Positions 1 through 64,000 of a DNA stretch of 64,000 bases are shown piece after piece. The notes under the pieces were generated by a model. It ran no database searches and was not told the DNA's origin. It worked only from the letters and a program-made list of their open reading frames with translations. The DNA comes from Microbacterium sp. Clip185 (GTDB lineage: Bacteria; Actinomycetota; Actinomycetes; Actinomycetales; Microbacteriaceae): positions 434,001 through 498,000 of the forward strand of contig NZ_CP117996.1 in assembly GCF_028743715.1 (NCBI RefSeq), read 5' to 3'. Every line of letters begins with the position of its first letter. Position 1 is the first letter of the stretch. A program made the translations under genes and the position numbers.

Positions 1-38
1 TGGGTCTCCTTCGACAGGGGGTGTGCTCTCCAGACTGG

Positions 39-81
39 CACGACCGCATCCGGGAACGCGCTTCCGGTCGTGATCCGGATC
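39..81. promoter_or_regulatory. Dyads in the leader of the arginine operon
   Basis: The 178 bases before the first gene hold no credible ORF of their own. They contain an 8-bp perfect inverted repeat, CACGACCG at 39-46 and CGGTCGTG at 65-72, immediately followed by the palindrome GATCCGGATC at 72-81. Their place about 100 bp upstream of an arginine catabolic operon would suit an operator, but no regulator gene is visible in the window and this is inference. Confidence 0.3.
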
Positions 82-178
82 ATCGTGCGAGAATGTCATC
101 CGGCGTGCCCGTGTCGCCGGCTCTCTGACAGCTCCGCCGGGCCCCAGGACAGCGTCCGCCGTGTGTCGAAGGAGCTGA

Positions 179-1033
179 ATGTCCACCGCATCCGTGCCCT
201 CATCCCGTATCGCCCAGCGCCGCAGCTACCTGATGTGCCGTCCCGAGCACTTCACGGTCAGCTACTCCATCAATCCGTGGATGCGGCCCGCCGACCCGAC
301 CGACACGGCCAAGGCCGTTGCGCAGTGGCAGACGCTGCACGACGCCTACGTCGCGCTCGGCCACGAGGTGCGCCTCATCGATGGCGTGCCCGGCCTTCCC
401 GACATGGTCTACACGGCCAACGGCGGCTTCGTCATCGACGGTATCGCGTACGGCCCGAAGTTCCGCTTCGCCGAGCGCGCCGACGAGGCCGAGCCCTTCA
501 TGGACTGGTTCGACGCCAACGGGTTCCGCGTCGCCCGCCCCGAGGAGGTCAACGAGGGCGAGGGTGACTTCCTGCTGGTCGGCAACACGATCCTCGCCGG
601 CACCGGCTTCCGCTCCACCGGCGACAGTCACCGCGAGGTCGGAGAGGTGTTCGGGCGCGAGGTCGTCTCGCTGACGCTCGTGGACCCGCGCTTCTACCAC
701 CTCGACACCGCGATCGCGGTACTCGATCCGGTCGAAGGCCCGGGCGGCGTCGAGAAGGCCAACATCGCCTACCTCCCCGGCGCGTTCGACGAGCAGAGCC
801 AGAAGGTCCTCGCCGAGCGCTACCCCGACGCCATCCGCGTCTCGGATGCGGACGGCGACGTCTTCGGGCTCAACTCCGCCAGCGACGGCTACAACGTGTT
901 CATCTCGCCCCGCGCGAAGGGCTTCGAGACGCAGCTGCGCGAACGCGGCTACAACCCCGTGCTGATCGATCTGTCCGAACTGCTGCTGGGCGGCGGCGGC
1001 ATCAAGTGCTGCACGCTCGAACTGCGCCGGTGA
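179..1033 (+). CDS. Arginine dihydrolase / dimethylargininase-type guanidino hydrolase
   Basis: A 284-aa member of the guanidino-group-modifying (amidinotransferase/DDAH) fold. The expected active-site pieces are visible: INPWM at 31-35, PDMVYTAN at 74-81, GEGD at 127-130, FYHLDTAI with His174, and a C-terminal GGGIKCC in which Cys277 or Cys278 would be the nucleophile. Automatic annotation would call it dimethylarginine dimethylaminohydrolase. The Asn in the TAN motif and its 49-residue spacing from the Asn of INPWM resemble my recollection of cyanobacterial ArgZ/AgrE arginine dihydrolase, which makes ornithine directly. The next gene, an ornithine aminotransferase, fits that better than citrulline release. 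The ATG has the RBS GAAGGAG 5 bases upstream. The fold is secure; the exact substrate is not. Confidence 0.8.
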   Translation: MSTASVPSSRIAQRRSYLMCRPEHFTVSYSINPWMRPADPTDTAKAVAQWQTLHDAYVALGHEVRLIDGVPGLPDMVYTANGGFVIDGIAYGPKFRFAERADEAEPFMDWFDANGFRVARPEEVNEGEGDFLLVGNTILAGTGFRSTGDSHREVGEVFGREVVSLTLVDPRFYHLDTAIAVLDPVEGPGGVEKANIAYLPGAFDEQSQKVLAERYPDAIRVSDADGDVFGLNSASDGYNVFISPRAKGFETQLRERGYNPVLIDLSELLLGGGGIKCCTLELRR

Positions 1034-1053
1034 CCTCGGTGAAGGAGACCGAC

Positions 1054-2268
1054 ATGTCCGTGCTCGACACCACCACGAGCGACATCATCACGGCCGAGGA
1101 CGCGCACCTCGCCCACAACTACCACCCGCTGCCGGTCGTCATCTCGCGCGGCGAGGGCTCGTGGGTCACCGACGTCGAGGGCAAGCGGTACCTCGACCTG
1201 CTGTCGGCGTACTCGGCCCTCAACTTCGGGCACCTGCATCCGGCGATCGTGGCGGTCGCGCAGGAGCAGCTGACGCGCCTCACTCTCACCAGCCGGGCGT
1301 ACCACAACGACCAGCTCGGGGTCTTCGCGGCGGCGCTTGCGGAGCTCTGCGGCAAGGACCTCGTGCTGCCCATGAACACGGGAGCCGAGGCGGTCGAGAC
1401 CGCCATCAAGGTCGCCCGCGCGTGGGCGTACCGGGTGAAGGGCGTGCCTGCGGGAGCTGCCGAGATCGTCGTCGCGGGCGGCAACTTCCACGGGCGAACG
1501 ACGACCATCGTCGGCTTCAGCGACGACCCCGAGGCGCGCGGAGACTTCGGGCCGTTCACCCCCGGTTTCGTCGCGGTGCCTTTCGGCGACGCGGCCGCGC
1601 TCGAGGCGGCCATCACCGACCACACCGCCGCCGTGCTGATCGAGCCGATCCAGGGCGAGGCCGGTGTCATCGTGCCCCCCGCGGGTTACCTCGCCGCCGT
1701 GCGCGAGATCTGCACCCGCCGCGGGGTGCTGTTCATCGCCGACGAGATCCAGTCCGGTCTCGGGCGCACCGGCTACACGTTCGCGTGCGAGCGCGAGGGT
1801 GTCGTGCCCGACATGTACGTGCTCGGCAAGGCGCTCGGCGGCGGCATCCTTCCCGTGTCCGCCGTCGCGGCCGACGCGGCCGTGCTGGGTGTCATCCGTC
1901 CGGGCGAGCACGGCTCGACCTTCGGCGGCAACCCGCTGGCCGCGGCGGTGGGCCACCGCGTGGTCGAGATGCTCGCCACGGGTGAGTTCCAGCAGCGCGC
2001 GAAGGCCCTCGGCGAGCACCTCGAGATGCGGCTGAACGACCTCGTCGGTCACGGCGTGACGGCGGTGCGCGTCGCGGGACTCTGGGCCGGCGTGGACATC
2101 GACCCCGCGCAGGGCACCGCGCGCGAGGTCGCCGAGCGACTGCTCGGGCGCGGCGTGCTCGTGAAGGACACCCACGGTCAGACCATCCGCATCGCACCGC
2201 CGCTCGTGGTGCGCGCGACGGAGCTGGACTGGGCGATCGAGCAGCTGAAGCTCGTCCTCACCGCCTGA
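1054..2268 (+). CDS. rocD: Ornithine--oxo-acid aminotransferase
   Basis: A 404-aa class III PLP-dependent aminotransferase that moves the delta-amino group of ornithine to 2-oxoglutarate, giving glutamate semialdehyde and glutamate. Visible hallmarks are NTGAEAVETAIKVAR, the cofactor-binding FIADEIQSGLGRTG (Asp230) and LGKALGGG, in which Lys259 would form the Schiff base. The reading frame is open from 1006, but the ATG at 1054 has a good RBS (GAAGGAGA) and gives the family-normal N terminus. It lies 20 bp after the guanidino hydrolase, so the two are probably cotranscribed and form a short arginine-to-glutamate route. The identification rests on motifs and context; another omega-aminotransferase is possible but less likely. 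Confidence 0.88.
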   Translation: MSVLDTTTSDIITAEDAHLAHNYHPLPVVISRGEGSWVTDVEGKRYLDLLSAYSALNFGHLHPAIVAVAQEQLTRLTLTSRAYHNDQLGVFAAALAELCGKDLVLPMNTGAEAVETAIKVARAWAYRVKGVPAGAAEIVVAGGNFHGRTTTIVGFSDDPEARGDFGPFTPGFVAVPFGDAAALEAAITDHTAAVLIEPIQGEAGVIVPPAGYLAAVREICTRRGVLFIADEIQSGLGRTGYTFACEREGVVPDMYVLGKALGGGILPVSAVAADAAVLGVIRPGEHGSTFGGNPLAAAVGHRVVEMLATGEFQQRAKALGEHLEMRLNDLVGHGVTAVRVAGLWAGVDIDPAQGTAREVAERLLGRGVLVKDTHGQTIRIAPPLVVRATELDWAIEQLKLVLTA

Positions 2269-2360
2269 CGCGCGGGCACGGGGACGCGCGATCCCCTGGG
2301 GCGCGCGACCTGTGCTCGCACGCGCCCGTGAGTTCATGCACAGGGTGCGCTGTGCACCCC

Positions 2361-2420
2361 TGCGTGTCTCACTTGTGCACGTTGGAGGGGCGTGAATCGT
2401 GCACGGGTGAGACACGGATG
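2361..2420. repeat. 60-bp palindromic module, copy 1
   Basis: Starts TGCGTGTCTCACTTGTGCAC and ends GGTGAGACACGGATG. The terminal arms GTGTCTCAC and GTGAGACAC pair. It is the first of three copies in the 397-bp stretch between rocD and the IclR gene, which otherwise shows no gene. Four further copies, all exactly 60 bp, are listed below. Confidence 0.8.
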
Positions 2421-2432
2421 TGCGCGCGGCCC

Positions 2433-2492
2433 TGCGTGTCTCGGTTGTGCAGGATTCGGGGGCGCTGGGCGTGCATAAGTGAGACACGGATG
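2433..2492. repeat. 60-bp palindromic module, copy 2
   Basis: Same 60-bp unit: TGCGTGTCTCGGTTGTGCAG at the left and ATAAGTGAGACACGGATG at the right, with a variable middle (ATTCGGGGGCGCTGGGCG). It is almost identical to copy 3. Confidence 0.85.
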
Positions 2493-2515
2493 CGGGTGTG
2501 GGGTGCGCGCGGCGC

Positions 2516-2575
2516 TGCGTGTCTCGGTTGTGCAGGATTCGGGGGCGTTGGGCGTGCATGAGTGAGACACGGATG
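2516..2575. repeat. 60-bp palindromic module, copy 3
   Basis: Differs from copy 2 at only a couple of positions (GGGGGCGTTGGGCGTGCATGAG in place of the copy 2 middle, shown here only to mark the changed bases). Same arms and same length. The near-identity of copies 2 and 3 suggests recent local duplication. Confidence 0.85.
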
Positions 2576-2607
2576 CGCCGGGGCACGATGGGACGCGCGG
2601 GCGCGGG

Positions 2608-2622
2608 TTCCACGCAGTGGAA
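2608..2622. promoter_or_regulatory. IclR-type operator candidate (site A)
   Basis: TTCCAC-GCA-GTGGAA is a perfect 6-bp inverted repeat with a 3-bp spacer, 44 bp upstream of the IclR start. Two related sequences lie at 9692-9707 and 13393-13408, in front of the operons that this regulator probably controls. The geometry suits an IclR-family dimer site and autoregulation. This is inference from repeated sequence and position. Confidence 0.5.
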
Positions 2623-2665
2623 ACGGACCATAGCCAGGGCGGGACGCATCCGCGATGATGGGGGC

Positions 2666-3457
2666 ATGGCGATGGCGCTGGAGGGTACGTCCGACGACGG
2701 CGCGCGCTCTCTGATCGACCGGGCCTTCGCCATCCTCGGCACCTTCCAGGGCGGGCGCGTGCGGCAGTCCCTCTCCGACATCTCCCGCCGTACCGGGCTA
2801 CCGATCGCGACCTGTCACCGCATCGTGAAGCGTCTCACCGAGTGGGGCGCGCTGGAGCGCGACGGCGACGGGCGCTACAACATCGGGTTGCGGCTCTGGG
2901 AGACGGCGTCGCTCGCGCCGCGGTCGGTCGGGCTGCAGCGGCTCGCCCGGCCCTACCTGCTCGACCTATACGAGACGACGGGCTACGCGGCGCACCTCGC
3001 GATCCGCGAGGGGCTGGAGCTCGTCTCGATCGAGCTGCTGCAGAGCCCCCGGCGCCAGGCCCCGAGGCCCCGCGTCGGAAACAGGTATCCCCTGCACGCG
3101 ACCGCGATCGGCCTCGTGCTCCTCGCGCACGCTCCTGAGGAGGTGCGGGAGGAGGTCCTCTCGCGCCCGCTCACCGCATTCACCTCGCGCACCTACACCG
3201 ACCCGGTCCTGCTCGAGCGCCTGCTCGCCGACATCCGCCGCAGCGGCTACGCCGTCAGCGACCGGCAGGTGGACAACGTGCACATCAGCGTGGCCGCCCC
3301 CGTCTACGCCGCAGACGGCTCCGTCGTCGCCGCCTGTTCGCTGGCTCTGACCGAGCAGGATGTGGACGGCAAGAACATGATCCACCTCGTGCGTCTGACG
3401 GCGACCTCCATCTCCCGTCAGCTCGCCGCCGCCGGATACGCCCGCCCGGAGACCTGA
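2666..3457 (+). CDS. IclR-family transcriptional regulator (1)
   Basis: A 263-aa IclR-family protein. Residues about 15-65 form the winged helix-turn-helix (SLSDISRRTGLPIATCHRIV). The rest is the GAF-like effector domain, with typical YPLHATAIGLVLLA and SVAAPVYAADGSVVAACSLAL stretches. The frame is open from 2498, but the ATG at 2666 (or 2672) gives the family-normal N terminus. The upstream CGATGATGGGGGC looks more like a leaderless -10 than an RBS. It converges with the acyl-CoA dehydrogenase operon, with 3 bp between the stops. The operator-like palindrome at 2608-2622 and similar motifs in the neighbouring promoters make it the likely regulator of the catabolic island from 3.4 to 16.3 kb. 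Confidence 0.88.
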   Translation: MAMALEGTSDDGARSLIDRAFAILGTFQGGRVRQSLSDISRRTGLPIATCHRIVKRLTEWGALERDGDGRYNIGLRLWETASLAPRSVGLQRLARPYLLDLYETTGYAAHLAIREGLELVSIELLQSPRRQAPRPRVGNRYPLHATAIGLVLLAHAPEEVREEVLSRPLTAFTSRTYTDPVLLERLLADIRRSGYAVSDRQVDNVHISVAAPVYAADGSVVAACSLALTEQDVDGKNMIHLVRLTATSISRQLAAAGYARPET

Positions 3458-3460
3458 CCC

Positions 3461-4636
3461 TCAGCGCGTGAAAGCACTGAGACCGGTGACGGCGCGCCCC
3501 ACGATTAGGGCATTCATCTCCCGCGTCCCCTCGAACGTGTAGAGCGCCTCGGCGTCGGCGAAGAAGCGGGCGACGTCGTTGTCGACGCGGATGCCCTCGG
3601 CGCCGCAGATCTCCCGAGCAAGGGCGACCGTCTCGCGGGCGTGGTCGGCGGCCCAGCCCTTCACGAGCGCCGCCTGCATCTCGTCCGCGCCGCCGTTGTG
3701 GCGGGCGTCGGTGATGGCGACGGCCAGCGCGAGTGTCGCGGTCGCGTTGCCCAGCATCCGCGACAGCTTCTCCTGCACGAGCTGGAAGCCGGCGATCGGC
3801 CGCCCGAACTGCCGCCGGCGCATCGCGTACGCCAGCGCCGCCTCGTACGCCCCGATCTGGAGCCCTGCCGCATTCCACGCGACGACGAACCGCAGGTCGG
3901 CGAGGATCGCGGCGAGATCGGCGAACGAGTCGATGCGCTGCAGTCGGTCGCGCTCGGGCACACGCACGTCGCGCAGCTCGATGTCGCCGTTGCGCACCAT
4001 CCGCAGCGCGATCTTGCCCGTCACGTCGCGCACCGTCACGCCCCCGGCCTCCCGCGGCACGAGGAACGCCTTCACCCGATCGTCGGCGGTGTCGCGGGCG
4101 ACCACGACGATCACCTCCGACAGCGCCGCGTTGCCGATCCACCGCTTGTGCCCATGGATGCGCCACGTGTCGCCCTCGCGGGTCGCCGTGGTCTCGAGCC
4201 CACCGGCCACGTCGGAGCCGTGGTCGGGCTCGGTGAGCGCGAAGCATCCGGTGAGAGCGAACGAACGGATGCGGGGATCCCACCGTTCGACCTGCTCGGG
4301 GGAGCCGCCCCGGCGTACGAGCGTGCGGAACATGCCGACCTGCCCGCCGTAGAGGGTGCCGATCGACATGTCGAAGCGGGCGAGCTCGAGGTGGCGGAAG
4401 CCCACGTACAGCGGCCGCGGCTCGCCGTCTGCGCCGAGGATCGCGGGATCGTCCTCGAGATGCAGCGCCGCGATCTCCTGGCGGAGGTGAGCGGGGCAGT
4501 GCGCGTCCTCCCACCAGGTGGCCAGGTGCGGTCGGGCGCTGCGCTCCAGCAGCTCCCGCAACGCGGTGAGCTTGGCTGCTTCGGCGTCCGTGAGCCGCCC
4601 GGCGTAGCCGAAGACGTCGGTGGGTGCCGCCGTCAC
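3461..4636 (-). CDS. Acyl-CoA dehydrogenase, glutaryl-CoA dehydrogenase-like
   Basis: A 391-aa flavoprotein of the acyl-CoA dehydrogenase family. FAD-binding ALTEPDHGSDVAGG and WIGN lie in the middle domain. The C-terminal TFEGTREMNALIVGRAVTG closely follows the glutaryl-CoA dehydrogenase pattern, with Glu369 as the predicted catalytic base. The frame extends further upstream, but the GTG at 4636 overlaps the stop of the amidohydrolase gene (GTGA) and gives a normal length. It is the last gene of a six-gene operon with a CoA ligase, hydratase and two dehydrogenases, so it probably oxidises a CoA-activated intermediate. Whether it also decarboxylates, as glutaryl-CoA dehydrogenase does, cannot be decided here. 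No electron-transfer flavoprotein gene is in the window. Confidence 0.85.
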   Translation of the reverse strand: MTAAPTDVFGYAGRLTDAEAAKLTALRELLERSARPHLATWWEDAHCPAHLRQEIAALHLEDDPAILGADGEPRPLYVGFRHLELARFDMSIGTLYGGQVGMFRTLVRRGGSPEQVERWDPRIRSFALTGCFALTEPDHGSDVAGGLETTATREGDTWRIHGHKRWIGNAALSEVIVVVARDTADDRVKAFLVPREAGGVTVRDVTGKIALRMVRNGDIELRDVRVPERDRLQRIDSFADLAAILADLRFVVAWNAAGLQIGAYEAALAYAMRRRQFGRPIAGFQLVQEKLSRMLGNATATLALAVAITDARHNGGADEMQAALVKGWAADHARETVALAREICGAEGIRVDNDVARFFADAEALYTFEGTREMNALIVGRAVTGLSAFTR

Positions 4637-5502
4637 GACAGTCCCAGCAGCCGTGCCGCGTTCTGCTTGACGATCATCTCGTGCACGTCCGCGGGGAGAT
4701 CGAGCGTCTGCACGTCGTTCAGCCACCGGTCGGGGGTGAGGGCGGGCATGTCGGAGCCGAAGAGCATCTTGTGCTTCAGATACGTGCGCGCCGCCCGCAC
4801 GAGCGCGGGCGAGAAGTACTTCGGCGACCAGCCGGACAGATCGATCCACGTGTTGAGCTTGTGGGTGGCGATCGAGAGCGCCTCGTCCTGCCAGGGCACG
4901 CTCGGGTGGGCCATGATCACCTGCAGATCAGGGTGCCGGGCAGCGACGTCGTCCAGGAGCATCGGGTTCGACAGCGACAGTCGGAACCCCCATCCGCCGG
5001 GGGTGCCGGCGCCGGCGCCGGTCTGCCCGGTGTGCACGATGATCGGCACGCCGAGCTCCTCGATCGTCGACCAGAGCGGATCGAACTCGTCCGCGGACGG
5101 GTCGAAGCCCTGCACCGAGGGGTGGAACTTGAAGCCGCGCACGCCCAGCTCGCCGACCTGGCGGCGGGCCTCCTCGACCGCCGCCTCGCCCTGGAGCGGG
5201 TCGACGCTGCCGAACGGGATCAGTACGTCGGCGTTGCGGTGCGCGCCCGCGGCAAGATCGTCGATGCTGTTCGGCGCGTGGCCCAGGTTGGTCGTCGCGT
5301 CGACGGTGAACACGACCGCAGCCATCTTGCGCTCGCGGTAGTAGTGCGCCGTCGCATCCACCGTGCGAGGCGGCTCGCTGCTGCCGAAGTACGCCGCCAT
5401 GGCGGCGGTCAGGGCGGGCGGCGACGCGGTGCGTCCGCTGTCGTCGATCTGCACGTGGACGTGCACGTCGATCGCGGAGACGGCGTTCAGATCGATGGTC
5501 AT
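4633..5502 (-). CDS. Amidohydrolase-2 family TIM-barrel metal hydrolase/decarboxylase
   Basis: A 289-aa amidohydrolase_2 protein. The metal-site motifs are in order: HVH at 14-16, a central FKFHPSVQGF, VHTGQTG, IMAHPSVPW and the terminal LFGSDMPAL. This family includes gamma-resorcylate, acetylsalicylate and ACMS-type decarboxylases as well as C-C and ester hydrolases. The sequence does not fix the reaction. It overlaps both neighbours by 4 bp (ATGA and GTGA), so it is translationally coupled in the acyl-CoA operon. A role in cleaving or decarboxylating a ring-derived intermediate is plausible but inferred. Confidence 0.8.
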   Translation of the reverse strand: MTIDLNAVSAIDVHVHVQIDDSGRTASPPALTAAMAAYFGSSEPPRTVDATAHYYRERKMAAVVFTVDATTNLGHAPNSIDDLAAGAHRNADVLIPFGSVDPLQGEAAVEEARRQVGELGVRGFKFHPSVQGFDPSADEFDPLWSTIEELGVPIIVHTGQTGAGAGTPGGWGFRLSLSNPMLLDDVAARHPDLQVIMAHPSVPWQDEALSIATHKLNTWIDLSGWSPKYFSPALVRAARTYLKHKMLFGSDMPALTPDRWLNDVQTLDLPADVHEMIVKQNAARLLGLS

Positions 5503-7121
5503 CGTGCTCCCTGCATCCGTTCTGCCTGTTCGGCGGCGGCGTCGGCCTTGACGCGCGCGAGTTCGATCTTGCCGGTCTGGCTGCGCGCGAGCGTCGGGCG
5601 CACGAAGACCTGACGGGGCTTCTTGTATCCGGCGAGGCGCTCGTCGAGGTACGCCGCGAGGGCGTCGAGGTCGACCACGGCCCCGGCGACGGGAACGATC
5701 ATGGCCGAGACCACCTCACCGAACCGCGGATGCGGCAGGCCGAACACGACGGCGTCGTCGATGTCGGGGTGCGTCAGCAGCTGCTCCTCCACCTCGGCGG
5801 GGAAGACCTTCTCGCCGCCCGTGTTGACCACGGCGCTGAGTCGGCCGAGGAGCTCGATCGAGCCGTCGCCGCGCGCCAGAGCCCAGTCGCCGGGCATCAC
5901 ATAGCGGTGCTCGCCGATGGTCGGGAAGGTGCGCGCGGTTTTCTCGGGGTCGCCGTAGTAGCCGCGGGGGAGGACCCCGCGGAAGGCGAGGATGCCGCGC
6001 GCCCCTGCAACCGGCGGGATCTCGGTCAGATCCTCGTCCAAGAGCACGGTGCCCGGAGTCAGCATGAGCTTGGCGGGCAGATCCTCGGCCGTTCGGGTGA
6101 TGCCGAACGCGAACGGACCGCCCTCGCTGGAGGCGAGAAGATCGACGATCATGACGTCGCCCTGCGCGTGCAATCGGCGCTTGACCTCGTCGCTGAAGCG
6201 CATCCCCGAGCTCATGATCGAGTCGATGCGGCCGAGGCCCCGCCCGTCGGACTCGACGGCCTCGACGAAGGGCAGCGCGACCGCGTCCCCGGCGACGACG
6301 AGACGGGTCACGCCGTGCTGATGCACGAGAGCGAGGGCGTCGGAGACGTCCAGGTGGGCATCTTCGAGCAGCACGATCGTGCCGCCGAGGGCCAGGGTGC
6401 CCATCGTCGTGGACTGCGCGGTGCCGTGCAGCATGGGCGGCAGAGGCAGCGTCACCACGCGCGGGGTGGCGGGGTCGGTCGCGATGCGCGTCGCCTCGTC
6501 GAGGTCGTCCGGCGGCTCGATCCCGATGACGCCCCACGTCGACTGGCGGCGTGCCTGCAGCAGGGTGTCCATCTCCCACACGACGGCCTTGGGGGCGCCG
6601 GTCGTGCCGCCCGTGTAGAGCCGCAGGTCCGCGCCGCGGGGTGCGGCCAGGGGGATCTCGCCTCCCGCCGCGACGATCGTGTCGTAGTCCTCGGCGCCGG
6701 GGATGGATGCGGCGGCGTCACCGTCTGCGACGGCGATCAACGACACGGCGGGGTCGAGTCCCGCCACGGCCTCGGCGGCGACGGTCGCGAGAGAGGTCGG
6801 TGCGATGAGCACCTTCGCGTCGCAGTCCTCCAGCAGGGCGCGCACCTCGCCCGCCCGGTAGCGGTAGTTGATCGCGACGGGCGAGGCTCCGACGGCGAGG
6901 CACGCCCAGAAGAAGGTGAGGTACTCGGCCCGGTTGTACAGCAGCAGTGCGGCGGCATCGCCGAGTCCGACGCCGTTCTCGCGCAGGTGCCGGGCGAGAG
7001 CACCGGCCTCCGCGGCGAAGCGCGCGTAGCTGAGGCGCCGTGTCGGGGTGACGATGGCGGTGCGGTCGGGATCGGCCCGGGCGATCCGCGCCCACAGATC
7101 GCTGTAGTGGATGCCACTCAC
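5499..7121 (-). CDS. AMP-binding acyl-CoA synthetase (CoA ligase)
   Basis: A 540-aa ANL-superfamily enzyme that activates a carboxylic acid with ATP and CoA. The phosphate-binding loop is YTGGTTGAPK (about 169-178), the adenylate-binding region is GDWALARGDGSIELLGR, and the C-terminal catalytic lysine sits in SQTGKIEL (about 518). The GTG start at 7121 overlaps the stop of the SDR gene (GTGA). The much longer open frame upstream of it would run into that gene and is rejected. It is probably the entry point by which the operon's substrate becomes a CoA ester. The substrate class (medium chain, aromatic or branched) is not evident. Confidence 0.87.
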   Translation of the reverse strand: MSGIHYSDLWARIARADPDRTAIVTPTRRLSYARFAAEAGALARHLRENGVGLGDAAALLLYNRAEYLTFFWACLAVGASPVAINYRYRAGEVRALLEDCDAKVLIAPTSLATVAAEAVAGLDPAVSLIAVADGDAAASIPGAEDYDTIVAAGGEIPLAAPRGADLRLYTGGTTGAPKAVVWEMDTLLQARRQSTWGVIGIEPPDDLDEATRIATDPATPRVVTLPLPPMLHGTAQSTTMGTLALGGTIVLLEDAHLDVSDALALVHQHGVTRLVVAGDAVALPFVEAVESDGRGLGRIDSIMSSGMRFSDEVKRRLHAQGDVMIVDLLASSEGGPFAFGITRTAEDLPAKLMLTPGTVLLDEDLTEIPPVAGARGILAFRGVLPRGYYGDPEKTARTFPTIGEHRYVMPGDWALARGDGSIELLGRLSAVVNTGGEKVFPAEVEEQLLTHPDIDDAVVFGLPHPRFGEVVSAMIVPVAGAVVDLDALAAYLDERLAGYKKPRQVFVRPTLARSQTGKIELARVKADAAAEQAERMQGAR

Positions 7122-8032
7122 GCGTTCTCCTTTCGCGACGGCGGCCCCGAGGGCTGCGCCTGCGCGGCGAAGCGATCGGTCCAGGCGGCGTCGATCTCCT
7201 CCGCGCTCCACCCGCCGTCACGGTGGTCGGTGTCGAGCACCTGCGGGTGGGCGTAGAGAGTGAGCCGGTCACCGCCGATTCCGATGGCCTGTCCCGTCAC
7301 CTCGGCCGCCCGATCGGAGGCGAGCCACACCACCAGCGGCGCCACGTCGTCGGGGGTGCCCAGCGCCTTCTCGCGGCGGAGCTCCGGCGGAACCGGGAGG
7401 CCCGCGAGGTGGTCCTCCCACGCCTGCGCGTAGGCGGGGATCGTCGCTGTCATGGGGGAGAGCGCCGTCGGCACGACGGCGTTGACGGTGATCTCGGCAC
7501 GGGCGAGCTCGAGCGACCAGGTGCGCGCCATCGCGACGATCCCCGCCTTCACGGCCGCGTAGTTCGTCTGGCCGAAGCTGCCGAACTGGCCGGCCGGGGA
7601 CCCGATGAGGATGATGCGCCCGCCCTCGCCCTGCTCGCGCAGGAAGGATGCGGCGGCTCGGCCGCACGTGAAGGTGCCGCGCAGGTGCGTCTCGACGACG
7701 AGGTCGAACTCCTCGTCGCTCATCTTCCACAGCACCCGGTCGCGCAGCACCCCGGCATTGGCGACGAGGATGTCGAGCCGGCCGAAGGCGTCCACGGCGG
7801 CACGGACGAGCTGCTCGGCGGCTGCCGTCGTACCGACTGCGGCCACGGCTGCCGTGGCGGCCCCGCCCGCGGCGCGGATCTCCTCGACCACGGCGTCGGC
7901 CGATGCCGCATCCACGTCGTTGACGACGACCGCGGCTCCCGCGGCCGCGAGGGCGAGCGCGTAGGCCCGGCCGAGGCTGCGCCCCGCTCCCGTGACGATC
8001 GCGACCCGGCCGTCGAGTCGGATGCTGCTCAC
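7118..8032 (-). CDS. SDR-family dehydrogenase (3-hydroxyacyl-CoA type)
   Basis: A 304-aa short-chain dehydrogenase/reductase. The Rossmann dinucleotide motif is TGAGRSLG (14-21), with VNDVD after beta-2 favouring NAD over NADP. The catalytic residues are Ser145, Tyr158 and Lys162 in NYAAVKAG. The long C-terminal tail resembles the SDR domain of peroxisomal multifunctional beta-oxidation enzymes and their bacterial homologues. Next to a MaoC-type hydratase it would oxidise the 3-hydroxyacyl-CoA made by that enzyme. It overlaps both neighbours by 4 bp. Confidence 0.85.
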   Translation of the reverse strand: MSSIRLDGRVAIVTGAGRSLGRAYALALAAAGAAVVVNDVDAASADAVVEEIRAAGGAATAAVAAVGTTAAAEQLVRAAVDAFGRLDILVANAGVLRDRVLWKMSDEEFDLVVETHLRGTFTCGRAAASFLREQGEGGRIILIGSPAGQFGSFGQTNYAAVKAGIVAMARTWSLELARAEITVNAVVPTALSPMTATIPAYAQAWEDHLAGLPVPPELRREKALGTPDDVAPLVVWLASDRAAEVTGQAIGIGGDRLTLYAHPQVLDTDHRDGGWSAEEIDAAWTDRFAAQAQPSGPPSRKENA

Positions 8033-8484
8033 CGGAAGTGCCTCAGGATCAGTTCGGCGACGACTCCCGGTTTCGCAGACCCCTCGACCTCGAAGGTGAG
8101 CGCGAGCGTGACCTGCAGCGCGTCGCCGCGGTCCTCGACCTCGGCGATCCGACCGGTGAGGCGGATGCGTCCGCCCGACGGCGTCGGGGCCGGGAAGCGG
8201 ATGCGGTCGAAGCCGTAGACGATGCCGGCGCTCGCGCCGCTCACGCGGTAGATCTCCCGCAGGGGGAGCACGACCATGCTGAGGGTCAGCATGCCGTGCG
8301 CGATGCGTCCGCCGAACGGCGATGCGGCCGCGGCGGCCTCGTCGACGTGCAGCGGGTTGTCGTCGCCGGTCAGATCCGCGTAGACGTCGATGTCGTCCTG
8401 CGTGATCGGGTACCAGGAGGACGGGCCCAGCTCTCTTCCGCGGGCGGCGGGGAGTTCTTCGATCGCAATGGCGTCGGTCGTCAT
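8029..8484 (-). CDS. MaoC-like enoyl-CoA hydratase/dehydratase
   Basis: A 151-aa hot-dog-fold protein with the R-hydratase signature DDNPLHVD, in which Asp42 and His46 are the expected catalytic pair, followed by SPFGGRIAHGML. The length is normal for a single-domain MaoC protein. It would hydrate a 2-enoyl-CoA for the neighbouring SDR dehydrogenase. The ATG at 8484 overlaps the stop of the alcohol dehydrogenase gene by 4 bp. Confidence 0.85.
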   Translation of the reverse strand: MTTDAIAIEELPAARGRELGPSSWYPITQDDIDVYADLTGDDNPLHVDEAAAAASPFGGRIAHGMLTLSMVVLPLREIYRVSGASAGIVYGFDRIRFPAPTPSGGRIRLTGRIAEVEDRGDALQVTLALTFEVEGSAKPGVVAELILRHFR

Positions 8485-9626
8485 CGGGTCTCCTCTTCTC
8501 TGATGCGTCGGGGGATGATGATGGCCCGACCGGTGATCTCGCCCCGCGCGAGTGCCGCGTAGGCGGCGTCCGCGTCCTCGAGGTCGAAACGGCGGGTCAC
8601 GAGTCGGTCGGTGTCGAAGGCGCCGTCGGCCGCGAGGCGGACGACGGCGGGAAGGTCCTCGCGGGTGCGGGCGCCGAACGAGCCGACGATCTGCTGGCCG
8701 CGACGCACGAGGGGGGTGATCTCCACCTGCGCCCGGGTTCCGGCGGCGGCGATGCCGATCGCGACGAGCCGCGCGCCGTCGCCGAGCATGCCGAGCCCCT
8801 GCTCCAGGGTCTCGGCGCGTCCCAGTGCCTCGAACACCACGTCGACGCCGCCCGAGCGGGCGCGCACGGCCTCGACCGGGTCCTCCGACGACGCATCGAC
8901 GGTGGCGGTCGCGCCGAGCTCGCGGGCGCTGCGCAGTTTGTCCGCCGCGATGTCGACCGCGATGACCTCGCGCGCGCCGGCGGCGAGGCACAGCGGGATG
9001 AGGCTCGAGCCGATCCCCCCGACGCCGATGATCGCGACGGTCGTCCCTTCGGCCACCTCGCCGGCGCGGAAGACGGCGCCGTAGGAGGTGAGCCCCGCGC
9101 AGCCGAGGATGCAGGAGGTCTCGGGATCGAGGCCGGGGGAGAGGACTGCGAGCGCCGAGATCGGGACGACGCAGTACTCGGCGAGCCCGCCCATCGAGTA
9201 CATCGCGAGGAACGACCCGTCCGGCATCCGAAGTCTGCTGCGGCTGTCGAACAGGGTCCCCTCCAGTCGATTGCGCCGGAAGAACTGCTCGCACAGGTCG
9301 TCGCGGCCGCGCAGGCACGCCCTGCAGGTGCGGCAGGGCATGATGAACCCGGCCACGACGGTGTCGCCGATCTCGAACGACGTGTCGCTGCCGGCGCCGA
9401 TGGCCACGATCCGCCCGCTCACCTCGTGCCCCATGACCGCGGGGCGCGGGAAGGCGACCTCGCCCTTGATCACGTGCAGGTCGGTGTGGCAGACGCCGCA
9501 CGCGATCACCTCGAGCAGCACCTCGTCGGGCCCGGGTTCCGGGACGGCGATCGTCATCATCCGCATCGCGGCGCGCTCGTCCGCCAGCACCGCTGCCCGC
9601 ATCGTCGCGGGGATGGGAGTCAACAC
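8481..9626 (-). CDS. Zinc-dependent alcohol dehydrogenase (MDR family)
   Basis: A 381-aa medium-chain dehydrogenase. CGVCHTD (43-49) and GHE supply the catalytic zinc ligands. CRTCRACLRGRDDLC supplies four cysteines of the structural zinc site, and IGVGGIGSS is the NAD-binding turn. It is the first gene of the minus-strand operon. GTG at 9626 was chosen because GAGGAC lies 5-6 bases upstream; the open frame reaching to 9986 would cross the divergent UGSC gene. It probably oxidises an alcohol or hydroxy intermediate before CoA activation. The substrate is unknown. Confidence 0.85.
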   Translation of the reverse strand: MLTPIPATMRAAVLADERAAMRMMTIAVPEPGPDEVLLEVIACGVCHTDLHVIKGEVAFPRPAVMGHEVSGRIVAIGAGSDTSFEIGDTVVAGFIMPCRTCRACLRGRDDLCEQFFRRNRLEGTLFDSRSRLRMPDGSFLAMYSMGGLAEYCVVPISALAVLSPGLDPETSCILGCAGLTSYGAVFRAGEVAEGTTVAIIGVGGIGSSLIPLCLAAGAREVIAVDIAADKLRSARELGATATVDASSEDPVEAVRARSGGVDVVFEALGRAETLEQGLGMLGDGARLVAIGIAAAGTRAQVEITPLVRRGQQIVGSFGARTREDLPAVVRLAADGAFDTDRLVTRRFDLEDADAAYAALARGEITGRAIIIPRRIREEETR

Positions 9627-9691
9627 GGATCGTCCTCGTTCCTGTGGTCTCCCAGCATCCTGTCCGCTGCCCTCCGGACGAGCACGCACCC

Positions 9692-9707
9692 TTCCGTGGA
9701 GTGAAAA
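9692..9707. promoter_or_regulatory. IclR-type operator candidate (site B) in a divergent promoter
   Basis: TTCCGTGGAGTGAAAA lies in the 154-bp gap between the divergent alcohol dehydrogenase and UGSC operons. It matches site A at 2608 (TTCCACGCAGTGGAAA) and site C at 13393 (TTCCGGTGAGTGAAAA) over the TTCC and AGTGnAAA parts. A single regulator bound here could control both operons. Confidence 0.5.
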
Positions 9708-9780
9708 CCAGCCTCCGAGCGAGGCGAGCGCGCGTGTCATCCTGACCGCCGCGCAACTGGCGCGACGAAGGGAGAGCGAG

Positions 9781-10323
9781 ATGGCACCGCAGGAAGCGCT
9801 GCTGGATCCGACCGGGATGAGCGCGGGCGCCGACGACGGCACGCTCGCCGCTCGTCCGGTGAGCCTGCGAGGACTCCGGGTCGGGCTGCTGGACAACACG
9901 AAGCCGAACGCCACGATGCTGCTGGAGGAGATCGCCGCGATCCTCCAGCGCGAGCATGCCGCGGGCGAGGCCACGCTGTACACCAAGGACTACTTCGGGA
10001 CCCCCCTGTCCGAACCGCTGCTGGAGCGCATCGCGGCGGAGAACGACATCGTGATCACCGCGGTCGGCGACTGCGGCAGCTGCTCGGCGGCGACCGTCGC
10101 CGACGGGATCATGTTCGAACGCGCGGGAGTGCCGACGGTGTCGATCACCTCGGACTCGTTCTTCATGTCTGGTCGCGCCATGGCCTCGGTGCAAGGCTTC
10201 CCGGGGTTCGAGTTCACCGCCGTCGCGCATCCGATGGCGAGTCTGACGGAGACCGAGGTGCGCGAGCGCGCGGCCGCGGTCATGCCCGAGGTCCTGCGGA
10301 TCCTGGGCGTGGAGGAGGGATGA
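9781..10323 (+). CDS. UGSC-family protein (cysteine form)
   Basis: A 180-aa protein of the UGSC family, named after a motif in which selenocysteine or cysteine precedes GSC. Here the motif is VGDCGSC, with Cys98 encoded by TGC at 10072, and it is followed by SAATVADGIMFERAGVPTV. The alternating beta/alpha pattern (GLRVGLLDNTKPN, then DIVITAVGD, then VSITSDSF) suggests a Rossmann-like or thioredoxin-like fold. No biochemical function is established to my knowledge; a Cys-based redox or ligase role is a guess. The ATG has AAGGGAGAG upstream. It is the first gene of the operon that ends with aconitase X and overlaps the next gene by 4 bp. Confidence 0.8.
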   Translation: MAPQEALLDPTGMSAGADDGTLAARPVSLRGLRVGLLDNTKPNATMLLEEIAAILQREHAAGEATLYTKDYFGTPLSEPLLERIAAENDIVITAVGDCGSCSAATVADGIMFERAGVPTVSITSDSFFMSGRAMASVQGFPGFEFTAVAHPMASLTETEVRERAAAVMPEVLRILGVEEG

Positions 10324-11435
10324 CGATGACGCTTCTGACGGACGAGACGCCCACGGTCGACGCCGACCGCGTGCGCGAGCTGGTCGAGTACTACTACGAG
10401 AACGACTGGACCGACGGCCTGCCCGTGGTGCCGGTCACCGAGACGCTCCTCGAGGAGTTCCTCGCCGCCACGGATCGGGGCGCGGACGAGGTGCTGTTCA
10501 CGATCTCGCACCTCAACCGCTCGATGACGGTGCGGCTGGCGGCGATCAACGCGGCCATGGCCGGATGTCGGGCGGACTACTTCCCGACCGTGATCGCGGC
10601 GTGGGAGGCCATCGCGAAGGAGCCGCATCCGGCTCGCGGGATCTGGCAGTCGACGACCGGCACGGCGCCCATGCTCGTCGTCAACGGGCCCGTCCGCGAG
10701 CGGATCGGGCTCAACGGACGCGGCAACGTCTTCGGATCGGGCTTCCGCGCCAACGCCACGATCGGGCGCGCGATCCGACTCGGATGCATCAACGTGTTCG
10801 GCCTGCATCCGCACAAGCTCGACCAGGCGACGCAGGGGACTCCCGCGAAGTACTCGGCGTGCATCGCCGAGAACGAGGAGCAGAGCCCGTGGGAGCCGCT
10901 GCACGTCGAGCACGGCTTCGCCCCTGGCGACGACGTCGTGACAGCGTTCGTCATCCGCTCGGTCGTGCACATCGAGGCGCGGCACACGCAGGAGCCCGAG
11001 CAGCTGGCGCGGGACCTGATCGACACGATCGCCCGCACGGGTGCGCTCATCCACGAGTACACGAGCGCGCTGCTCGTGCTCACGCCCGAGCATGCGCAGG
11101 TGTTCGCCCGTGCCGGCTGGAGCAAGGACGATCTGCGCACCTTCGTGTTCGAGAACGCCCGTCGCACCCGCGCGGAGCTCGCCGCCGTCGGCAAGGACGC
11201 GCTGTCGCACAAGACGCGCTGGCGGTTGCCGAGCACCCACCCCGACTCGATGCCCGACACGGCGAGCGCCGGCGACGAACCCGAGGCGGTCGCATCTCTG
11301 CACAGCCCCAGCTCGGTGCAGATCATGGTCGCCGGCGCCGACAACGCGGGCGTCTCGGCGGTCGTGGAGATCTTCACCCTGAACCCGCCGCGCGAGATCC
11401 CCTTCTCGCAGAGCCGGATCGGCGGCGAGCGATGA
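10320..11435 (+). CDS. Conserved protein of unknown function, UGSC partner
   Basis: A 371-aa protein with no domain I can name. Its distinctive conserved-looking blocks are DWTDGLPVVPVTE (29-41), INAAMAGCRADYFP, NGRGNVFGSGFRANATIGRA and CIAENEEQSPWEPLHVEHG. I recall proteins with these blocks encoded beside UGSC proteins in environmental Actinobacteria and Proteobacteria, also unassigned. There is no signal peptide or membrane segment, so it should be cytoplasmic. It overlaps the genes on both sides by 4 bp, implying tight co-expression and perhaps a complex with the UGSC protein. Confidence 0.75.
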   Translation: MTMTLLTDETPTVDADRVRELVEYYYENDWTDGLPVVPVTETLLEEFLAATDRGADEVLFTISHLNRSMTVRLAAINAAMAGCRADYFPTVIAAWEAIAKEPHPARGIWQSTTGTAPMLVVNGPVRERIGLNGRGNVFGSGFRANATIGRAIRLGCINVFGLHPHKLDQATQGTPAKYSACIAENEEQSPWEPLHVEHGFAPGDDVVTAFVIRSVVHIEARHTQEPEQLARDLIDTIARTGALIHEYTSALLVLTPEHAQVFARAGWSKDDLRTFVFENARRTRAELAAVGKDALSHKTRWRLPSTHPDSMPDTASAGDEPEAVASLHSPSSVQIMVAGADNAGVSAVVEIFTLNPPREIPFSQSRIGGER

Positions 11436-11680
11436 GCGCCGCGACCTCGGTCGACGAGGCCCTCGCCCCCTTCGGGGAGATGATGGGCGCCGACGGGTAC
11501 CTGCTCAGCTGGGAGCCCTCCGGTGACGATCGGATCGTCGTGCGCATCGCGGCGGGAGAGGGCGCCTGTGCGGATTGCCTCGTGCCGCTGAGCGTCATGG
11601 AGGCGATCATGGGCCAGGCGCTCGCGCCGACCGCGTACGAACTGGATCACGTCGTGCTGCCCGAGGGCGCCGCGCACTGA
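11432..11680 (+). CDS. Small CxxC protein resembling the NifU C-terminal domain
   Basis: An 82-aa protein. Residues about 18-65 follow the NifU C-terminal (iron-sulfur scaffold) layout: a beta strand GYLLSW, a second strand RIVVRIAAGEG, then ACADCLVP with a CxxC pair, then a helix. The similarity is by pattern only and is remote. Its place just before aconitase X, a probable iron-sulfur dehydratase, would suit a dedicated cluster carrier or a small redox subunit. It overlaps the previous gene by 4 bp and is easily missed because of its size. Confidence 0.65.
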   Translation: MSAATSVDEALAPFGEMMGADGYLLSWEPSGDDRIVVRIAAGEGACADCLVPLSVMEAIMGQALAPTAYELDHVVLPEGAAH

Positions 11681-11693
11681 GCGGGCCGCGATC

Positions 11694-12974
11694 ATGCACC
11701 TCACCGATGAGGAGAAGCGCATGCGCGACGGCGTCGAGGGCGACGCCGTCGCGGTCGCGATGGACCTGCTGATCCGCTACGGCGACGCGCTCCAGGCGGA
11801 GCGTCTGGTCGCCACCCGCAACGTCGCCGGCACCATGACCCAGCCCTCGCCCGCCAAGGCGAAGCTGGTGGCCGAGGGCGGCTGGGCCAAGGCGTTCGCC
11901 GTCATGAACCTCGACAGCGACCGGGAGCTCGAGATCCCCTCGATGCGCGTGCCCACCTGTCAGCTGCAGCACGGTTTCGGCGCAGACGCCGAAGGGCTCA
12001 CCCGCTACCCGGCCGACAGCATCCGGCTGCAGGAGGATGCGGAGTCGTACTTCACCGAGCGGGGCGTGCGGGTGCTGGGCACCTGCACGCCCTACCAGGT
12101 GGGGAACCTTCCCGTCCTCGGCGAGCACTGCGCCTGGATGGAGTCCTCCGCCGTCGTCTACGCGAACTCCGTCCTGGGGGCGCGCACCAACTGCGAGGGA
12201 GCGGCATCCACCGGCGCCGCGTCGCTGACCGGCCGCATCCCGTACTGGGGCAACCATCTGCCCGCGAACCGTCTCGCCACCCACCTCGTGCGGGCCGAGA
12301 CGCCCGTGGAGGGATTCCGAGAGTGGGGGCTGCTCGGCTACTTCGTGGGCGAGCTCGTCCAGGAGGCGAGACCGGCGGTCGTCGGCTCGCTCGCGCCGGC
12401 ATCGGATGCGGACCTCAAGCACTTCGGTGCGGCCACCGCGACCTCGGGCGGTGTGGAGCTGTACCACCTGCCCGGTGTCACGCCGGAGGCGCCGACCCTG
12501 GAGGCGGCGTTCGGGAGATCCCGGATCCCGGAGGCGGTGACGTACGGCTCGCGGGAGCGGCGGGCGACCTACGAGACGCTCAACGCGCAGGGCGAGAGCA
12601 CGGAGGTCGACTTCGTGCTGCTCGGCTGCCCGCATGCCTCGCTCGCACAGGTGCAGGAGATCGCGGGGCTCCTCGAGGGGCGTCGGTTGGCCGACGACGT
12701 GCAGCTGTGGATCATGCTGCCGCGTGCGCTCGCCGCCGACGCCTTGCGCCAGGGCTGGACGCGCACGATCACCCGCGCCGGAGGGCGGGTGCTGACCGAG
12801 TCGTGCCCCGCCATGTCGCGCGCAGCGCCGCCCGGCACCCGCGTGATGGCGACGGACTCTGCCAAGCAGGCCCACTACCTGCCCGCGATCCTCGGCATCG
12901 AGGCGTGGTTCGGCACGACGTGGGAGTGCGTGGATGCGGCCGTCACGGGCCGCTGGCGGGGGGAGCTCACGTGA
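11694..12974 (+). CDS. Aconitase X large (catalytic) subunit
   Basis: A 426-aa member of the AcnX (DUF521) family. GTCTPYQVGNLPVLGEH and SSAVVYANSVLGARTNCEGA are the signature blocks. Cys131, Cys312 (LGCPHAS) and Cys371 (TESCPAM) are good candidates for iron-sulfur ligands. Known AcnX enzymes dehydrate cis-3-hydroxy-L-proline in bacteria or mevalonate 5-phosphate in archaea, so this one is probably a hydro-lyase of a hydroxy acid. The context (UGSC protein, NitT/TauT-type importer) matches neither known pathway, so the substrate is open. It overlaps the small-subunit gene by 4 bp. The gap to the previous gene is 13 bp and the RBS is weak. Confidence 0.85.
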   Translation: MHLTDEEKRMRDGVEGDAVAVAMDLLIRYGDALQAERLVATRNVAGTMTQPSPAKAKLVAEGGWAKAFAVMNLDSDRELEIPSMRVPTCQLQHGFGADAEGLTRYPADSIRLQEDAESYFTERGVRVLGTCTPYQVGNLPVLGEHCAWMESSAVVYANSVLGARTNCEGAASTGAASLTGRIPYWGNHLPANRLATHLVRAETPVEGFREWGLLGYFVGELVQEARPAVVGSLAPASDADLKHFGAATATSGGVELYHLPGVTPEAPTLEAAFGRSRIPEAVTYGSRERRATYETLNAQGESTEVDFVLLGCPHASLAQVQEIAGLLEGRRLADDVQLWIMLPRALAADALRQGWTRTITRAGGRVLTESCPAMSRAAPPGTRVMATDSAKQAHYLPAILGIEAWFGTTWECVDAAVTGRWRGELT

Positions 12975-13405
12975 TCGAGCTGGTGGGGCGGGGTATCGTG
13001 CCCGGACGCGTGCGCGCGCCGGCGCTCGTCACGCGGGAGCCGATCTCCGGCTTCGGGGGTATCGACGTCGCGACCGGCACGGTGATCGAACCGCGGCACG
13101 AGCTGTTCGGGCAGTGCTTCACGGGTCGGGTGCTCGTCTTCCCCGGCGCCAAGGGCTCGTCGGGCTGGTCGGGGTTCTTCCAGAGCACGCGGCTCATGGG
13201 CACCGCACCCGCAGCCCTCGTCTTCGACGTGATCACGACGAAGGCGGTGCTCGGCGCCATCGTGACGCGGGTGCCCACGGTCGTGCAGGCTGCCCCTGCG
13301 CCTGTGGACACGATCCGCACGGGCGACCTCGTGGAGGTCGACGGCGACACCGGTCGGATCGTCGTGATCCGGACCGACGGGGTGGCGGTGCATTCCGGTG
13401 AGTGA
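12971..13405 (+). CDS. Aconitase X small (swivel) subunit
   Basis: A 144-aa DUF126 protein corresponding to the swivelling domain of aconitase. FPGAKGSSGWSGFFQST is the conserved serine-rich loop that completes the AcnX active site. Many AcnX proteins are fusions of the two parts; here they are separate genes with a GTGA overlap, so a heterodimer is expected. The stop codon lies inside the operator-like motif at 13393-13408. Confidence 0.85.
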   Translation: MIELVGRGIVPGRVRAPALVTREPISGFGGIDVATGTVIEPRHELFGQCFTGRVLVFPGAKGSSGWSGFFQSTRLMGTAPAALVFDVITTKAVLGAIVTRVPTVVQAAPAPVDTIRTGDLVEVDGDTGRIVVIRTDGVAVHSGE

Positions 13406-13408
13406 AAA
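13393..13408. promoter_or_regulatory. IclR-type operator candidate (site C)
   Basis: TTCCGGTGAGTGAAAA overlaps the end of the aconitase X small-subunit gene, 88 bp before the importer operon. It differs from site B at two adjacent bases only. Its repeated presence in front of three units of one island is the main evidence for a shared regulon. Confidence 0.45.
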
Positions 13409-13495
13409 GGTGGTTGGACCCCGGCGTACTGGTTCGCAGACTCGTCGTGTCGCTCGCAATGGCGTGAGCGGATCATCCCGACACAGGAGTCAGAC

Positions 13496-14581
13496 ATGAT
13501 CACAGCAGTTCGTCGTCCGAAGACCCGCCGTCTGTCGCTGGTCGCAGCGTCGCTCGCGGTGGGCGCGCTCGCGCTCACGGGATGCGGCGGAGGTGCCGCG
13601 GAGGAGTCGGGCTCCACGCCCGGTGCCGGCGGGGATCTCGGCTCCATGACGGTGGTCACGTTCCTGCCCCTGGAGTCGTTCAGCTTCGGCCCGGAGATGT
13701 TCGCGTACTCGGGCGGCTACTTCGAGAAGCACGGACTCGACGTGACGCTCCAGCCGGTGCAGGGCACGTCCGCCGCGATCCAGTCGCTGCTCGGCGGCGC
13801 CACCACCTTGACCCGTGCGAGCACGGTCGACGTGTTCCCGCCGATGGTCGACGGACAGCCGATCCGCGCCGTGGGCACGATGGCGTACAAGTCGAACCTG
13901 CGCATGATCTCGGTCGAGGACGACCCGATCACGACCCCCGCCGACATGGAGGGCAAGGTCATCGGCATGGGCTCGATCGGCGGGACGAGCGAGAAGCTCC
14001 TGAACCTGACGCTGGACGACGCGGGCATCGCGGAGGACACCGTGACCCGCCAGGCGGTGCCCGTCACGGCGGCGACCCTGGAGGTCGTGCGTCAGGGACA
14101 GCTCGACGGCTACATCGTCAGCCTCGACACCTCCCTCGCCATCGGCCAGCAGAACCCGGATGCCGTCGTCGACGACGCCGGACTCGGCGACGCTCCCGAC
14201 ATCCAGACCTGGATCACGACCGAGTCGAACCTCAAGGACGAGAAGAAGGTCGCGCAGATCGAGGCGTTCATGGCCGCCATCCGCGAGGCCGTGCAGGACA
14301 TGATCGACGATGCGCCGAACGACTTCGCCAACGTGCTGAAGACGCTGCGCGACAGCGGCGACTGGAACTTCCCGGCGCTCGCCGACGACAAGATCGCAGC
14401 GGCGGCGCTCGAGGTGTACACGACCCAGACCTGGATCGACGCCGACGGCGGCGTGCCGCTGCTGGAGAACGACCTGGACGCCTGGCAGGCGACCTACGAC
14501 ACCTACGTCAAGGCGGGGATGCTCGAGGGTGGCCAGAACCCGGGCGACTGGATCACGAACGACTACGTGCCCGCCGACTGA
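13496..14581 (+). CDS. ABC importer substrate-binding lipoprotein, NMT1/SsuA-like
   Basis: A 361-aa lipoprotein. The signal ends in LALTGC, with Cys30 as the lipidated residue. The mature part has the NMT1/THI5-like periplasmic-binding fold used by nitrate, sulfonate, taurine and aromatic-acid importers: GYFEKHGLDVTLQPVQG, then LGGATTLTRAST, then a helix around KVIGMGSIGGTSEKLL. It has a clear RBS (CAGGAG). ATPase and permease genes follow at once. The ligand is not readable from sequence; the island context suggests it is the substrate degraded by the neighbouring enzymes. Confidence 0.85.
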   Translation: MITAVRRPKTRRLSLVAASLAVGALALTGCGGGAAEESGSTPGAGGDLGSMTVVTFLPLESFSFGPEMFAYSGGYFEKHGLDVTLQPVQGTSAAIQSLLGGATTLTRASTVDVFPPMVDGQPIRAVGTMAYKSNLRMISVEDDPITTPADMEGKVIGMGSIGGTSEKLLNLTLDDAGIAEDTVTRQAVPVTAATLEVVRQGQLDGYIVSLDTSLAIGQQNPDAVVDDAGLGDAPDIQTWITTESNLKDEKKVAQIEAFMAAIREAVQDMIDDAPNDFANVLKTLRDSGDWNFPALADDKIAAAALEVYTTQTWIDADGGVPLLENDLDAWQATYDTYVKAGMLEGGQNPGDWITNDYVPAD

Positions 14582-14599
14582 GCACGGGAAGGAACGATC

Positions 14600-15433
14600 A
14601 TGAGCAACGACACCGTCGTCACGGCTGATCCGCCGCTGACTCAGACCGCGACGCAGCCCCGCCTGCGCATCCGGGGCGTCGGGCGCGACTTCCAGACCCG
14701 GGCGGGCGTGACCCACGCCGTGTCGGGTGTCGACCTCGACATCCAGCGCGGCGAGTTCGTCGCCCTGATCGGGCGCTCGGGATGCGGCAAGACGACGCTT
14801 CTGCGCATGATCGGAGGCCTGCTCGCGCCGACCGCGGGTTCGATCGAGGTCGACGGGCGCCACCTGTGGCGTGACGGCCGGGTCGAGCCGTCCGCCGTGA
14901 CCCGGCTCGGGTTCGTGTTCCAGGAGAGCAACCTGTTCCCCTGGTTCTCCGTGCTCGACAACATCGCGCTGCCGTTGAAGCTGCGCGGTGTGGGCAAGAC
15001 GGAGCGCCGAGTGCGTGCGGCCGAGCTCGCCGACCTCGTGGGGCTGAAGGGCTTCGAGCGTTCGTATCCGCGTGAGCTGTCGGGCGGGATGCGTCAGCGC
15101 GCCGCGATCGCGCGCTCGCTGAGCACCGAGCCCGACCTGCTGCTCATGGACGAGCCGTTCGGGGCGCTGGACGCGCTGACGCGCGAGCGGATGAACCTGG
15201 AGCTGCAGCGCATCGTCCTGCAGACCAACTCCACGGTCGTCTTCGTGACGCACGACATCCCCGAGGCGGTGTTCCTCGCGGATCGGGTCGTGCACATGAC
15301 GCCGCGGCCGGGCCGCATCCGACAGATCCTGACCGTTCCGGACGCCAAGCCGCGCGACATCGAGTTGCAGACGACGCCCGGATTCAACGACATCGTGCGC
15401 AGCCTTCGCCACGACCTCGACGAGGAGGAATGA
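14600..15433 (+). CDS. ABC importer ATPase, SsuB/TauB-like
   Basis: A 277-aa ABC ATPase with every core motif: Walker A GRSGCGKTT (about 58-66), Q-loop FQESNLFPW, signature LSGGMRQRAAIARSL, Walker B LLLMDEPFGALD and the switch histidine in VTHDIPEA. The profile is that of nitrate/sulfonate/taurine-type importers. It starts 18 bp after the binding-protein gene and ends 4 bp before the permease gene. Confidence 0.9.
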   Translation: MSNDTVVTADPPLTQTATQPRLRIRGVGRDFQTRAGVTHAVSGVDLDIQRGEFVALIGRSGCGKTTLLRMIGGLLAPTAGSIEVDGRHLWRDGRVEPSAVTRLGFVFQESNLFPWFSVLDNIALPLKLRGVGKTERRVRAAELADLVGLKGFERSYPRELSGGMRQRAAIARSLSTEPDLLLMDEPFGALDALTRERMNLELQRIVLQTNSTVVFVTHDIPEAVFLADRVVHMTPRPGRIRQILTVPDAKPRDIELQTTPGFNDIVRSLRHDLDEEE

Positions 15434-15437
15434 GCGC

Positions 15438-16298
15438 ATGACCACCGTGCAAGCACCCCCGGACCAGCCGACCACCACCTCGGTCGTCACCCTCGAACGC
15501 CGGCGCGCCCGCGCCCGGACCATGAAGATCCTGCCGTGGATCGTGACCCCGGCCCTCGTGGTCGTGATCATCGGCCTCTGGCAGCTCTACGTCAGCGTCT
15601 TCGAGGTGAACCCGTTCGTCTTCCCGCCGCCCGCGGCGGTCGGCGAGGCGTTCGTCGCACTCGTGGCCGACGGCAAGACGTGGGCGGAGGCGGGCGTCAC
15701 CGTCACCGAGATCCTCGTCGGCTTCGCCGTGGCCGTCGTCCTCGGTGTCGTCGTGGGCGTCGTGCTCGGCAAGCTCCCGTGGCTCGAGGTCAGCATCCGC
15801 CCGCTCATCGTCATCGCCCAGGTGGCCCCGAAGGTCGCCTTCGTGCCCCTCTTCGTGATCTGGTTCGGCTTCGGGATCACCTCCAAGATCGTCCTCGCCG
15901 CGCTGCTGGCGTTCTTCCCCGTCATGCTCAACGTGCTGCTGGGCGTGCGGTCCGTCGAGCGGGGACAGCGCGAGGTGATGCGCAGCCTCAACGCCTCCAG
16001 GGCGCAGACGTTCACGCAGCTCGAGATGCGCAGCCTGCAGCCGTACCTGTTCGCCGGGATGGAGGTCGCGATCGTCCTCGCCACGATCGGCGCCATCGTC
16101 GGCGAGTACCTCGGCGGCAGCGTCGGACTCGGCGCGATGGTCGTGCGAGCAATGAACTCGCTGGATGCGGCGCGCACCTTCGCGCTGATCCTGCTGCTCT
16201 CGCTGATCGGTCTCGTGCTGTATCTGATCGTCAACGAGGCGAAGCGGTTCTTCATCCCGTGGCACGAGTCGGTCTACGGCCTGCGCGAGAACCTCTGA
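15438..16298 (+). CDS. ABC importer permease, SsuC/TauC-like
   Basis: A 286-aa inner-membrane permease with about six hydrophobic segments. The first is around ALVVVIIGLWQLYV, and the EAA loop lies around RSLNASRAQTFTQLEMRSLQ, which contacts the ATPase. It completes a three-gene NitT/TauT importer and is followed by a strong hairpin at 16311-16343. Confidence 0.88.
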   Translation: MTTVQAPPDQPTTTSVVTLERRRARARTMKILPWIVTPALVVVIIGLWQLYVSVFEVNPFVFPPPAAVGEAFVALVADGKTWAEAGVTVTEILVGFAVAVVLGVVVGVVLGKLPWLEVSIRPLIVIAQVAPKVAFVPLFVIWFGFGITSKIVLAALLAFFPVMLNVLLGVRSVERGQREVMRSLNASRAQTFTQLEMRSLQPYLFAGMEVAIVLATIGAIVGEYLGGSVGLGAMVVRAMNSLDAARTFALILLLSLIGLVLYLIVNEAKRFFIPWHESVYGLRENL

Positions 16299-16310
16299 TC
16301 CGCACATCCC

Positions 16311-16343
16311 CGACGCCGCGCCCTCGCCACGGGCGCGGCGTCG
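16311..16343 (+). terminator. Hairpin after the importer operon
   Basis: CGACGCCGCGCCC and GGGCGCGGCGTCG form a perfect 13-bp stem with a 7-base loop, between the permease stop and the second IclR gene. No U-run follows, as is common in high-GC Actinobacteria. Confidence 0.7.
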
Positions 16344-16368
16344 GCGCGCGTCGTGGGAAGGTAGCCAG

Positions 16369-17172
16369 GTGACGCAGGAGGACAGATCGCGCGACCGCAT
16401 CCAGAGCGTGGAGCGCGCCGTCGCGGTGCTGCGCGCCTTCGGCGGACACGACGCGACCTCGAGCGTGAGCGAGCTGGCGGCGCGCGTGCAGCTGCCGAGG
16501 CCCGTCGTGCGCCGCATCCTGCTCACCTTCGAGCACATCGGCTACGTGCGAAACCAGAACGGCCGCTGGGCGCTGACCGCCCGCATCCTCGAGCTCGGCG
16601 CGGGCTACTTCGCCGCCTCGTCGCTGCCCGAGATCGCCCAGCCGATCATGGCGGAGATCGTCGCGCAGACGGGCGAGACCTGCAGCATCGGGGAGCTGGA
16701 CCTGCCCGACGTGATCCACGTCGCACGCGTCGAGGAACGGCGCCCGCTGCCGGATGCGGTGCGGGTGGGCACGCGCCTGCCGGCGCACGCGACGGCGGTG
16801 GGGCGCGTGCTGCTGGCGGATCTGCCCGAGGCGGAGCTCGATGCCTACCTGGAGCGCCCGCGTGAGGTGTACACCCCGCTCACGATCGTCGAGACCGATG
16901 CACTGCGCGAGCGCCTGCGGCAGGTACGCGTCGACGGCTACGACGTGTCGATCGAGGAGCTGCACCCCGGGATGATCGCGGCCGCCGTACCGATCGTCGT
17001 CGCGGGGCGAGCCGTGGCGGGACTCACGGTGTCGTCCACCACGCTGCGCTCGCGGGAGGCGGCGCTGCGCGAAGAGATCGTCCCCGCGCTGCGCGACGCG
17101 GCCGGGCGCATCGCCGACGCCTATCGTGCGGCGAATCCCGGCGCGTACCGCACGCCGCCCGCGGCCGGCTGA
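16369..17172 (+). CDS. IclR-family transcriptional regulator (2)
   Basis: A 267-aa IclR-type regulator starting at a GTG with GGGAAGG upstream. SVSELAARVQLPRPVVRRIL (about 27-46) is the winged helix-turn-helix. RLPAHATAVGRVLLADLPE and AAAVPIVVAGRAVAGLTVSST belong to the effector domain. It is separate in sequence from the IclR at 2666. It converges with the FAD oxidoreductase gene with 7 bp between stops. It could act on the importer upstream or on the dehydratase/MFS promoter at 20.3 kb. Confidence 0.86.
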   Translation: MTQEDRSRDRIQSVERAVAVLRAFGGHDATSSVSELAARVQLPRPVVRRILLTFEHIGYVRNQNGRWALTARILELGAGYFAASSLPEIAQPIMAEIVAQTGETCSIGELDLPDVIHVARVEERRPLPDAVRVGTRLPAHATAVGRVLLADLPEAELDAYLERPREVYTPLTIVETDALRERLRQVRVDGYDVSIEELHPGMIAAAVPIVVAGRAVAGLTVSSTTLRSREAALREEIVPALRDAAGRIADAYRAANPGAYRTPPAAG

Positions 17173-17179
17173 CGCTGTC

Positions 17180-18562
17180 TCAGCGCGCCGAGACGGGCGT
17201 CGGCGCCACCATCTCGGCCGTCGGCTCCTCGGTCCCGAGGTAGGCGCCGTCGGCGATCAGGCGCGCCTGGAGCGCCGTCACGTCCACGTCGCCCACGGCG
17301 ACACCCGCGCCCAGCGCGAGCGCGGCCGCGGTACCGGCCGCCTGGCCCATCGCGAAGCAGGGGCCGGTGACGCGCCCGGAGGACTGCCCGCCCTGCGTCA
17401 TCGACGCACAGCGCCCCACGACCAGCAGGTTCGGGACGACCTGCGGGACCAGCATCCGGTACGGCAGCTGGTTGAAGCCTCTGCTGTCGGCGGGCGCGAA
17501 GCGGAACTCGACGTCTCCCGCGACATGCGCCTCGACCGGCCAGCCGTTCACACCGATCGCGTCGGGGAAGTCGGCGCAGCCGAGCACGTCCTGCTCGGTG
17601 AGCATGTAGCGACCGCGGATGCGGCGCGTCTCGCGGATGCCGATCTGCGGGGCGATGTCCACGACATACGACTCCTCGAAGCCGGGCGTGCGCTCGCGGA
17701 TGAAGGCGAACGTGTCGCGCACCTGACGCCGCCCCTGCAGCTCGCCGTGCGAGAGCTGCCGCACGTCGGTGCCGTCGACGGCAGAGCCGTCGTCGTTGCT
17801 GAGCTGCGTGAGGTTCGAGCGCCACTCGAGCGGGTTGCGCTGCGGTCGCACGATGGGCTTCTTGCGGGGGAAGCGGTGCGTGCCGGCTGCCTCCGCATCC
17901 TCCATGAGGCGACGGATGGTGCGCCACGCCGGGCCCGCCTTCTCGTGGTCGACCCCGTTGATGCGGAACATCAGCGAGGGGTACAGCAGGTGCTCCGACC
18001 GCTCGAACGGCGCACCCGCGAAGGCCGCGATGTCGGCGTCGCCGGAGCCGTCGATGAAGACGGATCCGCGTACGGCCTGCCGGCCCGACTTCGACTCGAT
18101 GACGACCGCGTCGATCGTGCCGTCGTCGGCGAGCACCGTGTCGACGGCGCTCGTGTGGAACAGCACCTCGGCGCCGGCCGAGACGAGCAGATCGTCGGCG
18201 GCGATCTTGTAGGCCGAGATGTCGAACGCCTGCGCCATGATGCGGTCGTCGACGCTCAGGTGCGGGTCGTTGAGGCCGTCGAGAGCGATGAGACGATCGA
18301 GCAGGTCGTCGGTGATGCCGCGGATGACGCGCATGTCGACTCCGTGCACGCGGGCGTGCAGACCGCAGAAGGTGCTCAAGCCGCCCATGGTCCCCGCGCC
18401 GCCGAGGAATCCGTAGCGCTCCAGCAACACCACGGAGCGTCCGGCGCGCGCGGCGGCCGTGGCGGCGAACAGACCCGCGGGTCCGCCTCCGACCACGACG
18501 ACGTCGTATTCCCCGATGACGGGGATGCGGGCGGCGGGCAGGGTGATCGTCGAATCGGTCAT
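17180..18562 (-). CDS. FAD-dependent oxidoreductase (FAD_oxidored family)
   Basis: A 460-aa flavoprotein. VVVVGGGPAGLFAATAAARAG (about 21-41, given here in part as GGGPAG at 25-30) is the FAD-binding Rossmann turn. LLERYGFLGGAGTMGG is the following FAD region, and VGRCASMTQGGQSSGRV near the C terminus is typical of the PF12831 family, often annotated only as FAD-dependent oxidoreductase. The substrate is not known. The ATG overlaps the stop of the upstream dehydratase gene by 4 bp, so the two enzymes probably act in sequence, for instance oxidation after dehydration of a hydroxy or sugar acid. Confidence 0.8.
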   Translation of the reverse strand: MTDSTITLPAARIPVIGEYDVVVVGGGPAGLFAATAAARAGRSVVLLERYGFLGGAGTMGGLSTFCGLHARVHGVDMRVIRGITDDLLDRLIALDGLNDPHLSVDDRIMAQAFDISAYKIAADDLLVSAGAEVLFHTSAVDTVLADDGTIDAVVIESKSGRQAVRGSVFIDGSGDADIAAFAGAPFERSEHLLYPSLMFRINGVDHEKAGPAWRTIRRLMEDAEAAGTHRFPRKKPIVRPQRNPLEWRSNLTQLSNDDGSAVDGTDVRQLSHGELQGRRQVRDTFAFIRERTPGFEESYVVDIAPQIGIRETRRIRGRYMLTEQDVLGCADFPDAIGVNGWPVEAHVAGDVEFRFAPADSRGFNQLPYRMLVPQVVPNLLVVGRCASMTQGGQSSGRVTGPCFAMGQAAGTAAALALGAGVAVGDVDVTALQARLIADGAYLGTEEPTAEMVAPTPVSAR

Positions 18563-20283
18563 GCGTCCTCCAGGCTCGGGGTCTCGGTGTCGTCTCGGTC
18601 GCAGAGCCCCGGTCGGGCGCACAGCACGGCGCCGCATCCCAGGGGCTGAACGAGGTGCTCGTACTGGTCGAGCATGCCGCCTCCGGAATCGCGGTCCACG
18701 GGAGGGCGGTACGGTTCGCGAGCGGCGAGCTCGGCGGCGTCGACGAGCAGGTCGACGCGTCCTTCTGACAGGTCGATGTCGATCACATCGCCGTCCTGGA
18801 CCCGTCCGAGCGGCCCGTCGTCCGCGGCCTCGGGGGAGACCTCGCCGATCGAGATTCCCTGGTTGACCAGCCCGCTGAACTGCCCGTCGGTCACGAGCGC
18901 GACCTCGTCGGCCAATCCCCGCGCGTGCAGGGCGAAGATGAACGCGGAGGTCAGCCCCATACCCGGGGCGCCCCGCACTCCGATGCCCCGGATCACGGCC
19001 ACGTCGCCGCGCTGGAGCCGACCGTCGCCGATCGCCCCGATCGCCTCCTCCCGGTTCGCGAACACGCGCGCCGGTCCGCGGAAGCGGTGCGGACCGGGAT
19101 CCGGGACGGGGCGCTTCGCCACAGCGCCGCCCGGTGCGAGCGAGCCGCGCAGCACGGAGATCGCAGGATCCGTGCCGAACGGGTCCTCGAGCGAGCGGAT
19201 GATGACCCCGTCCGGGGCGGGGGCGGCCGCCGCGTTCTCTGCCACGGTCGTGCCGGCGACGGTGGGCCGCTCGCCGTGCAGCAGCGGCAGTAACGCGCGC
19301 AGCAGCGTGGCGCCGCCTCCGGCATCGTCGAACTCCTCGATGAGGGCGGGCCCGTTGGGGCGCACGGACGCCAGCAACGGCGTCTGCCGGCCGAGCGTGC
19401 GGAACAAGCCCCAGACGTCGACGTCGACGCCGGCCTCGATCGCGATCGCCTGCAGGTGCTTGATGGTGTTCATCGACCCGCCGACGGCGAGCATCGCGCG
19501 CACCGCATCCTGGACCGCCTCGGCGGTGATGATGGAGCGCGGCCGGATGTCGCGGGCGATCAGATCGGCCATCGCGACAGCCGAGCGGCGCACGCTGTCC
19601 CACATCCGCGCGCCGTTCGCGCGGACGGGGGCGGCGCGGGGGACCGTCATGCCGAGCGCCTCCGCGACGACGTGCATGGAGTTCGCGGTCGCCATCCCGG
19701 AGCAGACGCCGGGACCCAGAATGGCGTCGTCCGCGAGGTCGATGAGGTCGTCTGTGGGCGCCCCCGTGACGGCCGCTTGCGCGGCGAGCAGGAAGACCTC
19801 TTCGACGTCCGCCTCTCGCCCCTCGGCCAGGCCCGAGTGCTGATAGCCGCACGGCACGATCACCGTCGGTACGTTCAGGCGCCCAGCCGCCATGAGGTGC
19901 GCCGGCGTCGTCTTGTCGCAGGAGCTGAGACAGATCATGCCGTCGAGCAGCGCACCCTCGACCGCCGCCTCGATGTCGTTCACGATCAGGTCGCGGCTGG
20001 GCAGGATGTAACGCCCCGCGCGCCCCGCGCTCGTGACGAAGTCGGAGGGGGCGGCGGTGCGGATCTCGAACGGCAGCAGGCCCTGCGCGCGGAGTTCTTT
20101 CTTGAGCACCGTGACGATGTCGTCGAGATGAGCGAAGCAGGCCGCGAGGTCGGACGAGGTGTTCACGATCGCGATCTTGGGGCGGTCGAGCTCCGCCGCG
20201 GGAATGCCGAGGGAGCGCCACTGCGCGCGCCGGGCGACCCCGAGCGCGGAGGTGGGAGGGAGATTGCTGCGCAACGCGGACAT
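18559..20283 (-). CDS. IlvD/Edd-family dehydratase
   Basis: A 574-aa iron-sulfur dehydratase. Cys49 (LAACFAHLDD), Cys122 (SSCDKTTPAH) and Cys194 (GPGVCSGMATANSM) are the expected cluster ligands. ALVTDGQFSGLVNQG carries the catalytic-serine region. The family covers dihydroxy-acid dehydratase, 6-phosphogluconate dehydratase and sugar-acid dehydratases. The catabolic context (FAD enzyme, divergent MFS carrier, IclR) argues for a sugar-acid or hydroxy-acid substrate rather than branched-chain amino-acid synthesis. The C terminus has three extra cysteines (GCGAVLCARPGLC), which is unusual. RBS GGAAGGACG. Confidence 0.82.
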   Translation of the reverse strand: MSALRSNLPPTSALGVARRAQWRSLGIPAAELDRPKIAIVNTSSDLAACFAHLDDIVTVLKKELRAQGLLPFEIRTAAPSDFVTSAGRAGRYILPSRDLIVNDIEAAVEGALLDGMICLSSCDKTTPAHLMAAGRLNVPTVIVPCGYQHSGLAEGREADVEEVFLLAAQAAVTGAPTDDLIDLADDAILGPGVCSGMATANSMHVVAEALGMTVPRAAPVRANGARMWDSVRRSAVAMADLIARDIRPRSIITAEAVQDAVRAMLAVGGSMNTIKHLQAIAIEAGVDVDVWGLFRTLGRQTPLLASVRPNGPALIEEFDDAGGGATLLRALLPLLHGERPTVAGTTVAENAAAAPAPDGVIIRSLEDPFGTDPAISVLRGSLAPGGAVAKRPVPDPGPHRFRGPARVFANREEAIGAIGDGRLQRGDVAVIRGIGVRGAPGMGLTSAFIFALHARGLADEVALVTDGQFSGLVNQGISIGEVSPEAADDGPLGRVQDGDVIDIDLSEGRVDLLVDAAELAAREPYRPPVDRDSGGGMLDQYEHLVQPLGCGAVLCARPGLCDRDDTETPSLEDA

Positions 20284-20314
20284 CCGTCGTCCTTCCAGTC
20301 GTCATCGACGCTCA

Positions 20315-20358
20315 CCAGTGTACGCATTGCGATCGAATGCACGCAATGCGTACACTGG
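20315..20358. promoter_or_regulatory. 17-bp perfect inverted repeat in a divergent promoter
   Basis: CCAGTGTACGCATTGCG (20315-20331) and its exact complement CGCAATGCGTACACTGG (20342-20358) are separated by 10 bases. The repeat sits between the divergent IlvD-like gene and the MFS gene. Length and symmetry indicate a regulator binding site, possibly two overlapping dimer sites. The binding protein is not identified. Confidence 0.7.
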
Positions 20359-20381
20359 AGTCTCGTGCAAGCGGTGCTCCG

Positions 20382-21563
20382 ATGACGGCGTCGCGGCCGC
20401 TGACCGCGGGTCTCGTCCTCGTGCTCGGTCTGCTCATGACCGCCAACCCGCTCGCAGCCAGCCTCTTCCTGCCGGGCCTCGGCGTGATTGTGGACGAACT
20501 CGACACGACCACCGCGGGCGGCCAGATGGTCTACACCGGGTTCCTGATCGGCGTCGCGGGCGGACAGCTTCTGATCGGACCGCTCTCGGATGCGACGGGC
20601 CGTCGCCCCGCGCTGTTGTGGGGGCTGGGGCTGCTCGCCGCATCCGCGGCCGCATCCGCTGCCGCAGGCTCGATCGAGCTGCTGGTCGCGACGCGCGTGG
20701 CGCAGGGGCTGGGGGCGGCCGCCGTGGTCGTGGTGGCACGAGCGGTGGTGGCCGATCTTGCGACCGGTGTCGCCGCAGCCCGTGCGTACAGCATCCTCAT
20801 GTCCGTGATCGCGGCGGGCCCCTTCGCCGCGCCCATCCTCGGCGCGGCCGCGCTGCAGCTCGGCGGATGGCGGGCGGGCTTCGTCGTGCTCGCCGCGTTC
20901 GCCGCGCTGGCGCTGGCCGCGGCGGCCGTCTTCGTCCCCGAGAGCCTGGAACGCGGGCGGCGCCAGACCCTCCGCCTCGGCGCCATGGCTGCCAACTACG
21001 GGCGCCTGCTGCGCGATCGCGGCTACGTCCTGCCCGCCCTGTCGATGGCGTTCGGCTTCGCGGCGCTCGCGGTGCACTCCGCCGCATCCTCCTTCGTCGC
21101 ACAGGAGATCCTGCACACCGGACCCTGGGGCTTCGCGCTCGTCTACGCGTTGTACGCGGGGTCCGTCCTCGCCGGCAGCACGATCAACGCCGTGCTGGTC
21201 GGGCGCTTCGGCGTGCGGCGGATGATGGCCGCCGCTCAGGGCACCGCGCTCGTGGCCACGACCGCGCTGCTGGTGTTCGCGCTGTGGGGGCCGTTCACGC
21301 TCGCGACCTTCCTGGTGCCGGTTCTCGTGAGCGGTGCGGCGGTGTCCGCGGTGCTGGCCGGTGCGAGCGCGCTCGCCCTGTCGCGGGCCCGGTTCGCGGC
21401 GGGCGCGGGAGCAGCGCTGATGGGCTCGACGCAGTACGCCGTCGCCGCCCTCGCGGCGCCCGTGGGCGGCATCCTCGGCTCCCACACCGCCGTTCCGATG
21501 GCGGCGGGCATGCTCGCCTGCCTCATCGTCAGCGCGCTGTGCGCCGCCCGTACCCGCCCGTGA
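20382..21563 (+). CDS. MFS transporter, Bcr/CflA (DHA1) type
   Basis: A 393-aa membrane protein with 12 predicted hydrophobic segments. PLSDATGRRPALLWG between segments 2 and 3 is the MFS motif A. The general layout follows Bcr/CflA-type drug:proton antiporters, which also include importers of catabolic substrates. The frame is open from an ATG at 20337, but that codon lies inside the operator palindrome, so the ATG at 20382 is preferred even though no clear RBS precedes it. Divergent pairing with a dehydratase gene suggests substrate uptake or efflux of an intermediate. Confidence 0.82.
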   Translation: MTASRPLTAGLVLVLGLLMTANPLAASLFLPGLGVIVDELDTTTAGGQMVYTGFLIGVAGGQLLIGPLSDATGRRPALLWGLGLLAASAAASAAAGSIELLVATRVAQGLGAAAVVVVARAVVADLATGVAAARAYSILMSVIAAGPFAAPILGAAALQLGGWRAGFVVLAAFAALALAAAAVFVPESLERGRRQTLRLGAMAANYGRLLRDRGYVLPALSMAFGFAALAVHSAASSFVAQEILHTGPWGFALVYALYAGSVLAGSTINAVLVGRFGVRRMMAAAQGTALVATTALLVFALWGPFTLATFLVPVLVSGAAVSAVLAGASALALSRARFAAGAGAALMGSTQYAVAALAAPVGGILGSHTAVPMAAGMLACLIVSALCAARTRP

Positions 21564-21630
21564 CAGGGCGGCTCGGACTGGCGGGGGTGCGGTGTGGTGC
21601 GGTGCGCGCGGTGTGTGGCGGTTGGTGCTG

Positions 21631-21690
21631 TGCGTGTCTCAGTTGTGCAGGTTATTGGTACGTGTGGCGTGAGTAAGTGAGACACGGATG
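21631..21690. repeat. 60-bp palindromic module, copy 4
   Basis: TGCGTGTCTCAGTTGTGCAG at the left end and GAGTAAGTGAGACACGGATG at the right end, exactly 60 bp, matching the copies at 2.4-2.6 kb. It lies in the 315-bp stretch between the MFS gene and the ATP-grasp gene, which holds no gene. Confidence 0.85.
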
Positions 21691-21703
21691 CGGGTGGCGG
21701 CGG

Positions 21704-21763
21704 TGCGTGTCTCAGTTGTGCAGGTTTCGGGGGTGCGCGGCGTGAATAAGTGAGACACGGATG
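21704..21763. repeat. 60-bp palindromic module, copy 5
   Basis: Second copy in this gap, 13 bp after copy 4, with the same ends (TGCGTGTCTCAGTTGTGCAG and GAATAAGTGAGACACGGATG). Only the 20-odd middle bases differ. Confidence 0.85.
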
Positions 21764-21866
21764 CCGGATGGTGCGCGCGTGGGGCGGGGCGGCGCCCCAC
21801 GCGCGGCGGCGGGCCCGTATCCACGACGCGGGTGGCGGAGAAACATCCTGGCAATACGCGCCCGAT

Positions 21867-21872
21867 TAGGCT
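21867..21872 (+). promoter_or_regulatory. TAGGCT -10 element, leaderless-type start
   Basis: TAGGCT followed by six bases and the ATG of the ATP-grasp gene, with no Shine-Dalgarno sequence. The same arrangement occurs at 29993 and 47450. It fits an actinobacterial TAnnnT -10 box with transcription starting at or next to the ATG. Confidence 0.5.
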
Positions 21873-21878
21873 CATCGC

Positions 21879-23672
21879 ATGGGCGACTTGTTCGACGGCT
21901 ACGGCTCCACTCTCGCGCCGCGCAAGACCCCGCAGGGGCTGCCCGCGTTCGACGAGATGTTCGGTCATCCCGCGCACCCCGGGGCGGCGGCGGAGTCGCG
22001 CAGCGCCTACCGCGAGCTCTACCAGGCGCTGGCGCGGATGACGCAGGAGGAGCTGCGCGGACGCACGGAGTCGCTCGCCTCCAGCTACCTCGCGCAGGGC
22101 GTCACCTTCGACTTCGCGGGTGAGGAGCGGCCGTTCCCGCTGGATGCGGTGCCCCGCATCATCGACTACGCGGAGTGGAGCGAGATCGAGGCCGGCGTCA
22201 AGCAGCGCGTCCGCGCCCTCGAGGCGTTCCTCGACGACGCCTACGGCCGCCAGAACTGCGTGCGCGACGGGGTGATCCCGGCGCGCCTGATCGCGTCGAG
22301 CCAGTACTTCTACCGCCAGGCCGCCGGCATCCACTCGGCGAACGGCGTCCGCATCCAGGTGTCCGGCATCGACCTCATCCGCGACGAGCACGGCAAGATG
22401 CGGGTGCTCGAGGACAACGTGCGCGTGCCCTCGGGCGTCAGCTACGTCATCTCCAACCGACGGGTCATGGCGCAGACCCTGCCGGAGCTGTTCCTCTCGA
22501 TGCGGGTGCGTCCCGTGGGCGACTACCCCAACAAGCTGCTCGCCGCCCTGCGCGCCTCCGCGCCGCCCGGGATCGACGACCCCAACGTCGTCGTGCTGAC
22601 GCCCGGCGTGTACAACTCGGCGTACTTCGAGCACACACTGCTCGCGCGACTCATGGGCGTGGAGCTCGTCGAGGGGCGCGATCTGCTGTGCATGGGCGGA
22701 CGCGTCTTCATGCGCACCACCCGCGGGCCCAAGCGCGTCGACGTCATCTACCGCCGTGTCGACGACGACTTCCTCGACCCGCTGCAGTTCCGCGCCGATT
22801 CGATGCTGGGCGCTCCCGGGCTCATGCTCGCCGCGCGCATGGGCAACGTCACGATCGCGAACGCGGTGGGCAACGGTGTCGCCGATGACAAGCTGCTCTA
22901 CACGTACACGCCCGACCTCATCCGCTACTACCTGTCGGAGGAGCCCATCCTGCCGATCGTCGACACGTGGCGGCTCGAGGACCCGGCGGCGCTCGAAGAG
23001 GTGCTCGATCGGCTCGACGAGCTCGTCGTCAAACCCGTCGACGGCTCCGGCGGCAAGGGCCTCGTCGTCGGCCCCGACGCCTCGCGCGCCGAGCTCGACA
23101 CGCTCCGCAAGACCCTGCTGGCCGACCCGCGCGGGTGGATCGCGCAGCCGGTCGTCATGCTCTCCACCATCCCCACCCTCGTCGAGGACGGGATGCGGCC
23201 GCGCCACGCGGACCTGCGACCGTTCGCCGTGAACGACGGCGACGACATCTGGGTGCTGCCCGGCGGGCTCACGCGCGTCGCGCTTCCGGAGGGCCAGCTC
23301 GTCGTCAACTCGAGCCAGGGCGGCGGATCCAAGGACACCTGGGTCGTCGGCGGCGCGGCCCCCGGTCACGTCGAGTACGGACAGGGTCAGGGGCTGGCGG
23401 GGCTCGTGGCCGACCAGGCCTCGACGATCACGCAGGCCATTCCGATCATCACGGATGCGGCGCTCGAGGTCACTCCCGACGAGGTCGATCACTCGCCGCA
23501 GGACCGCCCGCGCTCGAACGTCGAGCAGCAGGAGCAGCAGCAGCAGACCCGCGCCGCCGCATCCGCCCCAGGGCATGTCCCACTTGCCGCAGAATTCGAC
23601 CCCGAAAACTGCGGCAACCGGGACATGCGTTGCGGCAATCGGGACATGGAGGGGGGTGTGGAATGCTGCTGA
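21879..23672 (+). CDS. Circularly permuted ATP-grasp type 2 protein
   Basis: A 597-aa protein of the DUF404/DUF407 circularly permuted ATP-grasp family, predicted to form amide bonds using ATP. GIDLIRDEHGKMRVLEDNVRVPSG (cited as VLEDNVRVPSG), VVVLTPGVYNSAYFEH and VVKPVDGSGGKGLVVGP are the conserved nucleotide-binding blocks. It is the first gene of the trio with alpha-E and transglutaminase-like proteins. The last 60-70 residues are a low-complexity tail with a glutamine run. The very end (from about 565) is encoded by a palindromic repeat at 23574-23648 and ends NRDMEGGVECC, so the true family C terminus has probably been replaced or extended. Confidence 0.87.
   Translation: MGDLFDGYGSTLAPRKTPQGLPAFDEMFGHPAHPGAAAESRSAYRELYQALARMTQEELRGRTESLASSYLAQGVTFDFAGEERPFPLDAVPRIIDYAEWSEIEAGVKQRVRALEAFLDDAYGRQNCVRDGVIPARLIASSQYFYRQAAGIHSANGVRIQVSGIDLIRDEHGKMRVLEDNVRVPSGVSYVISNRRVMAQTLPELFLSMRVRPVGDYPNKLLAALRASAPPGIDDPNVVVLTPGVYNSAYFEHTLLARLMGVELVEGRDLLCMGGRVFMRTTRGPKRVDVIYRRVDDDFLDPLQFRADSMLGAPGLMLAARMGNVTIANAVGNGVADDKLLYTYTPDLIRYYLSEEPILPIVDTWRLEDPAALEEVLDRLDELVVKPVDGSGGKGLVVGPDASRAELDTLRKTLLADPRGWIAQPVVMLSTIPTLVEDGMRPRHADLRPFAVNDGDDIWVLPGGLTRVALPEGQLVVNSSQGGGSKDTWVVGGAAPGHVEYGQGQGLAGLVADQASTITQAIPIITDAALEVTPDEVDHSPQDRPRSNVEQQEQQQQTRAAASAPGHVPLAAEFDPENCGNRDMRCGNRDMEGGVECC
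23574..23648. repeat. Palindromic repeat inside the ATP-grasp C terminus
   Basis: CATGTCCCACTTGCCGCA (23574-23591) pairs with TGCGGCAACCGGGACATG (23610-23627) except for two bases. A second right arm, TGCGGCAATCGGGACATG, follows at 23631-23648. It looks like one of the intergenic palindromes, but here it is read as the end of the coding region. Confidence 0.75.
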
Positions 23673-24598
23673 GCCGGATCGCCGAGAGCCTGTTCTGGAT
23701 CGGGCGCTACATCGAGCGCAGCGACGGCACCGCCCGCATCCTCGACGTGCACCTGCAGCTGCTGCTGGAGGACCCGTGGATCGACGAGGACACCGCGTGC
23801 CGCTCGCTGCTGGCCGTCATGGGATCCTCGCCGCCCGACGGCGTCGAGACGGTGACGCGCGAGCACGTGCTCGCACGCCTCGCCGTCGACCGCATGAACC
23901 CCTCGAGCATCCTCTACTCGCTGACCTCGGCGCGGGAGAACGCCCGCCGCGCGCGCGAGATCGTCTCGACCGAGCTGTGGGAGTGCCTCAACACGACCAA
24001 CGCACGGATGCCGCGGCGACTGCAGACCGACAAGGTGCACGAGTTCTTCCAGTGGGTGCGCGAGCGCGCCGCCCTCGCCGTCGGTGTCGTCGATTCCTCG
24101 ACGAGCCGCGACGAGGCTTGGCAGTTCTTCACCCTGGGACGATCGATCGAGCGCGCCGACATGACGGCGAGGCTCCTTGCCACCCGATCGCTGACCGAGG
24201 CGTCGGGTCCGTCGTGGACCACCATCCTGCGCTCCTGCGGCGCGTACGAGGCGTACCTGCGCACGTACCGCGGGATGCCGAGTGCGCGAAACGCCGCGGA
24301 GTTCCTGCTGCTCGACCGCCTCTTCCCGCGCTCGATCATCTACTCGATCTCGCGGGCCGAGGAGTGCATCTCGGCCATCGACCCGCGCGAGGACCGCGTG
24401 GGGCAGTCCAACCAGGTGCTGCGGGCGCTCGGCCGCATCCGCAACGATCTCGAGTACCTGCCGATCGGTGACATCCTGAGCGAGCTTCCCGCCCATATGC
24501 TGCGGGTGCAGACGGTGACGCGCGAAGCGTCCGACGCCATCCGCCAGCGCTTCTTCCCGACGCAGGCCGAGCCCAGCTGGATCGGAGAGACCTCATGA
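23663..24598 (+). CDS. Alpha-E domain protein
   Basis: A 311-aa all-helical alpha-E (DUF403) protein. Typical blocks are LLSRIAESLFWIGRYIERSD at the N terminus and WQFFTLGRSIERADMTARLL in the middle. The ATG overlaps the end of the ATP-grasp gene by 10 bases. The 4-bp overlap at the other end couples it to the transglutaminase gene. The family always travels with these partners and has been predicted to take part in a peptide-synthesis or protein-modification system. No reaction has been shown for it that I know of. Confidence 0.87.
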   Translation: MLLSRIAESLFWIGRYIERSDGTARILDVHLQLLLEDPWIDEDTACRSLLAVMGSSPPDGVETVTREHVLARLAVDRMNPSSILYSLTSARENARRAREIVSTELWECLNTTNARMPRRLQTDKVHEFFQWVRERAALAVGVVDSSTSRDEAWQFFTLGRSIERADMTARLLATRSLTEASGPSWTTILRSCGAYEAYLRTYRGMPSARNAAEFLLLDRLFPRSIIYSISRAEECISAIDPREDRVGQSNQVLRALGRIRNDLEYLPIGDILSELPAHMLRVQTVTREASDAIRQRFFPTQAEPSWIGETS

Positions 24599-25440
24599 AG
24601 CGGCTGCGGATCGAGCACGAGACGGGCTTCCGGTACGGCGGCGACGTCTCGGCCTCCTACAACGAGGCGCGGATGCTGCCCGGCACCACCGAGAGCCAGT
24701 TCGTGCTCAGTGCGGCGCTCGAGATCGAGCCGTCGACCGCGGTCAACACCTACGTCGACTACTTCGGCACGCGGGTGAGCGCGTTCGACGTGCTCTCGCC
24801 TCACCAGGCGCTGACGATCACCGCGCGCTCCCTCGTCGAGGTGCGTCCGAGACCCATCGAGCACACCGGCATCACCTGGGACCGGCTCGCCGTCGAGGCA
24901 GCGCGGTCGCTCGAGACGGTCGAGCAGCTGACGCAGACGCACCGCACGCGCCCGCATCCCGAGGTCGCGGAGCTCGCGGCATCCTACGCGTCACGTCACG
25001 ACGACCCGGGCCGCGCGGCGCACGAGATCTGTGTCGCGATCGGGGATGCGGTCGAGTACATGCACGGCGTCACGGGCGTGCACTCCACGGCGATCGACGC
25101 GTGGGAGGCGCGCAAGGGTGTGTGTCAGGACATGGCGCACATCGCGATCGGGGCGCTGCGCTCCGTCGGTATCCCGGCGCGCTACGTGTCGGGGTACCTG
25201 CATCCGCGTCCGCAGGCCGAGGTCGGCGTCGCGGTGACGGGGGAGTCCCACGCCTGGGTCGAATGGTTCGCCGGCGAGTGGACCGGCTTCGACCCGACGA
25301 ACAACATCGAGATCGGCGACCGCCACGTGCTCGTGGGTCGCGGCCGCGACTACAACGACGTGCCCCCGCTGCGCGGCGTGTACGCCGGCCCGTTCAAGAG
25401 CAACCTGCACGTGAAGGTCACGATCACCCGCGAGGCCTGA
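24595..25440 (+). CDS. Transglutaminase-like cysteine peptidase family protein
   Basis: A 281-aa protein with an N-terminal bacterial transglutaminase-associated beta domain (about 1-90) and a transglutaminase-like core. The triad is readable: Cys177 in RKGVCQDMAH, His219 in SHAWVEW and Asp233 in FDPTNN. Such enzymes hydrolyse or transfer peptide amide bonds. In this trio it may cleave or attach the product of the ATP-grasp protein. It is cytoplasmic, with no signal peptide. Confidence 0.87.
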   Translation: MKRLRIEHETGFRYGGDVSASYNEARMLPGTTESQFVLSAALEIEPSTAVNTYVDYFGTRVSAFDVLSPHQALTITARSLVEVRPRPIEHTGITWDRLAVEAARSLETVEQLTQTHRTRPHPEVAELAASYASRHDDPGRAAHEICVAIGDAVEYMHGVTGVHSTAIDAWEARKGVCQDMAHIAIGALRSVGIPARYVSGYLHPRPQAEVGVAVTGESHAWVEWFAGEWTGFDPTNNIEIGDRHVLVGRGRDYNDVPPLRGVYAGPFKSNLHVKVTITREA

Positions 25441-25468
25441 GCCGCTCGCGCGCCTTGCCGTGGCCGCG

Positions 25469-25535
25469 GTCGGAGGATCGGCCGGATGTCGGAGGATGCG
25501 GCCCGAAACCTCCGACTTGGCCCCGGAACTCCGAC
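25469..25535. repeat. GTCGGAGG dyad between convergent genes
   Basis: Two direct copies of GTCGGAGGAT (25469 and 25488) face two inverted copies, ACCTCCGAC (25508) and AACTCCGAC (25527). The element lies between the convergent transglutaminase and MFS genes and may act as a bidirectional terminator. It resembles the other palindromic elements in layout but not in sequence. Confidence 0.6.
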
Positions 25536-25563
25536 GCAACGTCGGCGCCGCGGTCGACGCGCG

Positions 25564-26946
25564 TCAGGGGCGCGGGGCGCGGGCGGTGCGGGTCGGGCTG
25601 TGGCGGATGCGGCGGCGAGCGGCCGCATCCGGGAGGGTGACCGGGGCGGTCGCCGCGGCGACCTCATCGCTGAACTCCTCGGGGGCGACGACGCGCACGG
25701 GTCGGGTCTCGTCGATCTCGAAGCGCAGACGCGCCTCAGGATCCCGGTGCACGCGACCGGATGCGAGGAGCCAGGTGACGCCGATCGCGCAGCCGATGAG
25801 CCCCGCGACGGCGCCGACGTCGATCGCCGTGCGCGGGCCCCAGGCATCGGCGACCCAGCCGGCGATCGGCGCGCCGATCGGCGTGGCGCCCATGATGACC
25901 GCCATGTACAGCGCCAGCACGCGGCCGCGCAGCGCCGGGTCCGTCGTGGTCTGCACGTAGCCGTTCGCCGTGGTCAGGATCGTCACGGTGCTGAAGCCGA
26001 CGAACACGAGGCTCACGGCGTAGAGCGGGTAGGTCGGCATCGCTGCGGAGATGAGCGAGAAGACGCCGAAGGCACCGAGAGCTGCGATCACGACCCGCAT
26101 CCGGGCGCGATCGCGCCGCGCGGCGAGCAGTGCGCCCGCGAGCGAGCCGATCGCGAGGACGGAACTCAGCAGTCCGTACCCGTCGGCCTGCTGCCCGAAC
26201 TGCACCGCCATGGTCGAGGCGAAGATCGGGAAGTTCATGCCGAACGCGGCGATCAGGAACACCATCGCGAAGATGACCTTGAGATCCGGTCGTCCCGCGA
26301 CGTAGCGGAAGCCGTCGGCGAGGCGCGCACCGCCCGGCGCCCTCGTGCGCGGGACCAGCTCGCGTACGCGCACGAGCATGAGTGCGACGAGCATCGCGAG
26401 GAACGTGCCAGCGTTGACCATGAAGACCCAGCCGGTGCCCACGAGCACGATCAGCACGCCGCCGATCGCCGGTCCGAGCAGGCGCGCGGCGTTGAAGGAT
26501 GCGGAGTTGAGGGCGACGGCATTGGAGGCGTCGTCGCGCGACACGATGTCGGTCACGAACGCCTGACGCGCGGGTGCGTCGAACGCGTTCGCGACGCCGA
26601 ACGCCGCCGCGAAGCACCACATGAGCGGCAGTGTCATGACGTTCGTCAGCAGGAGGATGCCCACGGCCACCGCCAGCAGCATCAGCGTCGACTGGGTGAC
26701 CAGCAGCATCCGTCGGCGATCGAAGCGGTCGGCTGCCCAGCCGGTGACGCTCACGAGCACGAGAGGCGGGCCGAACTGCAGCGCCATCGTGACGCCCATG
26801 GCCGTGGCGTCGTTGTCGGTGAGCTGCGTCAGCACGACCCAGTCCTGGGCGGTCGCCTGCATCCACCCGCCGATGTTCGACACCAGCGCACCCAGGAACC
26901 AGACGCGGTAGTTGAACAGCCGCATCGAGCGGAACATCGCGCTCAT
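25564..26946 (-). CDS. MFS exporter, EntS-like
   Basis: A 460-aa MFS permease of the MFS_3/EntS type, with 12 predicted membrane segments. RLFNYRVWFLGALVSNIGGW at the N terminus and GWAADRFDRRRML (motif A) are characteristic. It has a long charged C-terminal tail of about 65 residues. It overlaps the MarR gene by 4 bp and so forms a marR-MFS operon, which suggests export of a drug or metabolite sensed by that regulator. Confidence 0.85.
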   Translation of the reverse strand: MSAMFRSMRLFNYRVWFLGALVSNIGGWMQATAQDWVVLTQLTDNDATAMGVTMALQFGPPLVLVSVTGWAADRFDRRRMLLVTQSTLMLLAVAVGILLLTNVMTLPLMWCFAAAFGVANAFDAPARQAFVTDIVSRDDASNAVALNSASFNAARLLGPAIGGVLIVLVGTGWVFMVNAGTFLAMLVALMLVRVRELVPRTRAPGGARLADGFRYVAGRPDLKVIFAMVFLIAAFGMNFPIFASTMAVQFGQQADGYGLLSSVLAIGSLAGALLAARRDRARMRVVIAALGAFGVFSLISAAMPTYPLYAVSLVFVGFSTVTILTTANGYVQTTTDPALRGRVLALYMAVIMGATPIGAPIAGWVADAWGPRTAIDVGAVAGLIGCAIGVTWLLASGRVHRDPEARLRFEIDETRPVRVVAPEEFSDEVAAATAPVTLPDAAARRRIRHSPTRTARAPRP

Positions 26947-27374
26947 CGCTCGGCCACCTTCCGCAGGATCTCGGATGCGGCGTGCAGCGTCGCGCGCTCA
27001 TCGGCGTCGAGCTCGTCGAGCGCCTCCTCGAGCCAGGCGTTGCGGCGACGCACGGTCTCTTCGACGACGGCGCGGCCCGCATCCGTGAGCACGATGTTGA
27101 CCTTGCGTCGGTCGGTGTCGTCGCTGCGGCGCTCGAGGTAGCCCGACTCCTCGAGGCAGTTGACCGTGCGGTTCATGGACGGCGCGGTCACCCGCTCGCG
27201 CGCGGCGAGCTCGCCGAGCGTGCGGGTGCCGTTGACCTTGAGTGCCATGAGAACCGAGAACTGCCCGTCGCTCATCGTGTCGACCGCGCGCTGGGCGCGC
27301 AGGCGCCGGGCGAGACGGAAGACGGACATGCGCAGCTCTGCCGCTTCGGCGGCGCGGGGGGATTCGTCGGTCAT
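26943..27374 (-). CDS. MarR-family transcriptional regulator
   Basis: A 143-aa MarR protein. LGELAARERVTAPSMNRTV is the recognition helix-turn-helix and SDDTDRRKVNIVLTDAGRAV is the beta wing. The open frame reaches slightly further, but the ATG at 27374 has AAGGA six to seven bases upstream. Both the RBS and part of the start codon region lie inside a 16-bp inverted repeat (27373-27418), so binding there could block expression directly. It is flanked on both sides by MFS pumps on the same strand. Confidence 0.88.
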   Translation of the reverse strand: MTDESPRAAEAAELRMSVFRLARRLRAQRAVDTMSDGQFSVLMALKVNGTRTLGELAARERVTAPSMNRTVNCLEESGYLERRSDDTDRRKVNIVLTDAGRAVVEETVRRRNAWLEEALDELDADERATLHAASEILRKVAER

Positions 27375-27418
27375 CTCGATCCTTAGCATAGCTCATTAGT
27401 CTTGCTAAGGATCGAGAT
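27373..27418. promoter_or_regulatory. 16-bp perfect inverted repeat at the marR start
   Basis: ATCTCGATCCTTAGCA (27373-27388) and TGCTAAGGATCGAGAT (27403-27418) are perfectly complementary with a 14-base spacer. The element fills the gap between the upstream MFS gene (stop at 27421) and marR (start at 27374). The TTAGCA/TGCTAA core is typical of MarR operators. The same repeat could also fold as a terminator for the upstream gene. Confidence 0.7.
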
Positions 27419-27420
27419 GG

Positions 27421-29010
27421 CTACCCCTTCTCGACCTCTTCTGGACGCCGCACGCCGAGGGTGAGGGTCGCCACCAGACCCACGGCGATGAATCCCGCCG
27501 CGGTGAACGCGGCGTAGCGGGTCCCGTCGGAGAAGGCCGTCTCGGCGGCGGTCGCGATCTCGGCCGTCTGCGGGTTCGCGGCCAGGCCCGCGATGGCCCC
27601 GCCCGCGGAGTCGACAACGCTCGACACGATCTCGTCGCGCTGGGATGCCGGCACTCCCGCACCGTCGAGCGAGCTCGCCAGCAGGCCGCCGGTCGAGGTG
27701 AACAGCACGGTTCCGAGGATCGCGACGCCGAGGGCCGCGCCGACCTGGCGGGAGGTGGACTGCGTGCCCGAACCCTGCCCGGAGAGCTCGACCGGCACGT
27801 CCTGCAGGATGACGCCCGTGAGCTGTGCGGTCGCGAGTCCGACGCCGAAGCCGTAGACGAAGAGCGCCGGCAGCAGCCAGCCCCACGCCGCATCCGGGGC
27901 GACGACGAGGCCGACCCAGACGACGCCGATGATCTCGGCGAGCAGCCCTACTCGCACGATCGTGAGGGGGGTGATGTGTCCGGATGCGGCGCCGGCGAAT
28001 CCGCTCGCGACGAAGGAGCCGATCGCGAGAGCCAGGAGCACCAGGCCGGTCTGCAGCGCGTCGAAGCCGAGCACGAACTGCAGCCACAGCGGGAGTGACA
28101 GGATGATGCCGAACTCGCCCAGGGCGACCGTGAGCGCGACGAGGTTGCCGTCGCGGAAGGTTCCGATGCGGAACAGGGAGAGATCGAGCAGCGCCGCGCG
28201 TCCGCGGTGCACCCGGTGCACGCTCCACGAGATGAAGGCGACGAGTGCGACGACGGCGATCGCGAAGGCCACGGGCACGGGCGAGATCGAGAACGGCCAG
28301 GTGAACGAGCCGAGCGAGAAGGTGGTGTCGGTGTTCTGCCACCAGCCGTAGGTGCGCCCTTCGATGAGTCCGAACACGAGCGAGCCGAAGAGGATGACGG
28401 ACAGGAGGGCGCCCACCCCGTCGATGCCGCGCCGGGCCGACTCCCGCGACTCCGGGACGGTCAGCAGTACGCCGATCACGATGATGACCGCGAGAGGCAG
28501 ATTGATGCCGAAGGCCCAGCGCCACGAGAACGCCGTGGTGAGCCAGCCGCCCAGCAGTGGTCCGACGGCCGCCATGCCGCCGATCGTCGAGCCCCACACG
28601 GCGAACGCGATGCCGCGCTCCTTGCCGCGGAAGGTCGCGTTGATGAGGGAGAGGGTCGTCGGCAGGATCATCGCGCCGCCGACGCCCTGCACGAGTCGGG
28701 CGAGGATCAGCAGGCGTCCGTCGGGGGCGAGCGCTGCGCCGATGGAGGCGAGCGCGAACAGGACGACGCCGATGAGCATGAGCCGTCGCCTGCCGATGCG
28801 GTCGGCGATCGACCCGAACAGCAGGAGGAACGCGGCGAAGACGAGCGTGTACGCCTCCTGGATCCACTGCACCTCGGTCGAGGAGACGCCGAGTTCGTCG
28901 ACGATCGAGGGCACCGCGACGTTCACGATCGTCGAGTCGACGATGATCAGCGACACGGCGACGCTGATGAAGACCAGGCCCGCCCAGCGACGGGATGACG
29001 GAGCGTCCAT
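27421..29010 (-). CDS. MFS multidrug exporter, DHA2 (EmrB/QacA) type
   Basis: A 529-aa permease with 14 predicted membrane segments. IIVDSTIVNVAVPSIVDELG in segment 1 is the DHA2 motif D1, GSIADRIGRRRLML is motif A and GPLLGGWLTT is motif C, the antiporter motif. It is probably a proton-driven exporter of hydrophobic compounds. It lies directly upstream of marR on the same strand, separated only by the operator-like palindrome, so it may belong to the same regulon. The 78-bp gap to the divergent hydrolase gene holds its promoter. Confidence 0.88.
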   Translation of the reverse strand: MDAPSSRRWAGLVFISVAVSLIIVDSTIVNVAVPSIVDELGVSSTEVQWIQEAYTLVFAAFLLLFGSIADRIGRRRLMLIGVVLFALASIGAALAPDGRLLILARLVQGVGGAMILPTTLSLINATFRGKERGIAFAVWGSTIGGMAAVGPLLGGWLTTAFSWRWAFGINLPLAVIIVIGVLLTVPESRESARRGIDGVGALLSVILFGSLVFGLIEGRTYGWWQNTDTTFSLGSFTWPFSISPVPVAFAIAVVALVAFISWSVHRVHRGRAALLDLSLFRIGTFRDGNLVALTVALGEFGIILSLPLWLQFVLGFDALQTGLVLLALAIGSFVASGFAGAASGHITPLTIVRVGLLAEIIGVVWVGLVVAPDAAWGWLLPALFVYGFGVGLATAQLTGVILQDVPVELSGQGSGTQSTSRQVGAALGVAILGTVLFTSTGGLLASSLDGAGVPASQRDEIVSSVVDSAGGAIAGLAANPQTAEIATAAETAFSDGTRYAAFTAAGFIAVGLVATLTLGVRRPEEVEKG

Positions 29011-29088
29011 GATTTGTCTCGCTTTTCTAGCTTTCTCGACGAGAGACTACACCCGTCCGAGCCGCGCGCGACCCATAACATCGAGAGC

Positions 29089-29937
29089 ATGCCGGAGTTC
29101 ACCGACGCGCTCGGCGTCGCGATCGTCTATGACGTCCATCCCGCCCAGGGCACCGCGCGCGGTGTCATCCAACTGCTCCACGGCGTCGGTGAGCACGCGG
29201 GCCGTTATCCCGTGCTCATCTCCGCCCTCACCGCCGCGGGCTTCACGGTGTACGCGGACGACCACCGCGGGCACGGGCGCACAGGCCTCAAGCAGTGGGG
29301 GGATCCCGCGCGGCTCGGCCGGCTCGGCCGCGGCGGGCACCGGGCGGCGGTGGATGCCATCTGGCAGCTCACCCGCCGCATCCGCGACCAGAACCCCGAC
29401 CTGCCGCTCGTGCTGCTGGGTCACTCCTGGGGGTCCTTCCTCGCGCAGATCCTGGTGAACCGGCATCCGGAGGCGTACGACGCCGTCGTGCTGTCCGGGT
29501 CGGCGCTGCGCCTGCCCGGCACACTGAACGCCGGCAACCTCAACGCGCCCTGGCGGCGCGAGGATGCCACGGGCACCGCCTGGCTCGCGAGCGACCTCTC
29601 GGTCGGACGCGCCTTCATCGACGATCCCCTCACCACGAGCACACCGCTGCTGAAGCTCTTCGGCCCCGTCGACGCCGCGCGGTTGTTCGGCCGTCCGCGC
29701 CGGAGCCTGGGCCGCGACATCCCGATCCTGCTCATGGTCGGGCGTGAGGACACCGTGGGCGGCCCCCGCAGCGTCCACAAGCTCGCCGCCGAGTACCGCG
29801 AACGATCCGGGCTCACCGACGTCACGACCCTCGTCTACCCGGGCGCGCGCCACGAGATCTTCAACGAGGTGATGCAGGCCGACGTGCGCGCCGACCTCCT
29901 GGCCTGGCTCGACGCCCGCATCCCCTCCCGCGTCTGA
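29089..29937 (+). CDS. Alpha/beta hydrolase, monoacylglycerol lipase-like
   Basis: A 282-aa serine hydrolase of the lysophospholipase/monoacylglycerol lipase group. LLHGVGEHAGRY is the oxyanion loop, DDHRGHGRTG follows, GHSWGSF carries the nucleophile serine, and PGARHEIFNE carries the catalytic histidine. There is no signal peptide. TAACAT lies seven bases before the ATG with no RBS, another leaderless-looking start. The lipid or ester substrate is not defined. Confidence 0.85.
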   Translation: MPEFTDALGVAIVYDVHPAQGTARGVIQLLHGVGEHAGRYPVLISALTAAGFTVYADDHRGHGRTGLKQWGDPARLGRLGRGGHRAAVDAIWQLTRRIRDQNPDLPLVLLGHSWGSFLAQILVNRHPEAYDAVVLSGSALRLPGTLNAGNLNAPWRREDATGTAWLASDLSVGRAFIDDPLTTSTPLLKLFGPVDAARLFGRPRRSLGRDIPILLMVGREDTVGGPRSVHKLAAEYRERSGLTDVTTLVYPGARHEIFNEVMQADVRADLLAWLDARIPSRV

Positions 29938-29992
29938 GCCGCCCTTCCTCCCGCGAGGGGACGGCGGCGGCGACGCGGGGGAGCGGGCGACC

Positions 29993-29998
29993 TAGGCT
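29993..29998 (+). promoter_or_regulatory. TAGGCT -10 element, leaderless-type start
   Basis: TAGGCT, then GAGAGC, then the ATG of the lipoate ligase gene at 30005. There is no RBS. Spacing is identical to that in front of the ATP-grasp gene. Confidence 0.5.
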
Positions 29999-30004
29999 GA
30001 GAGC

Positions 30005-31054
30005 ATGCACGGTGAGTACAAGGTCCCCGGGGGCAAGCTCGTTGTCGTCGATCTCGAGGTGCGGGAGGGGCGCATCGCCGACGTGCACCTCGCCGGCGAC
30101 TTCTTCCTCGAGCCGGACGAGGCGCTGATCGACATCAACCGGGCGATCGAGGGACTCTCGGTCGAGACGGATGCGGCCGCGATCGCCGCCGCGGTGCGCC
30201 AGGCGCTTCCGGACGGCGCGCAGCTGCTCGGCTTCTCGCCCGAGGCGGTCGGCACGGTCGTTCGACGGGCGCTGGTCACCGCTCCCGGATGGAAGGACTT
30301 CTCCTGGGAGGTCGTGCACGACGCGCCCGTCTCGCCGCGGATGAACCTCGCGCTCGACGAGGTGCTCACCGCCCGCGTCGGCGACGGTCGCCGCAACCCC
30401 ACGCTCCGGCTCTGGGAGTGGAACGAGTCCGCCGTGGTCATCGGCTCGTTCCAGTCGCTGCGCAACGAGGTCGACCCGGAGGGTGCGGCGCGCCACGGCT
30501 ACGACGTCGTGCGCCGGATCTCGGGCGGCGGCGCGATGATGATGGGCGCCAACGCGATCATCACGTACTCGCTGTACGTGCCGGCATCCCTCGTGGCCGG
30601 CATGACGTTCGCCGACTCGTACGCGTTCCTCGACGACTGGGCGCTGCAGGCGCTGCGCTCGCTCGGGGTGGAGGCCACGTACCAGCCGCTCAACGACATC
30701 TCCTCCCCGCAGGGCAAGATCGGCGGTGCCGCGCAGAAGCGCCTCGCCAACGGCGGCGTGCTGCACCACGCGACCCTGAGCTATGACCTCGATGGCGAGG
30801 TCATGACCGAGGTGCTGCGCATCGGCCGCGAGAAGCTGAGCGACAAGGGCACGGTGTCAGCCGCGAAGCGCGTCGACCCGCTGCGGCGCCAGACGGGGCT
30901 GCCGCGAGAGCAGATCATCGAACGGTTCATCAGCACCTTCTCCACCATGTACGGCGCGACCACCGGGCATATCACCGAAGAGGAATACGCCGAAGCGGAG
31001 GCGCTCGTTCAGAGCAAGTTCGCGACGGATGCGTGGCTGCAGCGCGTGCCGTGA
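30005..31054 (+). CDS. lplA: Lipoate--protein ligase A with N-terminal accessory domain
   Basis: A 349-aa enzyme that attaches lipoate to 2-oxo-acid dehydrogenase subunits. Residues about 1-85 resemble the accessory (LplB or LplA C-terminal) domain, and about 95-330 form the catalytic biotin/lipoyl transferase domain. RRISGGGAMMMGANAI and QGKIGGAAQKR, with Lys238, are the active-site blocks. The domain order is the reverse of Escherichia coli LplA, where the accessory domain is C-terminal. It ends in a 4-bp overlap with the DNA methyltransferase start. Confidence 0.85.
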   Translation: MHGEYKVPGGKLVVVDLEVREGRIADVHLAGDFFLEPDEALIDINRAIEGLSVETDAAAIAAAVRQALPDGAQLLGFSPEAVGTVVRRALVTAPGWKDFSWEVVHDAPVSPRMNLALDEVLTARVGDGRRNPTLRLWEWNESAVVIGSFQSLRNEVDPEGAARHGYDVVRRISGGGAMMMGANAIITYSLYVPASLVAGMTFADSYAFLDDWALQALRSLGVEATYQPLNDISSPQGKIGGAAQKRLANGGVLHHATLSYDLDGEVMTEVLRIGREKLSDKGTVSAAKRVDPLRRQTGLPREQIIERFISTFSTMYGATTGHITEEEYAEAEALVQSKFATDAWLQRVP

Positions 31055-31917
31055 CCGAACCCACCCGCGGAACCGTCGCCATCCACCACGGCGACAACCT
31101 GGCCATCGCGAAGGAGCTCCCCTCCGGAGCCTTCACGCTCGTCTACCTCGATCCGCCGTTCAACACGGGGCGCTCCCGCATCCGCGCGATCGAGACGGCG
31201 ACCGCGTCCACCCCGGATGCGGTCTCGCGTCCTGGCTTCCGCGGGCAGGAGTACGCGCGCCTTCGGGGCGACCTGCGCGCGTACGACGACCGGTTCGACG
31301 ACTACTGGGGGTTCCTCGAGCCCCGGTTGCTCGAGGCCTGGCGTCTGCTCGCCGACGACGGCACGTTGTACCTGCATCTCGACTACCGCGAGGTGCACTA
31401 CGCGAAGGTCATGCTCGACGCCCTCTTCGGTCGCGAGCGGTTCTTGAACGAGATCGTGTGGGCCTACGACTACGGCGCCAAGAGCCGCCGCCGGTGGCCG
31501 ACGAAGCACGAGACGATCCTCGTGTACGTGAAGGACCCGGCCCGGTACTTCTTCGACGCCGACGCGGTGGACCGCGAGCCGTACATGGCGCCGGGGCTCG
31601 TCACGGCGGAGAAAGCGGCGCGCGGCAAGCTGCCCACCGACGTGTGGTGGCACACGATCGTGCCGACCTCCGGCAGCGAGAAGACCGGGTACCCGACGCA
31701 GAAGCCCGAGGGCGTCCTGCGTCGGATCGTGCAGGCATCGAGCCGTCCCGGCGATGCCGTGCTCGACCTCTTCGCGGGCAGCGGCACGACCGGCGCGGTC
31801 GCCGCTCCCCTCGGCCGGCATGCGGTGCTCGTGGATGACAACGCGGATGCGGTCGCCGTCATGCGTCAGCGGATGCCGCGCGCCGTCCTCATCCCACCCC
31901 TGTCCCGCGAGGCCTGA
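31051..31917 (+). CDS. Solitary site-specific DNA methyltransferase (amino-MTase)
   Basis: A 288-aa N6-adenine or N4-cytosine methyltransferase. DPPFNTG (motif IV, Asp34) precedes DLFAGSGTTG (motif I, about 238-247), the order of the beta class. No endonuclease or specificity subunit is adjacent, and the gene is tucked behind lplA with a GTGA overlap, so it looks like an orphan regulatory or housekeeping methylase. A longer frame starts at GTG 31033, but GTG 31051 fits the coupling. The target sequence cannot be told. Confidence 0.83.
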   Translation: MTEPTRGTVAIHHGDNLAIAKELPSGAFTLVYLDPPFNTGRSRIRAIETATASTPDAVSRPGFRGQEYARLRGDLRAYDDRFDDYWGFLEPRLLEAWRLLADDGTLYLHLDYREVHYAKVMLDALFGRERFLNEIVWAYDYGAKSRRRWPTKHETILVYVKDPARYFFDADAVDREPYMAPGLVTAEKAARGKLPTDVWWHTIVPTSGSEKTGYPTQKPEGVLRRIVQASSRPGDAVLDLFAGSGTTGAVAAPLGRHAVLVDDNADAVAVMRQRMPRAVLIPPLSREA

Positions 31918-31931
31918 GCCCGCGCTCGGGA

Positions 31932-32006
31932 CCCGCGAGACTGCATCCGCGCCACGAGATCACGGGTAAACACCGTGATCTCGTGCTCGAGATGCATTCT
32001 CGCGGG
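31932..32006. repeat. Nested palindrome of about 75 bp, copy A
   Basis: Outer arms GCGAGACTGCAT and ATGCATTCTCGC (one mismatch) enclose inner arms CACGAGATCACGG and CCGTGATCTCGTG with the loop GTAAACA. Two more copies lie at 57814 and 62246. It sits between the convergent methyltransferase and carboxylesterase genes. Confidence 0.85.
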
Positions 32007-32021
32007 AAAAGAAGGGGAGCG

Positions 32022-33473
32022 TCAGAGCAGCGCGGCCGTGCCGGCGTAGCCGTCTTCGACGACGGGGGAGTCGACGTCGAAGACCTGCGTGATGCCGGGG
32101 GCCTCGCGCCACGGCGTCCAGGGCGCCCGATGCTCGCGGATGAAGGCCACCGCCGTCGCGTGCATCCGTTCGGCGAGGGATGCGGGCGGGTTGGCTCCCG
32201 CGATCCGGGCCACGCCGTCCGCCTCGAGCCGCCCGAACCAGAACGGCACGTCGAGGCAGTGGCAGGCCCAGCCGATCGTCGGCGAGGGCCACGTGAACCG
32301 GTACGCCCACGTCGGGGCAGCCGACCGGCGGGCATCCGCCACGCGCGGCACGAGCGCGCCGAAGACGCGGTCGGTCACATAGCGCCCGAGCACGGCGGCG
32401 GTCCCCTTCGCGCGCGGGCCGGGGTTGTCCCGCAGGTAGGCGCGCCGCCGGCGGCGGTCGAGCCCCAGGATCGCAAGTGCCAGCCAGGCCGGGACGAGGC
32501 GGAGCTTCGGGGCGAAGGAGTCGGTCACCATCGTGAACTCGTCGGCCGTGGAGCCGATCAGCAGCGGCTTGTCGGCGCCGACGCCCGAGGCGATCGAGGT
32601 CGGGGTGTCGGTGCGGAGCAGCTCGCCGTCGACGGCGGGGCCCCACGCGCGCTCGGCGATCATCTCCCGCAGCGGTGCGAGCCGTCCGCGGTGCGGGGCG
32701 AGCTCGATCGTGCTCTGCAGGGCGTGCAGCCTCTCCTCGGGAACCGAGGCGAAACCGTCGAGATCGGCGCTCACTCCGGCCGCGACGGCCAGGCGGGCGG
32801 CGCGGGCGCGCGCCTCGTCGAGCGGAACATCTCCCAGGGCGCCGGAGATCGACCAGGCTGCCGCGAAAAGGTGCTGCGCCGCCGGCATCCCGAGCAGCGT
32901 CAGCACCGCCCCGCCGCCGGCGGACTGTCCGCCGATCGTCACCCGGGCGGGGTCGCCGCCGAACGCGGCGATGTTCTGCTGCACCCACTCGAGGGCAGCC
33001 ATCCAGTCCCGCACGCCGCGATTGCTCACCGCGCCCTCGATCGCCCCGAAGCCGTCGAAGCCGAGCCGGTACGAGAGGGTCACGACGACGATCCCCTGGC
33101 GGGCGAACGTGTCACCGTCGTACCAGGGGCTCGCGGGCGAGCCGGAGATGTAGCCGCCGCCGTGAATCCACACGAGGACGGGGAAGCCGTCCGCCGCATC
33201 CGTGTCGGGGGTGAAGACGTTCACGTTGAGCGTCGCCTCGCCCGGCACGGACGGCTCGGGGATGAGGGTGATGCCGGTGTCGCCGCGCTGCGGGGTCGGG
33301 CCGTAGGAGGTCGCGTCGCGCACGCCGTCCCACGGTGCCACGGGCTGAGGCGCCGCGAAGCGGTTCGCGCCGACCGGGGCGGCCGCGAAGGGGATGCCGA
33401 GGAAGGCGAGGGAGCCCGGCCGGCGGACGCCGCGAAGGGCGCCGGTCGAGACGGTGACGAGAGGATCGGTCAT
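32022..33473 (-). CDS. Type B carboxylesterase
   Basis: A 483-aa carboxylesterase/lipase of the cholinesterase fold. LVWIHGGGYISG is the oxyanion hole. GGQSAGGG carries the nucleophile Ser184, and the catalytic acid and histidine should lie in the C-terminal half. There is no signal peptide, so it is intracellular. The ATG at 33473 overlaps the TetR gene stop by 4 bp, so the regulator and esterase are cotranscribed. The substrate is probably a xenobiotic or plant ester, but that is inference. Confidence 0.85.
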   Translation of the reverse strand: MTDPLVTVSTGALRGVRRPGSLAFLGIPFAAAPVGANRFAAPQPVAPWDGVRDATSYGPTPQRGDTGITLIPEPSVPGEATLNVNVFTPDTDAADGFPVLVWIHGGGYISGSPASPWYDGDTFARQGIVVVTLSYRLGFDGFGAIEGAVSNRGVRDWMAALEWVQQNIAAFGGDPARVTIGGQSAGGGAVLTLLGMPAAQHLFAAAWSISGALGDVPLDEARARAARLAVAAGVSADLDGFASVPEERLHALQSTIELAPHRGRLAPLREMIAERAWGPAVDGELLRTDTPTSIASGVGADKPLLIGSTADEFTMVTDSFAPKLRLVPAWLALAILGLDRRRRRAYLRDNPGPRAKGTAAVLGRYVTDRVFGALVPRVADARRSAAPTWAYRFTWPSPTIGWACHCLDVPFWFGRLEADGVARIAGANPPASLAERMHATAVAFIREHRAPWTPWREAPGITQVFDVDSPVVEDGYAGTAALL

Positions 33474-34066
33474 CGCCGTTGCATCTGCCTTCCGGTCAGG
33501 GCGCTCTGAAACGCCGCACGGACGATCGCGGCCATGTCGACCGACGGATCCAGCAGCCACTGCAGCTGCGCGCCGTCCCACGCGGCCTGCACGAGTCGGC
33601 TGGCGGTGGCCGGCGACACCTCGGGCGTCATCCGGCCGGCATCCGCTGCCTCCTGGAACCAGCCGCGGAGGCCGTCGAGGAATCCGGACGTGCGCTCGGC
33701 GAAGTACGCGTGCGCCGGGTGTGCGGGATCGCTCGCCTCCACCGACATCCGCGCGAACAGGTGCACGAGCCCGGGCACCTGGGCGTTGTGCGCGATCATC
33801 CGCTCGTAGGCCGCGGGCAGGTCTTCGGCGCCCTCCGGGTGGTAGGCGCGCAGGTCGAGCTCGTCGCGCTTGCGGAGGATCTCGACGAACAGGTGCTCCT
33901 TGCTGTCGAAGTAGTGCAGCAGCCCCGCCTGGCTGAGCCCTACGGCATCAGCGATCTCGCGGACGGATGCGGCGCGGTAGCCCTCGCGCGCGATCACCGC
34001 GAGCGCCGCCTCGAGGATCTGCTCACGCCGGGCGACGCCCTTGGCGTAGGACCCCCGTTGCGTCAT
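33470..34066 (-). CDS. TetR-family transcriptional regulator
   Basis: A 198-aa TetR regulator. Residues about 12-60 form the DNA-binding domain (REQILEAALAVIAREG and VREIADAVGLSQAGLLHYF). The C-terminal ligand-binding domain is of the TetR_C_6-like type. The open frame extends much further upstream but the ATG at 34066 is the natural start. It forms an operon with the carboxylesterase and is divergent from the GH3 gene, with a 100-bp gap that could hold its operator. Confidence 0.87.
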   Translation of the reverse strand: MTQRGSYAKGVARREQILEAALAVIAREGYRAASVREIADAVGLSQAGLLHYFDSKEHLFVEILRKRDELDLRAYHPEGAEDLPAAYERMIAHNAQVPGLVHLFARMSVEASDPAHPAHAYFAERTSGFLDGLRGWFQEAADAGRMTPEVSPATASRLVQAAWDGAQLQWLLDPSVDMAAIVRAAFQSALTGRQMQRR

Positions 34067-34166
34067 GTTCCCGAGGATATGCCGGAAACCGCTTGTGCGA
34101 CGAAAACCGAGCGACATAAGCTTTTCGCGTCGGCGCGGAGCAGCGCCGCGATCACGAAGGAGCACC

Positions 34167-36377
34167 ATGACGGATGTGTCCCCCGCCGAGCTGACGCTCG
34201 AGGAGAAGGCCTCGCTCACGAGCGGCCGCGATTTCTGGACGACCAAGCCGATCGAGCGGGTCGGGGTGCCCTCGATCATGATGACCGACGGTCCCCACGG
34301 ACTGCGCAAGCAGTCGGCCGCGAGCGACCACCTCGGCCTCGCGCAGAGCGTCCCCGCCACGTGCTTCCCGCCCGCCGTGGGTCTGGGCTCGTCGTTCGAC
34401 CCCGAGCTCGCCGAGCGGGTGGGCGTCGCCCTGGGCACGGAGTCAGCTCTGGAGAACGTCGCCGTGATCCTCGGCCCCGGCGTCAACATCAAGCGCTCCC
34501 CGCTTTGCGGCCGCAACTTCGAGTACTTCTCCGAGGACCCGATCGTCTCGGGCGTCATGGGCGCGGGCCTCGTGCGCGGCATCCAGTCGCGGGGTGTGGG
34601 AGCATCGCTCAAGCACTTCGCCGCGAACAACCAGGAGACCGACCGGCTGCGCGTCTCGAGCGACGTCGACCCCCGGCCCTTGCGCGAGATCTATCTGCGC
34701 GGCTTCCAGCGCGTGGTCGAAGATGCGCAGCCGTGGACGGTCATGTGCTCGTACAACCGCATCAACGGCGTCTACGCGTCCGAGGATCCGTGGCTGCTCA
34801 CCTCCGTGCTCCGCGGCGAGTGGGGCTTCGAAGGGCTCGTCGTCTCCGACTGGGGCGCGGTCAACGATCGGGTCGCCGGTGTCGTCGCCGGGCTCGATCT
34901 CGAGATGCCCTCGAGCGGCGGCCGCACCGACGCACAGCTCGTCGCCGCAGTGAAGGACGGCTCGCTGGACGAGGCCGCCGTGGATCTCGCTGCCGGCCGC
35001 GTGCTCGATCTCGTGCGCAAGGCCGCTGCGCGACCGGCCGCATCCGGCGCGCTGGACGTCGACGCCCACCACGCCCTCGCCCGCGAGGCCGCGGGCCGCT
35101 CGATCGTGCTGCTGAAGAACGACGGCGACATCCTCCCGCTCGATCGCTCGCAGCGCATCGCCGTCATCGGCGCGTTCGCCGTCGAGCCGCGCTTCCAGGG
35201 CGCGGGCTCCTCGCTGATCAACCCGACGCGGGTGGATGCGGCCCTCGACGCGATCCGCGAGGCGGCCGACGGCGAGGTCGCCTACGCCGCCGGCTTCACC
35301 TTCGACGGCAGCGGGGATGCGGACGCGCTGCGCACCGAGGCGGTCGCCGCGGCCGCATCCGCCGAACGTGTCGTGCTGTTCCTGGGCCTTCCCGCCGCGG
35401 AGGAGTCGGAGGGCTTCGACCGCACGCACATCGATCTGCCGGCCGCGCAGCTCGCCCTCGTCGACGAGGTCGTGAAGGCGAATCCGAACGTGGTCGTCGT
35501 GCTCTCCAACGGCGGCGTCGTCGCGCTGCCCTTCGCCGAGCGCGTGCCGGCGATCCTGGAGGGATGGCTGCTCGGACAGGCCGGCGGCTCGGCCACGGCC
35601 GACGTACTCTTCGGCGACGTGAACCCGTCGGCCAAGCTCACCGAGACGATTCCGCTGCGCCTGGAGGACACCCCCTCCTACGGCAGCTTCCCGGGTGAGT
35701 TCGGCCACGTGCGCTACGGCGAGGGTCTCCTCGTCGGCTACCGCGGGTTCGACGCGAGCGGGAAGGATGTCGCCTTCCCGTTCGGCCACGGCCTCTCCTA
35801 CACGAGCTTCTCCTACGGGGATGCTGCGGCCGAGATCACCGAGACCGGCGACGTGCGCGTTCGGGTCGACGTCACCAACACGGGTGACGTCGCCGGCCGC
35901 GAGATCGTGCAGGTCTACTCCTCGCTGCCAGGCTCGGCGGTGCAGCGGGCGCCGCGGGAGCTGAAGTCGTTCCTGTCGGTCGCACTGGAGCCGGGCGAGA
36001 CGCGCACGGCCGAGCTGATTGTGCGTCGGAGCGACCTCGCATACTGGGACATTCGGGTCGACGGCTGGGTCGTGGAGCCCGGCGAGTACGTCTTCGACGT
36101 GGCCTCATCGAGCCGCGACATCCGCTCGTCCGTCGCGCTGCAGCTGGCAGGCGACGAGGTGCGTCCGCCGCTGTCGCGCGAGTCGTCGATCGGCGAGCTG
36201 CTGGACAACCCCGCGACGGCGGCGATCATCGGCCCGGCCATCACCTCGATGTTCGGTGACGACGCGGGGATGATCAAAATGATGGCGTCGTTCCCGATCG
36301 GCCGCCTGGCGGCGTTCCCGAACGCGCCCGTGAGCGAGCAGCAGGTCGACGAGCTGATCGCAGCCGGCAACGCCTGA
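34167..36377 (+). CDS. GH3 beta-glucosidase-like glycosidase
   Basis: A 736-aa family 3 glycoside hydrolase. MMTDGPHGLRKQ and KHFAANNQETDR are substrate-binding blocks. VVSDWGAVND contains the predicted nucleophile Asp228. An alpha/beta sandwich domain and a fibronectin-III-like domain follow (VFDVASSSRDIR near the end). There is no signal peptide, so it acts on imported oligosaccharides or glycosides. RBS GAAGGAG. Specificity (glucoside, xyloside, galactoside) is not determined. Its position next to the galactan locus is suggestive only. Confidence 0.87.
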   Translation: MTDVSPAELTLEEKASLTSGRDFWTTKPIERVGVPSIMMTDGPHGLRKQSAASDHLGLAQSVPATCFPPAVGLGSSFDPELAERVGVALGTESALENVAVILGPGVNIKRSPLCGRNFEYFSEDPIVSGVMGAGLVRGIQSRGVGASLKHFAANNQETDRLRVSSDVDPRPLREIYLRGFQRVVEDAQPWTVMCSYNRINGVYASEDPWLLTSVLRGEWGFEGLVVSDWGAVNDRVAGVVAGLDLEMPSSGGRTDAQLVAAVKDGSLDEAAVDLAAGRVLDLVRKAAARPAASGALDVDAHHALAREAAGRSIVLLKNDGDILPLDRSQRIAVIGAFAVEPRFQGAGSSLINPTRVDAALDAIREAADGEVAYAAGFTFDGSGDADALRTEAVAAAASAERVVLFLGLPAAEESEGFDRTHIDLPAAQLALVDEVVKANPNVVVVLSNGGVVALPFAERVPAILEGWLLGQAGGSATADVLFGDVNPSAKLTETIPLRLEDTPSYGSFPGEFGHVRYGEGLLVGYRGFDASGKDVAFPFGHGLSYTSFSYGDAAAEITETGDVRVRVDVTNTGDVAGREIVQVYSSLPGSAVQRAPRELKSFLSVALEPGETRTAELIVRRSDLAYWDIRVDGWVVEPGEYVFDVASSSRDIRSSVALQLAGDEVRPPLSRESSIGELLDNPATAAIIGPAITSMFGDDAGMIKMMASFPIGRLAAFPNAPVSEQQVDELIAAGNA

Positions 36378-36383
36378 GGTTCA

Positions 36384-36457
36384 GGATGCGGTGAACGGAG
36401 GGGATCCGGTGAGCGGAGGGCGTGCATCCCTCGAGGCGTCCTCCGCTCACCGCATCC
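36384..36457. repeat. GGTGAGCGGAGG dyad between convergent genes
   Basis: GGTGAGCGGAGG (36408-36419) pairs perfectly with CCTCCGCTCACC (36440-36451). An earlier copy, GGATGCGGTGAACGGAGG (36384-36401), could pair with 36440-36457 with one mismatch, so two alternative hairpins are possible. It lies between the convergent GH3 and GH36 genes, where a terminator is expected. Confidence 0.65.
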
Positions 36458-36472
36458 CCACCGCTGCCCGGG

Positions 36473-38662
36473 TCAGTCGAGGCGGCGCACGTCGAAGAGC
36501 ATCGCCTGCTGCGGATCGAGCGTTGGCAGCGGAACGCCTGCGGTCGCCAGGACGGCGCCCGCCAGCACGATCTCTTCCTCCAGTGCGCGGCTGATCCACT
36601 CCGGCGGCGCGACGTCGCGACGCTTCGCCATCCCGACCTCGGTGCGGATGCGGATGCCGTACCGCGCTGACGCATCGAGCCCGGGGAACGGGACGCGGCC
36701 GACTTGACCGTCGGCGGAGCTCGCCAGCCGAGCCCAGGTGAAGAGCGCGCGCGATCCGTCCTGCGCGACGATCCCGGTGAGCTGCGTCGCATCGTCCATG
36801 AGGTCCGCGTTGACGATGCGACCGGTGTGCACGAGAGGGCGCAGTTCGCGATAGAGGTCGGCCCAGGCGCGCGTCGCTGCCAGCTGTGCGTCGTCCTGGC
36901 GGGTGAGGTCCGCTTCGATCCCGGCGTGCGCGGTGAGCGCCGTGAGGAACCGGAACGACAGATCGGTGACGCGTGAGGTCGTGTGCGCTTCGGCGTCGCC
37001 CAGGTGCGAGCCGATCAGCTCGGGCGGAACAATCAGGCGCGTCCAGCGTTCGATCTGCGACCGCTCGACGGGATCGTTGCAGTCCGATGCCCAGACCCGG
37101 TCGGTGCGCTCCAGGATGCCGAGATCCACGCGCCCGCCTCCGGCAGAGCACGTCTCGATCTCGAGCGCGGGATGCCGGCGCCGCAGCTCATCGAGCAGCC
37201 GATACAGCGCGAGGGTCTGCGCGTGGACCGCGGGGCGGTCGCCGTCGGCGCGGTGCGCGACGGCCTCGAGCAGGTCGCGGTTGTGATCCCACTTGAGGTA
37301 GTCGATGTCGTACGTCGCGACCAGTGAGCTGATGCGCTCCAGCAGGTACTCCCACGCCTCGGGCCGGGCGATGTCGAGAACCTGCTGGTGGCGCGATGTG
37401 CCGCCCAGGCCCTCGGCGGGGGCGAGGATCCACTCCGGATGCTTGCGCGCCAGGTCCGAGTCCGGGCTGATCATCTCCGGCTCGAACCAGAGGCCGAACT
37501 GCATGCCGGCGGCGCGTACCTGTTCCACCAGAGGGCCGAGTCCGTCGGGCCAGACGCCCTCGTCGACGTACCAGTCGCCGAGGCCGGCGCGGTCGGATCG
37601 GCGGTGGCGGAACCAGCCGTCGTCGAGCACGAGGCGTTCGACGCCGACCTCGGCGGCGCGCGCGACGAGCGCGGACAGACGCGTCAGATCGTGGTCGAAG
37701 TAGACCGCCTCCCAGGTGTTGAGCGTCAGCGGCCGGGGCGAGGAGGGATGCGTGGCACGCGCGCGCAGGCGCCGGTGCAGGCGGTCGGAGATGCCGTCGA
37801 GGCCCGCATCCGACCAGGTGAAGATCGCGAGCGGTGCGTCATAGCGCTCGCCGGGGGCGAGACGGATCTCGCCGGCGCGCAGGAACTCGCCGACGCCGAT
37901 GACCGAACGCAGCGCTCCCGCGCTCTCCGGCAGCCGCTCCGCGAGGTACTCGGCATCGCCCGAGAACGCGAGGTGCGCGCTCCAGAGCTCGCCGTGCCCG
38001 AAACCGAACCCGGGCGTTCCCAGTGCGAGCAGGAACGGTGAGTCGTGCCCCGGCTTGCCGCGCCTGGCACGCCGCACATGGCTGCCGTCGCGGAGGAGCC
38101 CACGCTGCGGAGCGCGCTCGCGCACCCACTTGCCGGAGAAGTCCAGCACCTCGCTCGCCCGCGCGGGAACCGGCATGAGGGCGCGTAGCGCCGCCAGGTC
38201 GTAGAGCGAGTCGGTGCCCTCGTCGCCCGGACGCGTGACGGAGAGGGCGACGCTCAGCACGCCGAAGCGATCGAGGGCGTACACCGCCTCGCTGTCGAGG
38301 CCCGTCACCTCATCGCGCATCAGGATGCGGACCAGACCGCCCCCCGCATCGGCGTGCGAAACGTGCGTGTCGATGAGGCGCGGGCGAGGCGTCGTGGCCG
38401 CGCCGGCAGCGTGGCCCTCCTGTGCCGAGGTGCCCGACCAGCCGTCGCGCTCGGTCGGCCAGATCGTGAACGCGCGCGCCGCATCCGGAGCATTGTTCAG
38501 GACGGCGGCCGCGCCCGTGAGACGCATGCCGTCGTCGAGACCGATGTCCGCGCCCAGGTCTGCTCCCCAGTGCAGGATGCGGGGGACCGGCTGGGTGAGC
38601 TCGATCAGCAGGCTCACCCCCGCCGCACGCAGGTGCGCCGTGGCGTTGTCATCGCGGTGCAT
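36473..38662 (-). CDS. GH36 alpha-galactosidase
   Basis: A 729-aa family 36 alpha-galactosidase with the usual N-terminal beta-supersandwich, central barrel and C-terminal domain. LVLDDGWFRHR, YLKWDHNRD (nucleophile Asp459) and WASDCNDP (acid/base Asp527) are the conserved active-site blocks. It has no signal peptide, so it should cleave imported melibiose, raffinose-type or galactosyl oligosaccharides. RBS GAAGGAG. It starts 36 bp after galK and closes the galT-galK-GH36 operon. Confidence 0.9.
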   Translation of the reverse strand: MHRDDNATAHLRAAGVSLLIELTQPVPRILHWGADLGADIGLDDGMRLTGAAAVLNNAPDAARAFTIWPTERDGWSGTSAQEGHAAGAATTPRPRLIDTHVSHADAGGGLVRILMRDEVTGLDSEAVYALDRFGVLSVALSVTRPGDEGTDSLYDLAALRALMPVPARASEVLDFSGKWVRERAPQRGLLRDGSHVRRARRGKPGHDSPFLLALGTPGFGFGHGELWSAHLAFSGDAEYLAERLPESAGALRSVIGVGEFLRAGEIRLAPGERYDAPLAIFTWSDAGLDGISDRLHRRLRARATHPSSPRPLTLNTWEAVYFDHDLTRLSALVARAAEVGVERLVLDDGWFRHRRSDRAGLGDWYVDEGVWPDGLGPLVEQVRAAGMQFGLWFEPEMISPDSDLARKHPEWILAPAEGLGGTSRHQQVLDIARPEAWEYLLERISSLVATYDIDYLKWDHNRDLLEAVAHRADGDRPAVHAQTLALYRLLDELRRRHPALEIETCSAGGGRVDLGILERTDRVWASDCNDPVERSQIERWTRLIVPPELIGSHLGDAEAHTTSRVTDLSFRFLTALTAHAGIEADLTRQDDAQLAATRAWADLYRELRPLVHTGRIVNADLMDDATQLTGIVAQDGSRALFTWARLASSADGQVGRVPFPGLDASARYGIRIRTEVGMAKRRDVAPPEWISRALEEEIVLAGAVLATAGVPLPTLDPQQAMLFDVRRLD

Positions 38663-38698
38663 CGCAGCTCCTTCGCGCGGGTGGGGTGGTCGCCGCTC

Positions 38699-39886
38699 TC
38701 AGGCGTCGCGGTGCGCGCCGGCCGACGGGGTCACGGTGAAGATCGTGGGGGCCGTGAACCCGGCATCGGCGAACGCGCGGCGCACCGCATCCGACACCGT
38801 ATCGGTCCGGTCCGCATCGACGAGCGCGATGGCCGCGCCGCCGAAGCCGCCGCCGGTCATACGCGCGCCGATCGCCCCCGCGGCCATGGCGGCCTCCACC
38901 GCGGTGTCGAGCTCGGGAACCGAGATCTCGAAGTCGTCGCGCATGGAGGCGTGCGAGGCGAGCAGCAGCTCGCCGATGGCGCGCGGGCCGTGTTCGCGGA
39001 GCGTCCTGACGGTGTCGAGCACGCGCTGATCCTCGGTCACCACGTGCCGCATCCGCCGGAAGGTGACATCGTCGGTCTTCGCCTCTGCGTCGGCGAGATC
39101 TTCGACGCGCACGTCGCGAAGCGCCGGAACGCCCATGATCGACGCGCCGAGCTCGCACGACGCGCGGCGCTCGCGGTAGCCGCCGGTCGAGTGCGAGTGC
39201 TTCACGTTCGTGTCCATGACCAGCAGCTCGAGACCCGCGGCCGCGAAGCCGAGGTCGACGATCGTGGTGTCCAGCGTGCGGCAATCGAGGAAGATCGCCG
39301 CATCCCGCTCGCCGAGCATCGAGGCCATCTGATCCATGATGCCGGTGGGCGCGCCCACCGCCTCGTTCTCCGCGACGCGGCCGACCTTCGCGAGTGCGAC
39401 GCGGTCCAGGCCCAGCTCCCACACGTCATTGAGAGCGGATGCGGTCGCGCCCTCGATCGCGGCGGAGGACGAAAGCCCCGCCCCCACCGGAACGTCGGAC
39501 GCGATCGCGATGTCGACGCCGGTGACGCTCGCCGCATCCCGCCCCGAAGCAGCCAGGAGCGCCCACGCGACGCCGAGCGGGTACGTGGACCACTCGGGGA
39601 CGTCGTCGCGGCCCTCGGGGAACAGCGCATCGAGCTGGTCGAGCGCGACCTCGACCGGCACCGGGTCGAACGTCGACACGACGCGGATGCGGCCGTCCTC
39701 GCGCAGGCCCAGCTGCACGTGCGTGCGGTGCTCGATCGCGAACGGCAGCACGAAGCCGTCGTTGTAGTCGGTGTGCTCGCCGATCAGGTTCACCCGTCCG
39801 GGGGCCGACCAGTGCCCGAGGGGCTCGCGGCCGGTCAGCTCGACGAACAGGTCGCGGGCGGCGGCGGCCGCATCCGTCTGGGTCAC
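38699..39886 (-). CDS. galK: Galactokinase
   Basis: A 395-aa GHMP-family kinase that phosphorylates galactose at C1. GRVNLIGEHTDYNDG is the galactokinase signature, PVGAGLSSSAAIE is the ATP-binding GHMP motif and ARMTGGGFGGAAIAL is motif 3. The GTG start at 39886 overlaps the galT stop by 4 bp. The open frame continuing upstream inside galT is a shadow. Part of the Leloir pathway here together with galT, galE and pgm. Confidence 0.93.
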   Translation of the reverse strand: MTQTDAAAAARDLFVELTGREPLGHWSAPGRVNLIGEHTDYNDGFVLPFAIEHRTHVQLGLREDGRIRVVSTFDPVPVEVALDQLDALFPEGRDDVPEWSTYPLGVAWALLAASGRDAASVTGVDIAIASDVPVGAGLSSSAAIEGATASALNDVWELGLDRVALAKVGRVAENEAVGAPTGIMDQMASMLGERDAAIFLDCRTLDTTIVDLGFAAAGLELLVMDTNVKHSHSTGGYRERRASCELGASIMGVPALRDVRVEDLADAEAKTDDVTFRRMRHVVTEDQRVLDTVRTLREHGPRAIGELLLASHASMRDDFEISVPELDTAVEAAMAAGAIGARMTGGGFGGAAIALVDADRTDTVSDAVRRAFADAGFTAPTIFTVTPSAGAHRDA

Positions 39887-41049
39887 AGTGATACTCCTTC
39901 TACGGCCTCGCGCAGGCGTGCGGCGGCGGTCTCGGGCGGAACGTCGCCGATCCAGGCGCCCATCGCCGCCTCGCTTCCGGCGAGATACTTCAGCTTGTCG
40001 GCCGCGCGGCGCGGCGAGGTCAGTTCGAGGTGCAGGCGAGCACCCGCGCGTCCGGTGTGGACCGGAGCCTGGTGCCACGCCGCGATGTAGGGCGTCGGGG
40101 TGTCGTAGAGCGCGTCGACGCCGCGCAGCAGCCGCAGGTACAGCGGTGCGAGTTCGTCGCGCTCGGCGTCGTTCGTCTCGGCGAAGTCGGCGACGTGGCG
40201 GTGCGGCACGAGGTGCACCTCGAGAGGCCACCGCGCGGCGAACGGCACGAAGGCGGTCCAGTGCTCGCCGGTGAGGATCACGCGCTCGCTCTGCGACTCC
40301 ATCTCGAGGATGCGGTCGAAAAGGTCGTCGCCGGTGCGCTCGAGCGCGGCCAGCAGTCGCTGTGTGCGCGGGGTGACGTACGGGTACGCGTAGATCTGCC
40401 CGTGCGGATGCGGCAGGGTCACACCGATCTCCTGCCCGCGGTTCTCGAACGGGAAGACCTGCTGGATGCCGGGCAGTGCCGAGAGTGCTGCGGTGCGATC
40501 CGCCCAGGCCTCGATCACGGTGCGTGCGCGCGTGACGGTCTGGGTACCGAAGGAGCCCGCGTGCTCGGGGCTGAAGCACACCACCTCGGTGCGTCCGACG
40601 GACGTGCGGGTGCGGCCGAGTCCGTACTCGGCGAGGTCGGCGAGGCTGCGCGGCGGGTCGACGGCCGCCGGGGCATCATCGGTCGCCGCGGCGAGGGCCG
40701 GGCCGAACGAGGGCGACTTGTTCTCGAAGACAGCCACGTCGTAGCGCGATGGGATCTCGGAAGGGTTCGTCGGCGTCTGCGGGGCGAGCGGATCGAGCTC
40801 GGCCGGAGGCAGGAACGCGCGGTTCTGCCGGTTGGCGGCGATGGAGATCCAGTCGCCGGTCAGCACGTCCAGACGCATCGTCGCGGTTTCCGGACGCGGT
40901 GCCAGCTCGCGGGCGTCGATGCTGCGCTCGGGCGGGAGGGTCGTGTCGGGGTCGTCGTAGTAGATGAGCTCGCGGCCGTCGGCGAGGCACGTGGGTCGCT
41001 TCACGACGCCCGCACCGAGGAGTGCGACATCCTGCTGAGGTGTGTTCAC
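39883..41049 (-). CDS. galT: Galactose-1-phosphate uridylyltransferase
   Basis: A 388-aa HIT-superfamily transferase exchanging UMP between UDP-glucose and galactose 1-phosphate. TLPHPHGQIYAYPY holds the catalytic histidine (His216), and HLVPHRHVADFAE provides the C-terminal histidines. It starts at a GTG with no clear RBS, and the upstream inverted repeat at 41044-41085 overlaps the start codon. It is the first gene of the galT-galK-GH36 operon and is divergent from a LacI gene. Confidence 0.92.
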   Translation of the reverse strand: MNTPQQDVALLGAGVVKRPTCLADGRELIYYDDPDTTLPPERSIDARELAPRPETATMRLDVLTGDWISIAANRQNRAFLPPAELDPLAPQTPTNPSEIPSRYDVAVFENKSPSFGPALAAATDDAPAAVDPPRSLADLAEYGLGRTRTSVGRTEVVCFSPEHAGSFGTQTVTRARTVIEAWADRTAALSALPGIQQVFPFENRGQEIGVTLPHPHGQIYAYPYVTPRTQRLLAALERTGDDLFDRILEMESQSERVILTGEHWTAFVPFAARWPLEVHLVPHRHVADFAETNDAERDELAPLYLRLLRGVDALYDTPTPYIAAWHQAPVHTGRAGARLHLELTSPRRAADKLKYLAGSEAAMGAWIGDVPPETAAARLREAVEGVSL

Positions 41050-41085
41050 GATAACACGCTACATTTCAGGCGTGATATCGTCAAC
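41044..41085. promoter_or_regulatory. Inverted repeat in the galT/lacI divergent promoter
   Basis: GTTCACGATAACACG (41044-41058) and CGTGATATCGTCAAC (41071-41085) match as an inverted repeat at 13 of 15 positions with a 12-base spacer. It covers the galT start and lies 18 bp before the LacI gene, which makes it a likely operator for that regulator, differing in layout from the ACGT-centred sites of the other two LacI genes. Confidence 0.55.
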
Positions 41086-41102
41086 ATGACGACGGGGGCG
41101 CG

Positions 41103-42068
41103 ATGGTTCGGGTATCGATGGCGGATGTCGCCGCGCATGCGGGCGTCTCCGCCCAGACCGTGTCGCGTGTGGTGAATCAGAGCCCGCGCGTCGACCCGGC
41201 CACGCGCGCCAGGGTCGAGGCTGCGATGAGCGCGCTGGGCTACCGGATGCACCGCGCCGCACGTGCGCTGCGCACCGGGCAGACCCGCACGATCGGTCTC
41301 GTCGTGTCCACTCTCGCCTCGGTCGGCAACTCGCGCATGCTGCAGGCGATCGCGGAGGCCGCAGCCGTACGCGACTACGCGCTCGCGATCGTCACGGTCG
41401 CAGGCACCCGCGACATCGCGGAGGCCTTCTCGCAGCTGCGCGATCAGGGGGTCGACGGAGCCGTCGTCCTGAACGAGGCGACGCGACTCGCCCGCGGAGC
41501 CGAGCCGCCCGCGGGGCTCCGTCTCGTCGTGGTCGACTCGCCACCCGACGACCGCTTCACGATCGTGCAGACCGATCACGCGGGCGGCGCGAGGCTCGCG
41601 ACGCGGCACCTGCTGGATGCCGGCCATCGCACGGTGCATCACCTGGCGGGTCCGGTGACCTCCTTCGCGGCGTCCGAACGCGAGCGCGGCTGGCGCGAGG
41701 CCCTCGCCGAAGCGGGCGTCGATGAGCCCGAGCCGGAGCGCGGCGACTGGACCTCCCGCTCGGGTTACGAGCGCGGCACGGCGTTCGCCGCCGCGTCCGC
41801 CGTCTTCGTCGCGAACGACCAGATGGCCCTCGGTCTGCTGCGCGCCCTTGCCGACGCGGGCCGACGTGTTCCCGAGGACGTCGCGGTCGTGGGCTTCGAC
41901 GACATCGTGGACGCGAGCGAATACCGTCCGCCGTTGACAACAGTGCGGCAGGACTTCGACGCGCTGGGCTCTCGTGCCGTCGAGGTGCTCGTGCGCATGA
42001 TCGAGACGGACGAGGCCGCATCCGCGCACTCGATCGGTGCCACACTCGTCGTCCGCGACAGCGCCTGA
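41103..42068 (+). CDS. LacI-family regulator (1), galactose operon
   Basis: A 321-aa LacI/GalR-type repressor. SMADVAAHAGVSAQTVSRVV is the helix-turn-helix, and residues about 60-321 are the sugar-binding domain (VVGFDDIVDASEYRPPLTTV near the end). It is divergent from galT-galK-GH36 and is the probable local regulator. It is clearly related to the LacI protein at 56704 over the DNA-binding domain and the NDQMALGL block. The start at ATG 41103 or 41118 is uncertain by five residues. Confidence 0.88.
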   Translation: MVRVSMADVAAHAGVSAQTVSRVVNQSPRVDPATRARVEAAMSALGYRMHRAARALRTGQTRTIGLVVSTLASVGNSRMLQAIAEAAAVRDYALAIVTVAGTRDIAEAFSQLRDQGVDGAVVLNEATRLARGAEPPAGLRLVVVDSPPDDRFTIVQTDHAGGARLATRHLLDAGHRTVHHLAGPVTSFAASERERGWREALAEAGVDEPEPERGDWTSRSGYERGTAFAAASAVFVANDQMALGLLRALADAGRRVPEDVAVVGFDDIVDASEYRPPLTTVRQDFDALGSRAVEVLVRMIETDEAASAHSIGATLVVRDSA

Positions 42069-42086
42069 CGCGTTCCGCAAACGCGT

Positions 42087-42120
42087 GACGCCCCGGGACG
42101 CGGCGGCATCCCGGGGCATC
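42087..42120. terminator. Bidirectional terminator hairpin
   Basis: GCCCCGGGA (42090-42098) and TCCCGGGGC (42109-42117) pair perfectly and the stem extends outward by two more pairs after one mismatch. It lies between the convergent LacI and sugar-binding-protein genes, so it can serve both. Confidence 0.75.
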
Positions 42121-42130
42121 ACTGTCGGTG

Positions 42131-43453
42131 CTACTTCTGGACCGGGATGGACTGCGACTCGAGTGTCTTGATCGTCGAGTCCTGACCCTTCTGCAGAGCG
42201 TCGGCGAGCGTTCCCGAACCCGAGACGGCAGCCTTGAAGCCGTCGGAGACGTCGGCGTAGGTCTGCGTCATCGTCGGGCCCCACACGAAGTCGGGGGTGA
42301 CCTCGGTGGCCGCCTGAGCGAACACGTCGTAGATCTTCTGTCCGCCGTAGAAATCGACGCCCTCGGCCAGCGACGGGAGCTTCAGGCCCTCGGTGGTCGC
42401 GGGGTAGATGTTGGCGGCCTTGTTCAGCGCGGTCAGCGCCTCGTCAGAGGTGTTCAGCCACAGGGCGAACTTCGACGCCTCGTACGGGTGCTTGCTGCCC
42501 TTGAGCACGGCGATCGACGAACCGCCCCAGTTGCCGGAGACGGCGTCGCCGGCCTTCCACTGCGGCATCTGCGCGACCGACCACTTGCCGGACGTGTCGG
42601 GTGCGCCGCTGGAGATCGAGTTGGCGCCCCAGACGGCCGAGTTCCAGGTCCAGACCTGGCTCGAGTTGTAGGCGTTGTTCCACTCGTCGGTCCAAGCCGG
42701 GTACGTGCTGACGAGGTCCTCGGAGATGAGGTCCTGCCAGTAGTCGGCGACCTTGGTCGAGGCGTCGTCGGTCAGCGAGACCTTCCACCCGTCGGAGCCG
42801 TTGTCGAACCACTGTCCGCCGGCCTGCCAGACGAAGCCCGCGAACTGGTTGATGTCGGACTGCGAGAAGTTGGTGATGTAGCCGCCGAGAGCGCGGATCT
42901 TCTTCGCGGCCTCCTTGTACTCGTCCCAGGTCGTCGGCACGGGGATGTTGTTGGCTGCGAACAGGTCGGAGCGGTAGAACAGCCCCATCGGACCGATGTC
43001 CTGCGGGATGCCGTAGACGCCGCCGTCGAGGGCGACCTGGCTCCACGCCCAGCCCACGAACTGATCCTTGGCGGAGCTCACGTCGCCGCAGTTCGCGATG
43101 TTCTCGACACCGTCCTGCACGAGGAAGTTGGGGAGCGCGTCGTACTCGATCTGGCCGAGGTCGGGGGCGTTGCCGGCCGCGATCTGGTTGAAGAAGTTCT
43201 GGTAGGTGCCGCTGTTGCCGTTGGGGCCGGTCTGCACCTTGACCTGGATGTCGGGGTTCTCGTCGTTCCAGATCTTCACGACATCCTCGATGCCGGGGAT
43301 CCACGAGGTGAACTCGAGCGTGACCTGACCGTCGGCCGGTGCGCAGTCGGTTGCAGCGGCGTCGCTGCCCTGGTCGCCGCCCGCGGCACAGCCGGCGAGC
43401 AGGAACGCCGACAGCGCGAGGGCTGCGACCGCCTTCTTTCTGGGGTGCTGCAT
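42131..43453 (-). CDS. Sugar ABC importer substrate-binding lipoprotein (1)
   Basis: A 440-aa CUT1-type extracellular solute-binding lipoprotein. The lipobox FLLAGC puts the lipid on Cys22. The mature part has the typical SWIPGIEDVVKIWNDENPDI start and YGIPQDIGPMGLFYR hinge region. The ATG at 43453 was chosen because AAAGGG lies six bases upstream; the ATG at 43459 abuts it. The gene follows its two permeases rather than preceding them. A hairpin at 43506-43527 sits just before it. The ligand is probably a galacto-oligosaccharide, from the GH42 gene in the same operon. Confidence 0.87.
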   Translation of the reverse strand: MQHPRKKAVAALALSAFLLAGCAAGGDQGSDAAATDCAPADGQVTLEFTSWIPGIEDVVKIWNDENPDIQVKVQTGPNGNSGTYQNFFNQIAAGNAPDLGQIEYDALPNFLVQDGVENIANCGDVSSAKDQFVGWAWSQVALDGGVYGIPQDIGPMGLFYRSDLFAANNIPVPTTWDEYKEAAKKIRALGGYITNFSQSDINQFAGFVWQAGGQWFDNGSDGWKVSLTDDASTKVADYWQDLISEDLVSTYPAWTDEWNNAYNSSQVWTWNSAVWGANSISSGAPDTSGKWSVAQMPQWKAGDAVSGNWGGSSIAVLKGSKHPYEASKFALWLNTSDEALTALNKAANIYPATTEGLKLPSLAEGVDFYGGQKIYDVFAQAATEVTPDFVWGPTMTQTYADVSDGFKAAVSGSGTLADALQKGQDSTIKTLESQSIPVQK

Positions 43454-43505
43454 TTCCATCCCTTTCTTGGTGGTGCGTCCTTCGGGCCTTTCCGTCGGAC
43501 GAGGG

Positions 43506-43527
43506 CCGGGCGGTTCCTTCCGCCCGG
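43506..43527 (-). promoter_or_regulatory. Intra-operon hairpin before the binding-protein gene
   Basis: CCGGGCGG and CCGCCCGG form a perfect 8-bp stem with the loop TTCCTT, in the 83-bp gap between the permease and the binding-protein gene. It may mark an RNA-processing or stabilising point that raises binding-protein levels. Confidence 0.55.
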
Positions 43528-43536
43528 AGTCTGGGG

Positions 43537-44424
43537 TCACTTGATGGCGCCCGCTCCGAGGCCGCCGCGCCAGAAGCGCTGCAGCAGCAGGAACGTCACG
43601 ATCAGGGGGATCACCGACAGCAGAGCGCCGATGAGGACGAGTCCGCGCAGTTCGGGCAGCTGATTCAGCTGGTTGTTCCAACCGAACAGGCCGTAGACCA
43701 CGGGGAAGAGCTCTTCGCTTCGCAGCATGATCAGCGGCAGGAAGAAGTTGTTCCAGATGGCGACGAACTGGAAGAGGAACATCGTCACGAGCGCCGGCGT
43801 CATCAGCCGCATGCTCACGGTGAAGAAGGTGCGGATCTCGCCCGAGCCGTCCAGGCGCGCAGCCTCCAGCAGCTCGTCCGGCACGGAGGATGCGGCGAAG
43901 ATGCGCGCGAGGTAAACGCCGAACGGGCTCACGAGCGAGGGGAGGAAGACCGCCCAGAACGTGTTCGTCAGCTGCACCTGGCTGAAGATCAGGAACAGCG
44001 GCAGAGCGAGCGCCGTGGCAGGAACGAGCACGCCGCCGAGCACGACGTTGAAGAGGAACTCCCGCCCCGGGAAGCGGTACTTCGCAAGGGCGTACCCCGC
44101 CATGGCCGCCAGCAGCGTCGCGATCGCACCGCCGAGGCCGGCGTACAGCAGCGAGTTGCCGAGCCAGCGCAGGTAGATGCCGTCGCGGTAGGCGAACAGG
44201 TCGCCGATGTTCGCGAACAGGCGGAAGTCCGCGAACCAGAGCGGGTTGGTCGTGAGGATGTCGCCGGTGTCCTTGCTGGAGGCGACCAGCAGCCACCACA
44301 GCGGCAGCAGGAAGTAGACCGTGAACACGGCCATGATGAGCATCGCCGAGCCGCGCGAGACCAGGGGTTCGCGCACGCGACGGGTGGCGCCGGTGTTCCG
44401 GCGGGTGGCGACGGTGGCGCTCAT
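43537..44424 (-). CDS. Sugar ABC permease, MalG-like (1)
   Basis: A 295-aa CUT1 permease with six predicted membrane segments. The EAA loop, which docks the ATPase, is readable as ELLEAARLDGSGEIRTFF. It overlaps the MalF-like gene by 4 bp. No ATPase gene is present in this operon, so a shared MsiK-type ATPase encoded elsewhere is expected, as is usual in Actinobacteria. Confidence 0.88.
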   Translation of the reverse strand: MSATVATRRNTGATRRVREPLVSRGSAMLIMAVFTVYFLLPLWWLLVASSKDTGDILTTNPLWFADFRLFANIGDLFAYRDGIYLRWLGNSLLYAGLGGAIATLLAAMAGYALAKYRFPGREFLFNVVLGGVLVPATALALPLFLIFSQVQLTNTFWAVFLPSLVSPFGVYLARIFAASSVPDELLEAARLDGSGEIRTFFTVSMRLMTPALVTMFLFQFVAIWNNFFLPLIMLRSEELFPVVYGLFGWNNQLNQLPELRGLVLIGALLSVIPLIVTFLLLQRFWRGGLGAGAIK

Positions 44425-45320
44425 GCGTTGCCCTTCCGCTGCATGTACTTCATGAATCCGAACGAGAGCACGAACGTGGTCACGGCCAGCACGACCGAGA
44501 ACGCGGCCGCGAGGTTCGGGTTGGGGATGGATGCGGTCGCGTAGACCGTCATGTTCGGGGTGTAGGTGCTGGTGACCGCAGAGCTGAAGGAGCGGAACAC
44601 CTGCGGCTCCGCCAGCAGCTGCAGCGTGCCGATGATCGAGAAGATCGCGGTCATCACGATCGCCGGCCGCACGAGGGGGATCTTGATCGACCAGGCGATG
44701 CGGAACTGCCCGGCCCCGTCCAGGCGCGCTGCCTCGTAGATCTCCGTCGGGATGGACAGCAGCGACGAGTAGATGATCAGCATGTTGTAGCCGACGTAGA
44801 CCCAGGTCACGACGTTCGCGATCGACCACAGCACGAGATCCGCGCCGAGGAAGTCGACGTTCTTCGTCAGGGCGGTGAACGGCGACAGGTTCGGCGAGAA
44901 GAGCGAGCCCCACATGATCGCGGCGATGACGCCGGGCACCGCGTACGGCACGAAGAACGCGAGGCGGAAGAAGCGCTTGCCCTTGACCAGCGGCGAGTCC
45001 AGCAGCAGCGCGAACAGCAGTGCGAGACCGAGCATGACGGGCACCTGCACGACGCCGAACAGCAGCATCCGCCCGACCGAGCTCCAGAACGCCTCGTTCT
45101 GGAAGACGAGCACGTACTGCGCGAACCCCCCGAAGACCTGCTCGGCCTTGCCGAAGGTGCCCTCGCGGCGCACGACGAGGGTCGACTGCACGATCGCGAA
45201 CAGGATCGGGGCGACGTAGAACAGGGTGAACAGGATGCCGAACGGCACCAGCAGGAACGCGATCGCCGCCTTGTGCGGCACCCGCGTCCGGCGCCGCGCG
45301 GGCGCGTGGGTGATGGTCAC
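44421..45320 (-). CDS. Sugar ABC permease, MalF-like (1)
   Basis: A 299-aa CUT1 permease. KAAIAFLLVPFGILFTLFYV forms the first membrane segment, and EIYEAARLDGAGQFRIAWSI is the EAA loop. GTG at 45320 overlaps the GH42 stop by 4 bp, so hydrolase and importer are translationally coupled. A much longer open frame upstream is a shadow of GH42. Confidence 0.88.
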   Translation of the reverse strand: MTITHAPARRRTRVPHKAAIAFLLVPFGILFTLFYVAPILFAIVQSTLVVRREGTFGKAEQVFGGFAQYVLVFQNEAFWSSVGRMLLFGVVQVPVMLGLALLFALLLDSPLVKGKRFFRLAFFVPYAVPGVIAAIMWGSLFSPNLSPFTALTKNVDFLGADLVLWSIANVVTWVYVGYNMLIIYSSLLSIPTEIYEAARLDGAGQFRIAWSIKIPLVRPAIVMTAIFSIIGTLQLLAEPQVFRSFSSAVTSTYTPNMTVYATASIPNPNLAAAFSVVLAVTTFVLSFGFMKYMQRKGNA

Positions 45321-47323
45321 AGGGACTCCTCGATGATCCGGACGGCGCCGGCGGCCACGACCGCGGTGCCGTCGACCGGCTGGTCGGTGAGCAGATCGCG
45401 GCCGCGGGCATCGACGGCGACCTCGTTGTCTGAGTGGTTGATGACGAACAGATACGAGCCCTGCTCGCCTCGCCGGCGCACGACCTCGACGCCGGGGATG
45501 CGCGAGGCGTCGGGCTCGAGCCCGGCCTCCGCCGCCATCCGCGAGACGATCCCGGCGTAGGAGGACGCGTCCGGCTGGGTTGCGAGGTACCACGCGGAGC
45601 CCGTGCCCACGGTGCGACGGGTGAGGGCGGGCATCCCGCTCGCCGGGCCGTCGACGAACGTGTCGACGACCTCCGCATCCGTCGCCCGCATCCGCTCGGT
45701 CCACACGCTCCCGACGGCGCCCGAGTCGAGGCGCACCGTGTGCCCGGGCTCGAGCGGGGCGAACTCCTCCGCGGTGACTCCGAGCAGGTCGCGGAACGCG
45801 CCGGGGTAGCCGCCCAGGCGCACCGCGTCGCGCTCGTCGACGGTGCCGCTGAAGAAGGTGATGAGCACCGCGGCGCCGGACGCGGCACGGTCGGCGATGA
45901 CCGCCGCATCCGCATCCCGCACGAGGTGGAGAGCGGGGACGACGACGAGGTCGTAGCCGTCGAGAGGGGCGCCAGGACGCACGACGTCGACCGTGAGACC
46001 CGCCGCCGTCAGCGCGGCGTGCGCGGCGTGCACCTGCTCGAGGTAGGCGAGCGCCTCGCTCGGGCGCCCCTCGCCCTCCGCGGCCCACCAGCTCTCCCAG
46101 CTGAAGAGGAGGGCGGCCTGTGCGTGAACCCGCGTGCCCACGACGGGCGCGAGCGCGCGGAGCGTGCGGCCGAGCTCGCGCACGCGCTGCCAGGCCTCGG
46201 TCTCGGTGCCGGCGTGGGGAACCAGGGCGGAGTGGTACTTCTCCGCACCCTGCGCGGAGGCCCGCCACTGGAAGAAGCAGATGCCGTCGGCGCCGCGCGC
46301 GACGTGCGCGATGACGTTGCGCAGCAGCTCGCCGTCGCTCTTCGCGAGGTTGTACGGCTGCCAGTTGACCGCACCGGTGGAGGTCTCCATGAGCAGCCAC
46401 GGCGCGCCCTGGGCGAGTCCGCGGGTCAGATCGGCCGCGAACGATAGTTCGGCGCGGGGGAGCGGGAGGCGGTTGTCGAGGTAGTGGTCGTTGGCGATGA
46501 CGTCCATCTCGCCCGCCCACGACCAGTAGTCGAGGTTGCGGATGTGGGCGGTCACCATGAAATTCGTGGTCACCGGCACCGCGCTCGACGCGCGGATGAT
46601 GGCGGCCTCCGCGCGATAGAGACCGAGCTGCTCGTCGGAGCTGAAACGGTGGAAGTCGAGCATCTGGCCGGGGTTGCGCAGCGACAGGGCGCGGCGCGGG
46701 GGCAGGACGTCGTCCCAGGTGCCGCAGCGCTGGCTCCAGAACGCCGTGCCCCAGGCGTCGTTGAGCGCCTCGATCGTCTCGTAGCGGCGCTGCAGCCAGC
46801 CGCGGAAGGCGTCGGCGCTCGCATCGCAGTAGCAGAGCGCGTTGTGGCAGCCGAGCTCGTTCGACACGTGCCACAGGACGACCGCCGGGTGGCTCCCGTA
46901 GCGCTCGGCGACCCTGGTGACGACTTCGGCGGCGTAGGAACGGAAGACGGGGGAGCTGGGGCAGTAGGCCTGACGTCCGCCCGGCCAGGCGCGCACGCCG
47001 TCCTCCGACACGGGCAGGACCTCGGGGTGGATGCGGCTGAGCCACGGCGGCGGGGAGGCGGTGCCGGTGCCGAGGTTCACCCGGATGCCGTGGGTGTGCA
47101 ACAGCTCGATGATGTCATCGAGAGCGGTGAAGTCCCACTCGCCCGGAGCGGGGTTGATGTCCGACCAGCCGAAGACGTTGATGGCCACGAGGCTGACGCC
47201 GGCCTCGTTCATCAGGCGGACGTCCTCTTCCCACACCGACCGGTCCCACTGCTCGGGGTTGTAGTCGCTGCCGAAGACGATTCCGTCTGCGGCGAGGGTG
47301 GCGAGATGGGCGGCGTCGGGCAT
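45317..47323 (-). CDS. GH42 beta-galactosidase
   Basis: A 668-aa family 42 beta-galactosidase. GSDYNPEQWDRSVWEED at the N terminus is the family signature. Glu156 in WHVSNELGCHN is the acid/base and Glu313 in LMETSTGAVNW is the nucleophile. Cys121, Cys159, Cys164 and Cys166 could form the zinc site seen in several GH42 enzymes. RBS AGGAG. There is no signal peptide, so it acts on imported galactosides. First gene of an operon with a CUT1 importer, under two LacI-type operators at 47347 and 47393. Confidence 0.92.
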   Translation of the reverse strand: MPDAAHLATLAADGIVFGSDYNPEQWDRSVWEEDVRLMNEAGVSLVAINVFGWSDINPAPGEWDFTALDDIIELLHTHGIRVNLGTGTASPPPWLSRIHPEVLPVSEDGVRAWPGGRQAYCPSSPVFRSYAAEVVTRVAERYGSHPAVVLWHVSNELGCHNALCYCDASADAFRGWLQRRYETIEALNDAWGTAFWSQRCGTWDDVLPPRRALSLRNPGQMLDFHRFSSDEQLGLYRAEAAIIRASSAVPVTTNFMVTAHIRNLDYWSWAGEMDVIANDHYLDNRLPLPRAELSFAADLTRGLAQGAPWLLMETSTGAVNWQPYNLAKSDGELLRNVIAHVARGADGICFFQWRASAQGAEKYHSALVPHAGTETEAWQRVRELGRTLRALAPVVGTRVHAQAALLFSWESWWAAEGEGRPSEALAYLEQVHAAHAALTAAGLTVDVVRPGAPLDGYDLVVVPALHLVRDADAAVIADRAASGAAVLITFFSGTVDERDAVRLGGYPGAFRDLLGVTAEEFAPLEPGHTVRLDSGAVGSVWTERMRATDAEVVDTFVDGPASGMPALTRRTVGTGSAWYLATQPDASSYAGIVSRMAAEAGLEPDASRIPGVEVVRRRGEQGSYLFVINHSDNEVAVDARGRDLLTDQPVDGTAVVAAGAVRIIEESL

Positions 47324-47346
47324 CCCGTGGCGCTCCTTTGCGTGGC

Positions 47347-47360
47347 TGTGAACGTGCACA
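47347..47360. promoter_or_regulatory. LacI-type operator, GH42 promoter, site 1
   Basis: TGTGAACGTGCACA, centred on ACGT and nearly palindromic, 24 bp upstream of the GH42 start. An identical 14-mer lies 46 bp away at 47393. Confidence 0.7.
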
Positions 47361-47392
47361 CATTCGCGTGCGAAGAATCTCGGGCGAGAATC

Positions 47393-47406
47393 TGTGAACG
47401 TGCACA
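47393..47406. promoter_or_regulatory. LacI-type operator, GH42 promoter, site 2
   Basis: TGTGAACGTGCACA again, identical to site 1 and 57 bp before the LacI gene. Two exact copies in a divergent promoter next to a lacI gene strongly suggest repressor binding, perhaps with looping across about four helical turns. Confidence 0.7.
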
Positions 47407-47449
47407 GATTGTCACGGTTCGCCGCATCCGTCAAGCGCAGCAGCGCCGA

Positions 47450-47455
47450 TAGGCT
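47450..47455 (+). promoter_or_regulatory. TAGGCT -10 element, leaderless-type start
   Basis: TAGGCT then seven bases (GGCGCCC) and the ATG of the LacI gene. No RBS is visible. Third instance of this arrangement in the window. Confidence 0.5.
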
Positions 47456-47462
47456 GGCGCCC

Positions 47463-48479
47463 ATGGCCGCATCCCCATCCGGACCCCGCCGCTCCACGGT
47501 GCACGACGTGGCGCGCGCTGCCGGGGTGTCCCGGGGCACGGTCAGCCGCGTGCTCAACGGCGGGTATGTGTCGGAGCAGGCGCGCGAGGCCATCCACCGC
47601 GCCATCAGCGAGGTCGGGTACGTGCCCAACACGGCGGCGCGCAACCTCGTGCGCCAGCGCACGCAGGCGGTCGGGTTCATCGTGCACGAGCCGCACTCGC
47701 TGTTCCTCGAGGACCCCAACATCGGCGGCATCATGCTGGGTGCCAACACGACGCTCTCGCAGGCGGACTACCAGATGGTGTGCGTCGTCGTGGACACCGC
47801 ACGCGACACCGACCGGGTCGCCCGGTACCTCTCCGGCGGCTTCGTCGACGGTGCCGTCATCGTCTCGGCCCGTCACCAGGACCCCATCTCCGACGTCGTC
47901 GAGCGGCTCCGGCTCCCCGTCGCCTTCGTCGGCCACCCGCCCGGGATCAGCGGCGCCTGGGTCGGCATCGACAACCGCGGCGCCGCCGAGGCCGTCGTCA
48001 CCCGACTCCGCGAGACGGGTCGCCGGCGCATCGGCATGATCGCCGCGGCCCTGGACCGGGACTCGGGCAGCGACCGCCTCGCCGGGTTCCGCGCGGCGCT
48101 GGGCGACGCGTTCGATCCCGCGCTGGTGGAACCCGTCGACCTGTACGCCTTCGCCGACGGTGCTGCCGGCATGGCTCGCCTGCTCGAGCGCGCCCCCGAC
48201 CTCGACGGCGTGTTCGCCGCATCCGATGCCGTCGCAGCCGGTGCCATGCAGGCGCTCCGTGCGGCAGGGCGGAGGGTCCCCGAGGACGTCGGGGTGGTGG
48301 GCTTCGACGACAGTGCGTGGGCGACGCGCACGTCGCCCCAGCTGTCCACCGTGCACCAGCCCGCCGAGGGACTCGGCGCCGCCGCCGCCGCCGCCGTGCT
48401 CGCACAGCTCGACGGCGACCAGAGCGTGCGCACCGGCATCCTGCTTGACGCGCCCGTGGTCTGGCGCGACTCCGCCTGA
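47463..48479 (+). CDS. LacI-family regulator (2), GH42/importer operon
   Basis: A 338-aa LacI-type repressor. TVHDVARAAGVSRGTVSRVL is the helix-turn-helix and VGVVGFDDSAWATRTSPQLS lies in the sugar-binding domain. It is divergent from the GH42-MalF-MalG-binding-protein operon and almost certainly binds the paired TGTGAACGTGCACA sites between them. The DNA-binding domain differs clearly from those of LacI 1 and LacI 3, in agreement with its different operator sequence. Confidence 0.88.
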   Translation: MAASPSGPRRSTVHDVARAAGVSRGTVSRVLNGGYVSEQAREAIHRAISEVGYVPNTAARNLVRQRTQAVGFIVHEPHSLFLEDPNIGGIMLGANTTLSQADYQMVCVVVDTARDTDRVARYLSGGFVDGAVIVSARHQDPISDVVERLRLPVAFVGHPPGISGAWVGIDNRGAAEAVVTRLRETGRRRIGMIAAALDRDSGSDRLAGFRAALGDAFDPALVEPVDLYAFADGAAGMARLLERAPDLDGVFAASDAVAAGAMQALRAAGRRVPEDVGVVGFDDSAWATRTSPQLSTVHQPAEGLGAAAAAAVLAQLDGDQSVRTGILLDAPVVWRDSA

Positions 48480-48505
48480 CGCGCGGGGTGGTGGCGACCG
48501 CATCC

Positions 48506-48584
48506 GTGCCCGAACTCCTGCAGAATCGCCCGTCGGGGGCGGATGCGGGGGCTGCACGCTGGTTGTGCAGGAGTTCGGGTGCAC
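48506..48584. repeat. CCCGAACTCCTGCA palindrome, copy 1
   Basis: Arms CCCGAACTCCTGCA and TGCAGGAGTTCGGG (14 bp, perfect) enclose about 43 bases. It lies in the 514-bp stretch between LacI 2 and galE, which holds no credible gene. The direct repeat it belongs to begins about 20 bp earlier (GGTGGTGGCG). Confidence 0.8.
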
Positions 48585-48721
48585 AGTTCGGCCGGAACGT
48601 GCCGGTGCCGGGGTTGCCCCGCCCGAGCGGGCCGGTGCTGGCTGAGTTGTGCTGGCTGGGGTGTCGGGGCGGCGCGGTCGGAGCTGATCCTGGCGCGGGT
48701 CGGGTGGTGGCGGCCGCATCC

Positions 48722-48795
48722 GTGCCCGAACTCCTGCAGAATCGCCCGTCGGGGGCGGATGCGGGGGCTGCGCGCCGGTTGTGCAGGAGTTCGGG
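48722..48795. repeat. CCCGAACTCCTGCA palindrome, copy 2
   Basis: Second copy 216 bp downstream of copy 1, nearly identical over about 100 bp including the flank GGTGGTGGCGGCCGCATCC. It indicates a local duplication of the element. Confidence 0.8.
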
Positions 48796-48811
48796 CGCGC
48801 AGCTCCGTCAG

Positions 48812-48896
48812 CACCCGCACGGAACCGGCACCCGCACGGAACCGGCACCCGCACGGAACCGGCACCCGCACGGAACCGGCACCCGCACGGAACAGC
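48812..48896. repeat. 17-bp tandem repeat, five units
   Basis: Four exact units of CACCCGCACGGAACCGG starting at 48812, 48829, 48846 and 48863, and a fifth that diverges at its end (48880-48896). It is downstream of galE between convergent genes. No coding role is seen. Confidence 0.9.
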
Positions 48897-48993
48897 AACG
48901 ACCCGGAACCGCACCGCCCGGAAACCTGAAACGGGCGTCCGCGGCCGCGATCCGGAGGGATGCGGCGGCGGACGCCCGCTCGACGTGCGGTGG

Positions 48994-49968
48994 TCAGGCC
49001 CGGCGGCGGGCCTCCCAGCCCGAGCGCACCATCTCGTCGACCGAGTACCGGTTCGCCCACTCGAGGTCGCGCGCGGCGAGCTCGCCCGTGGCGACGATGC
49101 GGTCGGGGTCGCCGGCGCGGCGCGGGCCGACGACGGGCGTGAAGTCGATGCCGGTCACGCGGGCCATCGCGTCCATGATCTGGCGTACCGAGAGGCCGTT
49201 CTGCGACCCGAGGTTGTACGCGGCCTCGAGCGGCTCGCCCGCGGCGAGCCGGCGGGCGGCGACGGCGTGAGCGGCGGCGATGTCGGCGACGTGCACGTAG
49301 TCGCGCACGTTGGTGCCGTCCTCCGTGTCGTAGTCGTCGCCGTTGATCTGCGGGGTCTCGCCCGCGATCAGCTTCTCGAACACGATGGGAAACAGGTTGT
49401 GCGGGCTGGTGTCGTAGACCTCGGGGTCACCCGAGCCGACGACATTGAAGTACCGCAGCGAGGTGTGCCGCAGCGGCGCATCCTCGTCGGCCGTCGCGAC
49501 GGCCTGGTCGCGGATGAGCCACTCGCCGATCAGCTTCGACTCGCCGTACGGCGAGGCCGGGCGCTTGGGCAGATCCTCGACGACCAGCGGCACGTCAGGG
49601 GTGCCGTAGACGGCGGCACTGGAGGAGAACACGAGCTTGTCGACGCCTGCCGCCGCCATCGCGGCGAGCACGACGCGCGTGCCCTCGACGTTCTGCTCGT
49701 ACGTGTGCAGCGGGCGCTTCACCGAGACGCCGGCGTACTTGTACCCGGCGACGTGGATGACGCCGGTCACCTCATACTGGCGCAGGGTCTGTTCGACGAG
49801 GTCGCGCTGCAGGATCGAGCCTCGGACGAACGGGACGCCCTCGGGTACGAATGCGGCGTGACCGCTGGAGAGGTCGTCGAGCACGATGGGGGCGAGGCCC
49901 GCCGCCGTGAGGGCGCGCACCACGTGCGCGCCGATGTATCCGGCGCCGCCGGTCACAAGCCAGGTCAT
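48994..49968 (-). CDS. galE: UDP-glucose 4-epimerase
   Basis: A 324-aa extended SDR enzyme interconverting UDP-galactose and UDP-glucose. TGGAGYIGAH is the NAD-binding turn. Tyr141 and Lys145 in SPYGESK, with Ser116/117 in FSSSAAVYG, are catalytic. ATG at 49968 has AGGATGGA upstream and matches the family N terminus; ATG 49977 would add three residues. It is the last gene of the minus-strand arabinogalactan operon and completes the Leloir pathway with galK and galT. Confidence 0.92.
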   Translation of the reverse strand: MTWLVTGGAGYIGAHVVRALTAAGLAPIVLDDLSSGHAAFVPEGVPFVRGSILQRDLVEQTLRQYEVTGVIHVAGYKYAGVSVKRPLHTYEQNVEGTRVVLAAMAAAGVDKLVFSSSAAVYGTPDVPLVVEDLPKRPASPYGESKLIGEWLIRDQAVATADEDAPLRHTSLRYFNVVGSGDPEVYDTSPHNLFPIVFEKLIAGETPQINGDDYDTEDGTNVRDYVHVADIAAAHAVAARRLAAGEPLEAAYNLGSQNGLSVRQIMDAMARVTGIDFTPVVGPRRAGDPDRIVATGELAARDLEWANRYSVDEMVRSGWEARRRA

Positions 49969-49995
49969 GTCATCCATCCTGCCCGAGTCGGGCGC

Positions 49996-51741
49996 TCACT
50001 CTTCACGGTGGCCGAGGTCGGGCTCGGCGACGAACGAGGCCACGGCCTTCGCCACCTGCTCGAGCTCGAGCACCACGATCTCGTTCTCGCCCGCGCGGGT
50101 CGCCGGCGCGGGCACGTAGAGCGTGCGCTGCGGGCCGTTGACCCAGTAGCGCCCGAGGAAGAAGCCGTTCACGAACGCGAAGCCCTTGCCCCAGGATGCG
50201 GTGTCCAGGTACAGGTCGGCGGGGCTCTCGAGCGGGAAGGTGCCGCGCAGCGCCGTGCGCCCGGCGATGGATCCGGATGCGGCCGCGCTGATGCTCGCGG
50301 CGATGCGCTCCACGTCGACGACGGTCCCCGTCCATCCGGTCAATGCGCTGCCGCCGAGGGTGACGGGGGCGATGAGGCCCTTGGTCTCGCCGAGGCGGTG
50401 GTCGTAGTTGACGCGGCCCTGGTCCTCCACGAGCACCGTGAGGTGTGCGCCGCGAGGGATCGTCAGGGTGCGCTCGTGCAGTGCCCGCGAGAGCCGTCCG
50501 ACCGTGACGCCGTCGACCGACACCCATGCGAGGTCACGAACCTCGGCGAACGCGAGGACCGCGGAGTCGTCGTCTCCGAAGGCCGCCGCGGGCAGCGGAG
50601 CGTCGTAGCGGACGAGGGGTCCGAGCTGACCGAGGTCCTCGAACGTGCAGGGCTCGACGCTCGCGGGTCCGGCGGATGCGGGGAGCCAGTCGCCGGCCGC
50701 GGTGAGCGCGACGGACAGCTCGGGGGCTGCGGGACGCGAGGGCACCGACTCGGGCGGGACATCGGTGTACTTGGCGAGCACCTCGCGGAACGCATGGAAC
50801 TTCTCGGTCGCGTAGCCGGACTCGTCCAGCGGGGCGTCGTAGTCGTAGGACGTGACGATCGGTGCGTAGCGACCCTTGTCGTTGGCGCCGTTCGTGGTGC
50901 CGAAGTTGGTGCCGCCGTGCAGCATGTAGATGTTCACGGACGCGCCGGCGGCCAGCAGGGCGTCGAGCTCGGCGGCGGATGCGGCGGCGCTGGTCGTGTG
51001 GTGCACCCCGCCCCACCAGTCGAACCAGCCGTCCCAGAACTCGGAGCACATGAGGGGGCCGGTCGGCTGGTGCTCGCGCAGGGTCGCGAGGCGCTCGGCG
51101 GCGCGCGAGCCGAACGAGCCGGTGAGGTGCAGTTCCGGCAGGCTGCCGTTGTCCAGCATCCACGGTTCTGGCTGGTCGACGGTGGTCAGCGGCACCGTGA
51201 TCCCGGCTTCGCGCGTGAGGTCGGTGAGGATTTTCAGGTACTCCTTGTCGGAGCCGTAGGCGCCGTACTCGTTCTCGATCTGCACGAGCACGACGTTGCC
51301 GCCGCGGTCGATCTGACGCGGCACGACGATCTCGTACACGCGCCGCAGGTACTCGCTGACGGCCTCGATGTACTGCGGCTCCGAGCGGCGCAGTCCGATG
51401 CCCGGCGTCCGGGTGAGCCAGACGGGCAGTCCGCCGTTGTGCCACTCGGCGCAGATGTAGGGGCCGGGGCGCACGATGGCGTGCATGCCCTCGGCGGCGA
51501 CGAGGTCGAGGAAGCGTCCGAGGTCGTTCCAGCCCGTCGCATCCCACTGGCCGCGCACGGGCTCGTGGGCGTTCCAGGCGACGTAGGTCTCGATCGTGTT
51601 CAGGCCCATGAGGCGGGCCTTGCGGATGCGGTCGGCCCAGTGATCGGGGTGGATGCGGAAGTAGTGCAGCGCGCCGGAGAGGATGCGGTGCGGCTCGCCG
51701 TCCAGCAGGAAGTCGGTCTCGCCGACGGTGAAGGTGCTCAC
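49996..51741 (-). CDS. GH35 beta-galactosidase
   Basis: A 581-aa family 35 beta-galactosidase. LLDGEPHRILSGALHYFRI is the N-terminal family block. Glu158 in IENEYGAYG is the acid/base and Glu234 in MCSEFWDGWFDWWGG is the nucleophile. C-terminal beta-sandwich domains follow (from about 390). There is no signal peptide, so it is intracellular. It starts 17 bp after GH51, at a GTG with a weak RBS. GH35 enzymes often prefer beta-1,3 or beta-1,6 galactosyl linkages, which suits arabinogalactan fragments. Confidence 0.91.
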   Translation of the reverse strand: MSTFTVGETDFLLDGEPHRILSGALHYFRIHPDHWADRIRKARLMGLNTIETYVAWNAHEPVRGQWDATGWNDLGRFLDLVAAEGMHAIVRPGPYICAEWHNGGLPVWLTRTPGIGLRRSEPQYIEAVSEYLRRVYEIVVPRQIDRGGNVVLVQIENEYGAYGSDKEYLKILTDLTREAGITVPLTTVDQPEPWMLDNGSLPELHLTGSFGSRAAERLATLREHQPTGPLMCSEFWDGWFDWWGGVHHTTSAAASAAELDALLAAGASVNIYMLHGGTNFGTTNGANDKGRYAPIVTSYDYDAPLDESGYATEKFHAFREVLAKYTDVPPESVPSRPAAPELSVALTAAGDWLPASAGPASVEPCTFEDLGQLGPLVRYDAPLPAAAFGDDDSAVLAFAEVRDLAWVSVDGVTVGRLSRALHERTLTIPRGAHLTVLVEDQGRVNYDHRLGETKGLIAPVTLGGSALTGWTGTVVDVERIAASISAAASGSIAGRTALRGTFPLESPADLYLDTASWGKGFAFVNGFFLGRYWVNGPQRTLYVPAPATRAGENEIVVLELEQVAKAVASFVAEPDLGHREE

Positions 51742-51758
51742 GGTTTCTTTCGTTTCGT

Positions 51759-53276
51759 TCAGCGGGCCGCGCGCAGCGTGATGCGCGCCCAGGACAGCGG
51801 GGGAAGGGTGAGGTGCACGCGGGTGCCGTCGACGACCGTGGCGAGGGATGCGGGGGCGACGGGCTGCGCCTGGGCGGAGTTGACGGTGTGGCGGTCGCCG
51901 CCCTCGGGAACGGTGACCACGAGCGCGTCGGCGGCGGCGATCTCGCGGTCGAGATCGATCACGACCTCGCTTGCCTCGTCGAGGTCGCGGTGTGCGGCGA
52001 AGACGACGATCTCGTCGCCGTCGACGGTGGCGACCGCATCCACAGCTGCGACGGCGCCGTGCTTGGTGGTCTCGATCGACGCGCTCTCTACGGTCGGGAC
52101 GACCACGGTGCCGTGGGCGGCGGCGGCCGTCAGCTGGAAGGGGAAGAAGGTCGTCTGCCGCCAGGCGGGACCGCCGGGCTCGGTGCGGATGGGGGCGATG
52201 ACGTTGACCAGCTGCGCGAGGTTCGCCATGGAGACGCGGTCGGCGTGGCGCAGCAGGGTGATGAGCAGGGAGCCGACGACGACCGCATCCGTGACGGTGT
52301 AGTCGTCTTCGATGAGGCGCGGCGCGACGGGCCAGTCGCCGGTGAACACGCGCGGCTTGTCGACCTCGTTCCAGCGTGTCTGGTTCCAGACATTCCATTC
52401 GTCGACGCTGATGCCGATCGCGCGGGTGGAGCCGGTCTCGGCGCGCACCTCGTCGATGATCGCCGCGACGTCGTCGAGGTAGCGGCTGAGAGCTACGCCC
52501 GAGGCGAGGAAGCTGGCGGGGTCGCCCGGCGTCTCCTCGTAGTAGGCGTGCACGGAGATGTGGTCGATGAGCTCGGCGGTGTGGCGCAGCACGGTGCGCT
52601 CCCACTCGCCGAAGGTCGGCATCTCATGGTTGGAGCTGCCGGCGGCGACCAGTTCGATGTCGGGGTCGATGAAGCGCATGAGGCGGGCCGACTCTGCGGC
52701 GAGGCGACCGTATTCGTCCGCGGTCTTATGGCCGATCTGCCAGGGCCCGTCCATCTCGTTGCCGAGGCACCACAGGCGGATGTCGAACGGCTCGTCGCGG
52801 CCGTTCTGGCGGCGACGCTCGCTGAGTGCGGTGCCGCCGGGGTGGTTCGTGTACTCGAGCAGCTCGGCCGCCTCGGCGACGCCGCGCGTGCCGAGGTTGA
52901 CCGCCTCCATGAGCTCGAGGCCCGCGGACTCGGCCCAGTCGGCGAACTCGTGCAGGCCGACCTGGTTGGTCTCGGTGGAGTGCCAGGCCGCATCCAGGCG
53001 CACGGGACGCTCTTCGCGCGGTCCGACGCCGTCCTCCCAGCGGTAGCCCGAGACGAAGTTGCCGCCCGGATAGCGCACGACCGTCGCACCGAGCTCGCGC
53101 ACGAGCTCGAGCACGTCGGCGCGGAAGCCGTTCGCGTCGGCGCTCGGGTGCGCGCTCTCGTGGATGCCGTCGTACACGCAGCGGCCCATGTGCTCGACGA
53201 AGGTGCCGAAGACGCGGCGGGGGACGGCGGGGCCGTCGGCGTTCGTCGCGACGGCGATGCGGGTGGCGGAGGTCAT
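51759..53276 (-). CDS. abfA: GH51 alpha-L-arabinofuranosidase
   Basis: A 505-aa family 51 arabinofuranosidase. VFGTFVEHMGRCVYDGIHE at the N terminus, Glu174 in LWCLGNEMDGPWQ (acid/base) and Glu293 in SVDEWNVW (nucleophile) are diagnostic. It has no signal peptide and would remove arabinose side groups from imported oligosaccharides. It lies between the importer and GH35 genes. A 14-bp hairpin stem separates it from the binding-protein gene upstream. Confidence 0.92.
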   Translation of the reverse strand: MTSATRIAVATNADGPAVPRRVFGTFVEHMGRCVYDGIHESAHPSADANGFRADVLELVRELGATVVRYPGGNFVSGYRWEDGVGPREERPVRLDAAWHSTETNQVGLHEFADWAESAGLELMEAVNLGTRGVAEAAELLEYTNHPGGTALSERRRQNGRDEPFDIRLWCLGNEMDGPWQIGHKTADEYGRLAAESARLMRFIDPDIELVAAGSSNHEMPTFGEWERTVLRHTAELIDHISVHAYYEETPGDPASFLASGVALSRYLDDVAAIIDEVRAETGSTRAIGISVDEWNVWNQTRWNEVDKPRVFTGDWPVAPRLIEDDYTVTDAVVVGSLLITLLRHADRVSMANLAQLVNVIAPIRTEPGGPAWRQTTFFPFQLTAAAAHGTVVVPTVESASIETTKHGAVAAVDAVATVDGDEIVVFAAHRDLDEASEVVIDLDREIAAADALVVTVPEGGDRHTVNSAQAQPVAPASLATVVDGTRVHLTLPPLSWARITLRAAR

Positions 53277-53300
53277 GATCGCTTTCGGGTCGGGATGCGG

Positions 53301-53343
53301 CGAGGGGTGGGTCGGATCGGCAAGCGATGCGACCCACCCCTCG
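53301..53343 (-). terminator. Hairpin after the binding-protein gene, inside the operon
   Basis: CGAGGGGTGGGTCG (53301-53314) and CGACCCACCCCTCG (53330-53343) form a perfect 14-bp stem, 8 bp after the binding-protein stop. No U-run follows. It may be a partial terminator or a 3-prime stabiliser that keeps binding-protein mRNA in excess over the glycosidases downstream. Confidence 0.75.
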
Positions 53344-53350
53344 TCGGTGA

Positions 53351-54700
53351 TTACTTGTTGACGCTGAAGCCCTGCTCGTTGCCGTAGCTGACGAGCTGGT
53401 CCTGCCAGGTCATGAGGCCCTCGTTGAGGTCGCTCTTGTTGGCGTAGGACTGGCCGACGGTGTCGCTGAAGATGCTGTTCGCGTACACCTGGAAGGGCAG
53501 GTACTGCCATCCCTTACGGACGTCGGATGCGGCCTGCACGAGCACCTGGTTGATCTGCTGTCCGCCGAAGTAGTCGCTCTTGGCGTTCAGGAAGGCGTCC
53601 GACTGCAGGTCGGCCGTGGTGGAGGGGAAACCGCCCGACTTCGCGAAGATGTCGATGCTCTCCTGGTCGTTGTTCAGCCACTTCAGGAAGGCAGCGGCCA
53701 GCGCCGGGTTCTTGCTCTGCTTGGTGACCGACTGGCCGCCGCCGCCGTTCTCGGCCGACACGGGGGTGCCGTCGTAGGTCGGCATGGGCGCGACGCGCCA
53801 GTTGCCCGCGGCGCTGGGCACCGAGGACTCGAGGTTGCCGGGCATCCAGGCGCCGATGATCAGCGTGGCGATGGAACCGTCACCGAGGCCCTTGAACCAC
53901 TCGTCGCTCCAGCTGGAGGCGTCCGAGAGCAGGTTCTGGTCGACGAGCTGGTTCCAGGTGTCGGCCCACAGCTTCGAGCCCTTGTCGGAGAGGTCGATCT
54001 TCACGTTGGTGCCGTCGACCTTGAACGGCTGGCCGCCGGCCTGCCAGATCATCGAGGTCGCGAAGCCGGCGTCGCCGGTGTCGTTCGTGATCTTCTTGGT
54101 CGGGTCGGCCGCGGTGAGCTTCTTCGCGGTCTCGATGTACTCGTCCCAGGTGGTGGGAACGGTCAGGCCGTACTGGTCGAACACGGCCTTGTTGTAGAAC
54201 AGCGCCATGGGGCCGGAGTCCTGCGGCAGGCCGTAGATCTTGCCGTCGAAGTCGACCGAGCCCCACGTCGAGGCGGTGTAGTCCTTCTCGAGGTCGCCGA
54301 AGCCGTACGACGACAGGTCGAGCAGGCCGTCGGTGAGAGCGAACTGCGGCATGGCGTAGTACTCGATCTGCACGACGTCGGGGGCGCCCGAGCCGGCCTT
54401 GATCGCGTTCTGCAGTTTGGTGTACTCGTCCTTGTTGGTGCCGGCGTTGACGACGTTCACCTTGACGTTCGGGTACTTCTTCATGAACGCGGCCGCCTGG
54501 TCCTCGGCGGAGGGCGTCCACGACCAGTACGTGATCTCGCCGCCGGCTTCGAGAGCCTTGTCGAGGTCGTCGGCGCTTCCGCCGCCGGAGGCTGCACCGC
54601 CGCCGCCGGCGCAGGCAGCCAGCGCGATGCCCGCGATGGTGGTCATGGCCACGACGGATGCGGCGCGACGCAGCACCGAACCCTTGCGCATGTGTGACAT
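53351..54700 (-). CDS. Sugar ABC importer substrate-binding lipoprotein (2)
   Basis: A 449-aa CUT1 binding lipoprotein with the lipobox ALAAC and Cys30 as the lipid site. EITYWSWTPSAEDQAAAF begins the mature fold, and GLPQDSGPMALFYN is the hinge block. ATG at 54700 has AAGGAAAG upstream; the longer frame from 54715 would start at a GTG overlapping that RBS. It shares fold and operon order with the binding protein at 42131 but is a clearly different paralogue, likely for arabinogalactan oligosaccharides. Confidence 0.88.
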   Translation of the reverse strand: MSHMRKGSVLRRAASVVAMTTIAGIALAACAGGGGAASGGGSADDLDKALEAGGEITYWSWTPSAEDQAAAFMKKYPNVKVNVVNAGTNKDEYTKLQNAIKAGSGAPDVVQIEYYAMPQFALTDGLLDLSSYGFGDLEKDYTASTWGSVDFDGKIYGLPQDSGPMALFYNKAVFDQYGLTVPTTWDEYIETAKKLTAADPTKKITNDTGDAGFATSMIWQAGGQPFKVDGTNVKIDLSDKGSKLWADTWNQLVDQNLLSDASSWSDEWFKGLGDGSIATLIIGAWMPGNLESSVPSAAGNWRVAPMPTYDGTPVSAENGGGGQSVTKQSKNPALAAAFLKWLNNDQESIDIFAKSGGFPSTTADLQSDAFLNAKSDYFGGQQINQVLVQAASDVRKGWQYLPFQVYANSIFSDTVGQSYANKSDLNEGLMTWQDQLVSYGNEQGFSVNK

Positions 54701-54787
54701 GGGACTTTCCTTCACTTCGTTGTTGTGGATGCCGGAGCAGGACGCGCCGGTGGTGAGGGGGAATCGGGTGTCAGACAGTGCCCCTCG

Positions 54788-55666
54788 TCACTGCTTGACG
54801 CTTCCGGCGCTCAGCCCCGACTGCCAGAACCGCTGCAGCATGAGGAAGGCGACGACGATGGGGATGATCGACAGGAGCGAGCCCGTGATCACGAGGTTGT
54901 AGATCGGCTCGGCGGCGGCACCGGTGGCCTGCGCGTTCCACTGGTTCAGACCGACCGTGAGCGGGTACCAGGCCGGGTCGCTCAGCATGATCAGCGGCAG
55001 GAAGTAGTTGTTCCAGGTGGCGACGACCGTGAAGAGCACGACCGTGACGATGCCGGGGGTGAGCAGCTTCACCGAGATCGTGAAGAAGGTGCGGAACTCG
55101 CCCGCCCCGTCCACGCGTGCCGCCTCCAGCAGCTCGGTCGGCACGGCGTCGCTGGCGAATACCCACATGAGGTAGAGGCCGAACGGGCTGATGAGCGAGG
55201 GGATGATGATCGACCACGGGGTGTTCGTCAGACCCATCTGGCTGAACATCAGGAAGGTGGGGACGGCGAGGGCGGTGCCGGGCACGGCCACCGCGCCGAT
55301 GACGACCGCGAAGACCGCCTTGCGGCCCCGGAAGTTGTACTTCGCCAGGCCGTATCCGGCGAGGGTCGCGAGCAGCGTCGCGCCGCCGGCGCCGACGACG
55401 ACGTAGAGCAGGGTGTTGCCGAGCCACCGCAGGAAGATCCCGTCACGGTAGGTGAAGGTCTCCACGATGTTGTCCCACAGGTGGAACCCGTTGCCGAACC
55501 ACAGGCCGAAGGTGGTGAACAGGTCGCCCTGCTCCTTCGTCGCGTTGATCAGCAGCCAGAACAGCGGCAGCAGCGTGTAGAGGATGAACAGGCTCATCAC
55601 GATGGTGAGGATGAGCGACTTGCGCCGCATGAACGGCGACGTGCGGGCGAAGGCGGGAGCGGTCAT
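54788..55666 (-). CDS. Sugar ABC permease, MalG-like (2)
   Basis: A 292-aa CUT1 permease with six predicted membrane segments and the EAA loop ELLEAARVDGAGEFRTFFTI. It overlaps the MalF-like gene by 4 bp. It is closely related to the permease at 43537, which suggests that the two importers arose by duplication. Confidence 0.88.
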   Translation of the reverse strand: MTAPAFARTSPFMRRKSLILTIVMSLFILYTLLPLFWLLINATKEQGDLFTTFGLWFGNGFHLWDNIVETFTYRDGIFLRWLGNTLLYVVVGAGGATLLATLAGYGLAKYNFRGRKAVFAVVIGAVAVPGTALAVPTFLMFSQMGLTNTPWSIIIPSLISPFGLYLMWVFASDAVPTELLEAARVDGAGEFRTFFTISVKLLTPGIVTVVLFTVVATWNNYFLPLIMLSDPAWYPLTVGLNQWNAQATGAAAEPIYNLVITGSLLSIIPIVVAFLMLQRFWQSGLSAGSVKQ

Positions 55667-56583
55667 CGCATCTCCTGACGGGATCCGCGCAGCTGCACGA
55701 CGTAGGCGACGATCGCGGTGATGAGGCCCATGATGATCGCGACGGTGGCGGCGTAGTTGTACTGCTGGCCGGCGAACGACAGGTTGTACGCGTACATGTT
55801 GGGCGTGTAGAACGTCGTGATCGTGTTGGGGGCCAGCGGCTTGAGGATGTTCGGCTCGTTGAAGAGCTGGAAGCTGCCGATGATCGAGAAGATCGTGGCG
55901 ATGACGATCGAGCCGCGCAGCGCCGGCAGCTTGATCGAGAAGATCGTGCGCCAGGTGCCGGCGCCGTCGAGGGATGCGGCCTCGTACAGCTCGCCCGGAA
56001 TGGTCTTGAGCGACGAGTAGAAGATCAGCATGTTGTAGCCGACGAACTGCCAGGTCACGATGTTGCCGATCGAGACCATCATCCATTCGGGCACGAAGGG
56101 TGTGATCACCTGGGCGCCGAACAGGTCGTTGATGTTGCCGGCGAGACCGAACTGGTCGCCGTAAATGTAGCCCCACATGAGCACCGCGACGACGGCCGGC
56201 ACCGCGTAGGGCAGGAAGATCACGATCCGGTAGAAGCCGGAGGCGTGCAGGCGTGCGCTGTCGATCGCGAGAGCGGCGGCGAGTGCCAGCACGAGCATGA
56301 TCGGCACCTGGATGATCAGGAACAGCAGCACGCGCAGGAAGCCGTCCCACAGCTTGGTGTCGGTGAACGCGGTGAAGTAGTTGTCGAGTCCGACGAACGC
56401 GTTGCCGCCCACGATCTGCTCGCGGAAGAAGCTGAGGTACAGCGAGTAGGCAAGCGGCGCCAGGAACACGAGTGCGAACACGATCGCGAAGGGGGCGACG
56501 AACAGCCAGCCCTTCTGGTCGACCGCGAAGCGCCGCCGCTTGGGTGTGCGCAGCGCGGGTGGGGGAGCCGCTGTGGTCGTCAT
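55663..56583 (-). CDS. Sugar ABC permease, MalF-like (2)
   Basis: A 306-aa CUT1 permease. GWLFVAPFAIVFALVFLAPL is the first membrane segment and ELYEAASLDGAGTWRTIF is the EAA loop. It is the first gene of the six-gene operon MalF-MalG-binding protein-GH51-GH35-galE. The promoter lies in the 120-bp divergent gap with LacI 3, which holds two operator-like 14-mers. No ATPase is encoded. Confidence 0.88.
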   Translation of the reverse strand: MTTTAAPPPALRTPKRRRFAVDQKGWLFVAPFAIVFALVFLAPLAYSLYLSFFREQIVGGNAFVGLDNYFTAFTDTKLWDGFLRVLLFLIIQVPIMLVLALAAALAIDSARLHASGFYRIVIFLPYAVPAVVAVLMWGYIYGDQFGLAGNINDLFGAQVITPFVPEWMMVSIGNIVTWQFVGYNMLIFYSSLKTIPGELYEAASLDGAGTWRTIFSIKLPALRGSIVIATIFSIIGSFQLFNEPNILKPLAPNTITTFYTPNMYAYNLSFAGQQYNYAATVAIIMGLITAIVAYVVQLRGSRQEMR

Positions 56584-56638
56584 CGTCCGATGCCTCTTCT
56601 GTGAACGCAATGCTCCGCAGAATTCGGGTTCCGCGGTA

Positions 56639-56652
56639 TGTTGACGTAAACA
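56639..56652. promoter_or_regulatory. LacI-type operator, importer promoter, site 1
   Basis: TGTTGACGTAAACA, ACGT-centred and nearly palindromic, 56 bp before the MalF-like gene. It shares its core with the sites at 57971 and 57985 in front of GH30. Confidence 0.65.
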
Positions 56653-56672
56653 TAACTCCGCTCTCGCTAACA

Positions 56673-56686
56673 TGTCAACGTCAACA
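56673..56686. promoter_or_regulatory. LacI-type operator, importer promoter, site 2
   Basis: TGTCAACGTCAACA, the same ACGT-centred class with a weaker left half, 18 bp before the LacI 3 start. Two sites in the divergent gap suit control of the importer operon and autoregulation. Confidence 0.6.
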
Positions 56687-56703
56687 TCGAGGAGGATCCG
56701 GGC

Positions 56704-57747
56704 ATGAGCCACGTCACGGCAGCAACACCGGGCGAACCTCGTGCGCGCCGTCGCGAAACCTCGATGGCGGATGTGGCGGCCCTCGCCGGCGTCTCCGGCC
56801 AGACCGTCTCGCGGGTCGCGAACGGGCGCGCCAACGTCGATCCCGACACCCGTGCCCGCGTCCTCGCCGCCATGGACGAACTGGGCTACCGGCCCAACAG
56901 CGCCGCGCGGGCGCTGCGCTCGGGCAAGTTCCGCTCGATCGGTGTGATCATGTTCTCGCTCTCGAGCTACGGCAATACCCGGACGCTGGATGCGGTCGCT
57001 TCCGTCGCCGCATCCGCCGGCTACTCGCTGACGCTCATCACCGTCGAGACGGCGTCGCAGTCCGATGTCTCCGGCGCCTTCGTGCGCCTGCGCGAGCATG
57101 CCGTCGACGGCGTCGTCATCCTCATCGAGTCGCATCGCCTCGACGAGTCGGAGATCGCCCTGCCCACGGGTTTGCCCGTCGTGGTCGTCGACTCGCACGC
57201 CGCCTACGCCTACCCCGTCGTCGACAACGACCAGGCGCAGGGGGCCCGCCTGGCCACCGAGCACCTGCTGGATCTCGGGCACGAGACCGTGTGGCACGTG
57301 TCGGGTCCGCTGGAGTCGTACGCGGCCGAGCGTCGGCGTGACGCGTGGCGCGAGACGCTCGAGCGCCGCGGTGCACCCGTGCCCGAGGTCGAGGTCGGCG
57401 ATTGGACGGCCGATTCGGGGTACGAGATCGGCACACGGCTCGCGCAGGACGAATCGGTCACCGCGGTCTTCGTCTCCAACGACCAGATGGCGCTCGGGCT
57501 CGTGCGCGCCCTGCACGAGGCCGGTCGTGCCGTGCCCGACGAGGTCAGCGTCGTGGGCTTCGACGACATGCCCGACTCGGCCAACTACTGGCCGCCGCTC
57601 ACCACCGTGCGCCAGCACTTCGACCGCGTCGGCTCGGGCGCCATCCGGGCCCTGCTCGCCGAGATCGAGGGCGAGGGTGCCAACGACCGCACGCTCGTGC
57701 CGACCGAGCTCGTCGTGCGCCAGAGCTCCGGCCCCCGCATCCGCTGA
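56704..57747 (+). CDS. LacI-family regulator (3), arabinogalactan locus
   Basis: A 347-aa LacI-type repressor. TSMADVAALAGVSGQTVSRV is the helix-turn-helix. VVGFDDMPDSANYWPPLTTV lies in the effector domain. The ATG has a strong RBS (GAGGAGG). It is divergent from the importer/GH51/GH35/galE operon and is followed by the GH30 gene. Operators of one class (TGTTnACGTnAACA) occur in front of both, so this protein probably co-controls extracellular cleavage, uptake and internal breakdown. Confidence 0.9.
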   Translation: MSHVTAATPGEPRARRRETSMADVAALAGVSGQTVSRVANGRANVDPDTRARVLAAMDELGYRPNSAARALRSGKFRSIGVIMFSLSSYGNTRTLDAVASVAASAGYSLTLITVETASQSDVSGAFVRLREHAVDGVVILIESHRLDESEIALPTGLPVVVVDSHAAYAYPVVDNDQAQGARLATEHLLDLGHETVWHVSGPLESYAAERRRDAWRETLERRGAPVPEVEVGDWTADSGYEIGTRLAQDESVTAVFVSNDQMALGLVRALHEAGRAVPDEVSVVGFDDMPDSANYWPPLTTVRQHFDRVGSGAIRALLAEIEGEGANDRTLVPTELVVRQSSGPRIR

Positions 57748-57813
57748 CGCGCGCGCCCAGCGCCTGGCCGTAGCGGGTCGCCCGTCCCGCCGCGTGCGCC
57801 GGAACCCCCATCC

Positions 57814-57890
57814 CTCCGCGAGACTGCATTTCGAGCACGAGATCACGGGTAATGACCGTGATCTCGTGACGGAGATGCAGTCTCGCGGAG
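57814..57890. repeat. Nested palindrome of about 75 bp, copy B
   Basis: Outer arms CTCCGCGAGACTGCAT and ATGCAGTCTCGCGGAG are perfect over 16 bp; inner arms CACGAGATCACGG and CCGTGATCTCGTG are perfect over 13 bp with the loop GTAATGA. It follows LacI 3 in the 301-bp gap before GH30. Confidence 0.9.
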
Positions 57891-57964
57891 AGTGGCGAGT
57901 GGCGGATGCGCGCCGATGCGACGGCGTGACGCAGACGTTGTGCCGGCGACTGGGAATCCGCTAT

Positions 57965-58004
57965 GTTTCGTGTTGACGTCAACATGTTTACGTCAACACG
58001 AAAC
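57965..58004. promoter_or_regulatory. Double LacI operator in the GH30 promoter
   Basis: TGTTGACGTCAACA (57971-57984, perfect palindrome) abuts TGTTTACGTCAACA (57985-57998). Together with flanks GTTTCG and CGAAAC they make a 15-bp perfect inverted repeat with a 10-base spacer. It lies 45-84 bp before the GH30 start and matches the sites at 56639 and 56673. Confidence 0.75.
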
Positions 58005-58048
58005 ACCATCCCCCCAGGGCTGCGACGACGCGGCCGGAAGGATCGACG

Positions 58049-61000
58049 ATGAAGTCCCTCAGATTCCTGTCGCTGCTGTGCGTCGGAACCCTCAGCGCCG
58101 GCGCTCTCGTCGCGGGAGCCGCGGTGTCCCCGCCGCAGGCCCAGGCCGCGAGCAGCGTGCGCATCACCCCGAATCCCGCCGTCGCATCGGACCCGTTCGA
58201 AGGCTGGGGCACGAGTCTCGTCTGGTTCGCCAACGCGACCGGCGAGTACCCCACCGAGGTGCGGCAGAAGCTGTTCGACGCCGTGTTCGGTGAAGACGGA
58301 CTGAACCTCAACATCGCGCGGTACAACATCGGCGGCGGCAACGCGACGGACGTTCCGTCGTACCTGCGTCCGGGCGGAGCGGTCCCCGGATGGTGGAACC
58401 CCGAGCTCGGGGAGAGCGACGACGACGGCGAGATCACCTCGAACTACGCCGACCGCGACCGCTACGCGGCCGCCTGGGACGGCGAGAATCCCGACCATTA
58501 CAACTGGGACGCGGATGCCGGTCAGCGCTGGTGGCTGGACGCGCTCAAGGACAAGATCACCCACTGGGAGGCCTTCAGCAACTCGCCGCCCTACTTCCTC
58601 ACGCAGAGCGGGTACGTGTCGGGCGGTATCAACAACGCGACGAGCGAGCAGCTCGCCCCCGAGGACATGGCGGCATTCTCGAGCTATCTCGTGAACGTCG
58701 TGGAAGAGCTCGAGAAGGCCCACGGCATCACCTTCGACACGTTGGACCCGTTCAACGAGCCCAACACCGACTACTGGCAGACCCGCATCCCGAACGGCGC
58801 GACGTGGCCCACCAGCGCCAGTCGTCAGGAGGGCGCCCACATCGGTCCGACGCGTCAGGACCAGATGATCAAGGCTCTCGCCGCGCGCCTGGCAGAGCCC
58901 GGCACGACGACCGACGTGAGCATCTCGGCGATGGATGAAACCAACCCGTCGAAGTTCGTGCAGAACTGGAACGGCTGGAGCGACGAGTCCAAGGGGCTCG
59001 TCGACCAGCTCAACGTGCACACCTACGGCACGGCTGACCGACTGATCGTCCGCGACATCGCCAAGGCCTCCGACAAGCCGCTGTGGATGAGCGAGGTCGA
59101 GGGCGACTGGAACGGCGGCAGCGGGTTCAACCAGACCAACATCGAGAACGGCATCGGAATGGCGACGCGCATCGTCGACGACCTGCGCGAGCTCGAGCCC
59201 ACCGCCTGGGTGTTCTGGCAGCCGGTCGAGGATCTCTACAACATGGAGAAGGTCGAGAAGCTCAACTGGGGCAGCGTCTTCATCGACTTCGACTGCAACG
59301 CCGACGGCAACTCGGAGAGGCGCATCGCCGACGGCGACGCAGACCCCTCCTGCCAGGTGCTGACCAACTCGAAGTTCAACACGGTGCGCAACTTCACGCA
59401 CTACATCGAGCCGGGCGACCGCCTCATCCCCACCGACGACACGCAGACCACCGCGGCCCTCACGGCCGAGGGCGACGGCGTGACGCTGGTGCACATCAAC
59501 TCCGAGGCGTCCGAGCGCACGGTGCAGGTCGACCTGTCCCGCTTCGCCGATATCGCCCCCGGCGCCACGGTCACCCCCATCGTGACGACCGAGTCGTCGG
59601 CCGATGACGTCACCGACCATGCGCTGGTGGAGGGTGCCGCCGTTCCCGTCGACGCAGCATCCAAGTCGGCGACGGTGACGCTGCCGGCGAAGTCGGTCAC
59701 GACGCTCGTCGTGTCAGGTGTCTCGGGCGTCGCGGCGGATGCGGCCGTCTTCGAAGACGGTGAGACCTATCAGCTCCTCGGGGTGCAGAGCGGCAAGGCT
59801 CTCGCGGCCGACCCCAACGGTCTCGCGATCCGCACCGGCGCGACGACCGCGGATGCGGCACCCGCGCAGGTATGGACCGTGCACTCTCTCTCGGGCGAGG
59901 GTACGAACCGACACCGCATCGCCCTCGAGGCGGGCGATGGGCGCTTCCTCGCCGTGAACGGCACGAGCACGACGCTGGTCTCGGCGGATGCGGCCGCCGC
60001 CGCATCCGATCCGGCGCTGCAGTGGATCCCCTCCACGACCGATGGGCGCACGTACTCGCTGCTGAGCGCGTCCGCTGAGCGCGTGCTCGATGTGAACGGG
60101 CAGGGTACGGCCGACGGCACGACGGTGGGAACCTGGACCTCGAACAACGGCGGCAACCAGCGGTGGACGCTCGCGTCGACGCGGGTGACGAGCGTCACGC
60201 CCGTCGCGGCCTCGACCGCCGTCGGTGAGGAACCCGAGCTTCCGGCCACGGTCACGCTGAACTACCGGGGCGGCGTGCAGCGCACCGCCGCCGTCACGTG
60301 GGACCTGACCGGCGCGGACTTCTCCGCTGCCGGAACCGTGCAGGTGCCGGGCACGGGGACGGATGTGTTCGGAGCGGACTTCGAGGCCGCCGCGACGGTC
60401 GAGATCGGGGCCTACACCGCCACGCGCCCTGTCTCGATCACGACGTACGCCGGTGCAACGTTGGAGCGCTTCAAGGCGGCGGCGCCCGCGACGGTGCCCG
60501 CCGAGGTGCACCTGGGCGGGACGGCGTACGACGCTGCGGTGACCTGGGACTTCAGCTCGCTCGACGATGCCGACTTCGCGCAGCCGGGCACGGTCACGGT
60601 TCCCGGAGCGATCACCCTGCCGGACGGCGCCGCGATCGAGGCGCGCCTGAGCGTCATCGTGACGACGCCGGGTACGCGCAACGTCGCCGGCGAGAGTCAG
60701 GCGTCGGCGACGTTCACCGAGAGCCCGAGCTACAGCGTCGACCGCACGAAGAACGGGATCACGACCGACAAGGGCTGGTCGAACTGGCGCTCCGGTGCGA
60801 AGAACACGCAGGACACCCTGACGTACGCGCTGAGCGCGACGCAGCAGGTGTCGAACGTGAAGGTGTACTTCTATCGCGACGGCACGGCGAGCTGGGCACA
60901 GTCGCTGCGCGTGGAGCACCGCACCTCCGGCGGCAGCTGGATCGCCGGCGAGGACATCGCCGTTCCGGTGCCGGACTCCGGTGCGCCCGTCGTCGAGGTT

Positions 61001-62170
61001 CCGCTGGGCGGGATCGTCGCCGACGAGGTGCGGATCGTCATGCAGGCCCGCGAGAACACGCACATGATCGTCTCCGAGGTAGAGATCAACGCGCTCGCGG
61101 CGTCCGCATCCAGCGTCGCCGACCTTGCACGCGTCACGGTCGACAGCGCGCTGCTCGACGGGTTCGATCCCGCTCGCGACGCGTACACGATCGACACGAA
61201 CGGGGCTGCCTGGCCGAGGATCGGGGCGGTGGCGGTCGACGACGAGGCGACGGTCGAGATCGTGCAGCCCGCGGATGCGGGCGGCGCGGGATCCATCACG
61301 GTCACGGCCGTCGACGGCACCTCGCGCACGGTCACGATCACGGTGACGCGTCACGTCGTCGCGGGGGCCGTGTCGCTCTCGGGCGCCGCCGAGGTGGGCG
61401 CGACCCTGACCGCCCAGGTCGAGGACAGCGACCCTGTCGACGCCGCCCTCACCTACGCCTGGACCCGCGACGATCAGCCGATCGAGTCGGCGACCGCGGC
61501 CACCTACACCGCGACCGAGGCTGACCTCGGCCACGAGCTGCGTGCGGTCGTCACGGCATCCGCCGACGGCTTCGCCTCCGGCACGGCTACCTCGGCCGCC
61601 GTCGTGGTCGTCGCCGCTCCGGGCAACCCCGGCAACCCCGGCAACCCGGGCAACCCGGGCAACCCCGGCAACCCCGGCAACCCTGGTGAGCCTGGTGAGC
61701 CTGGCAACCCCGGTCAGCCCGGTAACCCCGGTGTGCCCGGGACAGGTGGGCCGCAGGCGCCGGCCGAGTCCGCGCTCACCGATGCGACGCGCGGCGGCAT
61801 CACGGCGCCCAGCGCGGTGACCGCCGGGTCATCGGTCACGATCGGCGTCGGTGCGTCCCGTGCAGGCTCGTCGGTCGACGCGTGGCTGTTCTCCACGCCG
61901 ATGCATCTCGGGACCAAGGTCGTCTCGACGGCGGGCGCGATCACGGTCTCGATCCCGGCGGATGCGCCCGCGGGTCAGCACCGGTTGGTCGTGACGGATG
62001 CGTCCGGCGCCGTCATCGGCTGGGTGCCGCTCGAGGTGCGTACCGCATCCGGTCCGCTGGCACTGACCGGTCTCGACCTCGGCCCGACCCTGCCGTTCGC
62101 CCTCGGGGCGCTGCTGCTGGGCTCGCTGCTGGTTGGCGTCTCCACACGCCGCCGCTCACCCGCGGAGTAA
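58049..62170 (+). CDS. Secreted, wall-anchored GH30 endo-beta-1,6-galactanase-like enzyme
   Basis: A 1373-aa modular exoenzyme. Residues 1-33 are a signal peptide (cleavage after PPQAQA). About 36-555 form the GH30 catalytic module with Glu237 in LDPFNEPNT (acid/base) and Glu349 in LWMSEVEGDW (nucleophile). The layout resembles the beta-1,6-galactanase subgroup (GH30_5) more than xylanases. About 567-711 is a ricin-like carbohydrate-binding module ending NQRWTL. Two bacterial Ig-like domains, an F5/8C-like module (about 885-1025) and cadherin/Ig-like domains follow, then a GNPG-rich linker. LALTG (1337-1341), a membrane segment and RRR form a sortase-type sorting signal of the LAxTG class. 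RBS GGAAGGA. Domain limits beyond GH30 are approximate. Confidence 0.87.
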   Translation: MKSLRFLSLLCVGTLSAGALVAGAAVSPPQAQAASSVRITPNPAVASDPFEGWGTSLVWFANATGEYPTEVRQKLFDAVFGEDGLNLNIARYNIGGGNATDVPSYLRPGGAVPGWWNPELGESDDDGEITSNYADRDRYAAAWDGENPDHYNWDADAGQRWWLDALKDKITHWEAFSNSPPYFLTQSGYVSGGINNATSEQLAPEDMAAFSSYLVNVVEELEKAHGITFDTLDPFNEPNTDYWQTRIPNGATWPTSASRQEGAHIGPTRQDQMIKALAARLAEPGTTTDVSISAMDETNPSKFVQNWNGWSDESKGLVDQLNVHTYGTADRLIVRDIAKASDKPLWMSEVEGDWNGGSGFNQTNIENGIGMATRIVDDLRELEPTAWVFWQPVEDLYNMEKVEKLNWGSVFIDFDCNADGNSERRIADGDADPSCQVLTNSKFNTVRNFTHYIEPGDRLIPTDDTQTTAALTAEGDGVTLVHINSEASERTVQVDLSRFADIAPGATVTPIVTTESSADDVTDHALVEGAAVPVDAASKSATVTLPAKSVTTLVVSGVSGVAADAAVFEDGETYQLLGVQSGKALAADPNGLAIRTGATTADAAPAQVWTVHSLSGEGTNRHRIALEAGDGRFLAVNGTSTTLVSADAAAAASDPALQWIPSTTDGRTYSLLSASAERVLDVNGQGTADGTTVGTWTSNNGGNQRWTLASTRVTSVTPVAASTAVGEEPELPATVTLNYRGGVQRTAAVTWDLTGADFSAAGTVQVPGTGTDVFGADFEAAATVEIGAYTATRPVSITTYAGATLERFKAAAPATVPAEVHLGGTAYDAAVTWDFSSLDDADFAQPGTVTVPGAITLPDGAAIEARLSVIVTTPGTRNVAGESQASATFTESPSYSVDRTKNGITTDKGWSNWRSGAKNTQDTLTYALSATQQVSNVKVYFYRDGTASWAQSLRVEHRTSGGSWIAGEDIAVPVPDSGAPVVEVPLGGIVADEVRIVMQARENTHMIVSEVEINALAASASSVADLARVTVDSALLDGFDPARDAYTIDTNGAAWPRIGAVAVDDEATVEIVQPADAGGAGSITVTAVDGTSRTVTITVTRHVVAGAVSLSGAAEVGATLTAQVEDSDPVDAALTYAWTRDDQPIESATAATYTATEADLGHELRAVVTASADGFASGTATSAAVVVVAAPGNPGNPGNPGNPGNPGNPGNPGEPGEPGNPGQPGNPGVPGTGGPQAPAESALTDATRGGITAPSAVTAGSSVTIGVGASRAGSSVDAWLFSTPMHLGTKVVSTAGAITVSIPADAPAGQHRLVVTDASGAVIGWVPLEVRTASGPLALTGLDLGPTLPFALGALLLGSLLVGVSTRRRSPAE
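61621..61743 (+). repeat. GNPG-coding tandem repeat in GH30
   Basis: About thirteen 9-bp units coding for GNP-type triplets (GNPGNPG, then GEPGEPG, GNPGQPG, GVPG) form a collagen-like linker between the Ig-like part and the C-terminal module. Such a stretch can change length by slippage. Confidence 0.85.
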
Positions 62171-62178
62171 CCACACGG

Positions 62179-62217
62179 AAAGGGGGGCGGAGCCGCACAC
62201 CGGCTCCGCCCCCCTTT
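62179..62217 (+). terminator. Strong terminator after GH30
   Basis: AAAGGGGGGCGGAGCCG (62179-62195) and CGGCTCCGCCCCCCTTT (62201-62217) pair perfectly over 17 bp with a 5-base loop, 9 bp after the GH30 stop. The A-tract and the T-tract make it the most conventional terminator in the window. Confidence 0.9.
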
Positions 62218-62245
62218 CGCGCGCACCCCGTTGCCCGTCCAAAGA

Positions 62246-62318
62246 CCGCGAGACTGCATCTTCCGCACGAGATCACGGGTAAACACAGTGATCTCGTGAA
62301 GGAGATGCAGTCTCGCGG
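62246..62318. repeat. Nested palindrome of about 75 bp, copy C
   Basis: Outer arms CCGCGAGACTGCAT and ATGCAGTCTCGCGG are perfect; the inner arms CACGAGATCACGG and CAGTGATCTCGTG have one mismatch with the loop GTAAACA. It sits between the convergent GH30 and pgm genes, after the GH30 terminator. Confidence 0.88.
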
Positions 62319-62338
62319 AGAAGGGATGCGGACGCGGG

Positions 62339-63982
62339 TCAGGCGCCGGAGAGAGCCTCGGACACCACGGCACGGGCCTCGTCCTGCACGTCGTGCAGGT
62401 GGGCTTCGCCGCGCAGCGACTCCGCATAGAGCTTGTAGACGTCCTCGGTGCCGGACGGACGCGCGGCGAACCACGCATCCGCCGTCACCACCTTGAGGCC
62501 GCCGATCGCCGCGCCGTTGCCGGGGGCGTGCGAGAGCTTCGCCGTAATGGGTTCGCCGGCGAGCTCGGTGGCGGTGACCGCATCCGGCGACAGCTTCGAG
62601 AGCGCTGCCTTCTGCTCGGGCGTGGCCGGGGCATCGACGCGCTGGTACACGGATGCGCCGTAGGTGTCTTCGAGCTCCGCGTAGCGCTGCGAGGGCGTCT
62701 TGCCGGTCACGGCGAGGATCTCTGCGGCGAGCAGGCACAGCAGGATGCCGTCTTTGTCAGTGGTCCAGACGGTGCCGTCCTGGCGGAGGAAGGATGCGCC
62801 GGCGGACTCCTCGCCGCCGAAGGCGACCGATCCGTCGAGCAGACCCGGGACGAACCACTTGAAGCCGACCGGGACCTCGTAGAGCGTGCGCCCGAGCGCC
62901 TCGACGACCCGGTCGATGATCATCGACGACACGAGGGTCTTGCCGACGGCCGCCTCCGCGGGCCAGCCGGGGCGGTGCGAGAACAGGTAGTCGATCGCGA
63001 CCGCCAGGTAGTGGTTCGGGTTCATGAGCCCCGCGTCGGGGGTGACGATGCCGTGGCGATCCGCATCCGCATCGTTTCCGGTGAGGATGTCGTACTCGTC
63101 ACGCCGGGCGACGAGAGCTGCCATGGCGTTGGGCGAGGACGGATCCATGCGGATCTTCTCGTCCCAGTCGAGGGTCATGAACTTCCACGTCGGGTCGACG
63201 TCGGGGTTCACGACCGTGAGGTCGAGGCCGTAGTGCTCGGCGATCAGCGCCCAGTAGTCCACGGATGCGCCGCCGAGCGGGTCGGCGCCGATGCGGATGC
63301 CGGCCCTCTTGATCGCCTCGATGTCGATGATGGCGTCGAGGTCGCGCACGTACGCCTCGCGGAAGTCGTACTGCGCGAGGGTGTCGCCGTCGATGTCGGC
63401 GTAGGGGGTGCGCTTCACGCCCTCGAGCCCGGCCGCGATGAGCTCGTTGGCGCGATCGGCGATCCACGAGGTCGCATCGGTGTCGGCGGGACCACCGTGG
63501 GGCGGGTTGTACTTGAAACCGCCGTCGCGCGGCGGGTTGTGGGAGGGCGTCACGACGATGCCGTCCGCACGCCCCGTGTCGTCGGCGGCGCGATCGCGGT
63601 TGTAGGTGAGGATCGCGTGGCTGAGGGCGGGGGTGGGAACCCACGAGTCGCGGGCGTCGACGCGCACGTCCACGCCGTTGGCGACGAGCACCTCGATGGC
63701 GGTTCGCTCGGCCGGCAGCGACAGGCCGTGGGTGTCGCGGCCGAGAAAGAGCGGACCGGTGATGCCCTGACCCGCGCGGTAGTCGACGATCGCCTGGGTG
63801 GTGGCGAGGATGTGGTTCTCGTTGAAGCTGGTCGACAGGCTCGACCCGCGGTGTCCGCTCGTTCCGAACACGACCCGCTGCGCGGGTACCGAGGCGTCGG
63901 GCTTCAGGTCGTAGTAGGCGGCGATCAGCTCGTCGATGTCGATCAGATCAGAGGGCTCAGCAGGCTGTCCGGCACGGCTCAT
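62339..63982 (-). CDS. pgm: Phosphoglucomutase (alpha-D-glucose phosphate-specific)
   Basis: A 547-aa alpha-phosphohexomutase converting glucose 1-phosphate and glucose 6-phosphate. [12 protein letters not shown] holds the phosphoserine Ser148, [10 protein letters not shown] is the magnesium loop, [10 protein letters not shown] is the sugar-binding loop, and [12 protein letters not shown] near the C terminus binds phosphate. Length is normal for the group. It provides the last step after the Leloir enzymes encoded nearby, though it is probably also a housekeeping enzyme. The upstream region is cut by the end of the window, 18 bp beyond the ATG. Confidence 0.93.
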
Positions 63983-64000
63983 GCCCCTAGTCTGCCGTGC

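Follow-up and report, generated by a model that had tools for sequence, protein, structure and literature searches.

UGSC-containing selenoproteins are known from marine metagenomes. In the passages of PMC2398784 devoted to them, 255 selenocysteine (Sec) forms from 37 samples are described, and the protein is also found fused to an unnamed domain. This domain is possibly DGLP, the partner protein discussed below, and the marine protein belongs to the same family as the UGSC protein of Microbacterium sp. Clip185 studied here. Other entries list UGSC without a linked function and do not join it to subunit B of glycine reductase (GrdB), as far as their mentions of UGSC go (PMC9312934, PMC13188914). 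Searches of the open-licence literature returned no function assigned to UGSC in print. The GrdB/PrdB-type reductases of glycine, sarcosine, betaine and proline have a Sec-bearing domain which can be aligned with UGSC, and thioredoxin genes also occur near some UGSC loci. In contrast, GrdB has a long part before the Sec domain, which UGSC lacks, and DGLP is unrelated by profile to GrdE or GrdB.

Aconitase X (AcnX) is known from cis-3-hydroxyproline enzymes, for instance in Agrobacterium, and from the archaeal phosphomevalonate dehydratase (type IIb). For types IIc to IIf, the parts of PMC8184944 and PMC10040528 that deal with AcnX types state that no function is known. A further comparison is offered by the IlvD-FAD oxidoreductase-AcnX operon of Paroceanicella profunda, whose AcnX is 55% identical to that of Clip185 and whose flavoprotein and IlvD are homologous to those described below. 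UGSC and DGLP were not found in a 25-kb stretch around that operon; a TRAP transporter lies nearby, whereas no NitT importer is annotated there.

Organization of the cluster

The window analyzed is a stretch of 64,000 nucleotides from Microbacterium sp. Clip185. As a first-pass annotation had proposed, it holds fourteen enzyme and transport genes together with an IclR gene. Six CoA genes lie on the minus strand, namely an acyl-CoA dehydrogenase (ACAD; 3461..4636; PF00441/PF02770/PF02771), an amidohydrolase (Amidohydro_2; 4633..5502; PF04909), an AMP-forming acyl-CoA ligase (5499..7121; PF00501), a short-chain dehydrogenase (SDR; 7118..8032; PF00106), a MaoC-type hydratase (8029..8484; PF01575) and a zinc alcohol dehydrogenase (ADH; 8481..9626; PF08240/PF00107). 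The plus strand carries UGSC, DGLP, a small CxxC protein and the two AcnX subunits. These are followed by a NitT/TauT-type substrate-binding protein (SBP; 13496..14581; PF09084), an ABC transporter ATPase (14600..15433; PF00005) and a permease (15438..16298; PF00528), also on the plus strand. By coordinates, 4-bp start/stop overlaps join the six CoA genes, UGSC with DGLP and the small protein, and the two AcnX genes.

The cluster does not end with the permease at 16298, where the annotation had closed it. Genes for a second regulator (IclR2), a FAD_oxidored flavoprotein (17180..18562, minus strand; PF12831, E 5e-110) and an IlvD/EDD-type dehydratase (18559..20283, minus strand; PF00920/PF24877) accompany it in most core loci, and the latter two had been overlooked. 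The core loci (n = 18) were chosen partly by the presence of the ligase and the importer, which are found in all 18 (ligase, SBP, ATPase and permease alike). The flavoprotein is present in 16 and the dehydratase in 15 of them; neither was seen within 20 kb at L043 and L056. The dehydratase scores 430 against TIGR00110, under the ilvD equivalog cut-off of 618. In Nonomuraea and two MAGs, the IlvD and FAD_oxidored genes adjoin UGSC, DGLP and the small protein.

The ligase, whose nearest NCBIfam model is PRK07798 (score under cut-off), is the constant part of the CoA operon. The other five genes are variable, each missing from 4 to 7 of the core loci: ACAD and MaoC are found in 14/18, SDR in 13/18, the amidohydrolase and ADH in 11/18. 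All five are absent in L043, L045 and L056, in which the ligase is retained and directly divergent from UGSC, with a gap site carrying 3, 1 and 2 mismatches, respectively. The six-gene, beta-oxidation-like operon can therefore not be regarded as fixed. The units themselves stay together in related genomes and are not scattered, as expected of a common regulon. Conserved together across the genus are the sites before the importer and in the UGSC/CoA gap, the first IclR regulator (IclR1), the importer, the CoA ligase and UGSC-DGLP. This set usually includes the NifU-like small protein, AcnX and the IlvD-FAD_oxidored pair, and it is partly found in other actinomycetes.

Operator-like sites and regulators

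With up to one mismatch allowed, the motif TTCCNNNNAGTGNAAA occurs exactly three times in the window, each time as an exact match (2608, 9692 and 13393). The expectation from 100 dinucleotide shuffles is 0.06, and no shuffle reached three matches. The shared motif reported earlier in front of three units is thus confirmed, and in the 3.3 Mb genome the same three sites are the only exact matches. With one mismatch allowed, the whole genome holds 6 matches and the reversed-pattern control also 6, i.e., no enrichment; the weight therefore rests on the exact sites.

Site 1 (TTCCACGCAGTGGAAA; 2608..2623, plus strand) lies upstream of iclR1, site 2 (9692..9707, plus strand) in the divergent ADH/UGSC gap, and site 3 (13393..13408, plus strand) before the importer; all are exact matches. 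Conservation in orthologous gaps holds for two of the sites. Site 2 is retained before UGSC in 24/28 relatives' gaps and site 3 before SBP in 19/21, both at fixed spacing: the outer edge is 77-99 bp from the UGSC start in 20 of the 24 retaining relatives and 100-106 bp from the SBP start in 17 of the 19. Before the iclR1 gene, the site is retained in only 7/18. Across 295 genus genomes, exact TTCCNNNNAGTGRAAA gave 31 matches, 21 in the 35 genomes with UGSC and 10 in the other 260, and its reversed-pattern control 5. The gap separating the IlvD gene from an opposite-strand MFS gene holds a perfect inverted repeat of 17 nt (20315..20358, without assigned strand, single match in the window), which may possibly be a separate operator.

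IclR1 (2666..3457, plus strand; PF01614/PF09339) has an orthologue of at least 74% identity in all 18 core-cluster genomes, with two of the matches partial. Comparison with relatives thus yields both an operator common to orthologous gaps and a co-occurring regulator. These observations support a putative IclR regulon, conserved in relatives, in which the importer, UGSC and CoA units would be under one control. IclR1 is most likely the cognate regulator of the operator-like sites. The putative operator might instead belong to IclR2 (16369..17172, plus strand; PF01614), a PcaR/PobR-like protein whose nearest model is TIGR02431 (230 bits, under the cut-off of 284.75). IclR2 is of the same family and adjoins the importer, its gene and that of ADH are present or absent together in 18/18 core loci, and the iclR1 gap retains the site in so few relatives. 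Nevertheless, the iclR2 gene occurs in just 11/18 core loci, and the UGSC site persists with at most two mismatches in L045, L056, L057, L060, L062 and L065, all devoid of it, while IclR1 is found in every core genome. Control by IclR2 is therefore considered quite unlikely.

UGSC and its partner DGLP

The UGSC protein (9781..10323, plus strand) belongs to its family by PF24696 (E 2e-66; 223.6 bits, cut-off 25) and NF041046 (155.9, cut-off 125), and it carries the [U/C]GSC motif as CGSC at residues 98-101 (C98/C101). CxxC stands at this place in 60/60 genus UGSC proteins and CGSC in 58/60. In 79 named loci, the codon of the nucleophile is TGA (selenocysteine) in 51 and Cys in 20; none was found in 8.

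UGSC is very probably a remote relative of the GrdB selenocysteine domain at the superfamily level. The profile match (hhalign) has Prob 93.3 and E 2.7e-7 over 68 columns, with Sec and Cys in register. Fourteen control families reached Prob 1.3 at most (rocD and ddaH had too few sequences and were left out), and with the Cys/Sec columns masked the match stays at Prob 88-89. An earlier comparison with fewer GrdB sequences gave Prob 43. The relationship is confined to this domain, as the part of GrdB preceding Sec did not match UGSC (Prob 0.1). UGSC is not a member of the GrdB family proper: for 40 UGSC proteins, HMMER listed 18 families at E up to 10, and PF07355 was absent from them; nor was a match to it found in the Clip185 genome. 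Searching solved structures with the UGSC and DGLP sequences yielded nothing useful. The AlphaFold model of UGSC (pLDDT 91) has five alternating strands and helices in a flavodoxin-like alpha/beta arrangement. The best structural matches, none of them close, belong to flavodoxin-like and other alpha/beta folds, whereas the marine protein had been guessed to be thioredoxin-like in the account of that selenoprotein (PMC2398784).

For DGLP (10320..11435, plus strand), neither Pfam nor NCBIfam gave a match at E 1e-3. A family or fold that would identify it was not found, and the resemblance to class I fumarase is weak. UGSC and DGLP are adjacent or fused at 55/60 places in the genus (at the remaining 5, no adjacent DGLP was found by the script's criterion), and both were detected in 73/79 named loci; the two hence behave as one enzyme. 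Fusions carrying a CSTC motif are found in L097 and L098. In Vibrio europaeus and Sporomusa, fused UGSC-like/DGLP proteins stand beside AcnX and have MGTS in place of CGSC, so that no nucleophile cysteine is present there. The Cys-less fusions and the rarity of thioredoxin genes nearby count against a reductase role of UGSC-DGLP. TrxA and TrxB lie close to UGSC-DGLP in Arthrobacter and Nonomuraea, but TrxB in just 6/79 named loci. Many UGSC-DGLP loci sit among dehydrogenases, LLM oxidoreductases and CoA transferases.

The third gene of this unit encodes the small CxxC protein of 82 aa (11432..11680, plus strand), labelled NifU-like from the outset. The protein itself matches no family model, but among 20 aligned members of its family there are 4 with a match to PF01106 NifU (best E 3.1e-5), so the label stands for its relatives. 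In Arthrobacter (L008), a stretch similar to the small protein is fused C-terminally to UGSC.

We read UGSC-DGLP as a putative thiol/selenol reductase acting with Fe-S dehydratases and CoA activation, a role of its own which the annotation had not given it. In a wider reading, which is conceivable but on balance doubtful, UGSC-DGLP would form a new class of two-subunit reductase. Its Sec/Cys domain would share ancestry with the B subunit of glycine and proline reductases, it would serve in the ordinary degradation of organic matter in bacteria as well as haloarchaea, and its substrate would be findable through the actinobacterial regulon.

Aconitase X of Clip185

AcnX is of the two-gene type, with a large subunit (AcnX-L; 11694..12974, plus strand; PF04412, E 2e-108, 363 vs 31.5 bits) and a small swivel subunit (AcnX-S; 12971..13405, plus strand; PF01989, E 1e-22, 79.8 vs 27 bits). 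It is present in 17/18 core loci. In the stretch of L057 it is absent, and the genome copy lies about 20 kb away. AcnX of at least 68% identity occurs in 27 of 295 genus genomes and UGSC in 35; 26 of the 27 also have UGSC (Fisher p about 1e-28, with shared descent ignored).

The cis-3-hydroxyproline enzymes share both families, PF04412 and PF01989, and the catalytic Glu, Ser and Lys are aligned and identical. The earlier statement that no known AcnX pathway has this gene set is in line with the score and substrate residues of the Clip185 enzyme. The score against the cis-3-hydroxyproline equivalog is 215.7 (cut-off 700), and the substrate residues of the Agrobacterium enzyme are not retained: in pairwise alignments, other residues occupy the positions of Asp203, Ile206, Thr72 and Trp35 of AtAcnX. 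The roles of these residues follow the account given in PMC8184944, and by our own count the PDB chain of AtAcnX is numbered 10 higher than that paper. No hydroxyproline gene is among the families found in the Clip185 cluster.

The archaeal type IIb enzyme has the same two-subunit layout, and equivalents of Cys110/283/342, Glu129, Ser130 and Lys361 of TkAcnX are present in Clip185. In contrast to it, the Clip185 enzyme is bacterial and lies inside a catabolic importer cluster. The phosphate-site comparison with Ser50, Asn53 and Asn79 of the Tk enzyme is limited to one position, at which Arg/Lys85 of Clip185 aligns with Asn233 of AtAcnX. The latter is given as the counterpart of Tk Asn79 in the residue comparison of PMC8184944.

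Proposed pathway and alternative explanations

At a little under even probability, the cluster would be one catabolic regulon, most likely controlled by IclR1, for a small organic acid. This acid would enter through the NitT/TauT-type ABC importer. UGSC and DGLP may be two parts of one thiol/selenol reductase, with C98 of CGSC, replaced by selenocysteine in many relatives, as its nucleophile. C98 could be turned over by C101, the small CxxC protein or thioredoxin, by analogy with the GrdB-type selenocysteine domain. AcnX, the IlvD/EDD dehydratase and the flavoprotein would convert a hydroxylated acid into an unsaturated or 2-oxo acid, and the AMP-ligase together with the lineage-variable oxidation genes might hand the product to CoA-linked breakdown.

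The earlier interpretation held up as regards a single regulon, and the two conditions it had set for refutation were for the most part not observed. It can also be read as placing AcnX at the center, as the anchor of a peripheral pathway with UGSC/DGLP as accessory and the six CoA genes as a fixed continuation. The frequency of AcnX in the core loci, the near-constant presence of UGSC in AcnX genomes, the overlapping CoA genes and their divergent gap shared with UGSC agree with such an arrangement. So do the loci of Vibrio and Sporomusa: the fused DGLP proteins next to AcnX lack the UGSC cysteines, so AcnX cannot depend on a UGSC thiol there. Yet the widespread two-part unit is UGSC-DGLP, and AcnX was detected in just 3 of the 79 named UGSC/DGLP loci. 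In Nonomuraea, moreover, the importer and UGSC-DGLP-small protein occur with FAD_oxidored and IlvD, and AcnX was not detected. Given also the loci that keep the ligase without the other CoA genes, an AcnX anchor with a fixed CoA set appears unlikely.

UGSC, DGLP and the NifU-like protein could alternatively be a maintenance system for the Fe-S clusters of AcnX and the IlvD/EDD enzyme, acting by reduction or repair, and not a catabolic reductase. IlvD/EDD enzymes are Fe-S dehydratases, the three cluster cysteines are present in AcnX, and the NifU-like relatives and redox-type CxxC/UxxC motifs fit this role. Many UGSC-DGLP loci are nonetheless without AcnX or IlvD/EDD dehydratases, and of the 15 named loci in which the small protein occurs, 10 lack both IlvD and AcnX, which renders such a function distinctly improbable. 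A further view would be that two neighboring pathways, importer-UGSC-AcnX and an unrelated acyl-CoA operon, share only a promoter region. The loss of the CoA genes except the ligase independently of UGSC-DGLP-AcnX speaks for it; against it stands the ligase directly divergent from UGSC in L043, L045 and L056, with the site in the gap. This view is regarded as very improbable, and the single regulon described above is preferred.

The cluster, which is linked to an importer and a regulator and carries conserved operator-like sites, brings together UGSC and an AcnX whose substrate residues are non-standard. Members of Microbacterium are generally culturable, and the cluster is then open to direct tests by screening of substrates, assays of the regulator and deletion of genes. 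The UGSC-DGLP pairing and the profile link to GrdB lead to a concrete chemical hypothesis, in which a thiol or selenol would cleave a bond reductively.

As for the substrate, sugar acids and other 2,3-dihydroxy acids, as well as sulfonates, were considered and rejected because the indications were too inconsistent. For sugar acids, these comprised IlvD/EDD together with AcnX, a TPP enzyme in L066 and L069, and an aldehyde dehydrogenase in L059. For sulfonates, a phosphosulfolactate-synthase homologue is found near UGSC-DGLP in Arthrobacter and Natrinema.

Extent and conservation of the cluster

Within the genus, UGSC (PF24696) is found in 35 of 295 genomes, at 63 places. The 62 places outside the window were covered by 58 stretches, none longer than 20 kb (four of them hold two places each), which were compared with the window genes. 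From the 28 places with a UGSC of at least 60% identity, 18 core loci were picked for an importer and an AMP-forming acyl-CoA ligase in the stretch, so that these two genes are present by selection; one core locus (L052) is a contig of 12 kb. Ten places were set aside (L044, L051, L053, L054, L059, L066, L069, L071, L076, L079).

The gene content listed in the first-pass annotation is present as described. Its limits were drawn too tightly, since the IlvD/EDD and FAD_oxidored genes at 17,180–20,283 fall outside them. The cluster extends beyond them, and a different set of genes forms its constant part: DGLP occurs in all 18 core loci, AcnX in 17, FAD_oxidored in 16, and IlvD/EDD and the small CxxC protein in 15 each. 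The CoA genes follow with MaoC and ACAD (14 each), SDR (13), and ADH and amidohydrolase (11 each). At 430 bits, below the ilvD cut-off of 618, the window's IlvD-like protein is probably not the biosynthetic enzyme. Its gene is separated from an MFS gene of the opposite strand by a 17-nt inverted repeat without mismatches, its arms 10 nt apart (20,315–20,358), possibly the operator of another regulator.

Parts of the set recur in other genera. An Agromyces genome (L139) has it nearly complete, and IclR1 was not detected in that stretch. Nonomuraea glycinis holds together the importer, an IclR gene, UGSC–DGLP–small protein, FAD_oxidored, IlvD/EDD, TrxB and TrxA; AcnX was not detected in this locus. 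In Paroceanicella, an operon joins IlvD, an FAD oxidoreductase and AcnX (55% identity), in a stretch with no UGSC or DGLP. In L092, a genus locus, a UGSC–DGLP pair of only about 45% identity stands next to an importer and CoA genes resembling those of the window, which suggests that paralogous pairs can be swapped.

Operator-like sites and their probable regulator

A shared motif had been proposed before iclR1 (2608), in the ADH/UGSC gap (9692) and before the importer (13,393). The search returned exactly these three sites (0.06 expected), and the exact motif occurs nowhere else in the 3.3-Mb genome. Between 16.2 and 21 kb of the window, no such site was found at up to three mismatches. For gaps upstream of genes at a minimum of 55% identity, the expected counts come from approximate dinucleotide shuffles, 30 for each gap. 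A site carrying no more than two mismatches stands in 24/28 gaps before UGSC (0.2 expected), 19/21 before the importer's binding-protein gene (0.23 expected) and 7/18 before IclR1 (0.1 expected); these counts are not independent, the genomes of L058, L061 and L068 being very near the window's, and the IclR1 start codons were chosen by the analyst, where a wrong choice would hide a site. The spacing is fixed: measured to the start of the gene, the outer site edge lies at 77–99 bp for UGSC in 20 of 24 cases and at 100–106 bp for the binding protein in 17 of 19. Across the 295 genomes, exact TTCCNNNNAGTGRAAA has 31 matches, 21 in UGSC genomes (12 of the 35) and 10 in the remaining 260; its reversed control has 5 in all. 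The regulon is real and conserved, its function being putative, and no earlier description was found in the open-licence literature.

IclR1 (2666–3457) is a better candidate for the regulator of the putative operator than IclR2 (16,369–17,172), because an orthologue (at least 74% identity) is present in 18/18 core-cluster genomes and IclR2 in 11/18 core loci. IclR2 and a Zn-ADH co-occur throughout the core loci (both in 11, neither in 7). Between rocD and iclR1 (2358–2577), an 83-bp unit occurs in about three tandem copies.

AcnX and the putative pathway

In alignments to solved enzymes, the cluster cysteines and the catalytic Glu, Ser and Lys of AcnX are conserved. The residues of the Agrobacterium enzyme that PMC8184944 describes as contacting the hydroxyproline ring are not retained in the window's enzyme. 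VAGTMTQPSPAK and Arg/Lys85 are kept in all 19 other AcnX proteins of the genus and Agromyces that are complete in this part. On these grounds, the window's AcnX looks like a competent dehydratase with a substrate other than that of the hydroxyproline enzyme. A more distant Vibrio AcnX has Gly aligned at the catalytic Glu position. AcnX of at least 68% identity occurs in 27/295 genus genomes, 26 of which also have UGSC; four further genomes have AcnX of 35–50% identity only.

Judged from protein families, and with no order implied, the substrate would be imported, dehydrated and ligated to CoA. Its breakdown may include a 2-oxo acid and aldehyde stage. The chemistry of IlvD/EDD enzymes fits such a stage, as do a TPP enzyme found with IclR1–AcnX–UGSC–DGLP in two loci (L066, L069) and an aldehyde dehydrogenase in a third (L059).

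UGSC–DGLP as a candidate reductase

The main interest lies in the UGSC–DGLP enzyme, above AcnX or the CoA operon. Judged by gene arrangement, UGSC (9781–10,323) and DGLP (10,320–11,435) are one predicted unit. By the script's criterion, DGLP directly follows UGSC or is fused to it at 55 of 60 genus places (L099 and L100, missed by BLAST, are not among the 60), and one of the other five (L093) has DGLP close by. Among 79 named loci found through DGLP, which span actinomycetes, Chloroflexi, Proteobacteria, Binatia, Rokubacteria and others, UGSC was detected in 73. The named DGLP nearest to the window's is that of Microbacterium sp. BG28 (97%), which points to Microbacterium as the genus. In the 20-kb stretches L051, L053 and L059, three more of those five exceptions, no DGLP is in view; their UGSC shares about 70% identity with that of the window and lies near IlvD/EDD and FAD_oxidored.

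A profile of 105 UGSC proteins (63 after filtering) was compared with a set of 21 GrdB-type sequences in which Sec was written as Cys. The match has a probability of 93.3% (E 2.7e-7, 68 columns), and C98 falls on the GrdB selenocysteine. Control profiles of fourteen other families from UGSC loci reached at most 1.3%. A smaller UGSC set scored 39.3, whereas the best of 100 column shuffles reached 24.3 and reversal gave 14.9. The probability was still 88–89% with Cys/Sec columns masked and 93.9% with 53 Sec forms added; an initial comparison with 15 GrdB-like sequences had given 43%. The GrdB part preceding Sec gave 0.1%, and HMMER did not connect the UGSC and GrdB families. In its AlphaFold model (pLDDT 91), UGSC has a flavodoxin-like alpha/beta arrangement in which C98 starts the third helix; for the DGLP model (pLDDT 89), no fold matched clearly. 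Fifteen short GrdB-like genes from Actinomycetota genomes (L124–L138) carry an in-frame TGA two residues ahead of a Cys and probably encode selenoproteins.

Homology to GrdB, the predicted use of selenocysteine and the presence of thioredoxin genes nearby at some loci together suggest that UGSC–DGLP would act as a reductase. All 60 genus UGSC proteins have a CxxC motif, CGSC in 58 and CSTC in two UGSC–DGLP fusions (L097, L098). By row count over the 79 named loci (L139–L217), the codon of the first motif cysteine is TGA in 51 and a Cys codon in 20, while the other 8 gave no such codon; the TGA type includes Dehalococcoidia, Binatia and Rokubacteria. Two results count against a universal thiol role. 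TrxB lies near UGSC–DGLP in only 6/79 loci, and long DGLP genes adjoining AcnX in Vibrio europaeus (L111, 9398–11,083) and Sporomusa termitida (L013, 9323–11,047) start with a UGSC-like domain in which MGTS replaces CGSC. These fusions slightly lower confidence, leaving the main explanation a little short of an even chance and a two-subunit, GrdB-related reductase class a more tentative proposal.

In Arthrobacter, UGSC has a C-terminal stretch resembling the small CxxC protein, with TrxA and TrxB alongside. Three loci (L196, L177, L147) hold at least two DGLP copies close together. A phosphosulfolactate-synthase homologue lies near UGSC–DGLP in Arthrobacter (L008, 9728–10,516) and in a haloarchaeon (L107, 6874–7341).
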